DNA from: Streptomyces sp. 150FB
Lineage (GTDB): Bacteria; Actinomycetota; Actinomycetes; Streptomycetales; Streptomycetaceae
Length of the DNA stretch: 64,000 nucleotides
Assembly: GCF_000818195.1 (NCBI RefSeq)
Contig: NZ_JTHL01000001.1
Location: 3,904,174 to 3,968,173 of the forward strand
Direction: 5' to 3'
Shown: piece after piece, positions 1-64,000 of the stretch
Position numbering within the stretch: the first letter of the stretch is position 1
Layout: each line of letters begins with the position of its first letter
The notes under the pieces: generated by a model
The model's input: only the letters and a program-made list of their open reading frames with translations
Database searches by the model: none
Told to the model about the DNA's origin: nothing
Position numbers and translations under genes: made by a program

Positions 1-1205
1 CCGGCCGGCGCCTGGCCGACCTCCAGGGCGCGCAGTTTGTCCAGGGTGACCGGGTCCTGGGCGTCCAGCCAGTCGGCGAGTTGCCGGAAGGACACGCACC
101 GCACGTCCTGCTGCCCGCAGACCGTCTTGATCGTGTCCTCGACGGCGCGCATGTACGTGCCGCCGTTCCAGGACTCGAAGTGGTTGCCGATGATCAGCGG
201 GGCGCGGTTGCCCTGGTAGGCGCGGTCGAAGGCCTTGACGAGGCCGTCGCGCATCTGGTTGCCCCAGTACTCGTGCTGGGAGGGGTCGCCGTTGGTCGTC
301 CTGGACTGGTTGAACATGAAGTTGTAGTCCATCGACAGCGTCTCGAAGGCGCGGCCCGGGACCGGGACGGACTGCAGCGGCATGTTCCACAGGCCGTCGA
401 TCTTGCTGGGCCAGACCTGTGTGCCGGTGCCGCTCGAGTCGTAGCGGAAGCCCATGTCGCTCGCGGCCCGCATCAGGTTCTTCTGCCCTTCCAGGCAGGG
501 CGCGCGGCCGCCGATGAGTTCCCTGTCGTAGTCGAAGGGCAGCGGGGCCTCGTCCTTGAGGCCCGAGTTGCCCTTCCACGTCTTGACGAAGGACTTGGCC
601 TGCGCGATCTCGCTCTTCCACTCGTCGACGGACCAGGTGCCCACGCCGCCGTTCGCGCCGCAGAAGTGACCGTTGAAGTGGGTGCCGATCTCGTTGCCGT
701 CCTTCCAGGCGCCGCGCAACTCCCGCAGGGTGTCCTTGATTCCCTTGGCGTCGTTGAAGCCGATGTCCGAGGCGCCGACGATGTGGTGCGGCGGGTCGTA
801 CTGCTTGGACTTGTCCTCGGGGAGCAGGTAGACGCCGCTCAGGAAGTACGTCATGTTCGCGCCGTACTTCTTGCCGACGCTCCGGAAGTGCGAGAAGAGT
901 TTCTGGCTGTCCTCGCCCGCGCCGTCCCAGGAGAACACCACGAACTGCGGGGGTTTTTCACCGGGCTTCAGCCGCTGCGGCCTGATCTGGCCCGGCTGGG
1001 CTCCGGTGAAGGCGGTCGAGCCGTCCCCGATGAGCTGTAGGGCGTTCTTGTGTGTTCCGGGTGCGCCCTTGGCGGCCCCCGGTCCCGCCCCCTGTTTGCT
1101 CCGCGGCATCTCTTCCGGCTCGCCGGTCAGCGAACAGCCGGAGAGTCCTACGGCAACCGCCATGGCGGCTGCGCCGAAGGCGGTCCTCTTTGTGGCGGCC
1201 AGCAT
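1..1205 (-). CDS. Lipoprotein with polysaccharide-deacetylase-like (NodB-fold) domain, C-terminus off the window
   Basis: The frame is open from an ATG at 1205 to the window edge (about 401 residues visible, no stop), so the C-terminus is missing. The N-terminus is a lipoprotein signal peptide: basic residues, a hydrophobic run, and a lipobox reading LSGC near residue 24. The body has polysaccharide-deacetylase-like features: FSWDGAGED (metal-binding Asp candidate), EIGTHFNGHFCG (His-x3-His) and APLIIGNHFESW. It probably acts on cell-surface polysaccharide outside the membrane, but the substrate cannot be told from sequence. It diverges from the SulP gene across an A/T-rich gap. The domain call is by motif only. 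Confidence 0.8.
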   Translation of the reverse strand, partial: MLAATKRTAFGAAAMAVAVGLSGCSLTGEPEEMPRSKQGAGPGAAKGAPGTHKNALQLIGDGSTAFTGAQPGQIRPQRLKPGEKPPQFVVFSWDGAGEDSQKLFSHFRSVGKKYGANMTYFLSGVYLLPEDKSKQYDPPHHIVGASDIGFNDAKGIKDTLRELRGAWKDGNEIGTHFNGHFCGANGGVGTWSVDEWKSEIAQAKSFVKTWKGNSGLKDEAPLPFDYDRELIGGRAPCLEGQKNLMRAASDMGFRYDSSGTGTQVWPSKIDGLWNMPLQSVPVPGRAFETLSMDYNFMFNQSRTTNGDPSQHEYWGNQMRDGLVKAFDRAYQGNRAPLIIGNHFESWNGGTYMRAVEDTIKTVCGQQDVRCVSFRQLADWLDAQDPVTLDKLRALEVGQAPA

Positions 1206-1498
1206 CCGCCCACCTCTTCCCTCAGATCACTTCGTCGGCACGGCGCCGAGCGCCGACAACGTCGCATCACTGGGAAAAATACGAAAGTATGACAAGCCGT
1301 AAAAAAATACTAATCACCATTAAGGGTGAAAGATTGCCCCGATTGCCCACAAATTAGTGCCAGAGTCTTTACCTGTCTTTACTCTCCATTACGATTCATT
1401 TACCGAGAGTGGAGCTGAGCATCCCGCCGCTGCACACCGTGACTCACGGCCGCGATCCCCATTTCCGCGACCGCGCCGCCCCGGAGGAGACGGGAAAC
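1206..1498. promoter_or_regulatory. A/T-rich divergent intergenic region
   Basis: This gap lies between the divergent lipoprotein and SulP genes. Positions 1270-1400 are strikingly A/T-rich for this genome, with several A runs, so promoters for both genes probably lie here. No operator could be assigned. The SulP ribosome-binding site GGAGGAG lies at its right end. Confidence 0.5.
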
Positions 1499-3994
1499 AT
1501 GTCTGTATCTGCCTACGTCCCCACTCGCACCGATCCCCCCGCCCAGGGCCCGCCGCCGCCCAGGCGCCGGCCCCGGATCACCGGCGGAGACCTGTCCGCC
1601 TCCATCACCGTCTTCCTGATCGCCGTCCCGATGTCGCTCGGCCTCGCCGTCGCCATGGACGCCCCTCTGGAGGCGGGCCTGATCGCTGCCGCCGTCGGCG
1701 GGATCGTCGCCGGGCTCCTCGGCGGCTCGCCGTTCCAGGTGAGCGGTCCCTCCGCCGGACTGACCGTCGTCACCGCCGAGTTGATCCAGCGGTACGGCTG
1801 GCGCACCACCTGCGCCATCACCGTCTGCGCCGGTCTCGTGCAGATCGCCCTGGGCTCGCTCAGGGCCGCCCGGTCCGCCCTCGCCGTCAGCCCCGCCATC
1901 GTGCACGGCACACTCGCCGGCATCGGTGTCGCCATCGCCCTCGCCCAACTGCACGTCGTCCTCGGCGGATCCCCGGGCAGCTCCGCCGTCGACAACGCCC
2001 TCGCCCTGCCCGAGCAGATCGGCAGGATCGGACCGGAGGCGCCGCTCGTGGGCGCGCTCACCATCGCCGTACTCATGCTCTGGCCCCGGCTTCCGGGGCG
2101 TACGGGCCGCGCTCTGCGCACCATCCCGGCCGCGCTCGCGTGCGTGGTGATCGCCACGGGCGTGGCCGCCGTCGCCACGCCCGGGATCACGCGGGTTGAC
2201 CTGCCGTCGTGGAGTACGCATGTGCTGCCCGAGGCGCCCCGCGGCGCCGTCCTGCCGCTCGTCGCCGCCGTGCTCACCATGACGCTCGTGGCCGGTCTTG
2301 AGTCGCTGCTCTCCGCGGTGGCCGTGGACAAGCTGGCCGGCGACCGGGCCCGCTCATCCGGCAGGAGACGCTCCGACCTGGACCGCGAGCTGCGCGGGCA
2401 GGGCATCGCCAACGTGCTGTCGGGGCTGCTCGGCGGCCTGGCGGTGTCCGGCGGCGCGGTGCGCGGCTCGGCGAACGTACGGGCGGGGGCGACCGGCCGC
2501 GCTTCCACCGTCCTGCACGGCGCCTGGGTGCTGCTGGCCGCCTGGCTGCTCGTCCCCGTACTGGAGTGGATCCCGCTGGCCGCGCTAGGCGCCCTGGTGA
2601 TGATGGTCGGCATCCAGATGGTGTCCTTCGCCCACATCCGTAACGTCCACAAGCACCGCGAGTTCCTGGTGTACGGGACGACGGTGGCCGGGGTGGTCGT
2701 CCTCGGCGTCCTGTACGGCGTACTCATCGGCATCGCCGTGGCGGTCGCGGTCGCGCTGCACCGGCTGGCCAGGACCCGGATCACCGTGGAGAAGGAGGAC
2801 GGGCGCCACCGGGTGCGGGCGCGCGGCCAGTTGACGTTCCTGGCCGTGCCCAGGCTGATCCGGGTCCTGCACCAGGTGCCGGAGGGCGCCATCTGCGTCG
2901 TCGAGCTGGACGGCTCCTTCATGGACCACGCGGCGTACGAGGCACTGCACGAGTGGCAGACCGCGCACACCGCGCGGGGCGGCACAGCCGAGTTCACCGG
3001 CCGGAGCGGCGGGCGGATCGCCGAGCCCGCCACGGAGACGCATGCCTGCTGCCGGCCCTGGACACCCTGGCGTAACCACCACTGTGGCGAGCGCCCGGTG
3101 GAAGAGCGGACACAGCAGGCTCAAGGAGCCTCCTCAGCAGAGCGAGCAGGCGCGGGAGCGGGCACCGACACGGGCAGGGACACGGGCACGGGTACGGGTA
3201 CGGGCACGGGACAACCGATCGGCGGGGCCCCGCGCTCCAGCCCTTCCCCGTTCGGTCCGGCCGACGTACGCAGGCCGAGCAGCAGTCAACTCGCCAGCGG
3301 GCTCAGCTCCTTCCAGCGCAACACGGCCCCGCTCGTACGGAATGAGCTGGCGCGGCTCGCGCGTGAAGGGCAGCGCCCGTCCCAGCTCTTCCTCACCTGC
3401 GCCGACTCACGGCTGGTCACCAGCATGATCACGTCCAGCGGCCCGGGCGACCTCTTCACCGTGAGGAACGTCGGCAACCTGGTGCCCCTGCCCGGGGCCG
3501 ACTGCGGCGACGACTCGGTGGCGGCGGCGATCGAGTACGCCGTCGGCGTGCTGAACGTGGAGTCCATCACTGTCTGCGGGCACTCCGGCTGCGGTGCGAT
3601 GCAGGCCCTGCTGAACTCCCCGCCGGACGCGGCCGGGCCGGCAACACCGCTGCGCCGCTGGCTGCGACACGGGAAGCCGAGCCTGGAGCGGATGGAGAGC
3701 CCCAGTCATCCCTGGGCCAGGATCTCCGGGCGCCTGCCGACGGACGCGGTCGAGCAGCTCTGCCTGACCAATGTGGTCCAGCAGTTGGAGCATCTGCGGG
3801 CGCATGAGGCGGTGGCGCGGCGGATCGCCGACGGCCGGCTCGAACTGCACGGCATGTACTTCCATGTCGGCGAGGCACAGGCGTATCTCCTCGCGGACGC
3901 CGCGGAGGCGGGCACCGCGTCCGGGGGCTCGGAGGAGGTGTTCGACCGCGTGCCGGCCACCGCCCCGACCGTGCTCGACGGAGCGCGGACCTGA
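1499..3994 (+). CDS. SulP-family anion transporter fused to a beta-carbonic anhydrase
   Basis: This 831-residue protein joins two modules. Residues ~25-450 form a SulP permease: a multi-pass membrane domain with the motif QVSGPSAGLTVV, followed by a short STAS-like segment. A proline/glycine/threonine-rich linker (nt ~3100-3240) leads to a beta-carbonic anhydrase with the zinc motifs CADSR and GHSGCGAM. The likely role is uptake of bicarbonate or another anion coupled to CO2/bicarbonate interconversion at the inner membrane face. The start is the ATG at 1499, behind GGAGGAG. An in-frame upstream GTG at 1409 has no such site. Such fusions are known in actinobacteria. The transported anion is inferred, not shown. 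Confidence 0.9.
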   Translation: MSVSAYVPTRTDPPAQGPPPPRRRPRITGGDLSASITVFLIAVPMSLGLAVAMDAPLEAGLIAAAVGGIVAGLLGGSPFQVSGPSAGLTVVTAELIQRYGWRTTCAITVCAGLVQIALGSLRAARSALAVSPAIVHGTLAGIGVAIALAQLHVVLGGSPGSSAVDNALALPEQIGRIGPEAPLVGALTIAVLMLWPRLPGRTGRALRTIPAALACVVIATGVAAVATPGITRVDLPSWSTHVLPEAPRGAVLPLVAAVLTMTLVAGLESLLSAVAVDKLAGDRARSSGRRRSDLDRELRGQGIANVLSGLLGGLAVSGGAVRGSANVRAGATGRASTVLHGAWVLLAAWLLVPVLEWIPLAALGALVMMVGIQMVSFAHIRNVHKHREFLVYGTTVAGVVVLGVLYGVLIGIAVAVAVALHRLARTRITVEKEDGRHRVRARGQLTFLAVPRLIRVLHQVPEGAICVVELDGSFMDHAAYEALHEWQTAHTARGGTAEFTGRSGGRIAEPATETHACCRPWTPWRNHHCGERPVEERTQQAQGASSAERAGAGAGTDTGRDTGTGTGTGTGQPIGGAPRSSPSPFGPADVRRPSSSQLASGLSSFQRNTAPLVRNELARLAREGQRPSQLFLTCADSRLVTSMITSSGPGDLFTVRNVGNLVPLPGADCGDDSVAAAIEYAVGVLNVESITVCGHSGCGAMQALLNSPPDAAGPATPLRRWLRHGKPSLERMESPSHPWARISGRLPTDAVEQLCLTNVVQQLEHLRAHEAVARRIADGRLELHGMYFHVGEAQAYLLADAAEAGTASGGSEEVFDRVPATAPTVLDGART

Positions 3995-4341
3995 AAAAAT
4001 CTCAGGACCACGCGGCAGACGCCGGGGACGGCCCGGCGGGCGTGCGCGGGGCGCGGCACCACGTACCAACAGCGGCGCGTGACACGGCAGTCCGGCCTTC
4101 ATATGAACCGTTCCCGTGCCACGTCCGTGAGTGTGAGTGGCCCCTTCCCCACCGCCCTGGGGAAGCGGGCCGTTCTTCGTTCGCCGTCCCCGCGTGATAA
4201 GTCGTGGGGCACCGCATCAGGCGATCCGCAATACAGAGACGCATAGGTCTAAACCAATTTCCTGAAGGCCCTTGTCACCCGGGCTTCTGCCTGATGAGCT
4301 AGGCCGGGGACACATAGGACGCCCTGGGAAAGGGAGATGTC
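3995..4341. other. Intergenic region upstream of acsA
   Basis: No convincing gene. A run of A follows the SulP stop. A hairpin with TTCCCC/GGGGAA arms lies at about 4143-4166 and could be a terminator or attenuator. The acsA ribosome-binding site (AGGGAG, 4331-4336) is at the right end. Confidence 0.4.
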
Positions 4342-6297
<1,956 letters not shown>

Positions 6298-6317
6298 GAC
6301 CCCCGGACTCGTACGAA

Positions 6318-6355
6318 GCGGAGGGGCACCCGGCAGAGTCCGGGTGCCCCTCCGC
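6318..6355 (+). terminator. Hairpin terminator after acsA
   Basis: Perfect 16-bp stem (6318-6333 with 6340-6355) and a 6-nt loop, starting 20 nt after the acsA stop. It lacks a long T run, as is usual for high-GC actinomycete terminators. Confidence 0.85.
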
Positions 6356-6532
6356 GTTGTGGGCAGGAGACCGACCGGAGCCCAACAGGAGCCGGAACGG
6401 CGGACGGCGGGCCGAACACGCGGGGGCAGCGCGCGAGGACGGCCGTCGTCCGGCATGATCTGACAACGGATCCATGGACACGTACGGGACCCGTACACGC
6501 CTACACACGTAGTAACGAAAAGGGAGTCACGG

Positions 6533-7063
6533 ATGAGCGACCCCGGCAAGCACGTTGCCGATACGGTGCGGACCGGCACAGTCGTCGGACCCATCAGTGC
6601 CGACCGCAGCATCGGCCAGCTCGTCGCCGGCGCGACCGCCGAGCTGTCCGCGCTGGTGCACGACGAGATCGCGCTCGCCAAGGCCGAGCTGCGCCAGGAC
6701 GTCAAGCGCGGCGCGATGGGCGGCGCCGCCATCAGCATCGCGGGGGTGTTCGCCCTCTTCTCGCTGCCGGTGCTGAGCTTCGCCGCGGCGTACGGAATCC
6801 ACAACCTGGGCCTCGGCCTCGCCTGGTCGTTCCTGATCGTGGGCGGCGCGTTCCTCGTGCTGGCCGGGATTCTCGCGCTGCTCGCCCTGTCGAAGTTCAA
6901 GAAGGTCAAGCCGCCGGAGAAGAGCATCGCCTCGGCGAAGCAGACGGCGGCCGTTCTCCAGAACGTGAAGCCCCACCCCCGAGCGGTCGGAGCGGCCGGA
7001 CCGGTCGGAGCGGTCGGACCGGTCGGAGCGGACGTCGAGTCTGTGGCACGCTCGTCTGCATGA
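6533..7063 (+). CDS. Phage-holin-family (DUF1469-like) membrane protein
   Basis: This 176-residue protein begins with a soluble segment containing an amphipathic helix (QLVAGATAELSALVHDE). Two hydrophobic spans follow at about residues 60-85 and 95-125, then a basic segment and a low-complexity A/G/P/V tail. That layout matches the putative actinobacterial holin superfamily III, a misleading name for a housekeeping membrane protein of unknown function. The start is the ATG at 6533 after AAGGGAG. Its stop overlaps the next start by 4 nt (ATGA), so it is translationally coupled to the hydrolase. The tail comes from a tandem GGTCGGAGC-like DNA repeat near 6985-7030 and may vary in length between strains. 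Confidence 0.8.
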   Translation: MSDPGKHVADTVRTGTVVGPISADRSIGQLVAGATAELSALVHDEIALAKAELRQDVKRGAMGGAAISIAGVFALFSLPVLSFAAAYGIHNLGLGLAWSFLIVGGAFLVLAGILALLALSKFKKVKPPEKSIASAKQTAAVLQNVKPHPRAVGAAGPVGAVGPVGADVESVARSSA

Positions 7064-8013
7064 CCGCCCCTGATTTCGGCTCCGGTTCGACGCCCGGCGC
7101 GACGGTTGCCTCAGCCGTACGGCTCGACGGGCCCTGGACCCACCGTGATGTGGCGGCCAACGGCGCGCGTTTCCATATCGCCGAGGCGGGCGACGGGCCG
7201 CTGGTACTGCTGCTGCACGGCTTCCCGCAGTTCTGGTGGACCTGGCGGCACCAGCTCACCGCGCTGGCCGACGCCGGTTTCCGCGCTGTGGCCATGGACC
7301 TGCGGGGCGTGGGCGGCAGCGACCGTACGCCCAGGGGGTACGACCCCGCGAACCTCGCCCTCGACATCACCGGTGTGGTGCGTTCGCTCGGTGAGCCCGA
7401 TGCCGCGCTCGTCGGGCACGACCTGGGCGGATACCTCGCCTGGACCGCGGCGGTGATGCGGCCGAAGCTGGTGCGCAGGCTCGCGGTGTCCTCGATGCCG
7501 CATCCGCGCCGCTGGCGCTCGTCGATGCTCTCCGACTTCGCGCAGAGCAGGGCCGGGTCGTACGTCTGGGGCTTCCAGCGGCCGTGGATCCCCGAGCGTC
7601 AACTCGTCGCCGATGACGCGGCGCTGGTCGGGCAGTTGATCCGGGAGTGGTCCGGGCCCGGCCTGCCCGACGACAAGTCGATCGAGGTCTACCGGCGCGC
7701 GATGACCATTCCGTCGACGGCGCACTGCTCGATCGAGCCGTACCGCTGGATGGTGCGGTCGATGGCTCGCCCGGACGGGATGCAGTTCAACCGGCGGATG
7801 AAGCGTCCGGTGCGGGTACCGACGCTCCAGCTCCACGGGTCGCTCGATTCGGCCATCCGGACACGCAGCACGGCGGGGTCGGCGGCGTACGTGGAAGCGC
7901 CCTACCGGTGGCGGCTGTTCGACGGCCTCGGGCACTTCCCGCACGAGGAGGACCCGCTGGCGTTCTCCACCGAGCTGATCAACTGGTTGCAGGACCCGGA
8001 ACCGGACCGCTGA
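7060..8013 (+). CDS. Alpha/beta hydrolase, epoxide-hydrolase-like
   Basis: A 317-residue alpha/beta hydrolase-fold protein. LLLHGFPQFWWTWR forms the oxyanion-hole region. VGHDLGGYLAW carries Asp at the nucleophile position, as in epoxide hydrolases and haloalkane dehalogenases rather than serine esterases. GLGHFPHEEDP supplies the catalytic His. Epoxide or related ester hydrolysis is likely; the substrate is unknown. The start overlaps the stop of the upstream membrane-protein gene (ATGA at 7060), so the two are co-translated. Confidence 0.85.
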   Translation: MTAPDFGSGSTPGATVASAVRLDGPWTHRDVAANGARFHIAEAGDGPLVLLLHGFPQFWWTWRHQLTALADAGFRAVAMDLRGVGGSDRTPRGYDPANLALDITGVVRSLGEPDAALVGHDLGGYLAWTAAVMRPKLVRRLAVSSMPHPRRWRSSMLSDFAQSRAGSYVWGFQRPWIPERQLVADDAALVGQLIREWSGPGLPDDKSIEVYRRAMTIPSTAHCSIEPYRWMVRSMARPDGMQFNRRMKRPVRVPTLQLHGSLDSAIRTRSTAGSAAYVEAPYRWRLFDGLGHFPHEEDPLAFSTELINWLQDPEPDR

Positions 8014-8461
8014 CGGTGGCGTGACGGGCGGTCGCGGGACCCGCCCGAAAGGCTGCCGGGGGCCGGCCGTCGAACCGCCGGCGGACGCGTCGGACGAACG
8101 CCGGACGTCCGTCGGCCCCGTCAGATTCGAACCAAAAGCGGTCCCGCAGAACATCAGTCCTACCAACAGCCAATTGCCTCACGCATAGGCCAATTGGCCG
8201 TCTCTCGCGCGATTACCGACCTTCGGGCACGGGCACACGTCGGGGTATGGGCTGGACGCACGACTACGGTGACGCAGCACGCAACCGCCGCTCGGCCTCT
8301 GCGCCGACCATTCACGACAAGGGCGGACCCGAAGATCAGGGCCATGATCCCCGGCTTGGCATTCCTCTCATCCTCCGCCGCAGGGCCCGCTGGGTCTCGG
8401 CCAGGCTCCGTCATACGCGTGGCTGACGCCGACCCGGCGGGCGCCGCCCCCGCAGGCGCCG
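8014..8461. other. Intergenic region between convergent genes
   Basis: No gene can be supported; short open frames on both strands lack family features. Two copies of GCCAATTG lie 21 nt apart near 8170-8200 and resemble an operator, though both flanking genes converge here. No clear terminator was recognised. Confidence 0.4.
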
Positions 8462-9661
8462 TCAGAGCGCGCACCCCTCGCTGTCGACCTGCTGGTTAGC
8501 GGTGCGGCCGGCGTTGATGTCGTCGCGGATCTCGTCCGCCGTCAGGGCGTAGCCGGTGTCGGGGTCGTCGAGCGACCTGGCGAAGATGACCCCGTACACC
8601 TTGCCGTCGGGGGTCAGGAGCGGTCCTCCGGAGTTGCCCTGGCGGACGGTCGCGAAGAGCGAGTAGACATCGCGGCTGATCTCGCCGCGGTGGTAGATGT
8701 CGGGGCCGTTGGCGTTGATACGGCCACGGACGCGCGCGGAGCGTACGTCGTACCCGCCGTTCTCCGGGAAGCCGGCCACGATCGCACTGTCGCCGCTGCT
8801 CGCGTCGGAGTCGGTGAAGTGGAGCGGGCTCGCGGGCAGGCCCGGCACGTCCAGTACGGCGATGTCGCGGTGCCAGTCGTACAGGACGACCTTCGCGTCG
8901 TACAGCTTTCCCTCGCCGCCGATCTGGACGGTGGGCTCGTCCACGCCGCCGACCACATGGGCGTTGGTCATCACGCGGCGGTCGGCGAAGACGAAGCCCG
9001 AGCCCTCAAGGACCTTGCTGCACCCGGAGGCCGTACCGACGACCTTGACGATCGACTTCTGCGCGCGGGCGGCGACCGGGCTGCCGGCGAGCTTCGGGTC
9101 CGGCGGCTTCACGGCGGTGATCGGCTCGTTGGCGAACGGGCTGAAGACCTGCGGGAAGCCGTTCTGGGCGAGCACGGCGGAGAAGTCCGTGAACCACGTG
9201 GATGCCTGACTGGGTATCACCTGCGAGACCCCGAGCAGCACCTTGGAGTTCCGGACCTCCTTACCGAGGGTCGGCAGGGAGGTCCCGGCGAGCGCCGAGC
9301 CGATGAGCCAGGCGACCAGCAGCATCGCCACGACGTTGACGAGGGCGCCGCCCGTCGCGTCGAGGGCGCGCGCGGGTGACCAGGTGATGAAGCGGCGCAG
9401 CTTGTTGCCGAGGTGCGTCGTGAAGGCCTGGCCGACCGAGGCGCAGACGATGACGATGACCACGGCGACAACGGCCGCCGTGGTGGAGACATTCGCGTCC
9501 TCGGTGAGCTGGTCCCAGACCACGGGCAGGAGGTAGACGGCGACCAGGCCGCCGCCGAGGAAACCGATCACCGACAGGATGCCGACGACGAATCCCTGGC
9601 GGTAGCCGACGATCGCGAACCATACGGCGGCGAGCAGCAGCAGGATGTCCAGCACGTTCAC
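8462..9661 (-). CDS. MarP-family membrane serine protease (CvpA-like N-terminus)
   Basis: In this 399-residue protein, residues 1-130 hold four hydrophobic spans resembling CvpA/MarP. A chymotrypsin-fold protease domain follows with the complete triad: His in TNAHVVGG, Asp in DIAVLDV and Ser in GNSGGPL. The family (mycobacterial MarP) is an inner-membrane protease with a periplasmic catalytic domain needed for acid and oxidative stress survival; that role is inferred here. The start is the ATG at 9661. It reads in the same direction as the NUDIX gene upstream, with a gap of about 70 nt. Confidence 0.9.
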   Translation of the reverse strand: MNVLDILLLLAAVWFAIVGYRQGFVVGILSVIGFLGGGLVAVYLLPVVWDQLTEDANVSTTAAVVAVVIVIVCASVGQAFTTHLGNKLRRFITWSPARALDATGGALVNVVAMLLVAWLIGSALAGTSLPTLGKEVRNSKVLLGVSQVIPSQASTWFTDFSAVLAQNGFPQVFSPFANEPITAVKPPDPKLAGSPVAARAQKSIVKVVGTASGCSKVLEGSGFVFADRRVMTNAHVVGGVDEPTVQIGGEGKLYDAKVVLYDWHRDIAVLDVPGLPASPLHFTDSDASSGDSAIVAGFPENGGYDVRSARVRGRINANGPDIYHRGEISRDVYSLFATVRQGNSGGPLLTPDGKVYGVIFARSLDDPDTGYALTADEIRDDINAGRTANQQVDSEGCAL

Positions 9662-9733
9662 CGTCAGTTGCCTCGCAGATTCGTCTCCGGTCGTCCCGCC
9701 CTGCCGGGGACGCGATAGCGCTGGGTCAGCCTG

Positions 9734-10438
9734 TCATGCACGCCAGTCGAACGGGACCTGTCTTGACGGGTCCCACGGCCGCTCCCAGCCGGCGAAGTGC
9801 AGGATCCGGTCGATGACCCCGGCCGTGAACCCCCAGACCAGGGCGGAGGCGACAAGGAAACCGGGGCCGTGATAGCCGCTGGGATGGACGGTGGTCAGCC
9901 GGTTGGCCGGATCCGTGAGATCGGCCACGGGCGCGGTGAACACCCGGGCCGTCTCCGCCAGGTCGACGGCGCCGACCGGGCTGGGGGTGTGCCACCAGCC
10001 GAGTACGGGCGTCACCACGAAGCTGCTGACCGGGATGTACAGCTTCGGGAGCACGCCGAAGAGCTGGACACCGGACGGGTCGAGGCCCGTCTCCTCCTGC
10101 GCCTCGCGCAGCGCGGCGCGCAGCGGGCCCGTGGTGGCGGGGTCGCCGTCCTCGGGGTCGATGGAACCACCGGGGAACGAGGGCTGACCCGGATGCGAAC
10201 GGAGGCTGCTGGCACGCTCCATGAGGAGCAACTCGGGTCCGCGCTCGCCCTCGCCGAAAAGGATGAGCACGGCGGACTGCCGCCCGCCGCCGCCCTTGGG
10301 CGGCAGGAAGCGGCTGAGCTGCTCGGGCTCCACGATCCGAACGGCGTGCACGACAGGCAGGAGCCAGTCGGGCAGGCCGTCCGTGGTGACGGTGACCTCT
10401 GCCGTCGAGTCGTCGTAGGTCTTTCCAGCGCACGTCAT
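9734..10438 (-). CDS. CoA pyrophosphatase-type NUDIX hydrolase
   Basis: This protein of about 234 residues contains the NUDIX box as FPGGSIDPEDGD, then RAALREAQEETGL with the REuxEE core. The preceding RSHPGQPSFPGG matches the signature of NUDIX enzymes that split CoA and acyl-CoA (NudL family). It probably hydrolyses CoA or related dinucleotides in the cytoplasm. The start is taken as the ATG at 10438; a GTG two codons upstream is possible. It lies between nth and the MarP gene, all on the minus strand. Confidence 0.85.
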   Translation of the reverse strand: MTCAGKTYDDSTAEVTVTTDGLPDWLLPVVHAVRIVEPEQLSRFLPPKGGGGRQSAVLILFGEGERGPELLLMERASSLRSHPGQPSFPGGSIDPEDGDPATTGPLRAALREAQEETGLDPSGVQLFGVLPKLYIPVSSFVVTPVLGWWHTPSPVGAVDLAETARVFTAPVADLTDPANRLTTVHPSGYHGPGFLVASALVWGFTAGVIDRILHFAGWERPWDPSRQVPFDWRA

Positions 10439-10629
10439 AGGCACCCCTGTCGTACAACGCCTGCCGTCGGCCGGATCGTTCCGGACCTGTTCCGCACCAC
10501 TCTTGCGTGTGTTGATACGGCGCTACTCCCTCGGGTGCTCACCCTCATGTGCTTCGTGCTTCGTGCGGTTCGCTTCGTGCGGTTCGTACGCTCACCGGCC
10601 CGCGGCCGCCCCGCTCGTCCGGCAGGACG

Positions 10630-11562
10630 TCAGGCGCCCAGCGGCTGCGCCGGCGCGCCCGGGTAGTCCGGGGGCGGGCTCAGCCGCTGGCCGGGCTGGC
10701 CGCCCATCTCGTACTTGAGCAGTTTCTTCGCCTTCTCGGGATCCGTCTCGCCCTCCCCGTACGACGGGCACAGGTGTGCGATCGGGCACGCGCCGCACGC
10801 GGGTTTACGGGAGTGGCAGATACGGCGGCCGTGGAAGACCACCCGGTGCGAGAGCATCGTCCACTCGCTCTTGGGGAAGATCTCGGCGATCTCCGCCTCG
10901 ACCTTCTCCGGATCCTCCTGCTCGGTCCACTTCCAGCGGCGCACCAGCCTGCCGAAGTGCGTGTCCACGGTGATGCCGGGGACACCGAACGCGTTGCCGA
11001 GCACCACGTTCGCCGTCTTGCGGCCGACGCCCGGCAGAGTCACCAGATCCACCAGCCGGCCCGGCACCTCGCCGCCGAAGTTGTCCCGGAGCGCGGTGGA
11101 CAGGCCGATCAGGGACTTCGCCTTGGCACGGAAGAAGCCGGTCGGCCGGATGATCTGCTCCAGCTCCTCGGGCACGGCCGCGGCCATGTCCTCCGGGGTC
11201 GGATACGCGGCGAAGAGCGCGGGCGTCGTCTGGTTGACGCGGAGATCGGTCGTCTGGGCGGAGAGGACCGTCGCGACGAGCAGTTCGAAGGGATCCCGGA
11301 AGTCGAGCTCCGGATGGGCGTACGGGTAGACCTCGGCCAGCTCCCGGTTGATCCGGCGGGCCCGGCGGACCATGGACAGTCTCGATTCGGGCTTGCCGCC
11401 GGAGCCGGACGTGCGAGCGGGCACAGTGGTGGGCGGCACCGCCGTTGGACCTTTTGCGGCTTTTTTCGGTTTCGCCGAGGGCTGTTCGCCCACAGCGGAA
11501 TTACGCTTTGCGGACACTCTTCCGGCCCCCTTGGCCTGCGCTGTCTCCCGCGAGTTGGACAC
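10630..11562 (-). CDS. nth: Endonuclease III (base-excision DNA glycosylase/AP lyase)
   Basis: This 310-residue protein removes oxidised pyrimidines and nicks abasic sites. An approximately 60-residue Lys/Ala/Pro-rich extension precedes the HhH-GPD core. [12 protein letters not shown] carries the helix-hairpin-helix and catalytic Lys, and VDTHFGR supplies the catalytic Asp. The iron-sulfur loop follows C-x6-C-x2-C-x5-C ([17 protein letters not shown]). It diverges from crp, which begins about 265 bp away. Confidence 0.95.
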
Positions 11563-11827
11563 CCGGCCAGCGTAAAGCCCCGCACCGACATCCGCCCCGG
11601 CCCCGGCCGATCACCACTCGAACCGGCCCCCGGGCACGCTTGAGCACTCTCATACGTCAAACTTGTGACTGATCGAATAGTTTCAACAGCCGGTTATCGC
11701 GCCAGGCAACCGGAGGTCCGGCGGGCGGCAATGAGGCCGTGTGAAGCCGAGCCATCCGAGAAGTTGCGGCACGTACGGCATCATGGGGGCCACGGTCCCC
11801 ATGAGCAGCTCGACAAGGAGAGAACAC

Positions 11828-12502
11828 GTGGACGACGTTCTGCGGCGTGCCCCGCTCTTCGCGGCGCTCGATGACGAGCAGGCAAGTGAGCTCCGCGCCT
11901 CGATGAGTGAGACAACGCTCGCCCGCGGCGACGCTCTCTTCCACGAGGGCGACCCCGGCGACCGTCTTTATGTAGTCACCGACGGCAAGGTCAAACTCCA
12001 CCGCACATCCCCCGACGGGCGCGAGAACATGCTCGCGGTCCTCGGCCCCGGTGAGCTGATCGGCGAGCTGTCGCTGTTCGACCCGGGCCCACGCACCGCC
12101 ACGGCGAGCGCGCTCACCGAGGTCAAGCTCCTCGGCCTGGGCCACGGTGACCTCCAGCCCTGGCTGAACGCGCGGCCCGAGGTCGCGACGGCCCTGCTGC
12201 GCGCGGTCGCCCGCAGGCTCCGCAAGACCAACGACCAGATGTCCGACCTGGTCTTCTCCGACGTGCCGGGCCGGGTGGCCCGCGCGCTCCTCGACCTGTC
12301 GCGCCGCTTCGGCGTGCAGTCGGAGGAGGGCATCCATGTCGTCCACGACCTGACGCAGGAAGAGCTCGCCCAGCTCGTCGGCGCCTCCCGCGAGACGGTC
12401 AACAAGGCACTGGCCGACTTCGCACAGCGCGGCTGGCTCCGGCTGGAGGCGCGCGCGGTGATCCTGCTGGACGTGGAGCGCCTCGCGAAGCGCTCGCGCT
12501 GA
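11828..12502 (+). CDS. crp: Crp-family cAMP-binding transcription regulator
   Basis: This 224-residue protein has an N-terminal cyclic-nucleotide-binding domain (GDALFHEGDPGDRLYVV, then GELIGELSLF and PRTATASA at the phosphate-binding cassette). A C-terminal winged helix follows, with the recognition helix in LTQEELAQLVGASRETVNKAL. It matches the Streptomyces Crp that controls germination and antibiotic synthesis. The start is the GTG at 11828, behind AAGGAGAG. It converges with the MBL hydrolase gene across a hairpin. Confidence 0.95.
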   Translation: MDDVLRRAPLFAALDDEQASELRASMSETTLARGDALFHEGDPGDRLYVVTDGKVKLHRTSPDGRENMLAVLGPGELIGELSLFDPGPRTATASALTEVKLLGLGHGDLQPWLNARPEVATALLRAVARRLRKTNDQMSDLVFSDVPGRVARALLDLSRRFGVQSEEGIHVVHDLTQEELAQLVGASRETVNKALADFAQRGWLRLEARAVILLDVERLAKRSR

Positions 12503-12536
12503 GCTGTCCGCCCGTGCCACCTGTCCGCCCGGCCTG

Positions 12537-12590
12537 CCGGTTCGGACGAACATTCCGGTTCGGACGAACATTCCGGTTCGGACGAGCCCT
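12537..12590. repeat. Three tandem copies of an 18-bp unit
   Basis: Units at 12537-12554 and 12555-12572 are identical (CCGGTTCGGACGAACATT). The third, at 12573-12590, diverges at its end. They lie after crp, just before the terminator hairpin. No function is evident. Confidence 0.8.
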
Positions 12591-12615
12591 CCGGTCCGGA
12601 CGAGGACGGGTACGT

Positions 12616-12641
12616 CGCGCGCGAGGGCTCCCTCGCGCGCG
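12616..12641. terminator. Bidirectional hairpin between crp and the MBL gene
   Basis: Perfect 12-bp arms (12616-12627 and 12630-12641) rich in CG, with a 2-nt centre, between two convergent genes. It is suited to terminate from both sides. Confidence 0.7.
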
Positions 12642-12662
12642 TACCGTCCGGATCGGCCGGGG

Positions 12663-13493
12663 CTAGATCAGCCCGTGTTCCCGCAGGTACTCCAACTGCG
12701 CCCGCACCGACAGCTCCGCCGCCGGCCACAGCGACCTGTCCACCGCCGCGTAGACCTGCGCCACCACCTCCGGCGCGGTGCGGTGGCCGTTCTCGACCGC
12801 CGTCTCCACCTGCGCGAGGCGGTTGGCCCGGTGGGCGAGGTAGAACTCCACGGCGCCCTGGGCGTCCTCCAGAACGGGCCCGTGGCCCGGCAGCACCGTA
12901 TGGACACCGTCGTCGACCGCGAGCGAGCGCAGCCGGCGCAGTGAGTCCAGGTAGTCTCCGAGGCGGCCGTCCGGGTGTGCGACGAGCGTGGTGCCCCGGC
13001 CCAGGATCGTGTCGCCGGTCAGCACCGCCCGGTCGGCCGGCAGGTGAAAGCTGAGCGAGTCGCCGGTGTGGCCGGGGGTGGGTACGACCCGCAGCTCCAG
13101 GCCGCCCGTCGTCACCACGTCCCCGGCGGCGAGCCCCTCGTCACCGAGGCGCAGCGCCGGGTCGAGGGCCCTGACCGGCGTACGCGTCAGCCGGGCGAAG
13201 CGCGTGGCGCCCTCCGCGTGGTCCGGGTGGCCATGGGTGAGCAGGGTCTGCGCGATCCGCTTGCCCGCCCTCTCGGCCGTCGCGATGACCGCCTTGAGGT
13301 GTACGTCGTCCAGCGGCCCCGGGTCGATGACGACCGCGAGGTCCGAGTCCGGCTCGGAGACGATCCAGGTGTTGGTGCCGTCGAGGGTCATCGCCGAGGC
13401 GTTCGGCGCGAGGACGTTGACCGCGCGCGCCGTGGCGGGCCCGGACAGCACCCCGCCGCGCGGCTGACCGGGAAGAGCGGCGGCCTCGGTCAT
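12663..13493 (-). CDS. MBL-fold metallo-hydrolase
   Basis: A 276-residue metallo-beta-lactamase-fold protein with the zinc motif LLTHGHPDHAEG (HxHxDH) and further metal ligands in TPGHTGDS and LPGHGPVL. The C-terminal helical part resembles the LACTB2/RNase-Z-like thioesterase branch. The substrate is unknown. Its start overlaps the stop of the NUDIX gene upstream by 4 nt, so the two form a coupled pair. Confidence 0.88.
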   Translation of the reverse strand: MTEAAALPGQPRGGVLSGPATARAVNVLAPNASAMTLDGTNTWIVSEPDSDLAVVIDPGPLDDVHLKAVIATAERAGKRIAQTLLTHGHPDHAEGATRFARLTRTPVRALDPALRLGDEGLAAGDVVTTGGLELRVVPTPGHTGDSLSFHLPADRAVLTGDTILGRGTTLVAHPDGRLGDYLDSLRRLRSLAVDDGVHTVLPGHGPVLEDAQGAVEFYLAHRANRLAQVETAVENGHRTAPEVVAQVYAAVDRSLWPAAELSVRAQLEYLREHGLI

Positions 13494-14467
13494 CGGGAGC
13501 CTCCCTCAGGACGGCCCGCGGGACCGACCCGCTTGGTGAACTCTTCATGGCCCGGCCAGCTCAGCACGATCTCCCCGTCCTCCAGCCCGGCCGTCGCCAG
13601 AACGGGCGTCATGTCGCGGTCGCCGGCGGCGGCGAGCGCCTCGGCCGCCGAGCCGTACGCCTCAAGCCCGCGCAGCGTCGAGACGGTCGGCGGCATCATC
13701 AGCAGCTCGCCCCTGTCGTACGCCGCCGTCGCTTCGGCGGGCCTGATCCAGACCGTACGGTCGGCCTCGGTCGACGCGTTCCTGGTGCGCTGTCCCGCGG
13801 GCAGCGCGGCCACGAAGAACCAGGTGTCGTAGCGGCGCGGTTCGAACTCCGGGGTGATCCAGCGGGCCCACGCGCCGAGCAGGTCGCTGCGCAGCACCAG
13901 GCGCCGCCGGTCCAGGAAGTCCGCGAAGGACAGCTCGTGGCCGACGAGTGCCAGCCGGTCGGCCTCCCAGTCGTCGCCGGTGGTGTCGCCGACAACCGTT
14001 TCGGCGCTCTCCCCGGCGAGCAGGACGCCGGCTTCCTCGAACGTCTCCCTGACCGCCGCGCACACGATGGCCTGCGCCGAGGCGGGGTCCACGCCGAGGC
14101 GGCCGGCCCATACGTCACGGCTGGGACCGGCCCAGCCGACGAGGCGGTCGTCGTCCCGGGGATCGACGCCGCCGCCGGGATACACGTACGCACCGGCGGC
14201 GAAGGCCATGGACGCCTGGCGGCGCAGCATGTGCACGGCGGGACCGGGACCTGCGGAACCGGGACCCGCAGAACCGGGACCCGCAGAACCGGGACCTGCG
14301 GGACCGACCGAACGGGCCGAACCGGCGGAACCGACCGAGCCCGCGGGGTCGTCCCGGAGCAGCATCACCGTCGCGGCCCGGCGCGGTGTCACCGCCGTGA
14401 TCCGCCCGGCGGCCAGAGCGCGAATCCGCTCCGGCCATTCGGGCGGGTACCACTGACCATTCGACAT
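13490..14467 (-). CDS. NUDIX hydrolase with Gly/Ser/Ala/Pro repeat insert
   Basis: A 325-residue NUDIX protein. The box is split by an insertion: GGGVDPRDDD, then about 30 residues later AVRETFEEAGVLL, as in the NUDT19/RNA-pyrophosphohydrolase-like subfamily. Residues ~45-80 are a repetitive run of G, S, A, P and V from a tandem DNA repeat at 14238-14330, probably variable between strains. It is the first gene of the coupled pair with the MBL hydrolase. The substrate is unknown; a nucleotide or acyl-CoA is possible. Confidence 0.85.
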   Translation of the reverse strand: MSNGQWYPPEWPERIRALAAGRITAVTPRRAATVMLLRDDPAGSVGSAGSARSVGPAGPGSAGPGSAGPGSAGPGPAVHMLRRQASMAFAAGAYVYPGGGVDPRDDDRLVGWAGPSRDVWAGRLGVDPASAQAIVCAAVRETFEEAGVLLAGESAETVVGDTTGDDWEADRLALVGHELSFADFLDRRRLVLRSDLLGAWARWITPEFEPRRYDTWFFVAALPAGQRTRNASTEADRTVWIRPAEATAAYDRGELLMMPPTVSTLRGLEAYGSAAEALAAAGDRDMTPVLATAGLEDGEIVLSWPGHEEFTKRVGPAGRPEGGSR

Positions 14468-14604
14468 GGCCGGATCGTATGCGCTGACGCGCGGATGTTC
14501 GAGAGGCCCCTGCGAGAGGCCCCTGCGGGGAGCCCCTTCGAGAGGCCCCCGGGCGCTGCCTCCGCCCCGGCGCCTCCGAACGATCCGAGGAGCAGGACCA
14601 TGGC

Positions 14605-15075
14605 TCAGTCCTCGGTCAGCTCCACCTGGATCTCGACCTCGACCGGCGCGTCCAGCGGCAGTACCGCCACGCCCACGGCGCTGCGCGCGTGCACGCCCTT
14701 GTCACCGAGGACCTGCCCGAGCAGCTCACTCGCGCCGTTGACGACCGCAGGCTGTCCGGTGAAGTCGGGAGCCGATGCGACAAAGCCCACGACCTTCACG
14801 ACGCGCGCGATGCGGTCCAGGTCGCCCGTGACGGATTTCACTGCGGCCAGAGCGTTCAGCGCACAGGTACGGGCGAGGTTCTTGGCGTCCTCGGGGGTGA
14901 CCTCGGCGCCCACCTTGCCGGTCAGCGGAAGCTTGCCCTCCACCATCGGGAGCTGGCCCGAGGTGTAGACGTAGCGCCCCGACCGTACGGCGGGCTGGTA
15001 GGAGGCCAGCGGCGGTACGACCTCCGGCAGGCTCAGCCCCAGCTCGGCGAGCGTGGCCTCGACCGCCCCGCTCAC
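14605..15075 (-). CDS. RidA-family protein (enamine/imine deaminase or relative)
   Basis: A 156-residue RidA/YjgF-type protein. Conserved stretches are RYVYTSGQLP, the central ARTCALNALAAVKS, and a C-terminal SAVGVAVLPLDAPVEVEIQVE. Family members hydrolyse reactive enamines and imines, but this longer subgroup often lacks the key Arg, so activity is uncertain. The start is taken as the GTG at 15075, which overlaps the stop of the DUF4177 gene (GTGA), implying translational coupling. Confidence 0.85.
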   Translation of the reverse strand: MSGAVEATLAELGLSLPEVVPPLASYQPAVRSGRYVYTSGQLPMVEGKLPLTGKVGAEVTPEDAKNLARTCALNALAAVKSVTGDLDRIARVVKVVGFVASAPDFTGQPAVVNGASELLGQVLGDKGVHARSAVGVAVLPLDAPVEVEIQVELTED

Positions 15076-15233
15076 GCGGTCTTCTCCCTCTTCAGATACG
15101 CCACCAACTGTTCGGGGTTGTTCGCGCCGGGGACGACCTGGATCAGCTCCCAGCCGTCCTCGCCCCAGGTGTCCAGGATCTGCTTGGTCGCGTGTACAAG
15201 AAGCGGCACAGTTGCGTATTCCCACTTGGTCAT
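15072..15233 (-). CDS. Small DUF4177-type protein
   Basis: A 53-residue protein starting at the ATG at 15233, of the type MTKWEYATVPLL...WGEDGWELIQVVPG. This beta-strand/WELVqV pattern is typical of DUF4177. Its stop overlaps the RidA start. The function is unknown. The pairing with RidA next to ArsA-like ATPases is a conserved Streptomyces arrangement. Confidence 0.85.
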   Translation of the reverse strand: MTKWEYATVPLLVHATKQILDTWGEDGWELIQVVPGANNPEQLVAYLKREKTA

Positions 15234-15305
15234 GGCGCCGACTGTATCCGTCCCGTGAGGCAGCCTCGTGCGTAGCCCGTGGCCTTACTGGTTAGGCTCG
15301 AATGT

Positions 15306-16268
15306 GTGAGCAGGCTCCAGGTCGTCAGCGGCAAGGGCGGCACCGGTAAGACGACGGTCGCCGCCGCCCTCGCGCTCGCCCTCGCGACCGAGGGCAAGCG
15401 CACCCTCCTCGTCGAGGTCGAGGGCAGACAGGGCATCGCACAGCTCTTCGAAACGGAGGCTCTTCCTTACGAGGAGCGCAAGATCGCCGTCGCCTCGGGC
15501 GGCGGCGAGGTGTACGCGCTGGCCATCGACGCCGAGCGCGCCCTCCTCGACTATCTCCAGATGTTCTACAAGCTCGGCAGCGCGGGCCGGGCGCTGAAGA
15601 AGATCGGCGCGATCGACTTCGCCACGACCATCGCGCCGGGCGTGAGGGACGTACTGCTGACGGGGAAGGCGTGCGAAGCCGTACGCCGCCGGGACAAGCA
15701 GGGGCGGTTCGCGTACGACTACGTGGTGATGGACGCGCCGCCCACCGGCCGTATCACCCGCTTCCTGAATGTGAACGACGAGGTGGCCGGGCTGGCGAAG
15801 ATCGGCCCGATACACAACCAGGCACAGGCCGTGATGCGCGTCCTGAAGTCGCGGCAGACGGCGGTGCACCTGGTGACGCAGTTGGAGGAGATGCCGGTCC
15901 AGGAGACCGCCGACGGTGTCGCCGACCTGCGGGCCGCCGAACTGCCGGTCGGCAAGGTCATCGTCAACATGGTCCGGCCGCATCTCGTCGACGAGGCAGC
16001 GGTCCGGGCGGCCGCCGGCGACCAGCGCAAGGAGGTCGCCAAAGCACTGGCGGCGGCCGGTCTCGCCGCGCCCACGAAGCTGGTGGGACCGCTCATGGAC
16101 CAGGCCGCCGAGCACGCGCAGCGCGTCGAGCTGGAGCGCGCACAGCGGGCCGTCCTGGCGAAGCTGGGGCTGCCCACGTACGAACTCCCCCTGCTCGGTG
16201 AGGGAATGGACCTCGCCGGTCTGTACCGCATCGCGCGGGAGCTACGCCACCTTGGGGAGACCTCATGA
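15306..16268 (+). CDS. ArsA-like P-loop ATPase, first of a pair
   Basis: This protein of about 320 residues has an N-terminal deviant Walker A, VSGKGGTGKTTVA (signature Lys before the P-loop), the switch region MDAPPTGR, and the ArsA/GET3-like fold. In actinobacteria such pairs are annotated as arsenite-pump ATPases, but there is no arsenic gene nearby, so a partner-maturation or regulatory ATPase role is more likely. The start is a GTG at 15306 with no ribosome-binding site. TAGGCT lies about 10 nt upstream and could be a -10 box for a leaderless transcript. It overlaps the second ATPase by 4 nt. Confidence 0.88.
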   Translation: MSRLQVVSGKGGTGKTTVAAALALALATEGKRTLLVEVEGRQGIAQLFETEALPYEERKIAVASGGGEVYALAIDAERALLDYLQMFYKLGSAGRALKKIGAIDFATTIAPGVRDVLLTGKACEAVRRRDKQGRFAYDYVVMDAPPTGRITRFLNVNDEVAGLAKIGPIHNQAQAVMRVLKSRQTAVHLVTQLEEMPVQETADGVADLRAAELPVGKVIVNMVRPHLVDEAAVRAAAGDQRKEVAKALAAAGLAAPTKLVGPLMDQAAEHAQRVELERAQRAVLAKLGLPTYELPLLGEGMDLAGLYRIARELRHLGETS

Positions 16269-17635
16269 AGCTCGACCCAGCGGCAGCGCCGCTGGCGATC
16301 GACCCGCTGCTCGACGACCCGGCCACCCGCATCATCGTGTGCTGCGGGTCGGGCGGGGTCGGCAAGACGACAACGGCCGCGGCTCTGGGCGTACGGGCGG
16401 CCGAGCGCGGCCGCAAGGTGGTCGTCCTCACCATCGACCCGGCGCGCAGGCTCGCGCAGTCGATGGGCATCGACTCGCTCGACAACACGCCGCGCCGGGT
16501 GAAGGGCGTCGACGGCCCCGGCGAACTCCACGCCATGATGCTCGACATGAAGCGGACCTTCGACGAGATCGTCGAGGCGCACGCGGACAAGGAGCGGGCC
16601 CGCGCCATCCTGGAGAATCCTTTCTACCAGTCGCTGTCCGCCGGTTTCGCCGGTACGCAGGAGTACATGGCGATGGAGAAACTGGGGCAGCTCAGGTCGC
16701 GCGACGAGTGGGATCTGATCATCGTCGACACGCCTCCCTCCCGGTCGGCGCTGGACTTCCTGGACGCGCCGAAGCGACTCGGGTCGTTCCTCGACGGGAA
16801 GTTCATCAGGCTGCTGATGGCACCGGCGAAGATGGGCGGCCGGGCCGGGATGAAGTTCCTGAATGTCGGTATGTCGATGATGACCGGCACGCTGGGGAAG
16901 CTGCTCGGCGGGCAGTTCCTGCGTGATGTGCAGACGTTCGTGGCGGCGATGGACACGATGTTCGGCGGGTTCCGTACGCGCGCCGACGCGACGTACCGGC
17001 TGCTCCAGGCGCCCGGCACCGCGTTTCTGGTGGTCGCGGCGCCGGAGCGGGACGCGCTGCGCGAGGCCGCGTACTTCGTGGAGCGGCTCGCGGCTGAGGA
17101 GATGCCGCTCGCCGGCCTGGTCCTCAACCGTGTGCACGGCAGCGGCGCCGCCCGGCTGTCGGCCGAGCGGGCGCTCGCCGCCGCGGAAAATCTTGAAGAG
17201 CTCGGCATTGTGGATCAGGAGCCCGGGAATGGTGTCGGTGACGCCGCTGCCCCGGCGGGCTCCTCTCCCGAAGCCCCCGAGGTTCCCGAGAGCCGGCGCT
17301 CACGGCCGAAGTCCGACCAGCCCGCTCCGACCGATCCGCCTGATCTGTCTGACCCGTCCGCCCCGTCCGCTTCCGCGACAGATGCGACCGCTTCCGCCCC
17401 CACGCCGGAGCCCACCTCTGTCACAACCGTGGAACAACTGACGGCGGGTCTGCTGCGCCTGCACGCCGAGCGCATGCAGGTGCTCGCACGCGAGCAGCGC
17501 ACGCGTGACCGCTTCACGTCGCTGCACCCGGAGGTGCCGGTGGCGCACGTACCCGCCCTGCCCGGGGATGTGCACGACCTGGCGGGACTCAGGGCCATCG
17601 GCGATCGCCTCTCGGCTGCGGCCGACCAGACGTGA
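16265..17635 (+). CDS. ArsA-like P-loop ATPase, second of a pair
   Basis: A 456-residue partner of the preceding ATPase, with deviant Walker A CCGSGGVGKTTTAA and ATPase switch VDTPPSRSALDF. The ATPase domain spans about residues 1-310. An acidic Pro/Ser/Asp-rich linker at about residues 325-390 precedes a short helical C-terminus. The start ATG overlaps the upstream stop (ATGA), so the two are made together and probably form a heterodimer. A membrane-protein insertion or redox-regulatory role is speculative. Confidence 0.88.
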   Translation: MKLDPAAAPLAIDPLLDDPATRIIVCCGSGGVGKTTTAAALGVRAAERGRKVVVLTIDPARRLAQSMGIDSLDNTPRRVKGVDGPGELHAMMLDMKRTFDEIVEAHADKERARAILENPFYQSLSAGFAGTQEYMAMEKLGQLRSRDEWDLIIVDTPPSRSALDFLDAPKRLGSFLDGKFIRLLMAPAKMGGRAGMKFLNVGMSMMTGTLGKLLGGQFLRDVQTFVAAMDTMFGGFRTRADATYRLLQAPGTAFLVVAAPERDALREAAYFVERLAAEEMPLAGLVLNRVHGSGAARLSAERALAAAENLEELGIVDQEPGNGVGDAAAPAGSSPEAPEVPESRRSRPKSDQPAPTDPPDLSDPSAPSASATDATASAPTPEPTSVTTVEQLTAGLLRLHAERMQVLAREQRTRDRFTSLHPEVPVAHVPALPGDVHDLAGLRAIGDRLSAAADQT

Positions 17636-17920
17636 CGGGTACGAGGCGCGCGTACGCACAGCACGCGCGTACAGCACGCACGTACGACAGGGGCTGAGGG
17701 CAAGGGCTGAGGACAAGGACAGGCGTGACGTGACCTTGTGACCACTTGCCCCGGCGATCAGGTGCGTCGGCGATCAGCCGCCTCAGCAGGCCAGTTGACG
17801 TCGCGATCTTGCAGAACCGATCCGGCAGAGAGACGTATCGGTACGGGACGTGCCCGTACCCCGTACGCACCGGGCCGGAACCGAACCGGAACGGACAGAA
17901 CCGAACCCGACCCCGGGGGC
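17636..17920. other. Intergenic region between convergent genes
   Basis: About 285 bp between the convergent ArsA-like gene and wblA. It contains repeated CGTAC-type motifs near 17640-17680 but no supported gene or clear terminator. Confidence 0.4.
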
Positions 17921-18265
17921 TTACCCGGCCGCCGCGTACGTCTCGTACGTCTCGTCGTCCTCCAAGCCCACGGGCAGAATGCCCACGCTGCGCTCGTACT
18001 CCGTGCGCGCGGTCTCCAGCAGCCGGCGCCACGAGGTCACTGTGGGACGCCTGCGCAGAAGTGCGCGGCGCTCCCTCTCCGTCATCCCACCCCACACGCC
18101 GAATTCGACGTGGTTGTCCAGCGCGTCAGCCAGGCACTCGGTCCGCACCGGGCATCCCGTGCACACCGCCTTGGCCCTGTTCTGCGCTGCACCTTGAACA
18201 AACAGTTCATCCGGATCGGTAGTGCGGCAAGCTGCCTGCGCACTCCAGTCGGTTACCCAGCCCAT
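17921..18265 (-). CDS. wblA: WhiB-family regulator WblA
   Basis: A WhiB-like iron-sulfur transcription factor of about 114 residues. Its four Cys ligands are in SAQAACRTT and CTGCPVRTEC, followed by the GVWGG turn and the basic segment RRALLRRRP. WblA controls aerial development and represses antibiotic production in Streptomyces. The start is taken as the ATG giving MGWVTDWSAQ, matching the known family length. An upstream in-frame ATG at 18322 would add 19 residues and seems less likely. It diverges from the penicillin-binding protein gene, the usual synteny for wblA. Confidence 0.93.
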   Translation of the reverse strand: MGWVTDWSAQAACRTTDPDELFVQGAAQNRAKAVCTGCPVRTECLADALDNHVEFGVWGGMTERERRALLRRRPTVTSWRRLLETARTEYERSVGILPVGLEDDETYETYAAAG

Positions 18266-18715
18266 GCCGGCGCCGTCCTCTCCCGAATCGAGGCTCCCCC
18301 ACGGCGGCAGCGGCATATTCACCGCTGCCAGTTGAGGACGTTACGGAAGGTGCGCACGGCGCAACACCCCCTTCGGGCCCAATCTTGAATGGCCCGAACG
18401 GACTATGCGTACGCGGCAGATCACCCAGAGGAGTGACGCGAGGACATAACAAACCAACCCGGCATAGCCAGGCAATTAACGTGCACCACAACGGACATCA
18501 GAGGGCGTACGGGTGTAATTCAGGCAACGCTTTCCGGAGCTTCGGGTGGACCGGAAGGTGATGCCGGAGGGGGAGGGGGTCCGGCACAGCCAGTCGGAGC
18601 GGCAGGTCTGACGCGGGTCAGGCGTTGGTGCACAACCATGCCGCTGTGACAGTTGAGTACAGCTTAGGCCAGAGCCTTGACGCCTGTCCGGCGAATGAGA
18701 ACGTAGGCTGCCCTC
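18266..18715. promoter_or_regulatory. wblA/PBP divergent promoter region
   Basis: About 450 bp between divergent genes, with a less GC-rich stretch at 18440-18480. No gene is seen. The wblA upstream region is known to be a dense regulatory target in Streptomyces; no specific operator could be picked by eye. Confidence 0.45.
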
Positions 18716-21049
18716 ATGCGAAAGAAGCGCTCGGGTGGAGGTCTGTCCGGGACCCAGCAGGCCGCGAAGTTCCTCGGTGTCAGCGTGCTCGCGGGAGCGG
18801 TGCTGGCCGGCATCGCCCTGCCCGCCGCCGGAGCACTCGGTCTGGCGGCCAAGGGGACGGTCCAGGGATTCGACGAGATCCCCGCCAACCTCAAGACCCC
18901 ACCCCTGAGTCAGCGCACCACGATCCTCGACGCGCAGGGCGGCACCCTCGCCACCGTCTACTCGCGTGACCGCACGGTCGTGCCGCTCAAGGACATCTCC
19001 CCGTACATGCAGAAGGCGCTCGTAGCCATCGAGGACTCGCGCTTCTTCGACCACGGGGCGATCGACGTGAAGGGCGTACTGCGCGCGGCGAACCGCAACG
19101 CCCAGACGGGCGGCGTCTCCGAGGGCGCTTCGACCCTCACCCAGCAGTACGTGAAGAACGTCTTCATCGAGGAGGCCGGTGACGACCCGGACAAGGTCGC
19201 CCAGGCCACTCAGCAGACGCTGGGCCGCAAGGTCCAGGAGCTGAAGTACGCGATCCAGGTCGAGGACGAGCTGGGCAAGAAGAAGATCCTCGAGAACTAC
19301 CTGAACATCACGTTCTTCGGTGAGCAGGCGTACGGCGTCGAGGCCGCCGCCCAGCGCTACTTCTCCAAGTCGTCCAAGGACCTGACGCTGGAGGAGGCGG
19401 CGCTGCTCGCCGGCATCGTCCAGTCACCGAGCCGCTACGACCCCGTCAACGACCGGGCGGAGGCGACCGAGCGGCGCAACACCGTCCTCCAGCGGATGTA
19501 CGAGGTCCACGACATCTCCAAGGCGGAGGCCGACCGCGCCAAGGCGACCCCGATCAAGCTCCACGTGAGCAAGCCCAACAACGGCTGCATCACGGCGGTC
19601 CAGGGCGCGGGCTTCTTCTGTGACTACGTGCGCGAGGTGTTCCTCTCCGACCCGGTCTTCGGCAAGACGCGCGAGGACCGCAACAAGATCTGGAGCCAGG
19701 GCGGCCTGACGATCCGCACGACGCTGGACCCGAAGGCGCAGAAGTCGGCGCAGGCCGCGCTGAAGAACCACGTCAACCAGTCGGACAGCGTCGCCGCCGC
19801 CACCACACTCGTCCAGCCGGGGACCGGCAAGGTCGTCGCGATGGCCCAGTCCAAGCCGTACGGCTTCGGCAAGGACGAGACGGTCATCAACTACTCGGTC
19901 AACAAGGGCATGGGCGGCTCGAACTTCGGCTTCCCGACCGGCTCGACCTTCAAGCCCTTCGTCGCCGCCGCCGCGATCGAGCAGGGGACGCCGCCGACGC
20001 AGGTCTACCCGGCCCCGTACGCGCTCCCGTACCCGTCGACCGTGAGCACGTGCGGCAAGCCATGGGTCAACACGGGGAACGACAAACTCACCAACGAGAA
20101 CGAGACGGAGCACGGGCCGTACGACCTCAAGAAGGCCATGGCCCTCTCCATCAACACCTACTTCATCCAGATGGTCGGCGACGTCGGGCTGTGCCCGGTC
20201 AAGAAGATGACGGACAAGCTCCATGTCGTCCAGGGGAACGGCGACAAGCTCCCGCAGGTCCCGTCGATCGCGCTGGGCGCCCTGGGCCTGTCGCCGCTGA
20301 CGATGGCCACGGCGTACGCGACGTTCGCCAACGAGGGTACGTACTGCTCGCCCGTCGCGATCGAGTCCATCACGGGCGCGGACGGCAAGAAGCTCGCCGT
20401 ACCGAAGTCCTCGTGCAGCCAGGCGATGTCGAAGAAGACCGCCGACTCGATCAACACGCTGCTGCGGGGTGTGGTCGACTCCGGTACGGGTAAGGAAGCC
20501 GGGCTGACCGACCGGGACAACGCGGGCAAGACCGGTACGACGGACGGCCGTTACAACGCCTGGTTCGTGGGCTACACCCCGAACCTGTCGGGCGCGGTAT
20601 GGGTCGGCAGCGCTCAGCAGAACGTTCACATGACGGACATCACCATCGGCGGCGTCTTCCACTCCGAGGTGTTCGGGGCCGATACGCCGGGGCCGATCTG
20701 GAAGGACGCCATGACGGGCGCGCTGGAGGGCCAGCCGGCGCCGCCCTTCACCACGGTCGACATCCCGGACGCCCCGAAGCCCGGCGACAAGGGCAAACCG
20801 GGCGACAACGGCGGCCAGAACGGCGGCCGCCACGGCGGGAAGCCCGGTAACAACGGCGGGCAGAACGGCGACGGCGGCAGCATCGGCGGCGGGGACAACG
20901 GCGGGAACGGTCAGAACGGCGGGCAGGACGGCGGGAACGGCGGGAACTTCCCCGGCGGCTTCTCGCTGCCGCCCGGCTTCCCCGGCGGTGGTGACCAGAA
21001 CGGTGATCAGAACGGTGGCGGAGGCGGGGGCGGCGGGAACTTCCCGTAA
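18716..21049 (+). CDS. Bifunctional class A penicillin-binding protein (glycosyltransferase/transpeptidase)
   Basis: A 777-residue protein that polymerises and cross-links peptidoglycan outside the membrane. A basic cytoplasmic tail is followed by one membrane span (residues ~18-45). The GT51 domain carries EDSRFFDHGAID and STLTQQYVKN, and the transpeptidase has all three motifs: STFK (active Ser), SIN and KTGTT. The last ~90 residues are a low-complexity Gly/Asn/Gln tail (NGGQNG-type repeats) typical of actinobacterial PBPs. The start is the ATG at 18716. A strong hairpin terminator follows the stop. Confidence 0.95.
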   Translation: MRKKRSGGGLSGTQQAAKFLGVSVLAGAVLAGIALPAAGALGLAAKGTVQGFDEIPANLKTPPLSQRTTILDAQGGTLATVYSRDRTVVPLKDISPYMQKALVAIEDSRFFDHGAIDVKGVLRAANRNAQTGGVSEGASTLTQQYVKNVFIEEAGDDPDKVAQATQQTLGRKVQELKYAIQVEDELGKKKILENYLNITFFGEQAYGVEAAAQRYFSKSSKDLTLEEAALLAGIVQSPSRYDPVNDRAEATERRNTVLQRMYEVHDISKAEADRAKATPIKLHVSKPNNGCITAVQGAGFFCDYVREVFLSDPVFGKTREDRNKIWSQGGLTIRTTLDPKAQKSAQAALKNHVNQSDSVAAATTLVQPGTGKVVAMAQSKPYGFGKDETVINYSVNKGMGGSNFGFPTGSTFKPFVAAAAIEQGTPPTQVYPAPYALPYPSTVSTCGKPWVNTGNDKLTNENETEHGPYDLKKAMALSINTYFIQMVGDVGLCPVKKMTDKLHVVQGNGDKLPQVPSIALGALGLSPLTMATAYATFANEGTYCSPVAIESITGADGKKLAVPKSSCSQAMSKKTADSINTLLRGVVDSGTGKEAGLTDRDNAGKTGTTDGRYNAWFVGYTPNLSGAVWVGSAQQNVHMTDITIGGVFHSEVFGADTPGPIWKDAMTGALEGQPAPPFTTVDIPDAPKPGDKGKPGDNGGQNGGRHGGKPGNNGGQNGDGGSIGGGDNGGNGQNGGQDGGNGGNFPGGFSLPPGFPGGGDQNGDQNGGGGGGGGNFP

Positions 21050-21075
21050 CCCGCGTTCGCACGCTCGCACGGATG

Positions 21076-21112
21076 AAGGCGCCCGGCCGGGGAACGACTG
21101 GCCGGGCGCCTT
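21076..21112 (+). terminator. Hairpin terminator after the PBP gene
   Basis: Perfect 13-bp stem (21076-21088 with 21100-21112) and an 11-nt loop, 26 nt after the stop, ending in TTCG. Confidence 0.85.
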
Positions 21113-21203
21113 CGTGTGCCGGGAGGGGGGCGGGGCGGGGCGTACGACGCGGGGCGGCGCGCGGCGACGCGTACGGCACCAGGGACGCGACCCTCCGTCC
21201 CGT

Positions 21204-21668
21204 CTACTGCGCGAGGAGCTGCTTGACCAGGGCGGCGACCCGGCCGCCCTCGGCCAGACCCGCCACCTTCGGGTTCACGATCTTCATGACGGCGCCCATC
21301 GCGCGCGGCCCCTCGGCGCCGCCCGCCTTCGCCTCGCCGACGGCCTGGGCGACGACCTCGCGCAGCTCGTCGTCGGACAACTGCTTGGGCAGATACGTGT
21401 CCAGCAGCACGCCCTCGGCCCGCTCACGCTCGGCCTGCGCGGTACGCCCGCCCTGCTCGAACGCCTCCGCCGCCTCACGGCGCTTCTTCGCCTCCCTGGC
21501 GATCACCTTCCGCACCTCGTCGTCGGAGAGCTCACGGGCCGTGGTGCCCGAGACCTCCTCCTTCGTGATCGCGGTGAGGGTCAGCCGGAGCGTGGCGGAG
21601 CGCAGCTCGTCGCGCGCCCTGATGGCGTCCATGAGGTCGTCGTGCAGCTTTGACTTGAGGCTGGTCAT
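21204..21668 (-). CDS. GatB/YqeY domain protein
   Basis: A 154-residue YqeY-type protein: the N-terminal helical part contains DLMDAIRARDELRSATLRL, and the tail domain resembles the GatB C-terminus that binds tRNA. Its role is not established; a tRNA-related function is inferred from the GatB similarity. The start is the ATG at 21668, giving MTSLKSKLHDD. A much longer open frame upstream on the same strand is antisense to the metallophosphoesterase and was not used. Confidence 0.9.
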   Translation of the reverse strand: MTSLKSKLHDDLMDAIRARDELRSATLRLTLTAITKEEVSGTTARELSDDEVRKVIAREAKKRREAAEAFEQGGRTAQAERERAEGVLLDTYLPKQLSDDELREVVAQAVGEAKAGGAEGPRAMGAVMKIVNPKVAGLAEGGRVAALVKQLLAQ

Positions 21669-21731
21669 GGGCCAAGTGTGGCAGGTGCCGCGGCGGGGCC
21701 GCCCCCGCATTTCGTCTGCGACCATGGGCGC

Positions 21732-22658
21732 ATGCGCGCACGCTACGGAGTACCCCTGTCCATCGCGGCTGTAGGGGCGGCAGGCGTCGCCTACGCCGCC
21801 GCGTTCGAAGTCCGCTCGTTCCGGTTGCGGAGGGTGACCGTACCCGTACTGCCGCGTGGTATGCGCGACCTGCGGGTTCTCCAGGTCGCCGACATCCACA
21901 TGGTGAGCGGCCAGCGCAAGAAACGGCACTGGCTCCAGTCGCTGGCCGGTCTGCGCCCGGATTTCGTCGTCAACACAGGCGACAACCTGTCCGACCCGGA
22001 GGGCGTCCCCGAGGTGCTGGACGCGCTGGGCCCGCTGATGGAGTTCCCGGGCGTCTACGTCTTCGGCTCGAACGACTACTACGGCCCGAAACTCCGCAAC
22101 CCGGCCCGCTACCTCTTCGAGAAGGCCCAGGGCCGCCACGGGCTCAACGGCAACGCACCGGCCGTCTCGGCGGTGCACAACCCGTGGGAGCCCATGCGCG
22201 ACGCCTTCGACGCCGCCGGCTGGATCGGCCTCAGCAACACCCGGGGGCGGCTGAAGCTCGACGGCCACGAGGTCGCCTTCACCGGCCTGGACGACCCGCA
22301 CATCAAGCGGGACAGGTACGAGGAGGTCGCCGGCGGCCCCGAACAGGACGCGGACCTCTCGATCGGCCTGGTGCACGCCCCGTACCTGCGGAGCCTGGAC
22401 GCCTTCACCGCCGACGGCTATCCGCTGATCCTTGCGGGTCACACTCATGGCGGCCAGCTCTGCGTCCCGTTCTACGGCGCCCTGGTCACCAACTGCGACC
22501 TGGACACGGACCGGGTGAAGGGCCTCTCCACGCACCGCTCGGCCGGCCACACCTCGTATCTCCACGTATCGGCGGGCTGCGGCACCAACCGCTACACCCC
22601 GGTCCGCTTCGCCTGCCCGCCCGAGGCGACGCTCCTCACCCTGACCGCGCGTGCCTGA
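21732..22658 (+). CDS. Membrane-anchored metallophosphoesterase
   Basis: A 308-residue calcineurin-like phosphoesterase. The metal-binding motifs are DIHM (DxH), GDN, GSND (GNHD-like, with Ser-Asn-Asp replacing Asn-His-Asp) and AGHTHGGQ. An N-terminal hydrophobic segment at residues 6-25 suggests a membrane anchor. The substrate is unknown; the family includes UDP-diacylglucosamine hydrolase-like enzymes. The start is the ATG at 21732, divergent from the YqeY gene 63 bp away. Confidence 0.88.
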   Translation: MRARYGVPLSIAAVGAAGVAYAAAFEVRSFRLRRVTVPVLPRGMRDLRVLQVADIHMVSGQRKKRHWLQSLAGLRPDFVVNTGDNLSDPEGVPEVLDALGPLMEFPGVYVFGSNDYYGPKLRNPARYLFEKAQGRHGLNGNAPAVSAVHNPWEPMRDAFDAAGWIGLSNTRGRLKLDGHEVAFTGLDDPHIKRDRYEEVAGGPEQDADLSIGLVHAPYLRSLDAFTADGYPLILAGHTHGGQLCVPFYGALVTNCDLDTDRVKGLSTHRSAGHTSYLHVSAGCGTNRYTPVRFACPPEATLLTLTARA

Positions 22659-22689
22659 GGCCCCTCCGGAGTCACGGAGAATCACCGGC

Positions 22690-23289
22690 ATGAAGCTCGA
22701 CGACCTGATCATCCCGACCACCCCTGCCTGCGCCGCCGCGGCGGAGGTGGCCGCCGCCTACTGCTCCCCCGCCCTGCTGAACCACTCCGTACGCGCCTAC
22801 GTGTGGGCAGCCGCGTACGGCACGGCGCACGCCATCCCCTTCGACGCGGAACTCCTCTACGTGGCGGCGCTGTTCCACGACCTGGGCCTGGTGGCGGAGT
22901 TCGACAGCCACACGGTCCCCTTCGAGGAAGCGGGCGGCCATGTGGCCTGGGTGTTCGCGGCAGGCGCGGGCTGGTCGGCGGCGCGCCGGCTGCGGCTCTC
23001 GGAGGTGATCGTCCGGCACATGTGGGACGAGGTGGCCGTCACGACGGACGCGGAGAGCCACCTGCTGGCCCGCTCGACCGGCGTGGACATCTCGGGCCGG
23101 AACGTGGACGACTTCACCCCCACGTTCAGGACCGAGGTCCTGCGCCGCCACCCCCGCCTGGGCCTGCCGGACGAGTTCCTGACCTGCTTCCGCGACCAGG
23201 CAGAACGCAAACCCACCAGCACGGCGGCCACCGCGGTCACACGCGACAACATCGCCACCAGGATCACGACGAACCCCCTGGACCGCTAA
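22690..23289 (+). CDS. HD-domain protein (cyanamide hydratase-like)
   Basis: A 199-residue HD-superfamily protein. Metal ligands are NHSVRAYVW (His), AALFHDLGLV (HD), GGHVAWV (His) and VIRHMWDE (His), an arrangement resembling the cyanamide-hydratase/HD phosphohydrolase group. The substrate is unknown. The start is taken as the ATG at 22690, giving MKLDDLIIP; a GTG at 22651 would overlap the upstream gene. It is the last chromosomal gene before tRNA-Pro. Confidence 0.85.
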   Translation: MKLDDLIIPTTPACAAAAEVAAAYCSPALLNHSVRAYVWAAAYGTAHAIPFDAELLYVAALFHDLGLVAEFDSHTVPFEEAGGHVAWVFAAGAGWSAARRLRLSEVIVRHMWDEVAVTTDAESHLLARSTGVDISGRNVDDFTPTFRTEVLRRHPRLGLPDEFLTCFRDQAERKPTSTAATAVTRDNIATRITTNPLDR

Positions 23290-23381
23290 CCCCCGCCCCC
23301 CACCGGGGCCCACGAAACCGGATTTCGCGTGCGGCCCCCGGTGGGCTAAAGTAAACCTCGTTGCCACCGCAAGAGGCAGCG

Positions 23382-23460
<79 letters not shown>

Positions 23461-23473
23461 TGAAAACAGCAGG

Positions 23474-23509
23474 TCAGGGCCGGTGCTGAGAGATCAGCAC
23501 CGGCCCTGA
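23474..23509 (+). terminator. tRNA-Pro terminator hairpin
   Basis: Perfect 16-bp stem (23474-23489 with 23494-23509) and GAGA loop, 17 nt after the tRNA. Confidence 0.85.
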
Positions 23510-23526
23510 TTTGCGTTGCGGGCCCA

Positions 23527-23550
23527 TTTTGGGAGCCATTTGGGAGCCGA
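23527..23550. repeat. 24-bp repeat shared with 63477-63500, containing TGGGAGCC twice
   Basis: An exact match to the segment after the right att copy. TGGGAGCC occurs twice here and again in a near copy at 63255-63274, with GGCTCCC also at about 23572-23590. The spacing near the att core fits arm-type integrase binding sites, which is an inference. Confidence 0.7.
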
Positions 23551-23694
23551 CTGGGTGTGATCTTCGGGATCCGGCTCCCGGTGGCTCCCAGCGAGTGGCT
23601 CTCCGCCTTTGAGCAAGCCGTGCGCCGCGCGCACCCCGGGAGAGTCATCCCCACGGCTTGTGCCAAGGGGCCCGCAGACGGTACGACGATCGCC

Positions 23695-25332
23695 ATGCAC
23701 CCATGGTCTCCGTTAAATGACCGGCAGCTCGCGCTCCTCACCCGCATCGGGGGCGGAACCGACCCCGTCACGTCGGACAGCCCCGAGCTCGCTCTTACCG
23801 CCCGCGCGCTCAAGGAGCGGCGCCTGATCGCCATGCCCAAGCAGAGTGGGAAGTGGCAGGCGGAGATCACTGACGCGGGATGCTTCTACCTGGAGCACGG
23901 CCACCACCCGGACCGGCCGGAACCGGCTCAGCGCAAGCAGCGGTCGGCGGGTTCCGAGCAACTGACACGAACGGCACCTTCACCGCAGAAGCAAGCCACA
24001 GCCCCGTCCACGACGAAGCCGGCGCCGCAGCGCACCGCGGAGCCCCCTCAGCCGTTGCCGGCGGAAGTCGGAGCCGCTTTGATCGCGGAGGTACAGCAGG
24101 CTGGGCGATTCCTCCGGATCCCGAATCCCAGCGCCGAGGAGCGGGCCCGCTACCGCAGGGCGTTCGACGCAGCGCGGCACTGTGCCCCTGAGGGATACCA
24201 CCTGAAGTACAGCGGGCGGGCGAAGGGGGACTTCTTCCTCGGGCTGCTCAGGGTGACCGGCGAGGACGAGACCGAGTGGAACCGGATCCGGCTGGCGCGC
24301 AGTCGTGTGATCACCGATGTCGAGGACGTGATCGCCGCGGTCACTGCGGACCACAGCGCCTTCGAGATCTCGGAGGATGTCCTCCCCCGGGTGCTCTCGC
24401 TGCTCCGGCTCCTTGCTGAGCAAGCCCTCTCACGCCACGGTGAGATCGCGGTGTCGAAGAAGCGCAGGCAGCCGAGGCCGCTGCTCACCGTCCACGGCAG
24501 GACGTATGAGGTCAGCTTCCGCGAACGGCAGAAGCCGGTCAGGTACGTCCCCAAGCAGCCGGGCCGCCGTACGTACGACTGGCAACGTGTCACCCCGGCC
24601 CAGAAGTCCGAGCCGTCCGGCGAGCTGGAACTGCTGGTCGGCCAGCAGTCGGACTACAGCTACGGCTGCAAGAAGGAATGGGCCGACACCGCCAAGAAGC
24701 CGTTGGAGGAGCAGATCGGTTCAGTCTTCCGGGCGTTGAAGGCGCGCGCGGAGGAGCAGGAGCGGGCTCGACTGGAACGTGAGGCGGAGCAGCAGCGCCT
24801 GCGAGAGGAGCGGGAGCGGCAGGAGGCCGAGCGCAAGCGCCTGGAAGCGGAGCGGGAGGAGCGCGAGCGGCGGGAGTGGGAGGCCGCCGTCAGCGGGGCT
24901 TCGATCAAGGCGGTTCACGCGGTACGGGCCGAGCACTTCGGTACGGCCCTTGAGAAGTGGCAGGCTGCCAGGGAGATCCGGACGCTCTGTGCCGCTCTGG
25001 ATGAAGCCGCCGCCGCGTCGGAGGACGCCCTCGAAGCCGAGAGACTGCGAGAGTGGTCGGCTTGGGGCAGGGCGGAGGCCGACCGGCTCGACCCCACCCT
25101 GAGCGGCAGGGGCCTGGGTTCTCTCAATTTCCACGCGGAGCCGACGGGAGATCAACTGCGGCCGTTCCTCGACGGCTGGCACCCACACCGGCCGGAGAAG
25201 GAGAAGAAGCCAGCTACACAGGCGGCGCCGCCCAAGGCGGAGCAAGATCCGTGGCGCGGTCTCATCGACGCACGTCAGGATCAAGGCTGGCGACATGGAC
25301 CCCAAGGTCGCGCTCAATGGTGGAGGCGATGA
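23695..25332 (+). CDS. Unknown protein with winged-helix-like N-terminus and charged coiled coil
   Basis: About 545 residues from the ATG at 23695; an in-frame GTG at 23557 would start inside the att-arm repeat region and is disfavoured. No clear ribosome-binding site. The first ~65 residues (LNDRQLALLTRIGGG...LTARALKERRLI) look like a winged helix. A Pro/Thr/Gln-rich linker, a mixed middle domain and a long Arg/Glu-rich coiled coil (nt ~24740-24880) follow. The 3' end overlaps the convergent gene by 71 bp. Its place next to att suggests an element-specific function, but I do not recognise the family. Confidence 0.65.
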   Translation: MHPWSPLNDRQLALLTRIGGGTDPVTSDSPELALTARALKERRLIAMPKQSGKWQAEITDAGCFYLEHGHHPDRPEPAQRKQRSAGSEQLTRTAPSPQKQATAPSTTKPAPQRTAEPPQPLPAEVGAALIAEVQQAGRFLRIPNPSAEERARYRRAFDAARHCAPEGYHLKYSGRAKGDFFLGLLRVTGEDETEWNRIRLARSRVITDVEDVIAAVTADHSAFEISEDVLPRVLSLLRLLAEQALSRHGEIAVSKKRRQPRPLLTVHGRTYEVSFRERQKPVRYVPKQPGRRTYDWQRVTPAQKSEPSGELELLVGQQSDYSYGCKKEWADTAKKPLEEQIGSVFRALKARAEEQERARLEREAEQQRLREERERQEAERKRLEAEREERERREWEAAVSGASIKAVHAVRAEHFGTALEKWQAAREIRTLCAALDEAAAASEDALEAERLREWSAWGRAEADRLDPTLSGRGLGSLNFHAEPTGDQLRPFLDGWHPHRPEKEKKPATQAAPPKAEQDPWRGLIDARQDQGWRHGPQGRAQWWRR

Positions 25333-26104
25333 CGCCGTGGCCACGGTCGCGTAGTGCCTTGACCGCCTTCTCGACCAGCTCTCCGATCCGGATGACCTCG
25401 GCACGTAGGGCAACCAACTCGTCGTAGCGGTCGGCCTTGTCTTGGCCGCACCACGCCCGGACGGTTCGCAGGACGGCCGCCTCCGCGTCCAGCTTGCGCT
25501 CGTCCCGCCGGTTGTAGGAGTACCAGGAGGGCTGGGCACGCTCCTGCTCGATGTTCTGCTGCTTGCGGTCCACCTCCGGAAGGATCTCGTCGGCGAGTCG
25601 GCCGGCCACGTGGCGGGCGATGCGCTCGGTGATCGACCACCCGGCAAGGCACATGCCGTGGCGGTTCTCGTACACCATGGCGTCGCTACGGAGCTCGGCC
25701 GCGTCGATGCCTGTGAGTGGTGCCGTCTCGTCGAGGCGGCTCAGCTCCAGAACCCCTGCGTCCGCCACGGTTCGGCGTAGGCGCAGCCTGTTCTTCGGGC
25801 GGACGAACCCAAGGATCATGCGGGCGGCCTCGAACTCCGTGCTGCCCCGGACGTGGCGGGAGGACTCCACCAGTGCCAGCTCCGCCGCGTCGTCCGCGCG
25901 GAACGTATCGACATCCGCCCACGGTGCTACGAGAGAGCCGGAACTGACCCACTCCTGCAGGCCAACGGCATCACCTTCGAGAAACCGCACGTGGATCCAG
26001 CCAGACCTGCCAGGGCCGCCCACTCGAATGATCTCCACCTGGCGAACCGCGCTACCCAGATCCTTCGGCTTGGCGCGGTAGGCCCAGTGTTCGCCAATCT
26101 CCAT
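25262..26104 (-). CDS. Unknown protein next to the integrase
   Basis: About 280 residues from the ATG at 26104 (MEIGEHWAYRAKPKDLGSAV). The N-terminal ~50 residues look like a small beta domain (EIIRVGGPGRSGWIHVRFLEGD), followed by a helical, charged C-terminal half. Genes with this start are common beside Streptomyces integrases, but I cannot name the function. Longer in-frame extension to 26320 is possible and lacks protein-like composition. It lies downstream of int on the same strand. Confidence 0.65.
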   Translation of the reverse strand: MEIGEHWAYRAKPKDLGSAVRQVEIIRVGGPGRSGWIHVRFLEGDAVGLQEWVSSGSLVAPWADVDTFRADDAAELALVESSRHVRGSTEFEAARMILGFVRPKNRLRLRRTVADAGVLELSRLDETAPLTGIDAAELRSDAMVYENRHGMCLAGWSITERIARHVAGRLADEILPEVDRKQQNIEQERAQPSWYSYNRRDERKLDAEAAVLRTVRAWCGQDKADRYDELVALRAEVIRIGELVEKAVKALRDRGHGVIASTIERDLGVHVASLDPDVRR

Positions 26105-26255
26105 GTGCCCATTGAGCCAGGTCTGTTGGCCCCGCCACTGGGTATTTGCCGTAACTGCCGGAGCGAGCTGACCGCTCCATGTTGACGCTGGGCCGGTGAG
26201 GCATCGCGGGAGATGGCTGTGCTCCTGGCGGTGACCGCCAGGAGCACAGCAGCAT

Positions 26256-27791
26256 TCACCGTTGGGGCTCTTCAAGCGCATGCGACTCTCTGCGTGCCCG
26301 TAGGAGATCGCCGAGTACACGGACTGGTGACGTGGGGCTCATCGCCAGGCGGGCGTCGAGTGCCGTCTCCCATTGTTCGGTCAGCCCGACCATGAGGCGC
26401 CTGCGCATGCCGGGGGTGACGTGGGCGTAGCGAGCGGAGACTGAGCCGTCGATGTGGCCCATGCGTTCGTCCATGAGGACCTTCTCGGTGCCGAGATCCT
26501 CCATCACGGTCCGGTGGGTGTGGCGAAGGCCGTGGGGCGTAAGGCCCTTGGCGATCGGGAGCCAGCAGGCGTCGGCTCGGTCGCTTGCGCCGCGTCCTCG
26601 GGCCGGGACGCCGGGCCACGGCTCGCCGAGCAGCGGTACGGGACGGGCCTCCTGTGGTGCCTTCCTCGGGTACCAGCCGGAGACCGCCGGGGTGAACAGC
26701 CATGTCGCAAAGCCGTTTCGGCGCCAGTGGGCTGCGTGCTGCGCCACCACGCCGCCCCGCACGAATCCCAGGTCCACGATGGCCTGCTCCACCCTCACCC
26801 GCTTCGCCTCGGTGACGCGGTCGGGGTGGTTGAGGACGTTGGACACCGTGCCCGTGGAGACTTCGGCACGGCGTGCGACGTCGATGAGCTTCGCGCCCTG
26901 GTGGCCGCCGGTGCGGGCCGCGCCCTGTCCCTGGAAGACGTAGGTCTTGCCGTGACACGGGCAGGCTTTCGGCTTCGTTCGGGCGACGTGGTTGGCAACC
27001 AGGGCCGACAGCCAGTCCATCGCATCGATCTTGCGGTAGCTGTCGTCCTTGGGCGGACAGCGCACCAGCTCGCCCGTGTCGAGTTCGTACAGCTGCCACT
27101 CGACGCGGATGGAGCCTGGGCGGGCGAACTCCGTGTCCAGGCCGACGATTTCGCCCCAGCGCATACCGGTGTATCCCTTGAGGACGACAGCGACGAACTC
27201 ATCATCGCGGCCGGAGAGCAGGGCGGCCCGTTCGGCGGTCAGCAGGATGCCGAGCGGGTCAGTGATGACCTTCTCCGGGCCGCGGTAGCGGGAGCGGCCG
27301 GCGCGCTTACCGCGTCCGCGCCGCCTGGCCGCCGGGTTGGACGTGATCAAGCCCTCGTCGATCGCGTCCTCGAAGATCAGGTGGAGCGTCGAGCGCCAGG
27401 TCTTGACGCTGGAGGCCGCGTACACGGCCTTCTCCTTCTTCTCCCACAGATCGACGTCCGTGCGCAGGACGCCGGCGAGCCCTTTGTCCTCGAAGTCGGG
27501 GAGCAGGTGCTCCTCGATGTGACGCTTGTAATTCTGCATGGTCGAGGCGGCCAGGTCCTGGGCCGCGTACCAGCGGTTCGCGTACTCGCCGAAGGTCTCC
27601 TGGCCAAGCGACGGGTCGCGCCAGTCACCGCGCCGGTACTTGTTCTCGGCCTCGCTCGCGGCGCGCTGGGCCTCGCCCTTGGTGGCGAACCGGATCGCCT
27701 TGCCGTTCTCGTCGGCGACCGTGAGGTGCATGCCGGGCGCGGTCTTGTATCTGCCGCGCCAGTAGTTCCCACGCTTCTCCGCGAAACCCAA
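26256..27791 (-). CDS. int: Tyrosine site-specific integrase with an internal LacI-type HTH
   Basis: A 512-residue phage-type integrase responsible for recombination at tRNA-Pro. The N-terminal arm-binding part is basic and the core-binding (SAM-like) domain spans ~60-170. Catalytic residues are Arg in GMRWGE (~210), H-x-x-R in HGLRHTH (~420) and Tyr in SARYAH (~453). Between the Arg and HxxR motifs, residues ~301-345 read KLIDVARRAEVSTGTVSNVL, a LacI-type helix-turn-helix. Four Cys/His at CPCHGK precede it. The start is the TTG at 27791 behind AAGGAGGAAG; the longer upstream frame overlaps the excisionase. A decayed homologue lies at 63501-63655. Confidence 0.92.
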   Translation of the reverse strand: MGFAEKRGNYWRGRYKTAPGMHLTVADENGKAIRFATKGEAQRAASEAENKYRRGDWRDPSLGQETFGEYANRWYAAQDLAASTMQNYKRHIEEHLLPDFEDKGLAGVLRTDVDLWEKKEKAVYAASSVKTWRSTLHLIFEDAIDEGLITSNPAARRRGRGKRAGRSRYRGPEKVITDPLGILLTAERAALLSGRDDEFVAVVLKGYTGMRWGEIVGLDTEFARPGSIRVEWQLYELDTGELVRCPPKDDSYRKIDAMDWLSALVANHVARTKPKACPCHGKTYVFQGQGAARTGGHQGAKLIDVARRAEVSTGTVSNVLNHPDRVTEAKRVRVEQAIVDLGFVRGGVVAQHAAHWRRNGFATWLFTPAVSGWYPRKAPQEARPVPLLGEPWPGVPARGRGASDRADACWLPIAKGLTPHGLRHTHRTVMEDLGTEKVLMDERMGHIDGSVSARYAHVTPGMRRRLMVGLTEQWETALDARLAMSPTSPVRVLGDLLRARRESHALEEPQR

Positions 27792-27838
27792 CTTCCGTCT
27801 TCCTCCTTGCTCTTGGCTCGTGGCTGGGTGCGGGCGCG

Positions 27839-28234
27839 CTACGCGACGGTCTCGTACTGGGTACGGCGCGGCGGCCGGGCCCGCAGATGCCCCGTCGTCG
27901 CGTCCGTAGTCGGCCGAGGAGACTGGGCGGCGCGAGTTCGTGCAGCGGGAGGACTTGTTACTGCTGGACCGGCCGGCGCACTGCTGAAGGATTGCTTCGG
28001 GCGCTCTTCGTGGAGGCGGACGATCTCGGCGAGGTGTACGGCGGTGAAGCGGTAGGCGCGACCGACGCGGGTGTGCGGGATGAGGCCGCGCCGAGCACGG
28101 TCCTTGACCCACCAGGCGGAACAGCCGAGGGCTTCGGCGATTTCTTCGGGGCGGTAGAGACGGGGCAAGGAAGCTCCGCCCTCGGTGCTAGGAAGGCGGC
28201 GTACGAGGGCAGGGGGTATCTCGGAGTGGTGCAA
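27839..28234 (-). CDS. xis: Excisionase-like helix-turn-helix protein
   Basis: Up to 131 residues from a TTG at 28234; a second TTG at 28168 directly precedes the conserved domain and follows GGGCGG, so it may be the true start. The domain LYRPEEIAEALGCSAWWVKDRARRGLIPHTRVG is a MerR/AlpA-type winged helix as found in excisionases. The C-terminal third is basic and Pro/Thr-rich. It lies 47 bp before int on the same strand, the usual xis-int order, so it probably directs excision. Confidence 0.82.
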   Translation of the reverse strand: MHHSEIPPALVRRLPSTEGGASLPRLYRPEEIAEALGCSAWWVKDRARRGLIPHTRVGRAYRFTAVHLAEIVRLHEERPKQSFSSAPAGPAVTSPPAARTRAAQSPRPTTDATTGHLRARPPRRTQYETVA

Positions 28235-28294
28235 GAAGAGTGGGTCCTAACTCGGTTGGGGGCCTGCTCACTCAGCAGTGCTGGGCGGCCTTCG

Positions 28295-28573
28295 TCACAT
28301 GGCGCTCGGTCTCTGCAGCAGCACGAGGGGCGAGACGTGGAGGGCCTGGGCGAGGGCGACGAGGTCGTCGATGTCGCAGCGGCGTTCGGCACATTCGATG
28401 CGGGACAGCATCGTGTTGGACATCGGGCGGCCGAGGGCGGTGACACGGGCGGCCAACTCTCCTTGGGCGAGACCGCGTTCGGTACGGAGGACTTCGATGG
28501 TGCGGGCGGTCCGTATTCCGGCCGGACCGATTTCCAGGGATCGTGCTGCCATAGCTCCAATTGGAACTCGCAT
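28295..28573 (-). CDS. XRE-family helix-turn-helix regulator
   Basis: Up to 92 residues. The HTH covers RTERGLAQGELAARVTALGR and SNTMLSRIECAERRCDID, a Cro/C1-type domain. An internal ATG at 28552 is an alternative start. It probably represses the element's replication or transfer genes, which begin divergently 450 bp away. Inverted repeats just upstream of it (28575-28610) are candidate operators. Confidence 0.82.
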   Translation of the reverse strand: MRVPIGAMAARSLEIGPAGIRTARTIEVLRTERGLAQGELAARVTALGRPMSNTMLSRIECAERRCDIDDLVALAQALHVSPLVLLQRPSAM

Positions 28574-29029
28574 TCGCCGGTTTGGTAAACCGGCGATCGT
28601 CGGCTATGTTGCGCCCGGCCGGGCAAGGGGAGTTGCTGCGGGTTGGGTTCCGGGCAGCCGGCGGGTGATGGCTGCATCGGTCGGACGGGTGCTCTGACAT
28701 GGGATGTTGTGTTGTAGCTTGCGCTCCGACGGAGGTCAACGGCCTCCCGATGTGATCCTTCTGGCTCAGTCCCGTGGGCAACCAATTTCGGCAACCGGCA
28801 GTCTGGGATTATCATTTAGGTAATGACCCGGAGCATGCGTTCGCCGTCAGCTGTCTGAATTCTCGGCGGAATGCTGGACTTCTGCGGCGTTGATGTGGCT
28901 GTCTTGGCTAGGCGAAGCCACCAACCCCCACGCCCCTCGGGCCGGGGCCGTACCGCCACCCTCCCCGCGCACCGCCCGACAAGGGCGCGCACCTCCACCT
29001 GCCCGACCTGACCCAGGAGCCGCCGACCC
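28574..29029. promoter_or_regulatory. Divergent control region of the element
   Basis: About 456 bp between the XRE regulator and the plus-strand operon. It is less GC-rich near 28690-28830. No gene was recognised. Apart from the inverted repeats at its left end, no specific sites could be assigned. Confidence 0.45.
28575..28610. promoter_or_regulatory. Candidate operator: inverted repeat plus palindromic motif
   Basis: CGCCGGTTT-GGT-AAACCGGCG (28575-28595) is a perfect 9-bp inverted repeat. It abuts CGATCGTCGGCTATGTT (28594-28610), whose complement recurs after the relaxase at 33619. It sits directly upstream of the XRE gene, suggesting autoregulation. Confidence 0.55.
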
Positions 29030-29872
29030 ATGAGCCTCGACGCCCGAGAGTGGGTGTGGGACCACAGCCGAAGCAAGGGCACCGCCCGCATGGTGCTCGC
29101 GTTGATCGCCGACCGCTGCCGCGACCGGAACTGCGTCGCGTACGCCTCCGTCCCCACCCTGATGAAGCGAGCGAACGCCTCCCGTACCGCCGTACGCGAC
29201 GCCCTGGCCAAGCTGATCGCCGACGGCGAGCTCGTGGCGCTCGGTGACCGCAAGGGGCCACGGGGAGAGACGTACTACCACCTCCCGGAAGCCGCCCGGT
29301 TCCTCGCCGAACACGCCGTTGAAGGGGACCGGGAACCGGCCCTTCCGGGAGATCGGATTCCGACCCTCGGGGTGCCGGAATCCGACCCTTCCGATCCTTT
29401 CGAAGAGGGGCCGGAATCCGGCCCTGGGCAACGGAATCCGACCCCGGGAGGGTCCGGATTCCGACCCGTCGGGGGCACGGATTCCGACCCCCAGAACGGT
29501 AGAGAACCAAAGGTGAACGGTAAGAGCAGCAGCTCTGCCCCACTCATCTCCGCCGACCAGTGGCAGATCGACGACGGCACCCGGACCTGGTTGCAACAGC
29601 ACGGCCATCTCGACCGCCTCGGCGAGCAAGCCGTCCGATCGGCCGACGAGAAGTGGCGCGTCTACCGGGTCACGTGGCCTCCCCGTACCGCAGCCGCCTG
29701 GGCTGCCGACTGGCGCGCTTGGATCGCCCGGGAGCACACCCCCACCCCAGGCCGCCCGAACCTCTACGCCCTGCCCGGCGGCACGCCCACCCGGGCCCCT
29801 GGCATGACGCGCTCCGAGCAGCACATGGCCGCCCTGCTCGCCGCCCTCGACGAACCGACCGGAACGGAGTAA
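29030..29872 (+). CDS. Helix-turn-helix protein, possible replication or transfer regulator
   Basis: A 280-residue protein. Residues ~1-85 form a winged helix (DAREWVWDHSRSKGTARMVLALIADRC... and ASRTAVRDALAKLIADGELV), similar to GntR-like or phage replication-initiator domains. A repetitive Pro/Glu/Ser/Gly linker (PESDPSDP, PTPGGSGF) leads to a C-terminal domain with repeated Trp. The start ATG at 29030 follows CCAGGAG. It is the first gene of the operon leading to the repeat array and mobilization genes. Function is inferred from place. Confidence 0.7.
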   Translation: MSLDAREWVWDHSRSKGTARMVLALIADRCRDRNCVAYASVPTLMKRANASRTAVRDALAKLIADGELVALGDRKGPRGETYYHLPEAARFLAEHAVEGDREPALPGDRIPTLGVPESDPSDPFEEGPESGPGQRNPTPGGSGFRPVGGTDSDPQNGREPKVNGKSSSSAPLISADQWQIDDGTRTWLQQHGHLDRLGEQAVRSADEKWRVYRVTWPPRTAAAWAADWRAWIAREHTPTPGRPNLYALPGGTPTRAPGMTRSEQHMAALLAALDEPTGTE

Positions 29873-29879
29873 CCCGCCC

Positions 29880-30569
29880 TTGGACCCACGCGAAGTCGCC
29901 GCTGTCCTCGCCTACACCGGTCGCCTCGACCCCCGCACCATCCGCACCGGCACGGGCGAAGCCCGTGACCAGATCACCCAGTGGCAGGAGTCGCTCGACG
30001 ACGTGCCCTTCGCCACGAACCACGGCTGGGACGTCCGGGAGGCAATACGGGCACACGTCCTCGACTCCCCGTACCCGATCCTGCCCGTGGACGTCGCCCG
30101 CAGATGGCGGGCCCATCGGCGCGACCGCCTCGACCGGCACACCGACCCCACACCGACTGCCGACCCGGACGATCCTGCCGCTTGGCGAGCCGAGTTGCTC
30201 CGCGCCCGCCACGCCGTCGCGGCCGGCGTGGCCCCGCCTTCCACACACCGGCAGATCACCGGCGGTGACCCGCAACGCGACATCGAGGAGCACCTGCGCG
30301 CCATCGGGTCATACATCCCGCCGGCCGTCCGCACCGAGCTGACCCGCTACCGACCAACCCGCGCCGCACGCGAGGACGCCGTCACCGCAGGTGTCCCCGA
30401 CGCCCTCAGTGTCCGGTGCGAGTGGTGTCACGCGCCTGCGGGCACCCCGTGCCGACAACGGCGGGCAAGCCCGGACGGCACCGCCAAGGGCAACGCGGTA
30501 CGTGCGACTCCCCACCCGTCACGCATCGACCTAGCGACTGCCCGGATGGACCGACAGCGGACTGCGTGA
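29880..30569 (+). CDS. Protein with C-terminal zinc-finger motif, element-associated
   Basis: 229 residues from a TTG at 29880, 8 nt after the previous gene. The N-terminal ~100 residues (EVAAVLAYTGRLDPRT...ITQWQESLDDV) look helical. The C-terminus has C-x2-C-x6-C (CEWCHAPAGTPC) followed by HPSRIDLA, a finger common in actinophage and integrative-element proteins that may bind DNA. Co-transcribed with the HTH gene. A strong inverted repeat follows the stop. Exact function unknown. Confidence 0.72.
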   Translation: MDPREVAAVLAYTGRLDPRTIRTGTGEARDQITQWQESLDDVPFATNHGWDVREAIRAHVLDSPYPILPVDVARRWRAHRRDRLDRHTDPTPTADPDDPAAWRAELLRARHAVAAGVAPPSTHRQITGGDPQRDIEEHLRAIGSYIPPAVRTELTRYRPTRAAREDAVTAGVPDALSVRCEWCHAPAGTPCRQRRASPDGTAKGNAVRATPHPSRIDLATARMDRQRTA

Positions 30570-30613
30570 CGCGGGCCAGCCTCGCTCCTCACCGTAGCTT
30601 CGTAGTCCCACAG

Positions 30614-30645
30614 CCGTCGGGTCCCGGATCAGTAGGACCCGACGG
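30614..30645. terminator. Stem-loop before the repeat array
   Basis: Perfect 11-bp arms CCGTCGGGTCC (30614-30624) and GGACCCGACGG (30635-30645) with a 10-nt loop. It may terminate the upstream operon or form part of an oriT-like structure. Confidence 0.6.
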
Positions 30646-30684
30646 ACGAGGACGTCTCGATGAGCACCTTGGGGACCACGTCCC

Positions 30685-31042
30685 GGGGACCGAGCCTGCG
30701 AAGTTCGGGGACCGGATCTCGGTCCCCGACGGTCCCCGCGATCACGGTCACCCCTTGGCGGGGACCGTCATGTGCGGGAACACCACGCGTCGGAATCGGG
30801 GACCGTGACTCCACCGAACTGGGGACCGACTCGGGACCGGTCCCCCGGAAACTGCAGCTCAGACGGGCTATCTGGTTGGTCTCCAGAGCGTCCCCCTATG
30901 ACGGGGACCGATCCCGCATCGGCGCACGCGGTTGGGGACCGGTCCCCGCAGTCCAGCAGGACGGGACGGTCCCCCTGACGACGTGTCACGGGGACCGTCC
31001 CCGATGAGCATCTCGTCACTGCCCCGAACCGTCTGGGGACCG
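30685..31042. repeat. Array of fourteen GGGGACCG octamers in both orientations (candidate oriT/origin)
   Basis: Exact GGGGACCG starts at 30685, 30707, 30760, 30798, 30821, 30903, 30934, 30990 and 31035. Its complement CGGTCCCC starts at 30720, 30730, 30838, 30940 and 30967. Near copies lie at 30671, 30833 and 30995. Two overlap as the palindrome GGGGACCGGTCCCC. The array ends about 195 bp before mobC. Repeat arrays next to relaxosome genes are typical of oriT; clustered octamers are also typical of the Streptomyces clt transfer locus or of replication iterons. No gene is supported between 30570 and 31236. Confidence 0.8.
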
Positions 31043-31236
31043 TGCACCGCCGCCCGCACGCCGGGGAACCGGTCACCGGCGCACGTCCTTCGACCACGAC
31101 TCTCGGCCCGACGGCCCTACCTCAACAGCCCGTCCCAGATCTCGTCCCGCAACAGCCCAAGAGCTGCCCCACCCCTGGTCAATCGGCGCCTTGGCAGTTC
31201 AGCTCCCCCACCCGAACACACCCCGGAGAACCGCAC

Positions 31237-31866
31237 GTGCACGAACGACACAATGAACGCCTCGGCACCCGTCAACAGGAGGTGCCCACCACCCCAACCA
31301 CCAGCGCAGCAAGTTGGAGGTTCGGACACTCCCCCGCAGGGGGAGCGCCCGAACCCGACCCCACCCCAGGGGTGGCGGGGCCCGACCAGCGCCAGGGGGC
31401 GCCGGACGGGAGGGCTGCGACCGAGGGCGGTTCGCAGCCAAGTACGGCCGGCCACACGCGCCTGACCAGGGGGAAATCCCGCCCGCGCGACAAGAAGCAG
31501 CGCCCCGCCCACAGCGTCCGACTCAACGAACGCGAACGCACCCTCATCCAGGACGGCGCCGATGCCGTCGGCATGAGTATCGCCGGATTCCTCGCCCACT
31601 CCGCCCTGGCCGCCGCCCGCGACCAGACCCGCACGGCCGCCAGCATCGCCGCCGACCACGACGTCCTCACCGAGCTCTTCGCCACCGGCCGCAAGCTCGG
31701 CTGGGCCAGCAGCAACCTCAACCAGATGACCAAGACACTCAACTCGGGCGGCGAAATCGACGGCGCCCGCATCGAGGAAACCCTTGCCTATGTCCGCCGA
31801 GCGGCCACCGCCACCAGGGCGGCCGTTGAGCGGATCAACAACCGCCAGATGAACGAGGCCGCTTGA
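31237..31866 (+). CDS. mobC: MobC-like relaxosome accessory protein
   Basis: About 209 residues from the GTG at 31237, which follows GGAG. A long in-frame extension to 31042 runs into the repeat array and is not used. The N-terminal part is disordered and Pro/Gly/Thr-rich. The conserved C-terminal part (RPAHSVRLNERERTLIQDGAD..SIAGFLAHSALAAARD, then LNQMTKTLNSGG) matches the bacterial mobilization protein MobC, which helps the relaxase open DNA at oriT. Its end overlaps the relaxase start. Confidence 0.85.
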   Translation: MHERHNERLGTRQQEVPTTPTTSAASWRFGHSPAGGAPEPDPTPGVAGPDQRQGAPDGRAATEGGSQPSTAGHTRLTRGKSRPRDKKQRPAHSVRLNERERTLIQDGADAVGMSIAGFLAHSALAAARDQTRTAASIAADHDVLTELFATGRKLGWASSNLNQMTKTLNSGGEIDGARIEETLAYVRRAATATRAAVERINNRQMNEAA

Positions 31867-33602
31867 TTCCCCGCATCCACAAGCAAGGCAGCAGCACCCG
31901 CGGCCTGCTCAACTACCTCTACGGCAAGGGCACCCGCGAAGAGCACGTCGACCCGCACCTGGTCGCCTCCTTCGACGACATGGCGCCTGACCCCGGCCGC
32001 GACCCCTCCGCGACGAAGGAAGACCTCCAGCGGCTTCTCGACCAGCCACTGCACCTCCTTGACGCAGACCAGCGGCCCGACCAGCACGTGTGGCACTGCT
32101 CCGTCCGCGCGGCACGCACCGACCGCATCCTGAGCGACGAGGAGTGGGGCGACATCGCCCGCCGCATCGTGGCCGCCACCGGCATCGACTCCGGCGGCCC
32201 GGACGACGCCGGGTGCCGGTGGGCCGCCGTCCGTCACGCCAACGACCACATCCACATCATCGCCACCCTCGTACGCGAGGACGGCCGCCGCCCCGACCAC
32301 CACCGCTCCGGCCAACGCGCCCAAGCCGAAGCCCGGCTCATCGAAGCCGACTACGACCTGCACCGCGTTACCCCCGGCGACGGCACCGCGGCCAAACGCC
32401 CCACCAGCGCCGAGCGCCACAAAGCCGAACGCCAAGGGCGAGAGCGCACGGTGCGGGAGGGGCTGCGCGAGACCGTGCGCGGCGCGTCAGCCGGCGCCGC
32501 CTCCACAGATGAGTTCTTCGACCGTCTGGCCGCCGAAGGCCTTCTGATCCGCAAGCGGATCGCACCCTCGGGCGAACTCCTCGGCTACAAGGTCGCGCTG
32601 CCCGGTGACCGCAACAAGGACGACGAGCCGGTCTTCTATGCCGGCTCCACCCTCGCACCCGACCTGTCCCTGCCCCGCATCCGCGAACGCTGGTCCCTTC
32701 ACGCAGAGGCGGACTCCGAGGGCGGGCATGAGCCGGTGCGGCCCGCCCCGCCGCCGGTGACCCATCCCGCGTTCGCCCGGCGCCGGGCTGCCGCTGCCAC
32801 CTGGCAGGCTTTGTTGATCATTGATCACGGCGACGATGGCGTGGCAGCAGCGCAGATCGCCGCAGCAGGTGAGGTCCTGGACGCGCTCGCCAAGACCTCT
32901 GCTGACCACACCCGTGCTGAACTCCGGCAGGCGGCCTTCGTGTTCGAGCGGGCCAGCCGCTCCCACGTGCGTGCCGTACGTGGGCATGACCACGCCCTAC
33001 GGCAGGCCGCCCACGACCTCGTCCACAGCGGCCCCGCCCTCGGGCGCGGCGAAGACGGAGCCACCACAGCGATGGTCATCGACATGGTCTTCTTCCTCGT
33101 CATCACTGCGGCCAACTGGCACGACGAAAGGCACCACCGTCAGCAGGCAGCCGCAGCCCAGCAAGCCGCCGAGCATCTACGCACCGCCTACCAGGGCGCC
33201 GCGGCCCGCCCCTTGGCCGCCCTCCGTCGGCGAGGCCAGCGTCTGGCACCGCATTCTCAGCAACGGCAGGCCGATCTCCTGCACCGGGCGGTGCCAGAAC
33301 TCGCCGAACGAATCCAGGCCGAGCCAGGCTGGCCTGCTCTGGCCGCCACCCTCGCCGACTCCCAGCAGGCAGGCCACGACCCGGCCGCACTGCTCGCCGA
33401 AGCCACACGACGTCGCGAGCTCGACACTGCCGACTCCATCAGTGACATCCTCGTCTGGCGCCTGCGCCGCAGCGCCCACCTGCCCGCCGCACCTGCAAAC
33501 CCCCAGGCCACACCCACCCGAGACAGCCGGCGCACCCTGCCCCCAGCACCTGCGGCACCCTCGACGGCCAGGGCATCGAACTACCCCAGCCGTCCGCACT
33601 GA
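31863..33602 (+). CDS. Relaxase/mobilization nuclease
   Basis: A 579-residue protein. The N-terminal relaxase domain begins IPRIHKQGSSTRGLLNYLYG and carries the metal motif HANDHIHII (His125, His129, His131). The Tyr nucleophile is probably in LLNYLYG. It should nick oriT and pilot the strand during conjugation. A helical middle and Ala/Arg-rich C-terminus follow. The start TTG at 31863 overlaps the mobC stop (TTGA). No TraB/FtsK-type or type IV coupling gene was seen beside it, so transfer would depend on another element. Confidence 0.88.
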   Translation: MIPRIHKQGSSTRGLLNYLYGKGTREEHVDPHLVASFDDMAPDPGRDPSATKEDLQRLLDQPLHLLDADQRPDQHVWHCSVRAARTDRILSDEEWGDIARRIVAATGIDSGGPDDAGCRWAAVRHANDHIHIIATLVREDGRRPDHHRSGQRAQAEARLIEADYDLHRVTPGDGTAAKRPTSAERHKAERQGRERTVREGLRETVRGASAGAASTDEFFDRLAAEGLLIRKRIAPSGELLGYKVALPGDRNKDDEPVFYAGSTLAPDLSLPRIRERWSLHAEADSEGGHEPVRPAPPPVTHPAFARRRAAAATWQALLIIDHGDDGVAAAQIAAAGEVLDALAKTSADHTRAELRQAAFVFERASRSHVRAVRGHDHALRQAAHDLVHSGPALGRGEDGATTAMVIDMVFFLVITAANWHDERHHRQQAAAAQQAAEHLRTAYQGAAARPLAALRRRGQRLAPHSQQRQADLLHRAVPELAERIQAEPGWPALAATLADSQQAGHDPAALLAEATRRRELDTADSISDILVWRLRRSAHLPAAPANPQATPTRDSRRTLPPAPAAPSTARASNYPSRPH

Positions 33603-33618
33603 TCGGTCAACGAGCCGG

Positions 33619-33639
33619 AACATAGCCGACGATCGTCGG
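33619..33639. promoter_or_regulatory. Palindromic motif shared with the XRE control region
   Basis: AACATAGCCGACGATCG at 33619-33635 is the exact complement of 28594-28610. It contains the perfect 14-bp palindrome CCGACGATCGTCGG (33626-33639). It lies 17 bp after the relaxase stop and may be a regulator site or boundary. Confidence 0.5.
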
Positions 33640-33716
33640 TTACTGAGGCTGAACTCGTGGTCTCGTAGGGGCCGGGCCCCCGAACGGGGCCCGGCTTCAT
33701 AACGTCGGGCTCCTGC

Positions 33717-34538
33717 TCAGCTGGCCGGGGCACGCAGGAGACGGTCCCGTGTGCTCTCCGGCAGCACCTGGCGTAGAACCGGCGCGGTGGAGCTGAGCGA
33801 GGAGGCGAACGCGGCGGCAAGATTGTGCGGCACGCTCGCGCTAAACGACGCAGCCCACAGATATGCGGCGCCCATAACCGGCTCAGCCCACGCCTGCCAG
33901 CCAGTCGCCCCTGGCTCCTGCGCCTCGACGCTCAGGGCGCGGGGATCGGTGTCCTGGATGAGGGGTGGGACCTCACCGAAGCTGAGATGAGAGGTAAAGG
34001 TGGGGTGCATCGCCACCGAGTAGGGCTGGTCGACATCGCGGAGCCAGCCGTGCTCCGCGACAACGTCCAGAACGAGCTCTGGGCCCATGAGCTCCGTGGT
34101 GGGCTGGTCGCGGGCGTCAAGCGCGAGGAGAAAGTCGCAGAGGACCTCACCCGGGATGCCAGGGGTGAAGTAGGCCGACCACCGCGCGAGCGGGCTGTCT
34201 GGATGCTCTCGGGCAGAAATCTGCCAGGCGATAGGCAGCTCACCCAGGTAAAACGGCTCATCCGGCAGCACCCATTGGGCCCACCGAAGAGTGTCGGGGC
34301 TAATGTGGAGGACGGTGCTGCGCACTACCTGCCGGTCCTCCGGGCCCTCGTTATGCTCCCGTCCGCGGACGATCACGAGGCTGGTCCAGCCGAGGCCGGC
34401 GAGCGTGTCAGCGACGGCATCGTAGAGACGTCCGTCATCACCAGCCAGGTGCCGGGGACCGACCCAGTACGCAGGCAGAGCTCCCCGGTTTGGAGTCGAC
34501 GAGTCTAGCGGAGAGTCGGGATACAGGAGCGCCTCCAA
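33717..34538 (-). CDS. DUF317-type protein
   Basis: 273 residues from a TTG at 34538. The motifs YWVGPRHLAGDDGRLYDAVADTLAGLGW and WSAYFTPGIPGEVLCDFLLAL match DUF317, a family common in Streptomyces and often found in mobile regions, of unknown function. The second half is helical with W-rich segments. A related, broken copy lies about 300 bp upstream on the same strand. Confidence 0.72.
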   Translation of the reverse strand: MEALLYPDSPLDSSTPNRGALPAYWVGPRHLAGDDGRLYDAVADTLAGLGWTSLVIVRGREHNEGPEDRQVVRSTVLHISPDTLRWAQWVLPDEPFYLGELPIAWQISAREHPDSPLARWSAYFTPGIPGEVLCDFLLALDARDQPTTELMGPELVLDVVAEHGWLRDVDQPYSVAMHPTFTSHLSFGEVPPLIQDTDPRALSVEAQEPGATGWQAWAEPVMGAAYLWAASFSASVPHNLAAAFASSLSSTAPVLRQVLPESTRDRLLRAPAS

Positions 34539-34862
34539 GGCTTAGATGCGGATCTACTTGCCGCCAGCAACGCGGCAAGGGCGGCGGCGCCCGGACGGGA
34601 GCCTGCCAGTTCAAAGTGCCAGCCACCTCGGGCGGCAGGTGCCCGTGGGCCGCCTGTCCCGGTCCCGCCCCTCAGCCAGACTGACGACAGGCCGTCTGAT
34701 CTCGCCACAGACTTTCGCGACGACATCACCGACGGTCATTCCCGAAGCCTCTGGGGCAACCGTCATTGCTCTGGGCAGCGGGCTGACAGACGCGGAGGAC
34801 CGCCCCCTTCGGTGAGCGTGGGCTCTGTCCGCACCGAGTCAGCCGACGCCGGCAGACGTATC
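34539..34862. other. Gap between the DUF317 gene and its broken relative
   Basis: No gene is firmly supported. A possible minus-strand ORF of about 51 residues (MTVAPEASGMTVGDVVAKV...) starts near 34768, but nothing recognisable is encoded. Confidence 0.3.
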
Positions 34863-35225
34863 TCATCGAGGACAGGTGGTTTCCAGCACGCGCGTCACCG
34901 GGGCGGCGACAATATCGACCGGCATCTCGGTGTCGAAGGAGATGCTGTACCCAGGCACCGTCGCGGTACCGGTGACGCGATCTTCCATCCTTTGTCCTCA
35001 GTCCCCGGACAGCCGAGCCGACGACCAGCCCAAGCGGAACCGGCCGTCCTTTGAGTTGACGTGCACGTCGGCGCGGTCGTCCACAACCATGTGGAATTCC
35101 TCTGCGGCGAACTGATCCATCACAAGCGTGGGCTGACCCGGGCCAAGCTGCCAGTCGGGCACTTTCAGGGCCTTCGCGATGGTGGAGAAGCCGGGACTCA
35201 TGGGTGCCACGGTCACGGCGATCAT
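34863..35225 (-). pseudogene. Broken DUF317-like gene (in-frame TGA)
   Basis: From ATG 35225 the frame reads a 75-residue peptide ending ...GRFRLGWSSARLSGD, then TGA at about 34998. The same frame continues for another 44 codons (MEDRVTGTATVPGYSISFDT...VDIVAAPVTRVLE) to a second stop at 34863. The combined peptide has the DUF317 layout (D-aerobic Trp-rich strand, then a domain ending in VPVEIIA-like sequence). A single nonsense change in a real gene is the simplest reading; two separate small ORFs are the alternative. Confidence 0.55.
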
Positions 35226-35597
35226 CTCTCTGAGCTGGGGGTTTCTAGGATTCGTCTACGTTGACATCCCTCTGCACCCGCTGGCCAGTCTTTCGCGACT
35301 CTTTCCTGTCTGCCCCCGGCGAACGGGCTGCTCTCCCTTCGCCGTCGGAACCACGGCATAGGAGATTTCCTCCCAAGCCGAACCCCTCTGCACAGCAAAG
35401 TGAGCCGAGTCGATGTCACCGCCGACGGAGGCCAAGACCATCGTCTGAGATCGCTCGCCGCCCTGTCGTTCGCCGGCAGGTGACGTCCGTTCTAGGGACG
35501 TGCCATATGCAGCGGCAGCCAATCTCGGGAGCACAGCACTGCGGCGTCCCCGAAGAAACCTCGTGCGCACGGTAGGCGGAGTGCTGATAGTTGCTAC
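35226..35597. other. Intergenic region, one weak small ORF
   Basis: A possible minus-strand ORF of about 61 residues (35256-35441, MVLASVGGDIDSAHFAVQ...) has protein-like composition, but its ribosome-binding site is weak and no family is recognised. Otherwise nothing is seen. The promoter for the nucleotidyltransferase gene should lie at the right end. Confidence 0.3.
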
Positions 35598-36302
35598 ATG
35601 GATGCGATTGATGCTGCACGTGCCGTCGTAGAGGAACATCACTCTGACGCTCGGGCTGCGTTCTTGGGAGGCAGTGTCGTGACGGGCCGCCGCACGGCGA
35701 TGTCGGACCTCGACATCGTGGTGCTCCTCCGTGGATCCCCAGCCCCGTACCGGGCAAGCCTTCGGAGCGGTGAGTGGCCGGTGGAGATGTTCGTGCACAC
35801 CGAAGCGACGTGGCACGCGTACGTCCAACGGGAGGTACGTAAACGCCGGTCACCGCTGCTCTGGATGTGTGCCGACGGAATCCTGCTCTTCGACAACGAT
35901 GGAGTCGGGGCGCACCTCGCCGCTGAGGCACGGAAGTTGACCGCTACCGGACCACCGGCGGTGTCGGCCGAAGAGGTCGATGACCGCCGCTACGCGATCA
36001 CGGACCTCCTCGACGACCTCGCGGGGAGCGCGGACCAGAGCGAACGGTTGTTCATTGCCACCGAACTGGTCCGCCGAACGGGCGAGTTGGCGCTGACCGC
36101 TGGCGGATCCTGGAACGGGGGCGGGAAGTGGCTGGCCCGCCGTCTTGAGACCACATCCCCGGGGCTCAGCATGCACCTGCACGATGGCCTTGCTGAGGTC
36201 CTGGCGGGCCGGACGGAGCCCCTCGCGGCAGTGGTGGACGAGGTGCTGGGGCAGGTCGGCGGTCGTTTGTGGGTCGGCTACAAGCGCGGTGGAACTCCAT
36301 GA
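35598..36302 (+). CDS. Nucleotidyltransferase-domain protein
   Basis: A 234-residue protein. FLGGSVVTGRRTAMSDLDIVVLL is the pol-beta nucleotidyltransferase signature (GGS followed by the D-x-D metal pair). The remaining part is helical and resembles the C-terminal domain of small-molecule (aminoglycoside-type) nucleotidyltransferases. It may adenylylate a small molecule, for instance for self-protection. It converges with tyrS across a hairpin and begins the cargo block. Confidence 0.8.
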   Translation: MDAIDAARAVVEEHHSDARAAFLGGSVVTGRRTAMSDLDIVVLLRGSPAPYRASLRSGEWPVEMFVHTEATWHAYVQREVRKRRSPLLWMCADGILLFDNDGVGAHLAAEARKLTATGPPAVSAEEVDDRRYAITDLLDDLAGSADQSERLFIATELVRRTGELALTAGGSWNGGGKWLARRLETTSPGLSMHLHDGLAEVLAGRTEPLAAVVDEVLGQVGGRLWVGYKRGGTP

Positions 36303-36400
36303 ACGAGGTCGCCGCAGGGCGGCAGGCCCGCAATGGAGTGGTCGTGCATCGCACACGTACAGCTCTGCCACACGGCGTCACACGGAGGCTGAGCAAGACG

Positions 36401-36428
36401 GCGCCGACCCACCGATGTGGGCCGGCGC
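36401..36428. terminator. Bidirectional hairpin between the nucleotidyltransferase gene and tyrS
   Basis: 11-bp arms GCGCCGACCCA (36401-36411) and TGGGCCGGCGC (36418-36428) with one A-G mismatch and a 6-nt loop, between two convergent genes. Confidence 0.7.
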
Positions 36429-36440
36429 TGGTTCTCGATC

Positions 36441-37844
36441 TCAGGCGTCGATACGGGCCACCTTGCGACCCACCTTGAGGTACAACTCGACGCCGTCGCC
36501 TGCCCCGATCTCGCTCACCACTGCGCCGAGCGCCTGCTGGACGGAAGCCTCCGTGAGCTGAGTGGTCTGCTGCTCTCCGTCTGCCTCACGGATGAGACGC
36601 AGACCCTTCTGCTGAGCTACACGGCGCACGGCGGAGATGCTGGGCGCGAAGTCCAGCGTGCGGCTGATCAGGGCACCCAGAGTGTCCTCGCCGTGCTCCT
36701 TCATGGATACGACTGGGAGGTTCTGGGTGTCCCCGAAGGACCGCTTGGAGAAGCGAGCTGTGAACTCCGCGCGGGCGGCGGCTGCGACGTGCGGGCCGTG
36801 GAGAGCGGCCACCACCTCACCGGCGAGGATCCGCTTGACGGCCATCGGGTGCGCGGTCCCCGCCTCCAGACGCTTGGTCACCACGCGGATCTCGTCGTCC
36901 GTCCACTCGGTGAGGAGCTGCAGGTACGGCTCGGTCAGGTGGTCGGGGATCGACATCAGCCGACCGTAGACATCATCGGGCGTTGCCGTCAGACCGACGT
37001 AGTTGCCCTTGCTCTTGCTCATCTTGGAGCCCGTGCCGTCGGTCCCTTCGATCAGCGGAGTGGTGATGACGACCTCGGGCGTCTGCTCCGAGATCTCCAT
37101 GACCTTGCGGCACATCTGAAGGTTCAGCAGCTGGTCGACTCCGCCCAACTCGACGTCAGCTGTGATGGCCACCGAGTCCATCGCCATGACGACGGAGTAG
37201 ACGAACTCGGCGAGGGACAGACCCTGTCCCTCAGCGATCCGGGTACGGAAGTCCTCACGCTGGAGCGACATGGAGACGGGTACTCGGGCGAGGATTTCTA
37301 CGAGCTGCGGGAGGCTCACCTTGTTCAGCCACTCACCGTTGAAGCGCAGGTCGGCACGCTCGAAGTCGATGAACGGTGTGACCTGCTGCTGGTACGTGCT
37401 CAGGTTGCGGGCGATGTCCTCGTCGGTAAGAGTCGGCCGTTCGGAGGAGCGTCCCGAGGGGTCACCGATCTTCGCCGTCACGTCGCCGATGATGAAGACG
37501 ACGTGGTGGCCCATGCGCTGCAGCCGGCTGGCGATGATGATCGGCACCGCGTGGCCGAGGTGAACATCGGGTGAGGTCGGGTCGATGCCGTACTTGATGA
37601 CGAACTGGCGCCCCTCCGACCGCGCGGCCTCGATCTTCTCGGCGAGTACCCCGGCCGAGGGGATCAGGTTGATGGCGCGTCCCTCTACCAGCGCGGACTG
37701 CTCCTGAGGAGAGAGGTCGGAGAGATCCAGGGAGCGCCGGGCTGTTGTCTCGTCGAGCAGCTGCGAGACCGTATAGTCCGCGCCCAGGTCCGCTCCATCG
37801 AGGATGTGCATGACACTGGTGACGGACTCACTCAAACGGCTCAT
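36441..37844 (-). CDS. tyrS: Tyrosyl-tRNA synthetase (extra copy on the element)
   Basis: A complete 467-residue class I synthetase charging tRNA-Tyr. The HIGH-like motif is HLGH (residues 95-98), the tyrosine-site segment is GGVDQLLN, the KMSKS loop is KMSKSKGNY, and the C-terminus has an S4-like RNA-binding domain. It looks fully active. An N-terminal extension of about 60 residues precedes the usual start of such enzymes. The start is the ATG at 37844; the in-frame extension to 38150 is antisense to the NUDIX gene. Lying on a mobile element, it is probably a second copy: a target duplicate for resistance, or a supplier of Tyr-tRNA. Confidence 0.93.
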   Translation of the reverse strand: MSRLSESVTSVMHILDGADLGADYTVSQLLDETTARRSLDLSDLSPQEQSALVEGRAINLIPSAGVLAEKIEAARSEGRQFVIKYGIDPTSPDVHLGHAVPIIIASRLQRMGHHVVFIIGDVTAKIGDPSGRSSERPTLTDEDIARNLSTYQQQVTPFIDFERADLRFNGEWLNKVSLPQLVEILARVPVSMSLQREDFRTRIAEGQGLSLAEFVYSVVMAMDSVAITADVELGGVDQLLNLQMCRKVMEISEQTPEVVITTPLIEGTDGTGSKMSKSKGNYVGLTATPDDVYGRLMSIPDHLTEPYLQLLTEWTDDEIRVVTKRLEAGTAHPMAVKRILAGEVVAALHGPHVAAAARAEFTARFSKRSFGDTQNLPVVSMKEHGEDTLGALISRTLDFAPSISAVRRVAQQKGLRLIREADGEQQTTQLTEASVQQALGAVVSEIGAGDGVELYLKVGRKVARIDA

Positions 37845-37885
37845 GGCGCGTATACGACCAGCTTCCGGGCCCGCGCGCCAACCTT

Positions 37886-38296
37886 TTACAGCAGTGCTGC
37901 GTCGAGGTAAGCCTGTACGGGCTCGAACAGCCCATACGGTACGTACTGCACGATCTCGCCGTGGGCCACCCAAGCGAGCTCGGCCAGCTCCTCGGTGTCT
38001 GCGACGTAGGCGGTACCGCTCAGCACGTCGCAGGCTGTGTATGACATCAGCCGACCCGTCTTCGGGTGGACCCGCTCGCCGAGCAGCTTCGCTGCGGAGA
38101 CGGTCAGGCCCGTCTCCTCCCGGGTTTCGCGCACAGCGGCGCCCTCGCATGACTCGCCGGGCTCAACCTCGCCGGCAGGGAACTGCCAGGACAGCTGTCC
38201 CTCATTGACCCGACGGCGCACCATGAGGACCCGCCCCTCGTGGACGACGATCGCCGCGGCGATGCCTGGTCTCTGCCTCGCGTTCAGTTGCGTCAC
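37886..38296 (-). CDS. NUDIX hydrolase
   Basis: 136 residues from the GTG at 38296, chosen because GGAGGGAAG lies just upstream; an ATG 8 codons earlier lacks such a site. The box is FPAGEVEPGESCEGAAVRETREETGL, complete with REuxEE. The substrate is unknown; nucleotide sugars or 8-oxo nucleotides are common. It lies 41 bp upstream of tyrS on the same strand, so the two are probably co-transcribed. Confidence 0.9.
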   Translation of the reverse strand: MTQLNARQRPGIAAAIVVHEGRVLMVRRRVNEGQLSWQFPAGEVEPGESCEGAAVRETREETGLTVSAAKLLGERVHPKTGRLMSYTACDVLSGTAYVADTEELAELAWVAHGEIVQYVPYGLFEPVQAYLDAALL

Positions 38297-38353
38297 GTCT
38301 TCCCTCCAAGAGGGCCGCACGAAGCGAAAGATATGGCGGCCGCGGATCCAGAG

Positions 38354-39307
38354 TCAGTTCGGAGCAAGCAATTCCCGAACCTCCTCGGCGCACCCCCACG
38401 ACAGAGTGACACCGGCACCCCCGTGACCGTAGTTGTGCACGACCAGCGCACCGCCCTCCCCCCGCTCCGCCTCCACGCGGACCGTAGTACGGGTCGGCCT
38501 AGCGCCGATGCGGTGCTCCAGGACACGGGCGCGGGCGAGGCGGGGTTCGACCTTGGCGCATCGAGCCAGAATGCCGGCCGCCGCCCCGTCGTCTGGAGCG
38601 AGGCCGCCTTCGCCGTCGATGGCTGTGCCGCCCAGGACGACGGTCCCGCCGTGGGGATAGAAGCACAGCAGATCCGGTGAAGTACCGGTGTCCTCGGAGA
38701 AGAACTCGGTGAGCCCCGGGTTGGTGACGACTACGTGCTGGCCGCGAATCGGCCGAAGTTCTGGATCCAGGACCAGCTCGCGGGCTCCCAAGCCCGCGCA
38801 ATTGACGATCACAGGGACCGGACCGAGGTCCGCGAGCGAAGTCAGACGTCGCTGCTCGACCGTTGCGCCGGCCGTATGCAAACGGCGCAGGAGGTAGTCG
38901 AGATATGCGGGCATGTCCATCAGCGGCACTGTGAACCGGTACCCGGCGGTGAACCCGGTCGGAAGTTCGGTCGGCTCGCACGGCCGGAACCCCGGCAGGG
39001 TCGTAGCCCAGTCCGGTGGAGACTCGGCAGTACGCGATGCCTCAATGCCGCTGGTGAGCCGGACGCCTGTGGCCTGGTCCTCGGCCAGCTCCCGGAAGAC
39101 CTCCAGGGACCGCTGCCCCCACCGGTCGACCTTGTCCTTCGGCTCGACCAGGTACGGGCCCCACATCGCCCCAGCGGCCAGCGAGGTGGCACCGGGCGCC
39201 TGCTCGGCGACCACCTGTACCAATGCCCCGGCCTCGGCGAGAACGACGGCGGTGGTCAGTCCTGCCACCCCAGCCCCGACAACGACAACACACTCCCCTG
39301 CGTTCAT
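38354..39307 (-). CDS. FAD-dependent amine oxidase, D-amino-acid-oxidase-like
   Basis: A 318-residue protein. The N-terminal dinucleotide fold is VVVGAGVAGLTTAVVLAEAG, with a middle substrate domain (FRFTVP-like: YRFTVPLMDMPAYLDYL) and a C-terminal NYGHGGAGVTLSWGCA FAD-binding segment typical of DAO. It probably oxidises a D-amino acid or secondary amine to an imino acid with release of H2O2. It belongs to the minus-strand run regulator-oxidase-NUDIX-tyrS. The substrate within the cluster is unknown. Confidence 0.88.
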   Translation of the reverse strand: MNAGECVVVVGAGVAGLTTAVVLAEAGALVQVVAEQAPGATSLAAGAMWGPYLVEPKDKVDRWGQRSLEVFRELAEDQATGVRLTSGIEASRTAESPPDWATTLPGFRPCEPTELPTGFTAGYRFTVPLMDMPAYLDYLLRRLHTAGATVEQRRLTSLADLGPVPVIVNCAGLGARELVLDPELRPIRGQHVVVTNPGLTEFFSEDTGTSPDLLCFYPHGGTVVLGGTAIDGEGGLAPDDGAAAGILARCAKVEPRLARARVLEHRIGARPTRTTVRVEAERGEGGALVVHNYGHGGAGVTLSWGCAEEVRELLAPN

Positions 39308-39317
39308 GATCTCGACA

Positions 39318-40814
39318 TTAACGGCCGGGTGGCGTCGATGGAGCATGTCGGGCGAGGGCGTCTTCGAGGACCGGCAAGAAGCTGCGGACGTGCGGGTTGC
39401 GCTGGCGGCGGCGGAGGTCCGCGGCGAGCTGGTGCAGTAGGGCCGCGCTCCTCGGTGAACGCACAACGTCAAGGCGGTCAGCCGCGATCTGTCCGATCTC
39501 GCAGGCCGCCTCCAGGTCTCCGTGAGCGCTGTGCCCCAAGGCCAGCCATGCTCCCTCGAACATGGCCCTACGTTGGCTGGGATCGCCACGCGGAACGTCG
39601 TATGCCCCGGACAGGAGCATCTCGGTCCCCTGCGCGAGGAATCGTCGGGCCATCGTGCCGCCGTCGGCCTTCTGCCGCGCGCGCCCCATGTGAATGAAGC
39701 CGTAGCCGGCTTGGCAGTCCAGGTGGTTGCCGGTCAGGAAGTACATCCACCGGGGCTCCTCCTGGCTGCCGTCCCGACTTGCGATCAGTTCTCGGGCAGA
39801 GCCCCGGGTGTGTGCGAAGTCGTTGTCACGGCCGGCGGCGGCATACGCGTAGGCGAGCCGGGAAAGGACGGATGCCCGGGCGGCGGGCGGAGCGGCTTCG
39901 CTGGCGCGGCGGGCGGCCTCGCCCAGGGCGATTGCGTCCGCTGGGTGTCCTCGGCTCGCTGCCTGGAAGGAGAGGTCGCCGAGGATATGGGCGCACAGGG
40001 GAAGGTCGTTGGCCTGATGCGCGGCTCGCAGTGCCGTGGCGAAGTAGCGCTGCGCCAGGCCATGATCGGCGGCGTCGAAGGCCATCCAGCCGGCAAGCTG
40101 GCCGATCTCCGCGAGCGCGCGGATGAGTCTGCTCGTGACGACGGGCGAGTGACCGCCATCGTGAATGAGTAGTCCCACCGCGCGGAACTGAGCGCCTACG
40201 TAAGGGAGATGTCGCGCCCCGCCGTGCTCGTCGTCAAGCAACTGGAGCATGGGCAGGTGCTGCTCAACCTGGTCGACGAGTGGATCGGCGCCGTTCGACG
40301 GAGCTATCCGGGGCGCGTACTGGCCTCGCCCTGCCGTTCCGTCAAGGTACTGGGCGACGATCGCGAGGAGTCCCGCGCCTGAAATCGCGAGGAATCGGCG
40401 TCGGTCGACGAGCCCTCCCATCACCCAGTCCTCCACGATCGCCTCCATGCCCTGCACGGTCCAGGGCCGTGCGAGATCCGTGTCCGCCGGTACGAGCGCC
40501 GACGAGTCGCCCGCGCGGCCTTGCCACAGTTCGGCCACCGAGATGGCTCTGCCCAGCTCCTGGGAGAGCACGTAGGCAGCCATCATCGGCAACGGCGAAC
40601 GCGGAAGGGAACCGCCATCCCTCCAGTGGTACGGCGCCGACTCGGCTACGGTGCCCGCTCCGAACACCCGGTTGAGCTTGCGAGCCAGCGCCTTGGGGCT
40701 CCATCCGAGTTCGTCGAGGCACCCCGACAGCACGGCGTTCGGCCCCCCTGCCTGCTGTGCCACGTGCGACCACCTCACGTCCCAGCGGTTCGTCGACCAC
40801 TTCGCGCTCCCCAT
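39318..40814 (-). CDS. XRE-type regulator with TPR-like repeats
   Basis: A 498-residue protein with an N-terminal HTH-like segment (ELGWSPKALARKLNRVFGAG...). A short hydrophobic stretch, RRRFLAISGAGLLAIVAQYL, follows near residue 140, and Ala-rich helical repeats fill the rest. Such regulators are widespread in Streptomyces and often paired with an ATP-binding (anti-sigma-like) protein, as here with the divergent gene at 40966. It probably controls the cargo cluster; the signal is unknown. Confidence 0.8.
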   Translation of the reverse strand: MGSAKWSTNRWDVRWSHVAQQAGGPNAVLSGCLDELGWSPKALARKLNRVFGAGTVAESAPYHWRDGGSLPRSPLPMMAAYVLSQELGRAISVAELWQGRAGDSSALVPADTDLARPWTVQGMEAIVEDWVMGGLVDRRRFLAISGAGLLAIVAQYLDGTAGRGQYAPRIAPSNGADPLVDQVEQHLPMLQLLDDEHGGARHLPYVGAQFRAVGLLIHDGGHSPVVTSRLIRALAEIGQLAGWMAFDAADHGLAQRYFATALRAAHQANDLPLCAHILGDLSFQAASRGHPADAIALGEAARRASEAAPPAARASVLSRLAYAYAAAGRDNDFAHTRGSARELIASRDGSQEEPRWMYFLTGNHLDCQAGYGFIHMGRARQKADGGTMARRFLAQGTEMLLSGAYDVPRGDPSQRRAMFEGAWLALGHSAHGDLEAACEIGQIAADRLDVVRSPRSAALLHQLAADLRRRQRNPHVRSFLPVLEDALARHAPSTPPGR

Positions 40815-40855
40815 GGTGAGGCAGGCAGCTGCCGGATCTCCTGCCTATCAAGGAA

Positions 40856-40873
40856 GTTGACCGAGTTGACCGA
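40856..40873. promoter_or_regulatory. Tandem GTTGACCGA repeat in the divergent promoter
   Basis: Two adjacent exact copies (40856-40864 and 40865-40873) lie between the divergent XRE/TPR regulator and the ATP-binding protein. They are a candidate operator; the TTGACC cores also resemble -35 boxes. Confidence 0.5.
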
Positions 40874-40965
40874 CTGATCGGGTGCTGTACGACCGGTCTC
40901 CTCCGGTGTTCTTGAGTCACGGCGGAAGGCGCCGCCTTCGACGCCGGCGGAGAAAGAGGTGGGCC

Positions 40966-41493
40966 TTGAGAAACCACACGAGCACCTCCCGAGACCGTCC
41001 GGGCAGTGTGCTGGAGCGTGACTCCGGGAGACCGGTCTCCGCGCCATCGCTCGGGTACGCCGATGGCGGCGGTACGACCACGCTGATCACGGACCTGCCG
41101 TACGGGCCGAGGGCGGCCGCGGTCGCTCGGGAAGCCGTCGCTGTAGCGCTCCACGGCACCGAGGCGGACCTGCTCGACGACGCCCGACTGATCGGTTCGG
41201 AACTCGCAACGAATGCGTTCGCTTCGGGGAACCCGCCCCTGGTCCTGTGTGTGGACCGTAGGAACCCGGTCGTCGGTGGCCTGGAGGTCGAGATCACCGT
41301 GACCGACGGTGGCTGCCTTCGACCCCCACCTACCTCTCACCCGGCGCCCGAGGAGCAGGCCGAATCGGGGCGGGGCCTGGTCCTCGTCGAGGCACTGGCC
41401 GACGCCTGGTCCCTGACGACCGGCGCCGACGGCACCCGCGCCTGGTGCCGGCTGACGCGCACGTCCAGCTCTTCGCCTGCGAGAACGCTCTGA
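40966..41493 (+). CDS. ATP-binding protein of the anti-sigma-factor kinase type
   Basis: About 175 residues from a TTG at 40966 behind GAGGTG; an in-frame GTG at 40882 would add an Arg-rich leader. The GHKL ATPase motifs are DDARLIGSELATNAFASG (N box), VTDGG (G1) and SGRGLVLVEALADAW (G2). Such RsbW/SpoIIAB-like proteins bind or phosphorylate regulators. It diverges from the XRE/TPR regulator and precedes the biosynthetic operon by 45 bp. Confidence 0.8.
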   Translation: MRNHTSTSRDRPGSVLERDSGRPVSAPSLGYADGGGTTTLITDLPYGPRAAAVAREAVAVALHGTEADLLDDARLIGSELATNAFASGNPPLVLCVDRRNPVVGGLEVEITVTDGGCLRPPPTSHPAPEEQAESGRGLVLVEALADAWSLTTGADGTRAWCRLTRTSSSSPARTL

Positions 41494-41537
41494 TACCCGC
41501 GCCCGCAAGATCCTGTCTTCGAAGGAGGCACCACACG

Positions 41538-42848
41538 GTGCGCATCGACCATGCGGCCCCGCCGTCCCCGTTCACCGACGCGGCCAGGGCCATCCGCCAT
41601 CCTCGCGTAGTTGTCGCCCTTCACGAAGGCCTCTACGGCGCCGAGTCGGGCACCGGCTTCAGTAACCGTGCCTTCCTCACGGCACTCGCCCGCCTCCTGC
41701 CGACGGGCCGCCTCTCCGTGGTCTCCCCACCCGTCTCTGAAACAGCGGTCGCGCACGATCGGCGGTGGAGCTGCGAGGTCCAGCTGATGCTGGAGGAGGC
41801 GGAGGCCGAGGTGATCACGATTCCCGAGGTCCAGATGCCCCCGGGGTCGGTCCGCGGCTCCACCCACCTGTGCGGCCTGGCGGGGAAGGCTGCCGCACGC
41901 GTCGCCGATCGCACGAGCCGCTGCCTGCTCGTCGGCCTCGACGTTCCCTTCCTCGGCCTCGCGGCTTACACGCCACCGACCACAGACCTGCTGCTCGTCC
42001 CCCGCTCTGCAGCGGCCCTGACGCGGCCTGGAGACCTGTCCCGAATCCGCTGGGAACGTGAGGGCCTGCGGGCGGCGACCGCCCAGGGCGGTCGTATCGG
42101 GGCCATCTCCACCCACATGCGAGACCACCTCGTCACGAACTGTTCCATCCCGCGGGCGGGCATCGTGAACATCCCGAACGGGCTGATCCGAGAGGAGATG
42201 GCCAGGCCAACGCATGTTCGGCCCCTGCCCTTCAAGGCTCGAGCCGGCTTCGTGCTTGCGATGGGGCGCGCTGTGCCCATCAAGGGGTTCGAAGACCTCC
42301 TGAAGGCGCTGCACGTTCTGAAGGGCCGAGGAGTCCGTCTGCCGCACCTGCTCCTGGCCGCCGTCACGTCGGATGATCACGAGCACCTGACCTCGTACCA
42401 GAGGCACCTGGCGGCAGGTATCCGCGCCTACGACTTGTCCGCGACGCTGATCCCCCGCTTCACCCCCTCCATCCGCTCCTGGCTGCACAGTCCCGCGCTG
42501 CGCGCGGTCGTCGTTCCCTCGCGCGAGGAACCCTTCGGACGGATACCTCTGGAGGCGTTCGCGGCGGGAGCGGGGCCGGTCGTCGCGACCAGCGCCGGCG
42601 GACTGGCCCAGACCGTCATCGAAGGCGAGACCGGATTCACCGCCGCACCCGGGGACTCCCAGTCTCTGGCCTCCGCCCTGCGCCGAGCCCTGACCACCCT
42701 GCCCCGAGAACGCGAACGGCTCCGGAACGCCGGTGCGGCTCTAGTGCGTTCACGCCACGACTACGAGGCCAGCATCGGCTCCGCCATCGGCAGCATCGCC
42801 CCATGGGCTCTGGCTCCGTCGCCCACAGGGGAAAGCAGGGGCCGATGA
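41538..42848 (+). CDS. GT-B glycosyltransferase (family 4-like)
   Basis: 436 residues from the GTG at 41538, which follows GGAGG. The C-terminal Rossmann half carries SREEPFGRIPLEAFAAG (E-x7-E) and GGLAQTVIEGETGF, the donor-binding signature of retaining GT4 enzymes. It transfers a sugar from a nucleotide donor to an unknown acceptor. It is the first gene of a tightly packed operon and overlaps the next gene by 4 nt (ATGA). Confidence 0.85.
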   Translation: MRIDHAAPPSPFTDAARAIRHPRVVVALHEGLYGAESGTGFSNRAFLTALARLLPTGRLSVVSPPVSETAVAHDRRWSCEVQLMLEEAEAEVITIPEVQMPPGSVRGSTHLCGLAGKAAARVADRTSRCLLVGLDVPFLGLAAYTPPTTDLLLVPRSAAALTRPGDLSRIRWEREGLRAATAQGGRIGAISTHMRDHLVTNCSIPRAGIVNIPNGLIREEMARPTHVRPLPFKARAGFVLAMGRAVPIKGFEDLLKALHVLKGRGVRLPHLLLAAVTSDDHEHLTSYQRHLAAGIRAYDLSATLIPRFTPSIRSWLHSPALRAVVVPSREEPFGRIPLEAFAAGAGPVVATSAGGLAQTVIEGETGFTAAPGDSQSLASALRRALTTLPRERERLRNAGAALVRSRHDYEASIGSAIGSIAPWALAPSPTGESRGR

Positions 42849-43843
42849 GCTGGCCGGTGGTGCTCATCAGCCTGGAATCCCCGCACTCCTTCTGGCGGTT
42901 GTCCGCCGAGCACGAGCGTTTCCTACGTGCTTCTTTCCCGGGTGTGGATTTCCGTACGGCCGCCGAGGAGGACGTGCCGTACCGGCTGGCGGAAGTCAGC
43001 ATCTACTTCGGCTGGCGGTTCGAACCATCGTGGCTGGTCGGCGCGCCGCATCTGAACTGGATCGCATCCCCGGCCGCCGGTACCGACCATCTGCCCGTTG
43101 CCGAGGCGCACTCCGCCGGGGTGGCCCTGACCCGCTCGTACGGGTTTCACGGCCGCCCCATGGCCGAGCACGCCATGGGGCTGGTCCTGGGCTTCTCTCG
43201 CGGGTTGTTCACGAGCCAGCGCGTCCAGCGGAACCGGACCTGGTGGAAGGACGACCTCGCCGAGGAGTTCTTCGACCTGGCCGGGTCGACGATGACCATC
43301 GTCGGCTGCGGCAGCATCGGTGGCCATCTGGCCCGTACCGCGCGCGCCTTCGGTACGGACGTGATCGGAGTACGACGGACACCGCCTGTGGCGGCGGGGG
43401 ACGGGATCACCTGGATGCACGCCTCGGCGGTGCACCAGGCCGTCGCCATCGCCGACGTGGTGGTCGACCTGCTGCCGGCCACCCGGGCCACGAACCATCT
43501 CTTCGACCACGGCCTCTTCGCGGCCTGTAAGCCGGGAGCCGTCTTCCTCAATCTCGGCCGTGCGACAACCGTCGACCAGTCGGCCCTCCTGGCCGCCCTC
43601 AATACCGGCCACCTGCGGGGCGCCGCGCTGGACGTATCCGACCCGAGGCCCCTGCCCGCTCGCCATCCGCTGCGGCTCCACCCCCGGGTCGTGCTCACGC
43701 CGAAGAGTTCGACGCTCTGCCACACGTACATGGACGGGGCGGTCGCGTTCTTCGCCGAGAACCTGCGCCGATTCCTTGCTGGCCAGCCGCTCAACGGCCT
43801 GGCCGAAGTACCCGACGCCCATTCCCCCCTCGCAGGAGGCTGA
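42845..43843 (+). CDS. D-2-hydroxyacid-dehydrogenase-like protein with altered active site
   Basis: A 332-residue NAD-dependent D-isomer 2-hydroxyacid dehydrogenase fold. The NAD motif is VGCGSIGGHLAR and the conserved Arg is in NLGRATTVD. At the usual catalytic Glu position it has Asp (DVSDPRP). Where the catalytic His lies in the TPH motif it has Lys (LTPKSST). The chemistry may therefore differ or be lost. The start is the ATG overlapping the glycosyltransferase stop; an in-frame ATG at 42803 lies inside that gene. The radical SAM gene follows after 3 nt. Confidence 0.82.
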   Translation: MSWPVVLISLESPHSFWRLSAEHERFLRASFPGVDFRTAAEEDVPYRLAEVSIYFGWRFEPSWLVGAPHLNWIASPAAGTDHLPVAEAHSAGVALTRSYGFHGRPMAEHAMGLVLGFSRGLFTSQRVQRNRTWWKDDLAEEFFDLAGSTMTIVGCGSIGGHLARTARAFGTDVIGVRRTPPVAAGDGITWMHASAVHQAVAIADVVVDLLPATRATNHLFDHGLFAACKPGAVFLNLGRATTVDQSALLAALNTGHLRGAALDVSDPRPLPARHPLRLHPRVVLTPKSSTLCHTYMDGAVAFFAENLRRFLAGQPLNGLAEVPDAHSPLAGG

Positions 43844-43846
43844 CCC

Positions 43847-44959
43847 ATGCCCACCACCCGCCACCGTGACCTGATCGCAGCCTTCGCGGCTACCGGCCGC
43901 AACCACCCCTACCTGGCCTTCACCCTGAACTCGTTGTGCAACCTGGACTGCGTGTTCTGCAAGCCCCGCTGCATGCCGGACTACGGGCACAAAGACCGCC
44001 CCCTGACCACCGCCGACTACGCGGCCATCGCCGCCGAGGCCGGGATTTGGAAGATCCGGAAGGCGCACTGCTCCGGCGGCGAACCGACCCTGCGGGCGGA
44101 CATCCTCGACGTGATCGAGGGCCTCGCCGACGGCCTCGGGTCCGACGCCGCGATCGGCATGACGAGCCACGGCAACCTACGCCGCGGGCTGAGCGTGGAG
44201 AAGCTGCACCGCGCCGGACTGACGTACCTCAACCTCAGCCTACACAGCCTCGACCCGACGCGATCCGCCACCATCATGGGCGGCGGCGACCCGCGCACGA
44301 CTCTGCGCACCCTCGATGACGCCCTCTCCCTCGGCCTGCGAGTGAAGATCAACTGCGTCCTCCAGCGCACCTACCTGGACGACGCCTTCGCCGTGGCCGA
44401 GCTGGCCCGCGACCTGCCTATCGCCGTCCGCCTCATCGAACTCCAGAACATCGGGCCCGCACAGGCGCTGTTCGACACCGAGTTCATCAACGAGGCGGAC
44501 GTCCGCAATCGTCTCCACGAATGGTTCGCGGGTGCGGGGGAGGTCTCTCGTGAACAGCTCGGGGTCCGTAGCCCCGGGCGGTATCTCCGTCCCGACGGCT
44601 GGGCGGGCTCAATCGGCTTCATCTCCAACTCCAGCTGTGCCACATGCTCCGACGCCAACCGCATCAAGATCACACCCACTGGGGTGGCCCGCCCCTGCAT
44701 CCTCCACAACCGTGACATCCCCCTGAAGCCCCACCTCGCCGACAGCACCCTCGGCGATGCCTTCGCCCACCTCTTCCAGGCCATGCTCGACCGCAACACG
44801 AACGACGCCTGGCAGGGCTTCCATTACGTCGACTACGACCTTCGCTGGGACCGGATGGAGCGTCCCGAGGGCACCCCGGTCCTGCTGCCTCTGCTCCCCG
44901 TCCTCCCCTCGGACGCGGCTCAGCCCTCGTGCACCCGAGCCTCCACCGGAGAGCGGTGA
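43847..44959 (+). CDS. Radical SAM protein, MoaA-like
   Basis: A 370-residue radical SAM enzyme. The [4Fe-4S]/SAM motif is CNLDCVFC (C-x3-C-x2-C) with SGGEPTLR as the GGE site. The C-terminal half has a second cluster motif, C-x2-C-x16-C (CATCSDANRIKITPTGVARPC), like MoaA but three residues longer; MoaA's terminal GG is absent. MoaA acts on GTP in molybdopterin synthesis. This protein probably performs a related radical rearrangement on a nucleotide or other cluster intermediate. It overlaps the next gene (TGATG). Confidence 0.88.
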   Translation: MPTTRHRDLIAAFAATGRNHPYLAFTLNSLCNLDCVFCKPRCMPDYGHKDRPLTTADYAAIAAEAGIWKIRKAHCSGGEPTLRADILDVIEGLADGLGSDAAIGMTSHGNLRRGLSVEKLHRAGLTYLNLSLHSLDPTRSATIMGGGDPRTTLRTLDDALSLGLRVKINCVLQRTYLDDAFAVAELARDLPIAVRLIELQNIGPAQALFDTEFINEADVRNRLHEWFAGAGEVSREQLGVRSPGRYLRPDGWAGSIGFISNSSCATCSDANRIKITPTGVARPCILHNRDIPLKPHLADSTLGDAFAHLFQAMLDRNTNDAWQGFHYVDYDLRWDRMERPEGTPVLLPLLPVLPSDAAQPSCTRASTGER

Positions 44960-46077
44960 TGGTCGCGGCCGAAGCGCCGCCGCTGTACCCGGGTCTCGGA
45001 ACGCTGTACGAAGGCGAGTTGGACGCCTACGGGGTCGGGGCCATGATGCTCACCCACAAGTGGCAGCCGGCCGATTTACTGGCTCCCCACTCCGACATCG
45101 ACGTGCGCGTCCTCCTGCCCGAGGCACCCGCGAACTGGGAGGAGTGGAATCACCGTCTGGCCGCCGCGCATAAGTCCGCGGTCCGCCGGGAGGTCTCCCA
45201 CAGGCGGCTTCTGGAGCATCCGCCCGGATTCGCGTTCACCGTGACCGAGGCGGACGGACGGTTCGTCTCCGCACCCGAGCTCGCGACCTGGTCGCTGATC
45301 AGCGGGAGCGCCCGGGACTTCCAACGCTGGAAGTCCCAGGCCCAGATGGCGCCCTGGTGCGAGGTCGACGAACGCTTCTACCGGGGAATCCTCCAGGCAC
45401 GGGTCGGAGGCCGGTACCAGTTGGCGGCGGACAGTACCGACAACGTGGTCGAGGACATCACCGCGTACCGGCGTCACTGCGTGGCCTGGCACTACCTCGC
45501 CCCCTGCTGGTTCGCCGCCGCCGCACTCGCGACACGGACCCGCTGCCCCGGCAAGACGGCCGCGCTCACCCAGTGGCGCCCGGACGGGCTGGACGCGTAC
45601 GCCGAGCTGTTCCTCCGACACTCCGAAGGCGGACCCGACAGGCGACGTCGTAGCCCGCGCCACCTGCTCCGCGCGGCACACGTCTCCCTGGAAACGGCCA
45701 TGCGCCGCATTCCTCAGGCAAGCCGCCCTCCCGACAAGGGCAAGGAGTCCGCTGCCACCGACTGGGTAATGACCGCCGGAATGCTTCGCGTACGTGTCGC
45801 CCGCTGGCTGTACTACCTCGATCCGCCGCCCGGTGTCGCGACCGAGTACCTGATCCAGCGGGAGGCGAAGGAACTCCGTTCCGCCGCGCAGACCCTGAAC
45901 GCGCTCGCGGAGGACGGGGTCACTCCCGCCCAACGCCTGGCCGCCCGAATGGCCGGGCTGATCCCCACCGGACCGACGACTCCCGACACCCTGCGCACCA
46001 CCCTCGCGCTCTGGCACCGGCAGAGGTCCACGGTGCAGGACTTCCTCAGCCTCCCGCCCGGTGCCATCCACCCCTGA
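44959..46077 (+). CDS. Unknown protein, possibly nucleotidyltransferase fold
   Basis: About 372 residues from the ATG at 44959, which overlaps the radical SAM stop. The N-terminal LLAPHSDIDVRVLL resembles the D-x-D strand of pol-beta-type nucleotidyltransferases, though the usual GS loop is not obvious. The rest is helical with several Trp-rich segments. It contains a TTA leucine codon (45076-45078), usually a mark of bldA control. I do not recognise the family. Its place between two radical SAM genes implies a role in the same pathway. Confidence 0.7.
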   Translation: MVAAEAPPLYPGLGTLYEGELDAYGVGAMMLTHKWQPADLLAPHSDIDVRVLLPEAPANWEEWNHRLAAAHKSAVRREVSHRRLLEHPPGFAFTVTEADGRFVSAPELATWSLISGSARDFQRWKSQAQMAPWCEVDERFYRGILQARVGGRYQLAADSTDNVVEDITAYRRHCVAWHYLAPCWFAAAALATRTRCPGKTAALTQWRPDGLDAYAELFLRHSEGGPDRRRRSPRHLLRAAHVSLETAMRRIPQASRPPDKGKESAATDWVMTAGMLRVRVARWLYYLDPPPGVATEYLIQREAKELRSAAQTLNALAEDGVTPAQRLAARMAGLIPTGPTTPDTLRTTLALWHRQRSTVQDFLSLPPGAIHP

Positions 46078-46093
46078 CACAAGGAGCCTCGCC

Positions 46094-46891
46094 ATGCCCG
46101 CGCGTGCGTCCCAGCCCCGCACCCTGAAAACGGCGAAGATCAAGATCACGACGAAGTGCAACCGGTCCTGCGACTTCTGCATCTTCGCCGACGGCGCCCA
46201 GGGCGAGAACATGGCCCCAGACCTGTTCTCCACCATCCTGACCCGGCTGGAGACCATCCCTTTCCAGCAGTTGCACATCAACGGCGGCGAACCCACCGTG
46301 CACCGGGACTTCCCCGCTCTCAGCGAAGCCGCCCGGACACGCCTGCCGGACAAGGTCATGGTTCTGGGCACGAACGCCATCACGCTGGCCCGCAACCAGC
46401 GGATCATGGAAGCCACGCTCCGCTCGTACGACCAGATCCTCATCGGCTGCGACGACGAGCACGAGAACTACGCCGAAGTACACGCCGCCGTGCCCCGTCT
46501 CCGCGAAGCCGGCAAGACCGTGGTCGTCAACAGCGTGCTGGAAGGCATCAGTTCCTCCCGGCTCGTGGAGCTCGCGAGGCTGTGCGACACGTACGGCGCG
46601 ATCCACGTCACCAACCACGTGCACCACGTCGATGTCGGCCAGCCGTCGAACAAGCTGCGCGGCATCTGCGACCGCTACCTCGACCAGCACCTGATGATCG
46701 AGATGGACGGGTCCTGCTACCGCTGCTTCAACGCCATGGCGAAGGACGACAGCGAGTTCAGCATCTGGGACGAGGACTTCGGGGCCAAGGTGTTCGCCCC
46801 CCGCGGCCATCACTTCCGGTTCTGCCTGCGCTGCCACGAGTACACGGACTCAGGCGCCGCTCTCCTGCCTGCCCGCATTCCGACCGCATGA
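46094..46891 (+). CDS. Second radical SAM protein
   Basis: 265 residues from the ATG at 46094 behind AAGGAG. The SAM motif is CNRSCDFC (C-x3-C-x2-C), with INGGEPTVH as the GGE site. The C-terminus has additional cysteines, GSCYRCFNAMAK and FCLRCHE, which could bind an auxiliary cluster, as in SPASM-type enzymes. It is shorter than the first radical SAM protein and only distantly similar. The substrate is unknown. No precursor peptide gene was found nearby, so a RiPP pathway is not supported. Confidence 0.85.
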   Translation: MPARASQPRTLKTAKIKITTKCNRSCDFCIFADGAQGENMAPDLFSTILTRLETIPFQQLHINGGEPTVHRDFPALSEAARTRLPDKVMVLGTNAITLARNQRIMEATLRSYDQILIGCDDEHENYAEVHAAVPRLREAGKTVVVNSVLEGISSSRLVELARLCDTYGAIHVTNHVHHVDVGQPSNKLRGICDRYLDQHLMIEMDGSCYRCFNAMAKDDSEFSIWDEDFGAKVFAPRGHHFRFCLRCHEYTDSGAALLPARIPTA

Positions 46892-46914
46892 CTCCAGACC
46901 GGAGGTACACGACC

Positions 46915-48639
46915 ATGCCCGCAGTCCTCGGGCTGAACTTCCACCACGACACCGCCGCCGCCTTGATCGTCGACGGCCGCCTCTACGCGGCAGAAGAGGA
47001 ACGCTGGAGCGGCGTCAAGCACAACCACCCCACCCGCAAGGGCACGCTCGCCGCGCCGGTCCGTGCCCTTCAGTGGTGTCTGGAGGCCGCCGGCATCGAA
47101 CCGCAAGACGTCGACGCCGTCTGGGCCGCCTCCATGCGTCCCAATCCTGCCGCCGGCTGGTGGCTCACCGAGGAGCGGGACGAACTCGCCGCTCTCTTAC
47201 CTGCCCCGCTCGGTGGCCATCTCCGCCTCCTCTCCCACCACACCGCCCATGTGCTCTCCGGGTACCTGCTCTCCGGACACGACCACGCGGCGGGCCTCGT
47301 CATTGACGCCGGCGGCTCCTCCCTCGGCTCCGACTTCGGTCCGGGGCGGGAACGCATCACCGGCTACGACCTGCGGCCGGATCGCATCGACCGCGTCCAC
47401 CAGAGCATGCCGACGGTGGTCCCAGGCCCTGTCGGCCCTCGGCGCGTCCACTCCTCCCTCGGGCACTTCTACCGAAACCTGGCCCGCAGAGTGATCCCGC
47501 CGGGCGACGAACCCGAGGGCAGCATGATGGCGCTTGCCGCGTTCGGCGACCCCCAGCGTTACAGTTCGCAGATCCGCGAGCTCGTACTCCTCGGCGACGA
47601 CGGCGAGGTCAGCATCGGCCACCCCTGGGGCTCGGCGGATAACAGCACACCGCTGCTACTCCGTGGCCGCGTCTGGACCGCTGACAACGTCGTGGAGCAA
47701 ACCGACTCGGAACGGGCCGACCTGGCCGCCACAGTCCAGGAGGTCTTCTCCGAGTCGGTCATCCACATCGCACGCCATCTGCAACGGCTCACAAGAGCCT
47801 CGGCGCTGGTGTTCTCGGGTGGGTGCGCCCTGAACTCCCACCTCAACGGCCGACTGGCCGACGACAGCGGCTTCGACACCCTCTTCGTGGCGCCGGCACC
47901 ACACGACGCGGGCACCGCTGTGGGCGCCGCCTTGTACGCCTGGCACTACCAGCTCGGGCAGGAACGTCTCCAGGTGCCGACCGACGCGGCCTGGGGCCCT
48001 AACCCGGGCACTCTGAAAGCGGGTGCGATGCCATCCGGGTACCGCGCTCTGACCGGCCTGGGGGCGGACCTGGCACCGGCGGCGGCAGCGCTGCTCGCTC
48101 AGCACCGCATTGTCGGCTGGGTACAGGGACCGCTCGAATTCGGGCCCCGGGCCCTCGGGCACCGCTCGATCCTCGCCCACCCGGGCCACGCCGCCACGCG
48201 GGACCGACTCAACGCGATCAAGCAACGAGCTGCGTACCGCCCGTTCGCCCCGGCCGTCCTCGCCGAGCACGCCACGGAGTGGTTCATGTCGGCGGGCGAC
48301 CCCTTCATGAACCGCGTCGCCCACGTCCGCCGGTGCCGAGCCGACCGCATAGCCGCGGTCACCCACCACGACGGCACCGCGCGCGTCCAATCCGTGGCCC
48401 CAGACCATCAGGGCCTGCACGAGCTCCTGCAGCGGTTCCACGAGCACACCGGCCTGCCGCTGCTGTTGAACACCTCCTTCAACCTCAAAGGCACGCCGAT
48501 CCTGCGATCCGCCGAGCAGGCCGTACAGGCGGCAGCCGGCCTCGGACTCGACGCCCTCGCCGTCGGAGACACCCTTCTGATCGCCGACCACGTCCCCGAC
48601 CCCCGGGCTCTACCCCAGCCATCCTTACGAGAGGGGTGA
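46915..48639 (+). CDS. Carbamoyltransferase (NodU/CmcH/TobZ family)
   Basis: A 574-residue protein. The N-terminal Kae1-like domain has LNFHHDTAAALIVDG and the HHTAH metal motif. FSGGCALNSHLNG is an ATP-binding segment, and the C-terminal domain has GPLEFGPRALGHRSILA. These enzymes place a carbamoyl group on a sugar or other hydroxyl, using carbamoyl phosphate and ATP. The start is the ATG at 46915 behind GGAGG; an ATG at 46888 overlapping the upstream stop is possible. It contains two TTA codons (47197 and 48625), suggesting bldA dependence. Confidence 0.92.
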   Translation: MPAVLGLNFHHDTAAALIVDGRLYAAEEERWSGVKHNHPTRKGTLAAPVRALQWCLEAAGIEPQDVDAVWAASMRPNPAAGWWLTEERDELAALLPAPLGGHLRLLSHHTAHVLSGYLLSGHDHAAGLVIDAGGSSLGSDFGPGRERITGYDLRPDRIDRVHQSMPTVVPGPVGPRRVHSSLGHFYRNLARRVIPPGDEPEGSMMALAAFGDPQRYSSQIRELVLLGDDGEVSIGHPWGSADNSTPLLLRGRVWTADNVVEQTDSERADLAATVQEVFSESVIHIARHLQRLTRASALVFSGGCALNSHLNGRLADDSGFDTLFVAPAPHDAGTAVGAALYAWHYQLGQERLQVPTDAAWGPNPGTLKAGAMPSGYRALTGLGADLAPAAAALLAQHRIVGWVQGPLEFGPRALGHRSILAHPGHAATRDRLNAIKQRAAYRPFAPAVLAEHATEWFMSAGDPFMNRVAHVRRCRADRIAAVTHHDGTARVQSVAPDHQGLHELLQRFHEHTGLPLLLNTSFNLKGTPILRSAEQAVQAAAGLGLDALAVGDTLLIADHVPDPRALPQPSLREG

Positions 48640-48644
48640 CGGAA

Positions 48645-49259
48645 ATGGCCGTTGTCAATCTGCCTCACATCCTGACCACACTCGCCACCAGCACATGGGC
48701 CGTCGGGGACCGTTCCCGCGCCCGTGTGGCTGCCGGTCTGGCCCTCGCGATCTACGCCGGGCATACCCGAGATCAGGGCACCCCGTACGTCCAGCATCCG
48801 CTCGCCGTCGTCACGGTTCTGCGGTCCGAGCTCGGCGTTACACATCCCGAAACCCTCCTCCTCGGCCTTTTGCACGACGCACTGGAGGTCGATCCGGGCT
48901 CAGAGGCTCTCGTCACCCACCAGCTGGGGGCAGCCTTCGCTGAACGCCTACGCGCGATGACGCCCGACCATCGGCTCGAACGCCGGCCCAAGGTCCCGGG
49001 CGACGAGACCCGATGGCGCGTGAAGACAGCGGCCCTCCCCGCAGAGGAGCTCCTGATACGGCTGGCCGACCGCATCCACAACCTGCGCGACCTGGCCGCC
49101 TCGCCGAACCAAGAACGCCGGCGGAAGTTCGTACGGAACCTCACAGACTTCCACCTCCCCCTGGCCGCCGCCGCACGCCGCCTCAGCCCTCACCTGGAAG
49201 CCGCACACACGCTGCTCAACGCCGAGTACATCCACCGCCAACAGGAGATACGCCCGTGA
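48645..49259 (+). CDS. HD-domain protein resembling small alarmone hydrolases
   Basis: A 204-residue protein. AIYAGHTRDQGTPYVQHPL, LLGLLHDALEVDP and RLADRIHNLRDLA follow the pattern of the (p)ppGpp hydrolase domain of SpoT/Rel and MESH1. The usual Glu-Asp after HD is replaced by Glu-Val, so activity is uncertain. No synthetase domain is present. It may remove a phosphate from an alarmone-like or pathway nucleotide. The start is the ATG at 48645 after GACGGAA. It overlaps the next gene (GTGA). Confidence 0.8.
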   Translation: MAVVNLPHILTTLATSTWAVGDRSRARVAAGLALAIYAGHTRDQGTPYVQHPLAVVTVLRSELGVTHPETLLLGLLHDALEVDPGSEALVTHQLGAAFAERLRAMTPDHRLERRPKVPGDETRWRVKTAALPAEELLIRLADRIHNLRDLAASPNQERRRKFVRNLTDFHLPLAAAARRLSPHLEAAHTLLNAEYIHRQQEIRP

Positions 49260-50245
49260 GACGGATCGTGTACTCGATGGAGCCGGTCGGTCGGACTGGC
49301 GGCCGGGTCTACCTCCGGATGCTTCACGAGGCGACCGCCGACGATGTCGAGTGGCGCACGGTTCCGGACCACAAGCGCACCTACCACGTCCGCCGCTGGC
49401 GGAAGCTCCGCCACCTCGCCCGACTGGCCCCGACCGTCCGGGCGCTGAGTTCCGCCGCCACCGGCACCTTCGTGTGGGACGACCTCAGCCTGCTGCTCTT
49501 CACACAGGAGATGCGGGCCCGCACGGTGTTCCTCCTGCACCACTACGAGCCGTTGCAGCACGACTCCACTCCCGTGGAGGCCATGCTCTGGGAGCGGCTG
49601 TTCCGGGTGCTGCCGCAGTGTGCGGCCGTGGTGTGCGTATCCCCGTACTGGGCTGACTTCCTCCGGTCCCGCGGTGTCCACAACGTTCGGGTGATCTACA
49701 ACGCCTTCGACATGACCGAGATCGAACGGGCACGCGCCCTTGACCGGGCTGAGTGCCGCGCCGAATTCGACCTGGCCGCAGACACGATCGGCGTGTACGC
49801 GGGCAAGGCCGTTCACTGGAAGGGCACCGCGGAGGTCGCCGCGGCCCTGGCCGGCGCACCCGGGCTTCAAGTGATCACCAGCGGCAGCAACACCATCGGC
49901 TTCGGCGGTGCGCACTACGACGTGGAGCGCGAGCGATACCTGCGGCTGCTGCGGGCATGCGACGTCGGCGTCTTCCTGCCCCGGATGCGGGAGGGCTGGA
50001 GCCGCTGCGCAGCCGAGGCACTGCTGCTCGGGCTGCCCTGCCTGATCCGACCGGTCGCGGGCCTCGGCGATCTCGCGGCCCTGACCGGCCAGCCGGCGCC
50101 AGACCTCGACCGTCTGTCGGCGCAGGTCCGGGAACACGCTACGGCGCGCCGAACCGAAGCCAAGGCCGCGTACGAGGCCCTGGCCCAGTTCGACCTGCAC
50201 TACTTCGGAAACGCCTGGGGCGACCTTCTCGCGCAGGTCTCCTGA
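49256..50245 (+). CDS. Second GT-B glycosyltransferase
   Basis: 330 residues from the GTG at 49256, overlapping the HD gene stop. The fold is GT-B: SPYWADFLRSRGV, the nucleotide-sugar half GVYAGKAVHWKG, and REGWSRCAAEALLLGLPCL with the donor-binding Glu. It probably adds a second sugar to the product. It is the last gene of the operon and converges with gltX with only 10 bp between stops. Confidence 0.85.
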   Translation: MRRIVYSMEPVGRTGGRVYLRMLHEATADDVEWRTVPDHKRTYHVRRWRKLRHLARLAPTVRALSSAATGTFVWDDLSLLLFTQEMRARTVFLLHHYEPLQHDSTPVEAMLWERLFRVLPQCAAVVCVSPYWADFLRSRGVHNVRVIYNAFDMTEIERARALDRAECRAEFDLAADTIGVYAGKAVHWKGTAEVAAALAGAPGLQVITSGSNTIGFGGAHYDVERERYLRLLRACDVGVFLPRMREGWSRCAAEALLLGLPCLIRPVAGLGDLAALTGQPAPDLDRLSAQVREHATARRTEAKAAYEALAQFDLHYFGNAWGDLLAQVS

Positions 50246-50255
50246 CCGGGGACGC

Positions 50256-51677
50256 CTATACCTGCGCGGCCAGCTTCTCGGCCGCGGCGTCCAGACGGGC
50301 CAGGACGCGGTCCCGGCCAAGCAGTTCCATGGACTCGAACAGCGGGAGCCCGATCGTTCGGCCGGTGACCGCGACCCGGATGGGCGCCTGGGCCTTGCCC
50401 AGCTTCAGCCCGTGCTTCTCTCCCACGGCGAGCGTGACGGCCTTCAGGCCGTCCGTTTCCCAGTCCGAGACGGTGGCGAACTCGGCGCGGACATCGGCCA
50501 GGATGCCATCGGCACCCGCCTTCATCGCCTTGTTCCACGACGCCTCGTCCTCGACAGGCGAGTCGAGGAACAGGAAGTCCACGTTGTTGGTGATCTCGGA
50601 CAGCAACGCCAGCCGGGTCTGGGCCAGCGGTGCCACCGTCTCGAAGACGGCCTGGTCGAACGCCTCCGGCTGCCACGGCGCGTACGGGGCGACGAGCCAC
50701 GGCCCGCAGGCAGCTGCGAACTGCGCGGGCGCCAGGGCACGGATGTAGTCCCCGTTGAACGCCGTCAGCTTCTTCACGTCGAAGAACGCCGGGGCGGTGT
50801 TGACGTCCTCGATTCGGAAGAGCCGCTCCAGCTCCTCGTACGGCATGAGCTCCCGGTCACCGCCGGGGCCCCAGCCGAGGAGCATCAGGTAGTTCACCAT
50901 CGCCTCGGGAAGGAAGCCGTCGGCGAGGTAGTCCTCCAGCGCGACCTTGTCGCGACGCTTGGACAGCTTCTGCCGCTTCTCGTTCACAATCACCGGCAGG
51001 TGCGCCCACACCGGCGGCTGGGCACCGAGCGCCTCCCACAGCAGCTGCTGCTTCGGCGTGTTCGAGAGGTGCTCCTCGCCGCGGATGACCTGGGTAATGC
51101 CCTCGTCCAGGTCATCGACCACGTTCGCGATCAGGAAGACGGGGGACCCGTCACCGCGGGCGATCACGAAGTCCTCGATCGCGCTGTTCGGGAACGCCGG
51201 CTCCCCGCGGATGAGGTCGACCACGACGGTCTCGCCCTCGTCCGGTGTCTGGAACCGCAGTGCCCGGCCCTCCTCGAAGGCCAGCCCGCGGGCCCGACAG
51301 AACCCGTCGTACCCGAGGTGCTCCGACCCGGTACGCTCCTTCAGCTGCTCCCGGGTGCAGTCGCAGTAATACGCCTTGCCCGCCGAGTACAGCTGCTGGG
51401 CGGCCTCGCTGTGCCGGGCCGCGTTGTGCGACTGGAAGTACGGCCCCTCAAAGGCCGCGTCCTCGCCATGGATACCGATCGCCGCGAGAGCGCTGACGAT
51501 GCCGTCGATCCACTCCTGCTTGTTCCGGGCCGCGTCGGTGTCCTCGATCCGCAGGACGAACGTGCCGCCGGACTGTCGTGCCACGGCCCAGTTGTAGAGA
51601 GCGGACCGTGCGCCACCAACATGGAACATGCCGGTCGGAGACGGGGCGAAACGAACGCGAACCGGGGCAGTAGACAT
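50256..51677 (-). CDS. gltX: Glutamyl-tRNA synthetase (extra copy on the element)
   Basis: A full-length 473-residue class I synthetase. The HIGH region is [16 protein letters not shown], and the KMSKS-like loop is [18 protein letters not shown] contributes to the Cys zinc-like region (CDCTREQ...). It should attach glutamate to tRNA-Glu. The start is the ATG at 51677; a GTG 9 codons earlier is possible. It bounds the cargo block on the right, mirroring tyrS on the left. On a mobile element it is likely a second copy, perhaps a resistant target or a source of Glu-tRNA. Confidence 0.93.
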
Positions 51678-52176
51678 GTGCTCCAGGGTACCGACGCCGG
51701 GCACCCGCCCTGAACCACTCCGCCTCTCCCCACCCTGTCGTTTTCCCCGGCCGCCCTCGACTCCTATTCGTACACCATTTCGTCGCTCCTGATGCCGCCG
51801 GTCGCCTTGCCCCTTTCAGCGCGCCGAGCGACAACAGAGATACACCGTGGTTCCACAGCCCAAGGTGAATTCGGTGGAGGTCGAAGGTGCCCTTCTCCCC
51901 TATGGTGCGACGGGCTTGCAATCAGAGTCTCCATGACCGGTGGACGGACCGCTCCGTCGTCATGGAAATCACTTAGGGTCAACACTCAAATAGACCGCTG
52001 AAACCGAGCTCACGGCATGACCATTGATTAGCGACCGCAACTCAAAGGCCAGCCATGGAGGGCTCACCAAACGCACAACAGGAAAGCTACGCGAACCTGG
52101 CGAGGGACTTACTAGGCCACCAGCGGGCAATTGGCCCGCCTCAACGTCCTCGGACGGACATCAGTTCGTCGGAGGC
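51678..52176. other. Intergenic region between gltX and the methyltransferase gene
   Basis: About 500 bp. A minus-strand ORF of 73 residues (51764-51985, MLTLSDFHDDGAV...) is possible but unsupported. TGGAACC near 51848-51856 (minus strand) loosely resembles a T-box core, but the specifier arms were not found. The gltX promoter should lie here. A hairpin downstream of the methyltransferase gene lies at 52123-52139. Confidence 0.35.
52123..52139 (-). terminator. Hairpin after the methyltransferase gene
   Basis: GCGGGC (52123-52128) and GCCCGC (52134-52139) arms with a 5-nt loop, 38 bp past the stop on the minus strand. It lacks a T run. Confidence 0.5.
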
Positions 52177-53394
52177 TCAGCAGGCGAGATCTACGGCAGC
52201 GGTAGCGAAGCCGTCATCGCGCTGCCGAGACGCGTCGTTCTTCGCCTGCAGAACTTCAGCATCGAAGAGTCTGGAGGTCAGCGCCTCTGTCAGGGGTGGG
52301 GGTACGGCGTTGCCAATGATGACCTGAACCTCGGTGCGAGTCAGCTCGTAGCGAGGCTTGACCCTCTCATCGACGAACTTGAAGTAGTCCGGGAAGCCCT
52401 GGATGCGCGCGGCCTCATGGGCGGTTAGACATCGAGGAACAGCAGGGTGAACAAAGCGTCCGCGCCCCATCGTCGCAAATCCACTGGTAATGGTCTGAGA
52501 CGGACGATCCCACCATAGACGGCCATACATGGCGGTATAATTGTGCTCGCCGCGATGGCACTCGGGGCGCTCTTCGTTCGGCAGATTGTGCTCGTCATTC
52601 TCGAAGAGATACTTCATACGCCGTTGGTTGTCCGCGTTGGGTATAGCAGCTTCATCGAAGAATGATTTGGCGGGAACGCCGAGCAGGTCACCGATCGCCC
52701 ACCGCAGGTCATGCGGTACGGCAATGCGGTCCTCGACCTTCAGCAAGTCAGCAGCCGAGAACCCAAAAGGCAGCGCGTCTTCGCGGATGGCCAGTAGTAT
52801 GTGGCGCTTGCGTGTCTGAGCGACCCCGAGCTTGAGCAGGTCGATACGACCAGTGGCGACATCATATCCAAGCCTCTTGAGGTGAACGATGGCGCGGGAG
52901 ACCACCTGCTGCTTGTCGTTGACAACGGCCAGCACGTTCTCAATGACGACTGCACTGGGGCGCAGAACCTCTGCGGCACGAGCCATACGCAGGTACAGCC
53001 GGTTCTTGGGATCATCGCGGCGGGTGTGGTTGTTAAGGTTACTGTGCCCCTGACACGGTGGCCCACCGATCAGGAGCTCCACCTCACCCACCGCGGATAG
53101 AGTCTTCTCCTCCTGAGCGGTCAACGTGGCGCCAAGGTCACCATCGAAGAAGGATTCGACGCTCCCCTGTTGGACGTTGGCCTTGGGAAAGTTAGCCTTG
53201 AAGACTTTGGTGGGAGCCGCCTCAAAGTCAACCGCGAGACGAACGTCGAGCGAGACGTCAAGCCTGTGCGCCGCCTGGGCAATACCGAGGGTGAGGCCAC
53301 CACAGCCGGCGAAGAGGTCCACGACTCGCAGGGAACCGACACCCTCCTCAAACTTCGGCCGACGCTTGGCCCGCAAGGGGTGTCGCTCACCCAC
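52177..53394 (-). CDS. C5-cytosine DNA methyltransferase
   Basis: About 405 residues from the GTG at 53394; an ATG at 53445 lies too close to the shared GATCAA-GG-TTGATC motif and lacks a ribosome-binding site. All hallmark motifs are present in order: LFAGCGGLTLG (I), GGPPCQGHS (IV, catalytic Cys), ENV (VI), QTRKRH (VIII) and GNAVPPPL (X), with a target-recognition region between VIII and X. It methylates cytosine in an unknown DNA sequence. It diverges from a DptFGH-like operon and is accompanied by a Vsr gene, so it is probably the self-marking enzyme of a defence system. Confidence 0.92.
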   Translation of the reverse strand: MGERHPLRAKRRPKFEEGVGSLRVVDLFAGCGGLTLGIAQAAHRLDVSLDVRLAVDFEAAPTKVFKANFPKANVQQGSVESFFDGDLGATLTAQEEKTLSAVGEVELLIGGPPCQGHSNLNNHTRRDDPKNRLYLRMARAAEVLRPSAVVIENVLAVVNDKQQVVSRAIVHLKRLGYDVATGRIDLLKLGVAQTRKRHILLAIREDALPFGFSAADLLKVEDRIAVPHDLRWAIGDLLGVPAKSFFDEAAIPNADNQRRMKYLFENDEHNLPNEERPECHRGEHNYTAMYGRLWWDRPSQTITSGFATMGRGRFVHPAVPRCLTAHEAARIQGFPDYFKFVDERVKPRYELTRTEVQVIIGNAVPPPLTEALTSRLFDAEVLQAKNDASRQRDDGFATAAVDLAC

Positions 53395-53729
53395 GTGTGA
53401 CCCCCATCTGCACTTGCTCGTAGAACCGGCGGAACGAGCGGTCATCGTACTCGATCAAGGTTGATCACGCGCTGCAGACGGGCACCTACCCATCGGCTGA
53501 CGTGCCGATCACGTCGGGTTCGCGCCCCCTGAACAAGCTCGTCAACGACCATCGCCCTGCGCCCCTGTTGCTCCTGCGGCGTCGACGAGATCGACGCCTG
53601 CGTTACTTCAAGGGGACCAGAGTCAAGCCAGGAGCATTTTCGCGCCGTGTCGCAACATTTGATCTACCGTCAGGCCCGCTGGCAGCTAAAATTCTGCAGC
53701 CCTGGGCTCGGTCGACGAAGGACAGCAGC
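53395..53729. promoter_or_regulatory. Divergent promoter of the methyltransferase and dptF-like operon
   Basis: About 335 bp. It contains the inverted repeat GATCAA-GG-TTGATC at 53453-53466. A similar core, TATCAAGGTTAAC, occurs at 63046-63058 near the AbrB-like gene. GAAGGA before 53730 is the ribosome-binding site of the next gene. No additional gene is supported; the frame open from 53502 is an upstream extension of the dptF-like ORF. Confidence 0.5.
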
Positions 53730-55562
53730 ATGCCGCTAGAGGTCAACAAGCACGTCGAACGGATTCGTCGTTACCAGCCGTTCGACGTCGCCACCTCTGA
53801 GATGGTCTATGAGACGCAGGCAGACTGGACACAGCCACAGTTCCCCGTCGTGACACTGGACTACCTACTGAGCGCCATCGAGCGACAGGCCACGAAGACC
53901 ATCGTTCTCACCGGAGACGCCGGGCATGGCAAGACGAGCCTGTGCGCCAGCCTTCTGGCCAAACTGCGGGCCGGTGACGAGCCGATCACGCCAGATGTCC
54001 GGAAGGCGGTCTTCCTCGGCCTGTCCGAGGCAAAAGGCGCGAGCCGCCCTGTCGGCCGGACCCGTAGCGGACGCCCGCTGTACATCCTCAGCGATCTGAG
54101 CGAGCTCAGCCCGCAGGCCGGTGCTCACAAGCTCGTGGAGCTTCTCGACCCTCCGGACAAAGGCATCGCGATCATCTGCGCGAACGAGGGCCAACTACGC
54201 AAGTGCGTCGCCGAGGATGACAACCTTGGCAAAGCCGGCACGGGACGTGCCAAGGTTCTGGTGCAGACCCTCACGGAAGGCATAGTTCGCGGGCAGGTCA
54301 GTGATTCTGATGGTGCTGTGACCGTCATCAACCTCAACTACCAGTCCGTAGCGGCGGACGGTTCCAACGGCGGGCTCATCCCTTGGGTCCTGAAGCAGTG
54401 GACAACGACCCAGTCATCGCGGTGGAAGCGGTGCGAGACCTGTGATGCGCGCACGGTCTGCCCGATTCTGGCCAACCGCAACGAACTGAGTGATCCCACC
54501 CGCGGGCCTCAGCGGCGGGCCGCGATCCGGGACATGTTCGCTGCGGCCGAGCGGACCGGGGCCGTAATCACGACACGTCAGGCGCTGTCGGTCACCAGCT
54601 ACATGCTCACCGGCGGCCTGTCCTGCGATGACGTCCACGCCAGGTACCAGCGATCGCATTCGAACCGGCAGTGGCAAGCTCCCCACCTGTACCATCAAGC
54701 GCTCTTCGGCGACCGGTTGAGTCAGCAACAGCGTCACCTGGTTCCTGCCTTCTTCGCGCTACGGAAGTTGGACCCGGGCCGGGTCTCCCGTCGACAGGTC
54801 GACGACCGACTGGACCCAGACACGGCGGGCGACTTCCCTCCCGCGGACGCCAGCAGCTACCTGCAGAAGGTCCGCACGAGTCGGGACGCCCTGAAACAGG
54901 CCGAACAGTTGCGGGGCGTGTACGCGTTCCTGCGGCGAGCCGACTTCTTCAACAGTGACGACGATACGGACCGTTTCGCCCGCATGGGTCTGCAGGCCGG
55001 AGACGACTTTGTGCGTGTCCAGGACAAGAACCGGGACCCGGCAGACACCAGAGTGCGAGACCTATTTCTCAAGGGCCTGGAGGCCGTCCAGGGCATTCAC
55101 CGGGCAGCGAGCAACCCTGACTTCTTCGTACTTGACCCCGCCTTCTTCACACACCGCGCCCGCGCGGCCGTGGTCTCCCGGCGAGTGCCCAGCAAGGGCG
55201 TCGAGGTGGTCGACCAGGTCACCCAGTGGCAAAGGGAAGCCGGCACGAGCACCACCCCCGAGATGCGGAGTGCCGTCGAGTGGCTCAACCGGGCCATCTA
55301 CATCCGTATCCCAGCCGTCGCCCCTGACCAGGACGCAGTCTCGGTGGAAGCGGACCTCTTGCGTTTCGAGTTGTTGACGCGGTGGGCCGCGGGCCTGCGC
55401 AGCGAGGTGCAGCACGAGGCAGAGATCCGCGGCCTGAGTGGAACCCTGGCTGAGCTGGCTGACTCGTCGGACAAGGACGACGAGATCCAGGTACTGGTGG
55501 GCAACGTCATGCGAAAACTCATGATCGACGTCGGCGACAAGATCAGGTCGGTGCGTGCGTAA
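53730..55562 (+). CDS. DptF/DndF-like P-loop ATPase, restriction subunit
   Basis: 610 residues from the ATG at 53730 behind GAAGGA; the frame is open upstream to 53502 but without a good start. The Walker A is TGDAGHGKTS (residues ~61-70), followed by a beta strand ending LYILSDLSEL. A likely zinc site is C-x2-C-x5-C (CETCDARTVC, residues 235-244) followed by PILANRNEL, a feature I associate with DptF. The rest is helical. It is the first of three overlapping genes (overlap TAATG). In Dnd systems the F, G and H proteins form the restriction complex that spares phosphorothioate DNA; here that modification is absent. The family call rests on layout and motifs. Confidence 0.72.
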   Translation: MPLEVNKHVERIRRYQPFDVATSEMVYETQADWTQPQFPVVTLDYLLSAIERQATKTIVLTGDAGHGKTSLCASLLAKLRAGDEPITPDVRKAVFLGLSEAKGASRPVGRTRSGRPLYILSDLSELSPQAGAHKLVELLDPPDKGIAIICANEGQLRKCVAEDDNLGKAGTGRAKVLVQTLTEGIVRGQVSDSDGAVTVINLNYQSVAADGSNGGLIPWVLKQWTTTQSSRWKRCETCDARTVCPILANRNELSDPTRGPQRRAAIRDMFAAAERTGAVITTRQALSVTSYMLTGGLSCDDVHARYQRSHSNRQWQAPHLYHQALFGDRLSQQQRHLVPAFFALRKLDPGRVSRRQVDDRLDPDTAGDFPPADASSYLQKVRTSRDALKQAEQLRGVYAFLRRADFFNSDDDTDRFARMGLQAGDDFVRVQDKNRDPADTRVRDLFLKGLEAVQGIHRAASNPDFFVLDPAFFTHRARAAVVSRRVPSKGVEVVDQVTQWQREAGTSTTPEMRSAVEWLNRAIYIRIPAVAPDQDAVSVEADLLRFELLTRWAAGLRSEVQHEAEIRGLSGTLAELADSSDKDDEIQVLVGNVMRKLMIDVGDKIRSVRA

Positions 55563-57001
55563 TGGCTGATCGTTCCAAGGCCGAGGTCGTCCTTCGCCTC
55601 TTTGGGGTAAACCTCGAACAGCAGGGCCGCGGTTTCTACATCTCGCTTGAGATGCTCGCGATCGCCCGCGGCGTCTACCTAGCACATCAGGAGGACCCGG
55701 AGCAGTTCGCAGGGCTCCTGGACAACGGAGCCGGCACGGCTTACAAGAGAACCTCGCACGACCTGGCCCGGCGAATCGCGACCAAGACCCGCATAGTCGA
55801 GGGCGATGAAGAACTCGGCAAGGCCGTCGAGCTGGACTCTCCCGAGACGATGGAAACGCTCCACGCCCTGTTCTCTTCGCTGTTGGTTGAGATCCCAGGG
55901 CGGCGTAGCCAGCCCAGCTGGTTCGGCGCGCACATCTATCCGTTCGTCGGTGAGCTCATCCACTACGACGCAGTCGAACGACGAGTCAAGCAGATCGATG
56001 CCAAGAAGAGCGCTAAGAAGCGCAAGCAGGCCACCAAAGTCGATGTCGGCATCAACGCTCCTACTATCGAGCGCTACCTCTTCCGCGATGGTGGGAGTTG
56101 GGCCTACAAGGCCCTTCGTGCCGACTTCGATCCTGACCGCAAGGACGCGACCCGGCAGGGCCTGAGCGACCTCGTGCAGGACAGCGAAACGCCGCTGGGC
56201 AATCTCGCCAAGGCCCTCAGCGCGCACGACTTCGACTACGACGAAGCTCCCGTGGAGGGCTCAGACACAGGAATCGAGCTGTATGAGGAGCTCAGCCCCT
56301 GGCCTGATCTGTTGAGGGAGGGGACCTGCAACATCGTCAGTCGGATCGCTACGGTCCCGAGGGCCAAGCGCACGGAGAGCCTCATGCACTGGGTCCCCTA
56401 CTGTTTGGCACGCCATCAGCTCCACCTCGCACGCACCAAGCTCGGTGCCACCAACCGTGAGTCGATCCTGTTGGACTTCGGCAACGAGGCAACCCCGCTG
56501 CGCAGGGAATCGCAGAAGAACCTCGCTGGCTTCCGCAACGACATCGTCAAAGCGATCAACGTCCAGGCCCAGGTAATGATCGGCGAAGCCGAAGGCGACG
56601 AGAGTAAAAGACGCCGCTACGAGAGATTCATGAAGGAAGGCGGCACCGCGGTCGCCTCACCCCGAGCGTTCTTCAGCGAGACCCTCGCCGCTGTCGGAGC
56701 CTTGAACGCGACGGCCGGGCGACGACACTTCACCATGAAGCCCCCGATGCTCGAGGCTCTGGTCTCTGCCACCGTCGCTCAGGAAGCGGAGATGGAGTTC
56801 GACAAGTTCTGCACGCTGCTGTACGAGAGGTATGGGCTTGTGATGGAGGACAAGGTCGCGGCAACGAGCCCGTTGGCCTACGAGGTCGACCCATCGGTCC
56901 TTGACCACAACGGCAAGGCGTTCCGGGAGAAACTCGCCGCTATTGGTCTGCTCACTCAATATTCAGATGCAACCAGCATGGTTCGAGGGGAGCCCCGGTG
57001 A
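55562..57001 (+). CDS. DptG/DndG-like subunit of unknown function
   Basis: A 479-residue protein with no recognised catalytic motif. It is mostly helical, with a basic segment (KKSAKKRKQATK) near residue 155. Size and place between the F-like ATPase and the H-like translocase match DptG. The ATG start overlaps the previous stop (TAATG), and its own stop overlaps the next start (GTGA), so all three are translationally coupled. It probably bridges the other two subunits. Confidence 0.65.
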   Translation: MADRSKAEVVLRLFGVNLEQQGRGFYISLEMLAIARGVYLAHQEDPEQFAGLLDNGAGTAYKRTSHDLARRIATKTRIVEGDEELGKAVELDSPETMETLHALFSSLLVEIPGRRSQPSWFGAHIYPFVGELIHYDAVERRVKQIDAKKSAKKRKQATKVDVGINAPTIERYLFRDGGSWAYKALRADFDPDRKDATRQGLSDLVQDSETPLGNLAKALSAHDFDYDEAPVEGSDTGIELYEELSPWPDLLREGTCNIVSRIATVPRAKRTESLMHWVPYCLARHQLHLARTKLGATNRESILLDFGNEATPLRRESQKNLAGFRNDIVKAINVQAQVMIGEAEGDESKRRRYERFMKEGGTAVASPRAFFSETLAAVGALNATAGRRHFTMKPPMLEALVSATVAQEAEMEFDKFCTLLYERYGLVMEDKVAATSPLAYEVDPSVLDHNGKAFREKLAAIGLLTQYSDATSMVRGEPR

Positions 57002-60000
57002 CCGACAGCAGCATCCGAGCGCTCGGTCGGTTCGTCGCCGACGAAGCACTCCGCAAGGTCACTGAGGCCAACGGGGCCCGCGCCGTCCTACGGGTCAGCG
57101 GCTTCGACCGACCGACCGTGGCCGAGGCTCTCCGCCACACTGCCCGGCAGCTGTTGGGCTCGCCGGACCGTCAGGTTGTCGTCAAGGTCGGCACCTCAGA
57201 GCCAATCGAAGGTGTCCCTGCTGACTACCTGTTGGGGCCGCAGGACCAGCTGACCAAGTGGCGAAATTCGGGACAGGGCAGAGCGGTGTTGCTCTTCGAG
57301 TGGGGGCAGTCTCCGGACGCACAGGGGCTGGCAGCTATGAACGCCCTGAACGATGCCACGATCCTGGGCAACTACCGTGACCTATCCGGCGAGCGCGGGT
57401 TCGACAGATTCATGGCGGAAGCATGGCGGGAGGCGGGGGGTATCGGCACTGTTCCAGCCGCGATGGGCACCGTTCTGCTGGCGATCTGGGGTGCCGTCAC
57501 GGATGAGGAGCCCCGGTCCTTGCACCGCTGGGCAGCCTTCCTGGTCGACACTGCGCAGAAGGTCGCAGCAACTCAGGTCCGCACCCCTGACGTGGTCTAC
57601 CCGGAGATCTCTGCTGCCCTGCCGGCTCTTGATCTCTTCCCAGACCGAGGACTCTTCATCAAGCCCGCCGCGCTGCCCACCCGGATCAAGAAGAACGTCT
57701 CGGTCAGTGCCTTCAAGCAGCCCACGGGCAAGGAGATCACCGAGGACGACCTGATAGACCGCATAAGCGCGACCGAGTTCAGCGATGAGTCCCTGGACCA
57801 CGTCGGCACGGACTCCGAGACTGCCAAGGAGCTCATGCGCAGCCTCGTACTCAACCTCAATCGCAGTGGCTCCACTCCGCAGGATTCTCGTCAGTTGCGC
57901 CGCGAGCAGGACCTGACCCTCTGGCTGGAAGTCTTCGAGCAGAAGTCCAAGAAGATCGGCCTGGGCCAGCAGGTCCGTCAGGAGATCGAGAAGGCCGACG
58001 CAGATCGGGTCGACGAGTTCGACGCCATGGTGATCGAAGATGCACTCGACCTCGGAGATCAGGAAGCCGCACAGCGTTTCCTTGACGAGGCTCCTATCGG
58101 CGGGGCGGAGCCTCTGGCCGACCTGCTGTCCAAGCGGTCGCGCCGCAAAGTCGAGAAGCTTGCCTTTCCGGACTCTCAGTTCGTCCAGGACCCACTGCGT
58201 GCCCTGCTGCGCGAGCTGACCTACTTTTCCGATGAAGAGGAAGGCTCCGTCATCGTCGGGCTGGAAGGCAACCAGGAAGTTGGGCGGTGGAGCCGCTGGC
58301 TCTTTGCTTTCCTGTACGCCAACACCCTGGATGACGTCCGGGAATCCACCGGTCTTCGCCTGACTCTGGACGTCAAGAAGTGCCTGTTGGACCTGACCAA
58401 GCCGCCCCTGCCGGAGGAGGACGAGCCGTTCGATCCGAACACGGAGTGGGCCCCGCTGCGCATCCTGGTCGAGATGGACGGCGCCCAGCGACGCTTTCGC
58501 TGGGACCCTCTTGGCATCCCGGGGCAGATCGCGCTGGCGGCTCTCATACACGGCTGGCGAACTCCCCCTGGCCATACCGGTAAGTTGACCTTTGACACCT
58601 TCCTCGAGAGGTTCAATGACCCCCGGCAGTGGCAGGCCGACGAACCCTTGCCTGTTTCCGAATTGCAGTTTGCCAGTCAGCTGGAGCGCCTCAGGCTGGA
58701 GCATTTCAGCCGGTTCTGCGACGGGCTTGACGCCGGGAAGATCAACGATTACGTACGCGAGTGGGAAGGCGTGCTCCGCGAAGCTCGCACCACCCTGGTT
58801 CCCGACAACGCTCCGAACGCAGACCTCGAGGCTGTCGTCCTGACCGATGTTGTCGGGCTTGCCGACCACCGCATGATGATGCTGGCCACTCACCCGCTGA
58901 AGCTGCGCTGGCTGGCAAAGAACTACGAGGAGGCTGCTGACAGCATCAAGACCGCCCTGAACAAGGAGGGAGGTCTGAGCCTCAACCAGGAAAACGAGGA
59001 GCTCTTCTTCGACGCCATTGACCGTATCTCCCCACACGGGACACCGGCGGTCCTCGTCGGTCCCGGCGGCACGATTGCCATTCCGATGCGGGAGTCGGCC
59101 GGGCACGAGGAGTACGCACCGGTCCGCTACGGCGGAAACGAGTCCAAGGACTGGCTCTCCAGCGTCGACGAGACCGCGATCGACGAGATGGTCCGCGTCA
59201 TCACCGACTACCTGACGACCTACCCCCACAAGCTTGATGGGCTGCGCGTACTGCTTCTGGACCGCAACGGCGACCCTGTCCTGCCGATGCGCGTGGCCAA
59301 GCAGATGCGGGCCAAGAACCCTCGTCTGAAAGTTGATCTGGTTGTACTGGCTCCGCAGGCCACCCACCACGAGATCATCCAGGGTTTCGACCTGCAGTTC
59401 TCCGGTGCGGAGATGTCCGACGACAGCTTCCTGCCCGACGTCCAACTGATCCTTCAGGCATGGGAGCCCGACCAGGAAGCAGACCTGTCAGGGCTGGAGG
59501 ACACCATCGACCTCGCTCTGGCGCCGGCACTGTTCGGCACGCAGACCAGTATGAAGGAGAGCACCAAGAAGGAGTCCTTGTCGGGCTACTTCAACCCCTG
59601 GAAGCACCCAGCCTCACACAACCTGGCTCAGACCAGCGAGAACGTCGTGAGAGCGCTGTTGCCTGAGACCGCCGACGAGACTCTTGAGTCCTGGTCGACC
59701 TTGTGCGTGCGCTACGACCGCCGTTCCCCGGTCTCCCGGGAGAGTGTCGACGGCATCGACTACTTCGAGATGCAGGTGCAGTTCGACCAGCACCAGAACC
59801 TGTTCGAGACCCTGCACCGTGTGGCCCACTGGGTCGTCACTCTTGACAGCTTCATCGGCCGTGAGCAAATCGACGCCCTGCGCAACCGCCCTGACGTCAT
59901 CCTCGTCAAGCCCAGCGTCGGCAAGAACGAGTCCTACACCCTTATTGTCAGCTCGCAGACCGGTCGGCAGTTCGTCGTCCAGCGACTGTGCCGCCGCCTT

Positions 60001-62034
60001 GAGCAGATCGGTGTCGTCACCCCGCAGGACTCGGAAAGCACCGCTAAACGAATCTACGAGGTCGGCCGCAACGTGGCCCCTGGCGCCGTGCTGCGCTCCC
60101 TCGGCATTGGCACTACGGTCAACGAAGTCGTCGGCCTGGTAGCCACGCGCTTTGTCATCGACCAGCAGTTTCCCGTCTCTAGGCAGGGCACGAGCCTGGT
60201 CACGTGGATCAGCTTCGACGAGCACCACCGCTGGTTCGGCCGCGGGCACAAGACCCGTGCCGACCTCGGCAGGTTTGTGCTGGCGGTCCAGGACGACGGC
60301 ACTGTTCGCCTGGATGTCCTGGTCGCCGAGTCCAAGTTCCGCCAGACCTTCGACGTCGGTTCGGCTGAGGAACAGCTCAACCGCACCACCGACCTGTGTA
60401 GGGATGCCTTCCGTTCGGACGGCGAAGCTCGCCACGACCGTCCCTTCTGGCTGGACGAGCTTGCTGCCGCGATCGCTCAGACCAGTGGAAAGACCACGCA
60501 GGCCGAAGACCTTCCAGCTCGCACCCTGATCGGTAATGACGACCACCGCCAGGTCGAGGCCAAGGTCCTTGACGCCCTACGCTCCGAGGATGTCCAGCTC
60601 GGCCACGTCACTGGCGTTGCCGTGGCTATCTCGGCAGAGGACGATCAGCCGGCACCCGCGGTCGGAAGCCTCGGCAGGCACACCCTGGTGAGGTTGAACA
60701 AACGGGAACTGCTGAACCTCATCGGCGCTCTACGCGCCAAGGAGGACCCCACCAACGCCGATCCCCTTGTTGTCTCTGGAGACCTCAGCGGGACCGTGAA
60801 GGCCGCTGACACTGCCGTCAAAACCTCCTCTGTGGGCCTTTCCGCCGAACCGCCCACTCTGGAAGAAACAACGGCATCTGCCGAGGCCGGCGGGGCGGCC
60901 GCTCTAACAGCTACGCCAGGAGCGGTACTTGCGCGTCACCCTGCTGCAGAGGCAGGTCCTGCACCTCTGAAGGCTTCCCGCGGTGGGCTCTCCGAGGAGG
61001 AGCTGGCGGCTCGATACAACAAGATCGTTGACGTTTTTGCCCGCCACAAGGTCGCGGTCACCGCACCGGAGGTCGGCAAGTGGCAGGAGGGACCCGGCTT
61101 CTATATCTTCCGGTTCATCCCCAATCCTGGGGTCACCGTGGACAAGCTGACCAACCGACGCGACGAGATCTTCCTGGCCCTGGCGCTCCCCTCCGGGTTC
61201 AGCATTCGGACCCGCAGCGACCGCGGCTCCGTGCTCTTCGAGATCCCCAAGGTCGACGACGAGAAGTACGGGGTTGACGCCAAGGCGCTGTGGCAGCGGT
61301 GCCCGGCCGATCCCGAAAGCCTCATTGCCCCACTAGGCGCCGACATCGAAGGCAACCCGGTCACCGTTGACCTGTCCTCCGCAGACTCACCACACCTGCT
61401 GGTGGCCGGCACTACCGGATCAGGAAAGTCCATCGCGCTGGACACGATCCTCAAGGGCCTGGTTCGGTACGACAAGAGCAGCCTGCGACTGCGTCTCGTT
61501 GATCCCAAGGGCACCGAACTTGTCGACTTCGAGGACGACCCGCACCTCGACGGGGTGATCGGTATGGATGCTGCTGACGCCATCAAGATTCTTGAGGAAA
61601 CCGTCGAAGAGATGGCCGTGCGCTACACGGACATGAAGGCGATCCGCACGCGCAAGCTCGTCGAGTACAACGCCAAGGTCGACAAAGCAGATCGGAAGCC
61701 CTGGATCGTCATCGTCCTGGACGAGTACGCCGATCTCACCAGCGATCCTGAAGAGAAGAAGCAGATCGAAACGCTGCTCAAGCGCCTGACGCAGAAGGCC
61801 CGCGCTGCGGGCATCCACGTCATCACAGCCACACAGCGACCGAGTGCGGACGTTATCTCTACGACCATCCGTTCCAACTTCCCTGCCCAACTCGCCCTGC
61901 GCGTCAAGACAGCGACCGACAGCCGCATCATTCTGGACGAGACTGGAGCCGAAGCTCTGGCCGGACAGGGCGACGCCTTTCTGCACACGGCTAAGAGCAC
62001 CACACGACTGCAGGTGGCCTACGACGGGAGCTGA
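56998..62034 (+). CDS. DptH/DndH-like giant FtsK/HerA-type translocase
   Basis: 1678 residues from the GTG at 56998, close to the size of DptH. About 1300 N-terminal residues are of unknown fold and probably include DNA-sensing or nuclease parts. The C-terminal FtsK/HerA motor has Walker A AGTTGSGKS (~1470-1478), DPKGTELVDF, Walker B IVIVLDEYADL (Asp/Glu ~1575-1576), and ATQRPSADVI-type sensor sequence. It probably translocates on DNA and directs cleavage of unmodified DNA. A Ser/Thr/Ala-rich linker at ~1270-1330 separates the two parts. A minus-strand open frame of 687 codons within it is a codon-bias artefact. Confidence 0.75.
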   Translation: MTDSSIRALGRFVADEALRKVTEANGARAVLRVSGFDRPTVAEALRHTARQLLGSPDRQVVVKVGTSEPIEGVPADYLLGPQDQLTKWRNSGQGRAVLLFEWGQSPDAQGLAAMNALNDATILGNYRDLSGERGFDRFMAEAWREAGGIGTVPAAMGTVLLAIWGAVTDEEPRSLHRWAAFLVDTAQKVAATQVRTPDVVYPEISAALPALDLFPDRGLFIKPAALPTRIKKNVSVSAFKQPTGKEITEDDLIDRISATEFSDESLDHVGTDSETAKELMRSLVLNLNRSGSTPQDSRQLRREQDLTLWLEVFEQKSKKIGLGQQVRQEIEKADADRVDEFDAMVIEDALDLGDQEAAQRFLDEAPIGGAEPLADLLSKRSRRKVEKLAFPDSQFVQDPLRALLRELTYFSDEEEGSVIVGLEGNQEVGRWSRWLFAFLYANTLDDVRESTGLRLTLDVKKCLLDLTKPPLPEEDEPFDPNTEWAPLRILVEMDGAQRRFRWDPLGIPGQIALAALIHGWRTPPGHTGKLTFDTFLERFNDPRQWQADEPLPVSELQFASQLERLRLEHFSRFCDGLDAGKINDYVREWEGVLREARTTLVPDNAPNADLEAVVLTDVVGLADHRMMMLATHPLKLRWLAKNYEEAADSIKTALNKEGGLSLNQENEELFFDAIDRISPHGTPAVLVGPGGTIAIPMRESAGHEEYAPVRYGGNESKDWLSSVDETAIDEMVRVITDYLTTYPHKLDGLRVLLLDRNGDPVLPMRVAKQMRAKNPRLKVDLVVLAPQATHHEIIQGFDLQFSGAEMSDDSFLPDVQLILQAWEPDQEADLSGLEDTIDLALAPALFGTQTSMKESTKKESLSGYFNPWKHPASHNLAQTSENVVRALLPETADETLESWSTLCVRYDRRSPVSRESVDGIDYFEMQVQFDQHQNLFETLHRVAHWVVTLDSFIGREQIDALRNRPDVILVKPSVGKNESYTLIVSSQTGRQFVVQRLCRRLEQIGVVTPQDSESTAKRIYEVGRNVAPGAVLRSLGIGTTVNEVVGLVATRFVIDQQFPVSRQGTSLVTWISFDEHHRWFGRGHKTRADLGRFVLAVQDDGTVRLDVLVAESKFRQTFDVGSAEEQLNRTTDLCRDAFRSDGEARHDRPFWLDELAAAIAQTSGKTTQAEDLPARTLIGNDDHRQVEAKVLDALRSEDVQLGHVTGVAVAISAEDDQPAPAVGSLGRHTLVRLNKRELLNLIGALRAKEDPTNADPLVVSGDLSGTVKAADTAVKTSSVGLSAEPPTLEETTASAEAGGAAALTATPGAVLARHPAAEAGPAPLKASRGGLSEEELAARYNKIVDVFARHKVAVTAPEVGKWQEGPGFYIFRFIPNPGVTVDKLTNRRDEIFLALALPSGFSIRTRSDRGSVLFEIPKVDDEKYGVDAKALWQRCPADPESLIAPLGADIEGNPVTVDLSSADSPHLLVAGTTGSGKSIALDTILKGLVRYDKSSLRLRLVDPKGTELVDFEDDPHLDGVIGMDAADAIKILEETVEEMAVRYTDMKAIRTRKLVEYNAKVDKADRKPWIVIVLDEYADLTSDPEEKKQIETLLKRLTQKARAAGIHVITATQRPSADVISTTIRSNFPAQLALRVKTATDSRIILDETGAEALAGQGDAFLHTAKSTTRLQVAYDGS

Positions 62035-62155
62035 CCAGGTCCCGCCATATTTGATCAACTCCATCTCGCAGAGGCCAAGAAGGCCACCCGGGTACGAGCT
62101 CTTCTCGCTGAACCCGGCGGAGTTCAGCTGACCACTGTCGCCAGCGACGCGACGG

Positions 62156-62659
62156 TCAGGAGGTCTTTTTCGGATGCTTCGAGACTTGGACTTTCTGTCG
62201 CCGAGCTGCCACTGCCTTGATGACAGTGGCAGCACACGCCTCTGGTTCGAGGTGTTCCCAGAAACGGAGCACCAGCCAGCCAGCCTCCGCGAGGCGGTCG
62301 TCTGTGTCCCGGTCGCGCTGGATGTTCCGGCCGATCTTTTCTTCCCAGTACGGCTGGTTCGTCTTGGGCATCACGAAGTGCTCCTGGCAGCCGTGCCAGA
62401 AACAGCCGTCGATGAAGACTGCGACTTTCACAGGGCGGAAGACCATGTCGGCTGTTCGGCGCATCTTCGGGAGCGGCTTTGCCGCTACCCGGTAGCGCAG
62501 TCCAGCGGCGTGGACAAGAGAGCGGAGGAGCAGCTCGGGCGCGGTATCACGACTCCGGTTGCCAACCATGCTCCGCCGGGTCGCGGCCGACGACGCCCAC
62601 GACCCCTCCGGCGGTGTCCACTGCTCGGTCGGCGCTTCTGGTAGTTCTTGCTCGCTCAT
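62156..62659 (-). CDS. vsr: Vsr-type very-short-patch-repair endonuclease
   Basis: A 167-residue protein with the Vsr pattern: MVGNRSRDTAPELLLRSLVH, GLRYRVAAKPLP, ADMVF (catalytic Asp), FIDGCFWHGC (His) and NIQRDRDTDDRL. It nicks DNA at T:G mismatches created when 5-methylcytosine deaminates, so it protects the sites of the neighbouring methyltransferase. Some Vsr proteins also work in anti-phage systems. The start ATG at 62659 overlaps the stop of the ORF upstream (ATGA). The stop lies about 120 bp from the converging dptH-like gene. Confidence 0.9.
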   Translation of the reverse strand: MSEQELPEAPTEQWTPPEGSWASSAATRRSMVGNRSRDTAPELLLRSLVHAAGLRYRVAAKPLPKMRRTADMVFRPVKVAVFIDGCFWHGCQEHFVMPKTNQPYWEEKIGRNIQRDRDTDDRLAEAGWLVLRFWEHLEPEACAATVIKAVAARRQKVQVSKHPKKTS

Positions 62660-62862
62660 ATCTCCAGCAGCTCAGAGAGAGCTTCCTCCGGGGCGTCCCA
62701 CCTGGCGAGGACCCGTTCCTGTCCGTCCAGCTCTATTCTCGGCGCTTTCCTGTGGCGAGGGCGGACGGTCGCAAACCTCGCACCCGCGGACCCCACGCGG
62801 CCGCGCACCGACGATCCCCGACCGCTGCAACGGGAGTGGCCTCGCGGCAGCGGGATCTCCAC
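62656..62862 (-). CDS. Small unknown ORF coupled to vsr
   Basis: 68 residues from a GTG at 62862 that directly follows the TGA of the AbrB-like gene; its own stop overlaps the vsr start. The N-terminal half is Arg/Gly-rich, and the C-terminal part reads PRIELDGQERVLARWDAPE. The exact coupling on both sides supports a real gene. No family is recognised. Confidence 0.55.
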   Translation of the reverse strand: MEIPLPRGHSRCSGRGSSVRGRVGSAGARFATVRPRHRKAPRIELDGQERVLARWDAPEEALSELLEI

Positions 62863-63114
62863 TCACAGAGTCCCGTCCTGCAGTAGTGCCTTGAAGGCGT
62901 CTACCTCTCGCTGCAGCACGATGCGCCCGTCGCCATCGCTGAACGCCAGGATCCGGCCGCCTGCATCCAGGGCCGCCTCCGCGAGGAGCCCCAGCGGCAG
63001 GGACACACGGCCGTCGTCATCGATCTGAAGTTCTGCTGGTTCGCGTATCAAGGTTAACGGACATAGCGCAGACCCCGGTCCAGGGAGGGTCAGGGGCTGA
63101 CAAGATTGTTCCAT
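62863..63114 (-). CDS. AbrB/MazE-like swapped-hairpin DNA-binding protein
   Basis: Up to 83 residues. ELQIDDDGRVSLPLGLLAEAALDAGG...DGDGRIVLQRE matches the AbrB/MazE/SpoVT beta-hairpin DNA-binding fold. The start is uncertain: the ATG at 63114 has no ribosome-binding site, and a TTG at 63051 would give 62 residues and coincide with TATCAAGGTTAAC at 63046-63058. It heads the operon AbrB-like, small ORF, vsr. It may control the defence module or act as an antitoxin; no toxin partner is evident. Confidence 0.72.
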   Translation of the reverse strand: MEQSCQPLTLPGPGSALCPLTLIREPAELQIDDDGRVSLPLGLLAEAALDAGGRILAFSDGDGRIVLQREVDAFKALLQDGTL

Positions 63115-63378
63115 GCGCCGTATGTCGCGTGGTCGCCTGCTGCAGAATGCTGGGCCAGCTTCGCGTGGCTCAGCCGAATGTCGAACTCCTCGCCTCGTCG
63201 GCCTCCGTGGACGGCGCGAAACGCGGACTCAGCAGCCGTTGCCTGAGGTCTCGCTGGGAGCCATCTGGGAGCCAACCCGCTCCCCAAGCCCCTTCGAGAC
63301 CACCCGAGACCACGACAGACCGACGCTCTGACCAGGGCAAACGCCATCCGCACTGGCTAGATCAGTAACCGACCCTCA
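63115..63378. other. Right end of the element
   Basis: No gene is supported. A near copy of the arm repeat, containing TGGGAGCC twice, lies at 63255-63274, 105 bp inside the right att site. Confidence 0.45.
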
Positions 63379-63423
63379 TTCGGGACGAAGAGGTCGTGGG
63401 TTCAAATCCCGCCACCCCGACAG
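63379..63423 (+). other. attR: right copy of the 45-bp integration repeat
   Basis: An exact copy of 23416-23460. The tRNA 5' half is absent here (ACCCTCA precedes it instead), so this is the recombined end. It is followed by sequence that resembles the left end of another element. Confidence 0.93.
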
Positions 63424-63434
63424 AGAAGTACCAG

Positions 63435-63473
63435 CTCAGGGGCTTGATCCACTTAGTGGATCAAGCCCCTGAG
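63435..63473 (+). terminator. Hairpin after attR
   Basis: Perfect 18-bp stem (63435-63452 with 63456-63473), 3-nt loop, then TCGTTTT. It occupies the same place as the tRNA terminator does at the left att copy, but its sequence is different. Confidence 0.85.
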
Positions 63474-63476
63474 TCG

Positions 63477-63500
63477 TTTTGGGAGCCATTTGGGAGCCGA
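63477..63500. repeat. 24-bp repeat, second copy
   Basis: Identical to 23527-23550. On the minus strand it abuts the truncated integrase fragment. Confidence 0.7.
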
Positions 63501-63655
63501 GACCTCCGCACGGCGTGCGACGTCGAACAGCTTCACTCCCTGGTGGTCACCGGTGCCCGCTGCACGGCTGTCCACGGAAGACGTAGACCTTGCCGTGACA
63601 GGGGCACCGTGTCGATTTCGTCCGAGTTATACGGTTAGCAGCCAGAGCGGTCAAC
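63501..63655 (-). pseudogene. Frameshifted fragment of a tRNA-Pro integrase gene
   Basis: The minus strand encodes HWLTALAANRITRTKS...CPCHGKVYVFRGQ and then, after a frameshift, HQGVKLFDVARRAEVS. Both match the element's integrase (DWLSALVANHVARTK..CPCHGKTYVFQGQ and HQGAKLIDVARRAEVS, nt ~26860-27015). The match stops within the LacI-type HTH, exactly at the 24-bp repeat. The rest of the gene is missing. It is the relic of a second related element. Confidence 0.8.
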
Positions 63656-63684
63656 CAGTGGGCCCCGCAGCCTCCCTCGCCGGC

Positions 63685-63690
63685 TACACT
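63685..63690 (+). promoter_or_regulatory. Possible -10 box for the next methyltransferase
   Basis: TACACT lies 9 nt before the ATG at 63699, suggesting a very short or absent leader. No clear -35 box. Confidence 0.35.
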
Positions 63691-63698
63691 TCAACCCC

Positions 63699-64000
63699 AT
63701 GAACAGCCCGGTAACACAAGTTCGCCATCTCGAGGGTGTCCGCATCCTGGACCTCTTCGCAGGTCCTGGTGGGCTCGACGTGGCAGCGCACTTCCTGGGC
63801 TTCAAGAGCATCGGAATCGAGTGGGACCGGAACGCGTGCGAGACGCGCTACGCGGCGGGGCTACCAACGATCCATGCCGATGTGAGCCTCATGCGCGAGA
63901 CCCGCTTCGACGAGATTCCGAAAACGGTCGACGTCCTCGCCGGCGGACCCCCCTGTCAGTCCTTCTCCGTCGCAGGTAACGGAGCCGGACGCCGAGCGCT
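63699..64000 (+). CDS. C5-cytosine DNA methyltransferase, N-terminus only
   Basis: The ATG at 63699 opens a frame that runs off the window (about 100 residues seen). Motif I is ILDLFAGPGGLDVAA and motif IV is GGPPCQSFSVAG with the catalytic Cys, so it is a true C5 methyltransferase distinct from the one at 52177. It lies outside attR next to an integrase relic, so it probably belongs to a second, tandemly integrated element. Confidence 0.88.
   Translation, partial: MNSPVTQVRHLEGVRILDLFAGPGGLDVAAHFLGFKSIGIEWDRNACETRYAAGLPTIHADVSLMRETRFDEIPKTVDVLAGGPPCQSFSVAGNGAGRRA

Follow-up and report, generated by a model that had tools for sequence, protein, structure and literature searches.

The 64,000-nucleotide stretch of the 9.8-Mb genome of Streptomyces sp. 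150FB analysed here (the window) contains a tightly packed operon of biosynthetic appearance between genes for a tyrosyl- and a glutamyl-tRNA synthetase, which raises the question of whether either synthetase indicates what the operon makes. Profile searches established that both tyrS and gltX are second copies, as the first-pass annotation had proposed. More specifically, a TyrRS match of 375.5 bits at G000:C1:1814879 accompanies the one in the window (268.9 bits), both over cut-off, and GluRS matches occur at 6994242 (466.8 bits, the housekeeping copy) and in the window (420 bits). Such an arrangement has precedents among antibiotic clusters that carry a second, insensitive synthetase, and the excerpts available of PMC9437257 name SerRS for albomycin, IleRS for mupirocin and TrpRS for indolmycin. 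The present locus resembles those three in having a divergent second synthetase beside a biosynthetic operon with the housekeeping copy elsewhere, but differs in that the synthetase is GluRS, the accompanying enzymes are others and resistance is proposed from sequence.

The operon (41538-50245, plus strand) runs gt1-dh-rs1-X-rs2-carb-hd-gt2 (Table 1). Four-base overlaps join gt1/dh, rs1/X, rs2/carb, carb/hd and hd/gt2, three bases separate dh from rs1, and X and rs2 either overlap or lie 16 bases apart according to the rs2 start chosen; the overlaps and the three-base gap bear out the tight coupling first suspected. The two radical SAM genes, the carbamoyltransferase, the two glycosyltransferases and the dehydrogenase-like gene are all where the first-pass annotation had placed them, its alarmone-hydrolase-like protein is the HD_4 protein (nearest solved structures RelA/SpoT and Mesh1), and its regulator pair consists of the NsdA-family and HATPase_c_2 proteins. 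What it had called an amine oxidase is a gene for a flavoprotein, more exactly a D-amino-acid/D-aspartate-oxidase-like one. X, the NUDIX gene and the NTP_transf_2 gene, with which its interval begins, were absent from its gene list.

Table 1. Positions in the window of the operon, its neighbours and the elements of the mobile island, with the matches on which each assignment rests.
Feature	Position	Strand	Evidence	Occurrence
att repeat, 3' end of tRNA-Pro(CGG)	23416..23460	+	45-bp exact direct repeat	
Tyrosine integrase, internal LacI-type HTH match	26256..28112	-	PF14659, PF00589 (below cut-off), PF00356	
Weakly NikA-like gene, beside relaxase gene	31042-31866		PF21983, below cut-off	
MobA/VirD2-type relaxase	31863..33602	+	PF03432 26.2 bits (cut-off 24.6)	
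NTP_transf_2 nucleotidyltransferase	35598..36302	+	PF01909 21.2 bits (cut-off 21)	11/41 loci
tyrS-2, second tyrosyl-tRNA synthetase	36441..37844	-	268.9 bits	
NUDIX hydrolase	37886..38224	-	PF00293 6e-17	same place in L009, L027, L028, L029
dao, D-amino-acid/D-aspartate-oxidase-like flavoprotein	38354..39307	-	PF01266 5.9e-38; 6rkf 2.5e-43	35/41 loci
nsdA-family regulator	39318..40814	-	NF053720 6.5e-69, 233.5 bits (cut-off 75)	35/41 loci
HATPase_c_2 (anti-sigma-like) regulator, start uncertain	40882..41493	+	PF13581 3.7e-11	
gt1, GT4 glycosyltransferase	41538..42848	+	PF00534 7.3e-18	40/41 loci
dh, D-2-hydroxyacid-dehydrogenase-like	42845..43843	+	PF02826 2e-43	
rs1, MoaA-like radical SAM enzyme	43847..44959	+	PF04055 7.4e-17, PF06463 1.8e-14; MoaA 1tv7 7e-22	
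X, 373 aa, unnamed family, weakly ANT/AadA-like	44956..46077	+	0 Pfam/NCBIfam matches	
rs2, radical SAM enzyme, Cys-rich C-terminus	46061..46891 (start may be 46094)	+	PF04055 1.8e-9	
carb, NodU/TobZ/GdmN-type O-carbamoyltransferase	46888..48639	+	PF16861 1.2e-58, PF02543 1.5e-24; GdmN 7.5e-68	
hd, HD_4 phosphohydrolase-like protein	48636..49259	+	PF13328 2.1e-14; RelA/SpoT + Mesh1 matches	
gt2, GT4-type glycosyltransferase	49256..50245	+	PF13439 1.4e-9	
gltX-2, second glutamyl-tRNA synthetase, convergent with operon	50256..51677	-	TIGR00464 420 bits	
att repeat, far end of 40-kb island	63379..63423	+	45-bp exact direct repeat	

A search for the same gene set elsewhere recovered a unit of dh, rs1, X, rs2, carb and hd common to 41 loci, 39 of them in Streptomyces; S. 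varsoviensis, S. capoamus and S. zinciresistens are among the carriers. The two glycosyltransferases join this unit in 40 of the 41 (both are missing from L034), gene order is kept in 41 of 42 related loci, and dao and the nsdA-family gene are its usual companions. Presence within the genus is patchy, with X found in 14 of 295 sampled genomes once two borderline matches (E 4e-4 and 9e-4) had been dropped. In the window, the cluster is carried by a 40-kb tRNA-Pro mobile island, and the 22-base core of its att repeats occurs only twice in the whole genome. The best reading of this distribution is that the operon is a small biosynthetic cluster that moves horizontally, and its conserved gene set probably makes an antibiotic-like molecule. 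No Pfam domain of a RiPP, NRPS, PKS or lanthipeptide pathway was found among the genes scanned, and readings of those kinds were set aside.

The enzymes of the operon combine familiar folds with altered motifs. Motif and residue counts for dh and rs1 are given over 41 rows, from which L035 was excluded because of its many breaks, most simply explained as sequencing errors. D-2-hydroxyacid dehydrogenases employ a catalytic Arg, Glu and His. The NAD domain of dh exceeds the Pfam cut-off, but this catalytic set is not complete: all 41 rows keep the Arg, but at the Glu site 32 rows have Lys and nine have Arg, and Lys stands in place of His in all 41. In MoaA, the GTP 3',8-cyclase, the GTP-binding Arg residues and a C-terminal Gly-Gly are functionally important. 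Like MoaA, rs1 has a radical SAM core (CX3CX2C) and three C-terminal Cys, with all six Cys present in 41 of 41 rows. Unlike MoaA, it falls below the TIGR02666 cut-off (167.8 against 284.05 bits), has Ala (40 rows) or Thr (one row) at the first GTP-binding Arg site and one Arg and one Lys at the later Arg pair (41 of 41), and in the window ends in TGER without Gly-Gly; a three-residue insertion relative to 1tv7 follows the second C-terminal Cys, as judged by eye. A search for plasmid copies of rs1 gave 160 records, all below 60% identity, and among the records listed nine of ten are annotated moaA and one is unannotated. The second radical SAM protein, rs2, has invariant Cys in the alignment, matches viperin models (PADLOC) over its N-terminal half only and yields a poor structure model (pLDDT 61).

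No Pfam or NCBIfam family matches X. Its structure model (pLDDT 81) has a helical C-terminal part, and residues ~8-256 weakly suggest the nucleotidyltransferase fold of ANT/AadA proteins (AadA: VIA Z 10.3, rmsd 4.4, 212 residues), although the best Foldseek E-value is only 0.11, with none at 0.001. The aminoglycoside nucleotidyltransferase signature is GS...DxD. The DxD of X (D47 and D49, within SDxD) is invariant in alignment A1, made of the window and 25 of 42 loci, whereas GS is absent and replaced by T/A/I-H. L034 and L045 were left out of A1 because the matched stretch overran the gene's stop (residues 362/369 and 358/364); alignment A2 comprised the window and 21 of 38 usable loci. As in GdmN, TobZ and NovN, both carbamoyltransferase domains (Carbam_trans_N and Carbam_trans_C) of carb exceed their cut-offs, and its nearest solved relatives are the GdmN, novobiocin and TobZ carbamoyltransferases. 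A glycosylated, carbamoylated product, as first supposed, is a guess, and L034 lacks both glycosyltransferases. Oxetanocin-type systems pair a radical SAM enzyme with an HD phosphohydrolase. The present operon likewise unites a radical SAM and an HD protein, but the HD family is believed to be a different one.

The two synthetases differ in their ties to this unit. The extra gltX follows it in 41 of 41 loci, so that no homologous operon without this synthetase was found, and the extra GluRS is present in all 14 X-bearing genomes. By best match, gltX lies within 86 bp of gt2 in 37 of 40 gt2-bearing loci; in L015 and L035 the larger distance is due solely to a gap or to broken frames, and in L027 an insert of 4.6 kb that includes an IS-like transposase separates the two genes. 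The gltX of L015 (genome G006) is interrupted by a run of N, an assembly gap rather than a shown frameshift. Distances of gltX-2 correlate with those of each of the ten genes compared with it (r 0.93-0.97, L015 and L035 excluded). In contrast, no complete tyrS was seen in the DNA fetched for the 41 loci, which was too short on that side to tell in L013 and covered it only partly in L019 and L025; remnants of 39-48 residues remain in three of the 41. Similar TyrRS are found in 54 of 295 genomes, namely two of the 14 with X (150FB itself and G022, on another contig) versus 52 of the 281 others, and these genus relatives are unlinked to the operon. Homologous operons thus occur without a complete tyrS; the gene was rejected as a boundary or partner of the unit and looks like an unrelated passenger. 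Self-resistance, one of the two roles first suggested for the synthetases, accords with the distribution and sequence of GluRS, and by the first-pass annotation's own refuting condition, homologous operons without the synthetases, TyrRS fails and GluRS passes. No riboswitch or T-box ahead of the synthetases was matched in Rfam at the gathering threshold (35000-53500).

The sequence of the extra GluRS (GluRS-2) has changed near the active site. A tree of 20 of the 46 GluRS-2 rows and all 49 other GluRS places GluRS-2 in one clade (stem 0.87), and under script thresholds the 46 differ from the 49 by nine substitutions and an inserted Leu. Y181F, R85N, D202E, F224W and G232N are found in all 46 rows, including the error-rich L035, and the ordinary GluRS of five carriers (L004, L115, L116, L125, L126) retains the ordinary residues at those sites. 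Position 181 is presumably part of the glutamate pocket. One of the 49 others (L112) also has Phe at 181, and Xanthomonas GluRS has Asp at the site of Asn232. All 46 rows retain KLSKR and 44 retain HVGG; the two exceptions are L027, cut at the locus edge, and L035. These substitutions may reflect old divergence rather than resistance.

Five further genomes of the 295 carry the extra GluRS without X, which brings the carriers to 19, each with at least two GluRS matches. Solo copies fall at more than one place within the GluRS-2 clade; those of L064 and L068 have a C-terminal gt2 stub alongside, and three of the five lack any operon remnant. All are open frames, with pairwise dN/dS against cluster copies of 0.07-0.25, values that average both branches and thus do not isolate the solo branch. 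Alternatively, solo copies could have been acquired by themselves or have a different function. Two GluRS matches each in G100, G191 and G196 lie outside the GluRS-2 clade; GluRS duplication thus also happens without the operon.

Taken with the gene content and the placement of gltX-2 on the strand opposite to the operon, this pattern makes it fairly likely that the operon is a moving pathway for a metabolite that poisons GluRS and that gltX-2 encodes the producer's insensitive enzyme. In the chemistry, target and resistance that we infer, a scaffold would arise through both radical SAM enzymes together with the altered dehydrogenase-like protein, the HD protein would remove phosphate, X would transfer a nucleotidyl group or catalyse a related step, and the carbamoyltransferase and two GT4 enzymes would decorate the product. 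This product would inhibit the housekeeping GluRS at its glutamate or glutamyl-adenylate site or, alternatively, be charged onto tRNA instead of Glu. GluRS-2, with its altered active-site region, would keep tRNA-Glu charged, as well as tRNA-Gln for the amidotransferase route.

Alternatively, GluRS-2 might supply Glu-tRNA as substrate for an aminoacyl-tRNA-dependent step of the pathway, the other role first suggested for the synthetases. Co-inheritance of gltX-2 as tight as that of the biosynthetic genes would fit such a role, as would the helical C-terminal part of X, which has no assigned family, and co-expression of GluRS with lanthipeptide enzymes is described in the excerpts available of PMC10727000. 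However, no FemX-, GNAT-, LanB- or cyclodipeptide-synthase-like family was matched among the cluster genes scanned (Pfam/NCBIfam), and gltX-2 would be useless in the five of 19 carriers without X. Because the cluster has no match to such tRNA-dependent transferases and solo GluRS-2 persists, this substrate role is less likely, and we regard it as improbable. A role of the operon in making an intracellular cofactor or in modifying tRNA or nucleotides, with GluRS-2 part of an altered translation state rather than of immunity, is very unlikely. The side-by-side occurrence of the nucleotidyltransferase-like X, the HD protein and a synthetase agrees with that proposal, as does the lack of any transporter family match among the cluster genes in the Pfam scan, which also counts against the GluRS-poison reading, but the patchy distribution, the link to mobile genes, the retention of GluRS-2 without the operon and the nearest solved relatives of carb, named above, do not. 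That both synthetases are accidental island passengers, uninformative on the product, fits tyrS but is contradicted for gltX by its constant presence and is exceedingly doubtful.

No report of this cluster appeared in the literature that our searches covered in part. The excerpts available of PMC7916415 and PMC9437257, reviews on inhibitors and duplications of synthetases, list no antibiotic-resistance copy of GluRS and, as GluRS inhibitors, name synthetic peptide-sulfamoyl-adenylates only and no natural antibiotic. In those of PMC6273380, another cryptic Streptomyces cluster has a glutamyl-tRNA synthetase at one edge, and the gltX used as a toeprinting template in those of PMC13372681 is unrelated to the cluster. 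A bolder form of the GluRS-poison reading, which we hold only tentatively and think rather unlikely, is that this would be the first natural-product pathway against GluRS, yielding a glutamyl-adenylate mimic with a glutamate-like part made by radical SAM chemistry and a nucleotide added by X, and that the resistant GluRS spreads and persists alone among competitors as an environmental resistance gene.

In Streptomyces a single GluRS is expected to serve tRNA-Gln as well as tRNA-Glu, which would make this enzyme an especially vulnerable target. If GluRS-2 is the resistance enzyme, the target would have been named before the product, and the operon, in 14 of 295 genomes, would be a lead for genome mining. 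The solo gltX-2 copies may then illustrate how, in nature, a resistance gene outlasts its biosynthetic cluster.

The window occupies C1:3904174-3968173 of a 9,802,157-base genome (C1 being its contig), in which its TyrRS (TyrRS-2) and GluRS (GluRS-2) are each a second copy, as the first-pass annotation had supposed, with 29% identity over the aligned part and 54% identity to the respective housekeeping enzymes. The tightly coupled central operon that it had described is borne out by close gene packing. The operon's divergent neighbours are dao and nsdA, and a HATPase_c_2 gene lies upstream of gt1; no match to transporter, NRPS, PKS, LanB, FemX or GNAT families was found among the scanned cluster genes.

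Features of the window, in window coordinates
Feature	Position	Strand	Description
Element	23416-63423		40-kb integrated element
Left repeat	23416-23460		tRNA-Pro(CGG) 3' end
Tyrosine integrase	26256-28112	-	LacI-type HTH match between N-terminal and catalytic matches
tyrS-2	36441-37844	-	extra TyrRS
dao	38354-39307	-	D-amino-acid-oxidase-like
nsdA	39318-40814	-	NsdA-family regulator
Operon	41538-50245	+	gt1 to gt2
gt1	in operon	+	GT4
dh	in operon	+	2-hydroxyacid-dehydrogenase-like
rs1	in operon	+	MoaA-like radical SAM
X	in operon	+	unnamed protein
rs2	in operon	+	radical SAM
carb	in operon	+	O-carbamoyltransferase
hd	in operon	+	HD_4
gt2	in operon	+	GT4
gltX-2	50256-51677	-	extra GluRS
Defence-like block	52177-62659		DruM2-like cytosine methylase, SspF-like, SspG-like, 1678-aa FtsK/HerA-like protein, Vsr
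Right repeat	63379-63423		tRNA-Pro(CGG) 3' end
Gene start	63699-64000		cytosine-methyltransferase-looking

The same gene set, which the first-pass annotation had proposed to seek in other actinomycetes, does occur there. With X as the query, a single scan across 84,980 species genomes gave 42 loci, 41 of which (L006-L046; 39 Streptomyces, one Planomonospora, one Nonomuraea) hold the unit, a lower bound because the pattern scan detects only relatives with a query peptide in common. Each of dh, rs1, X, rs2, carb, hd and gltX is found in all 41 loci, and gt1 and gt2 in 40 (both are absent from the Planomonospora locus, L034). Matches to dao and nsdA are present in 35; of the six loci without them, L013 is at a contig edge. 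The gap from gt2 to the best gltX match is at most 86 bp in 37 of 40 loci; of the exceptions, L015 and L035 are technical, owing to an assembly gap and to broken frames respectively, and in L027 an insert of 4.6 kb that includes an IS-like transposase (L027:15300-19800) separates gt2 from a gltX-2 that is still kept. The remaining locus, L047 from S. chryseus, has a decayed remnant in which nsdA fragments adjoin rs1 fragments (L047:8479-10176), and no gltX was found in its fetched DNA. A family-wide search of 297 genomes found rs1 in five, three of them under separate locus labels (one from another genus), all three with gltX and with no tyrS match in the fetched 16 kb; a phylum-wide sample of 296 genomes (E 1e-40) returned only the window's own genome and G067. 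These counts are not independent, because the collections share genomes (L015 and G006 are one and the same, and L020 and L135 have contigs of equal length).

Among 295 genus genomes, 14 have X and 19 have a member of the GluRS-2 clade (at least 69% identity), including all 14. With gltX also in 41 of 41 loci, no complete homologous unit lacking the synthetase was encountered. Two GluRS matches each in G100, G191 and G196 fall outside the clade, and G135 and G276 gave no GluRS match at E 1e-60. In the five carriers without X (G010, G181, G288, G168 and G025), the other operon genes are absent from the fetched 20 kb around the solo gltX-2, aside from C-terminal gt2 stubs of 56 residues adjoining it in G010 (locus L064) and of 23 residues in G025 (locus L068; E 0.003, expected place and strand); nothing of the operon was found at the other three. 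The genes scanned next to the solo copies range from folate genes, MFS and NAD synthase to regulators and have no pathway in common. In a tree of 69 GluRS sequences, a single branch (100/100; stem 0.87) sets all 20 GluRS-2 rows apart, adjoining ordinary GluRS of the same class. Solo copies pair with different cluster copies (L066 with L037 and L064 with L030, each 100/100; L067 with L043, 92/86; L065 and L068 less surely), which fits repeated operon loss with the GluRS retained, separate gain of the gene being the alternative. Pairwise dN/dS values, which are averages and do not isolate the solo branches, are similar for solo versus cluster (0.07-0.25, six pairs) and cluster versus cluster (0.12-0.24, three pairs), and gltX-2 distances track those of each of the ten further genes compared (r 0.93-0.97).

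The suggested comparison of active sites distinguishes GluRS-2 from the housekeeping enzyme. With cut-offs of 95% inside the group and 85% among the others, 46 GluRS-2 (window, 40 loci, five solo) differ from 49 other GluRS by E73D, R85N, Y89H, E111Q, Y181F, M192E, D202E, F224W, G232N and one inserted Leu; R85N, Y181F, D202E, F224W and G232N occur in 46 of 46. Phe at 181 is also seen in one of the 49 (L112), Xanthomonas GluRS 5h4v has Asp at 232, and in the five of 14 X carriers whose ordinary GluRS was inspected, that enzyme keeps the ordinary residues. Y181 is presumably the counterpart of a tyrosine that contacts the substrate glutamate in Thermus GluRS, and position 232 probably lies just ahead of the KMSKS-like loop; a literature search on the placement of these positions found nothing.

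The tyrS gene, by contrast, had been read as a boundary or partner of the block, a role that the related loci do not support. No complete tyrS was found in the 41 loci, of which L013 has too little sequence on that side for a judgement and L019 and L025 cover the place only partly. A TyrRS similar to TyrRS-2 (E 1e-60), present in 54 of 295 genus genomes, occurs in only two of 14 X carriers, the window's own genome and G022, there on a different contig. Because the window's nearest relatives (L006, L007 and L008) retain 39-48 C-terminal tyrS residues beside dao, their common ancestor probably had the gene at this place, and it then decayed. TyrRS-2 reads as a passenger of the cluster; its own role is perhaps that of another resistance allele.

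The cluster is carried by an element bounded by a 45-base exact repeat, whose 22-base core has a chance expectation of 0.00 and only two occurrences in the genome; between the repeats lie the integrase, a NikA-like gene, a relaxase, the cluster and the DruM/SspF/SspG-like block. In 13 of 41 loci the fetched DNA includes a relative of the relaxase (tblastn E 1e-10, 37-76% identity), and four further loci (L037, L040, L041 and L046) have an integrase 86-88% identical to the window's; therefore the cluster frequently moves together with elements of this type. The first two defence-block genes are also near gltX-2 in L007, L009, L019 and L030 (86-98% identity). The gene starting just beyond the right repeat perhaps belongs to a second element.

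Several enzymes depart from their families. In all 41 dh rows the catalytic Arg is present, but Lys or Arg replaces the catalytic Glu and Lys replaces the His, which makes an ordinary 2-hydroxyacid dehydrogenase reaction unlikely. The rs1 product scores under the MoaA cut-off and is without MoaA's C-terminal Gly-Gly. X gives a fairly good structural model (pLDDT 81), similar to AadA-type nucleotidyltransferases (Z 10.3, rmsd 4.4, 212 residues; best Foldseek E only 0.11), but the GS motif usual in these enzymes is absent. These deviations suggest substrates beyond textbook pathways and prove the chemistry of none of the three.

The best explanation, and a probable one, is a mobile cluster for a GluRS-directed metabolite with GluRS-2 as immunity. 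Of its two main rivals, that GluRS-2 supplies substrate for the pathway seems improbable, and that the operon has an intracellular role is less probable still. No report of this cluster was found in the open-access literature searched. Biosynthetic clusters that include an insensitive synthetase are already known as a kind; GluRS as that synthetase, together with this enzyme set, appears to be new, judging from those papers.
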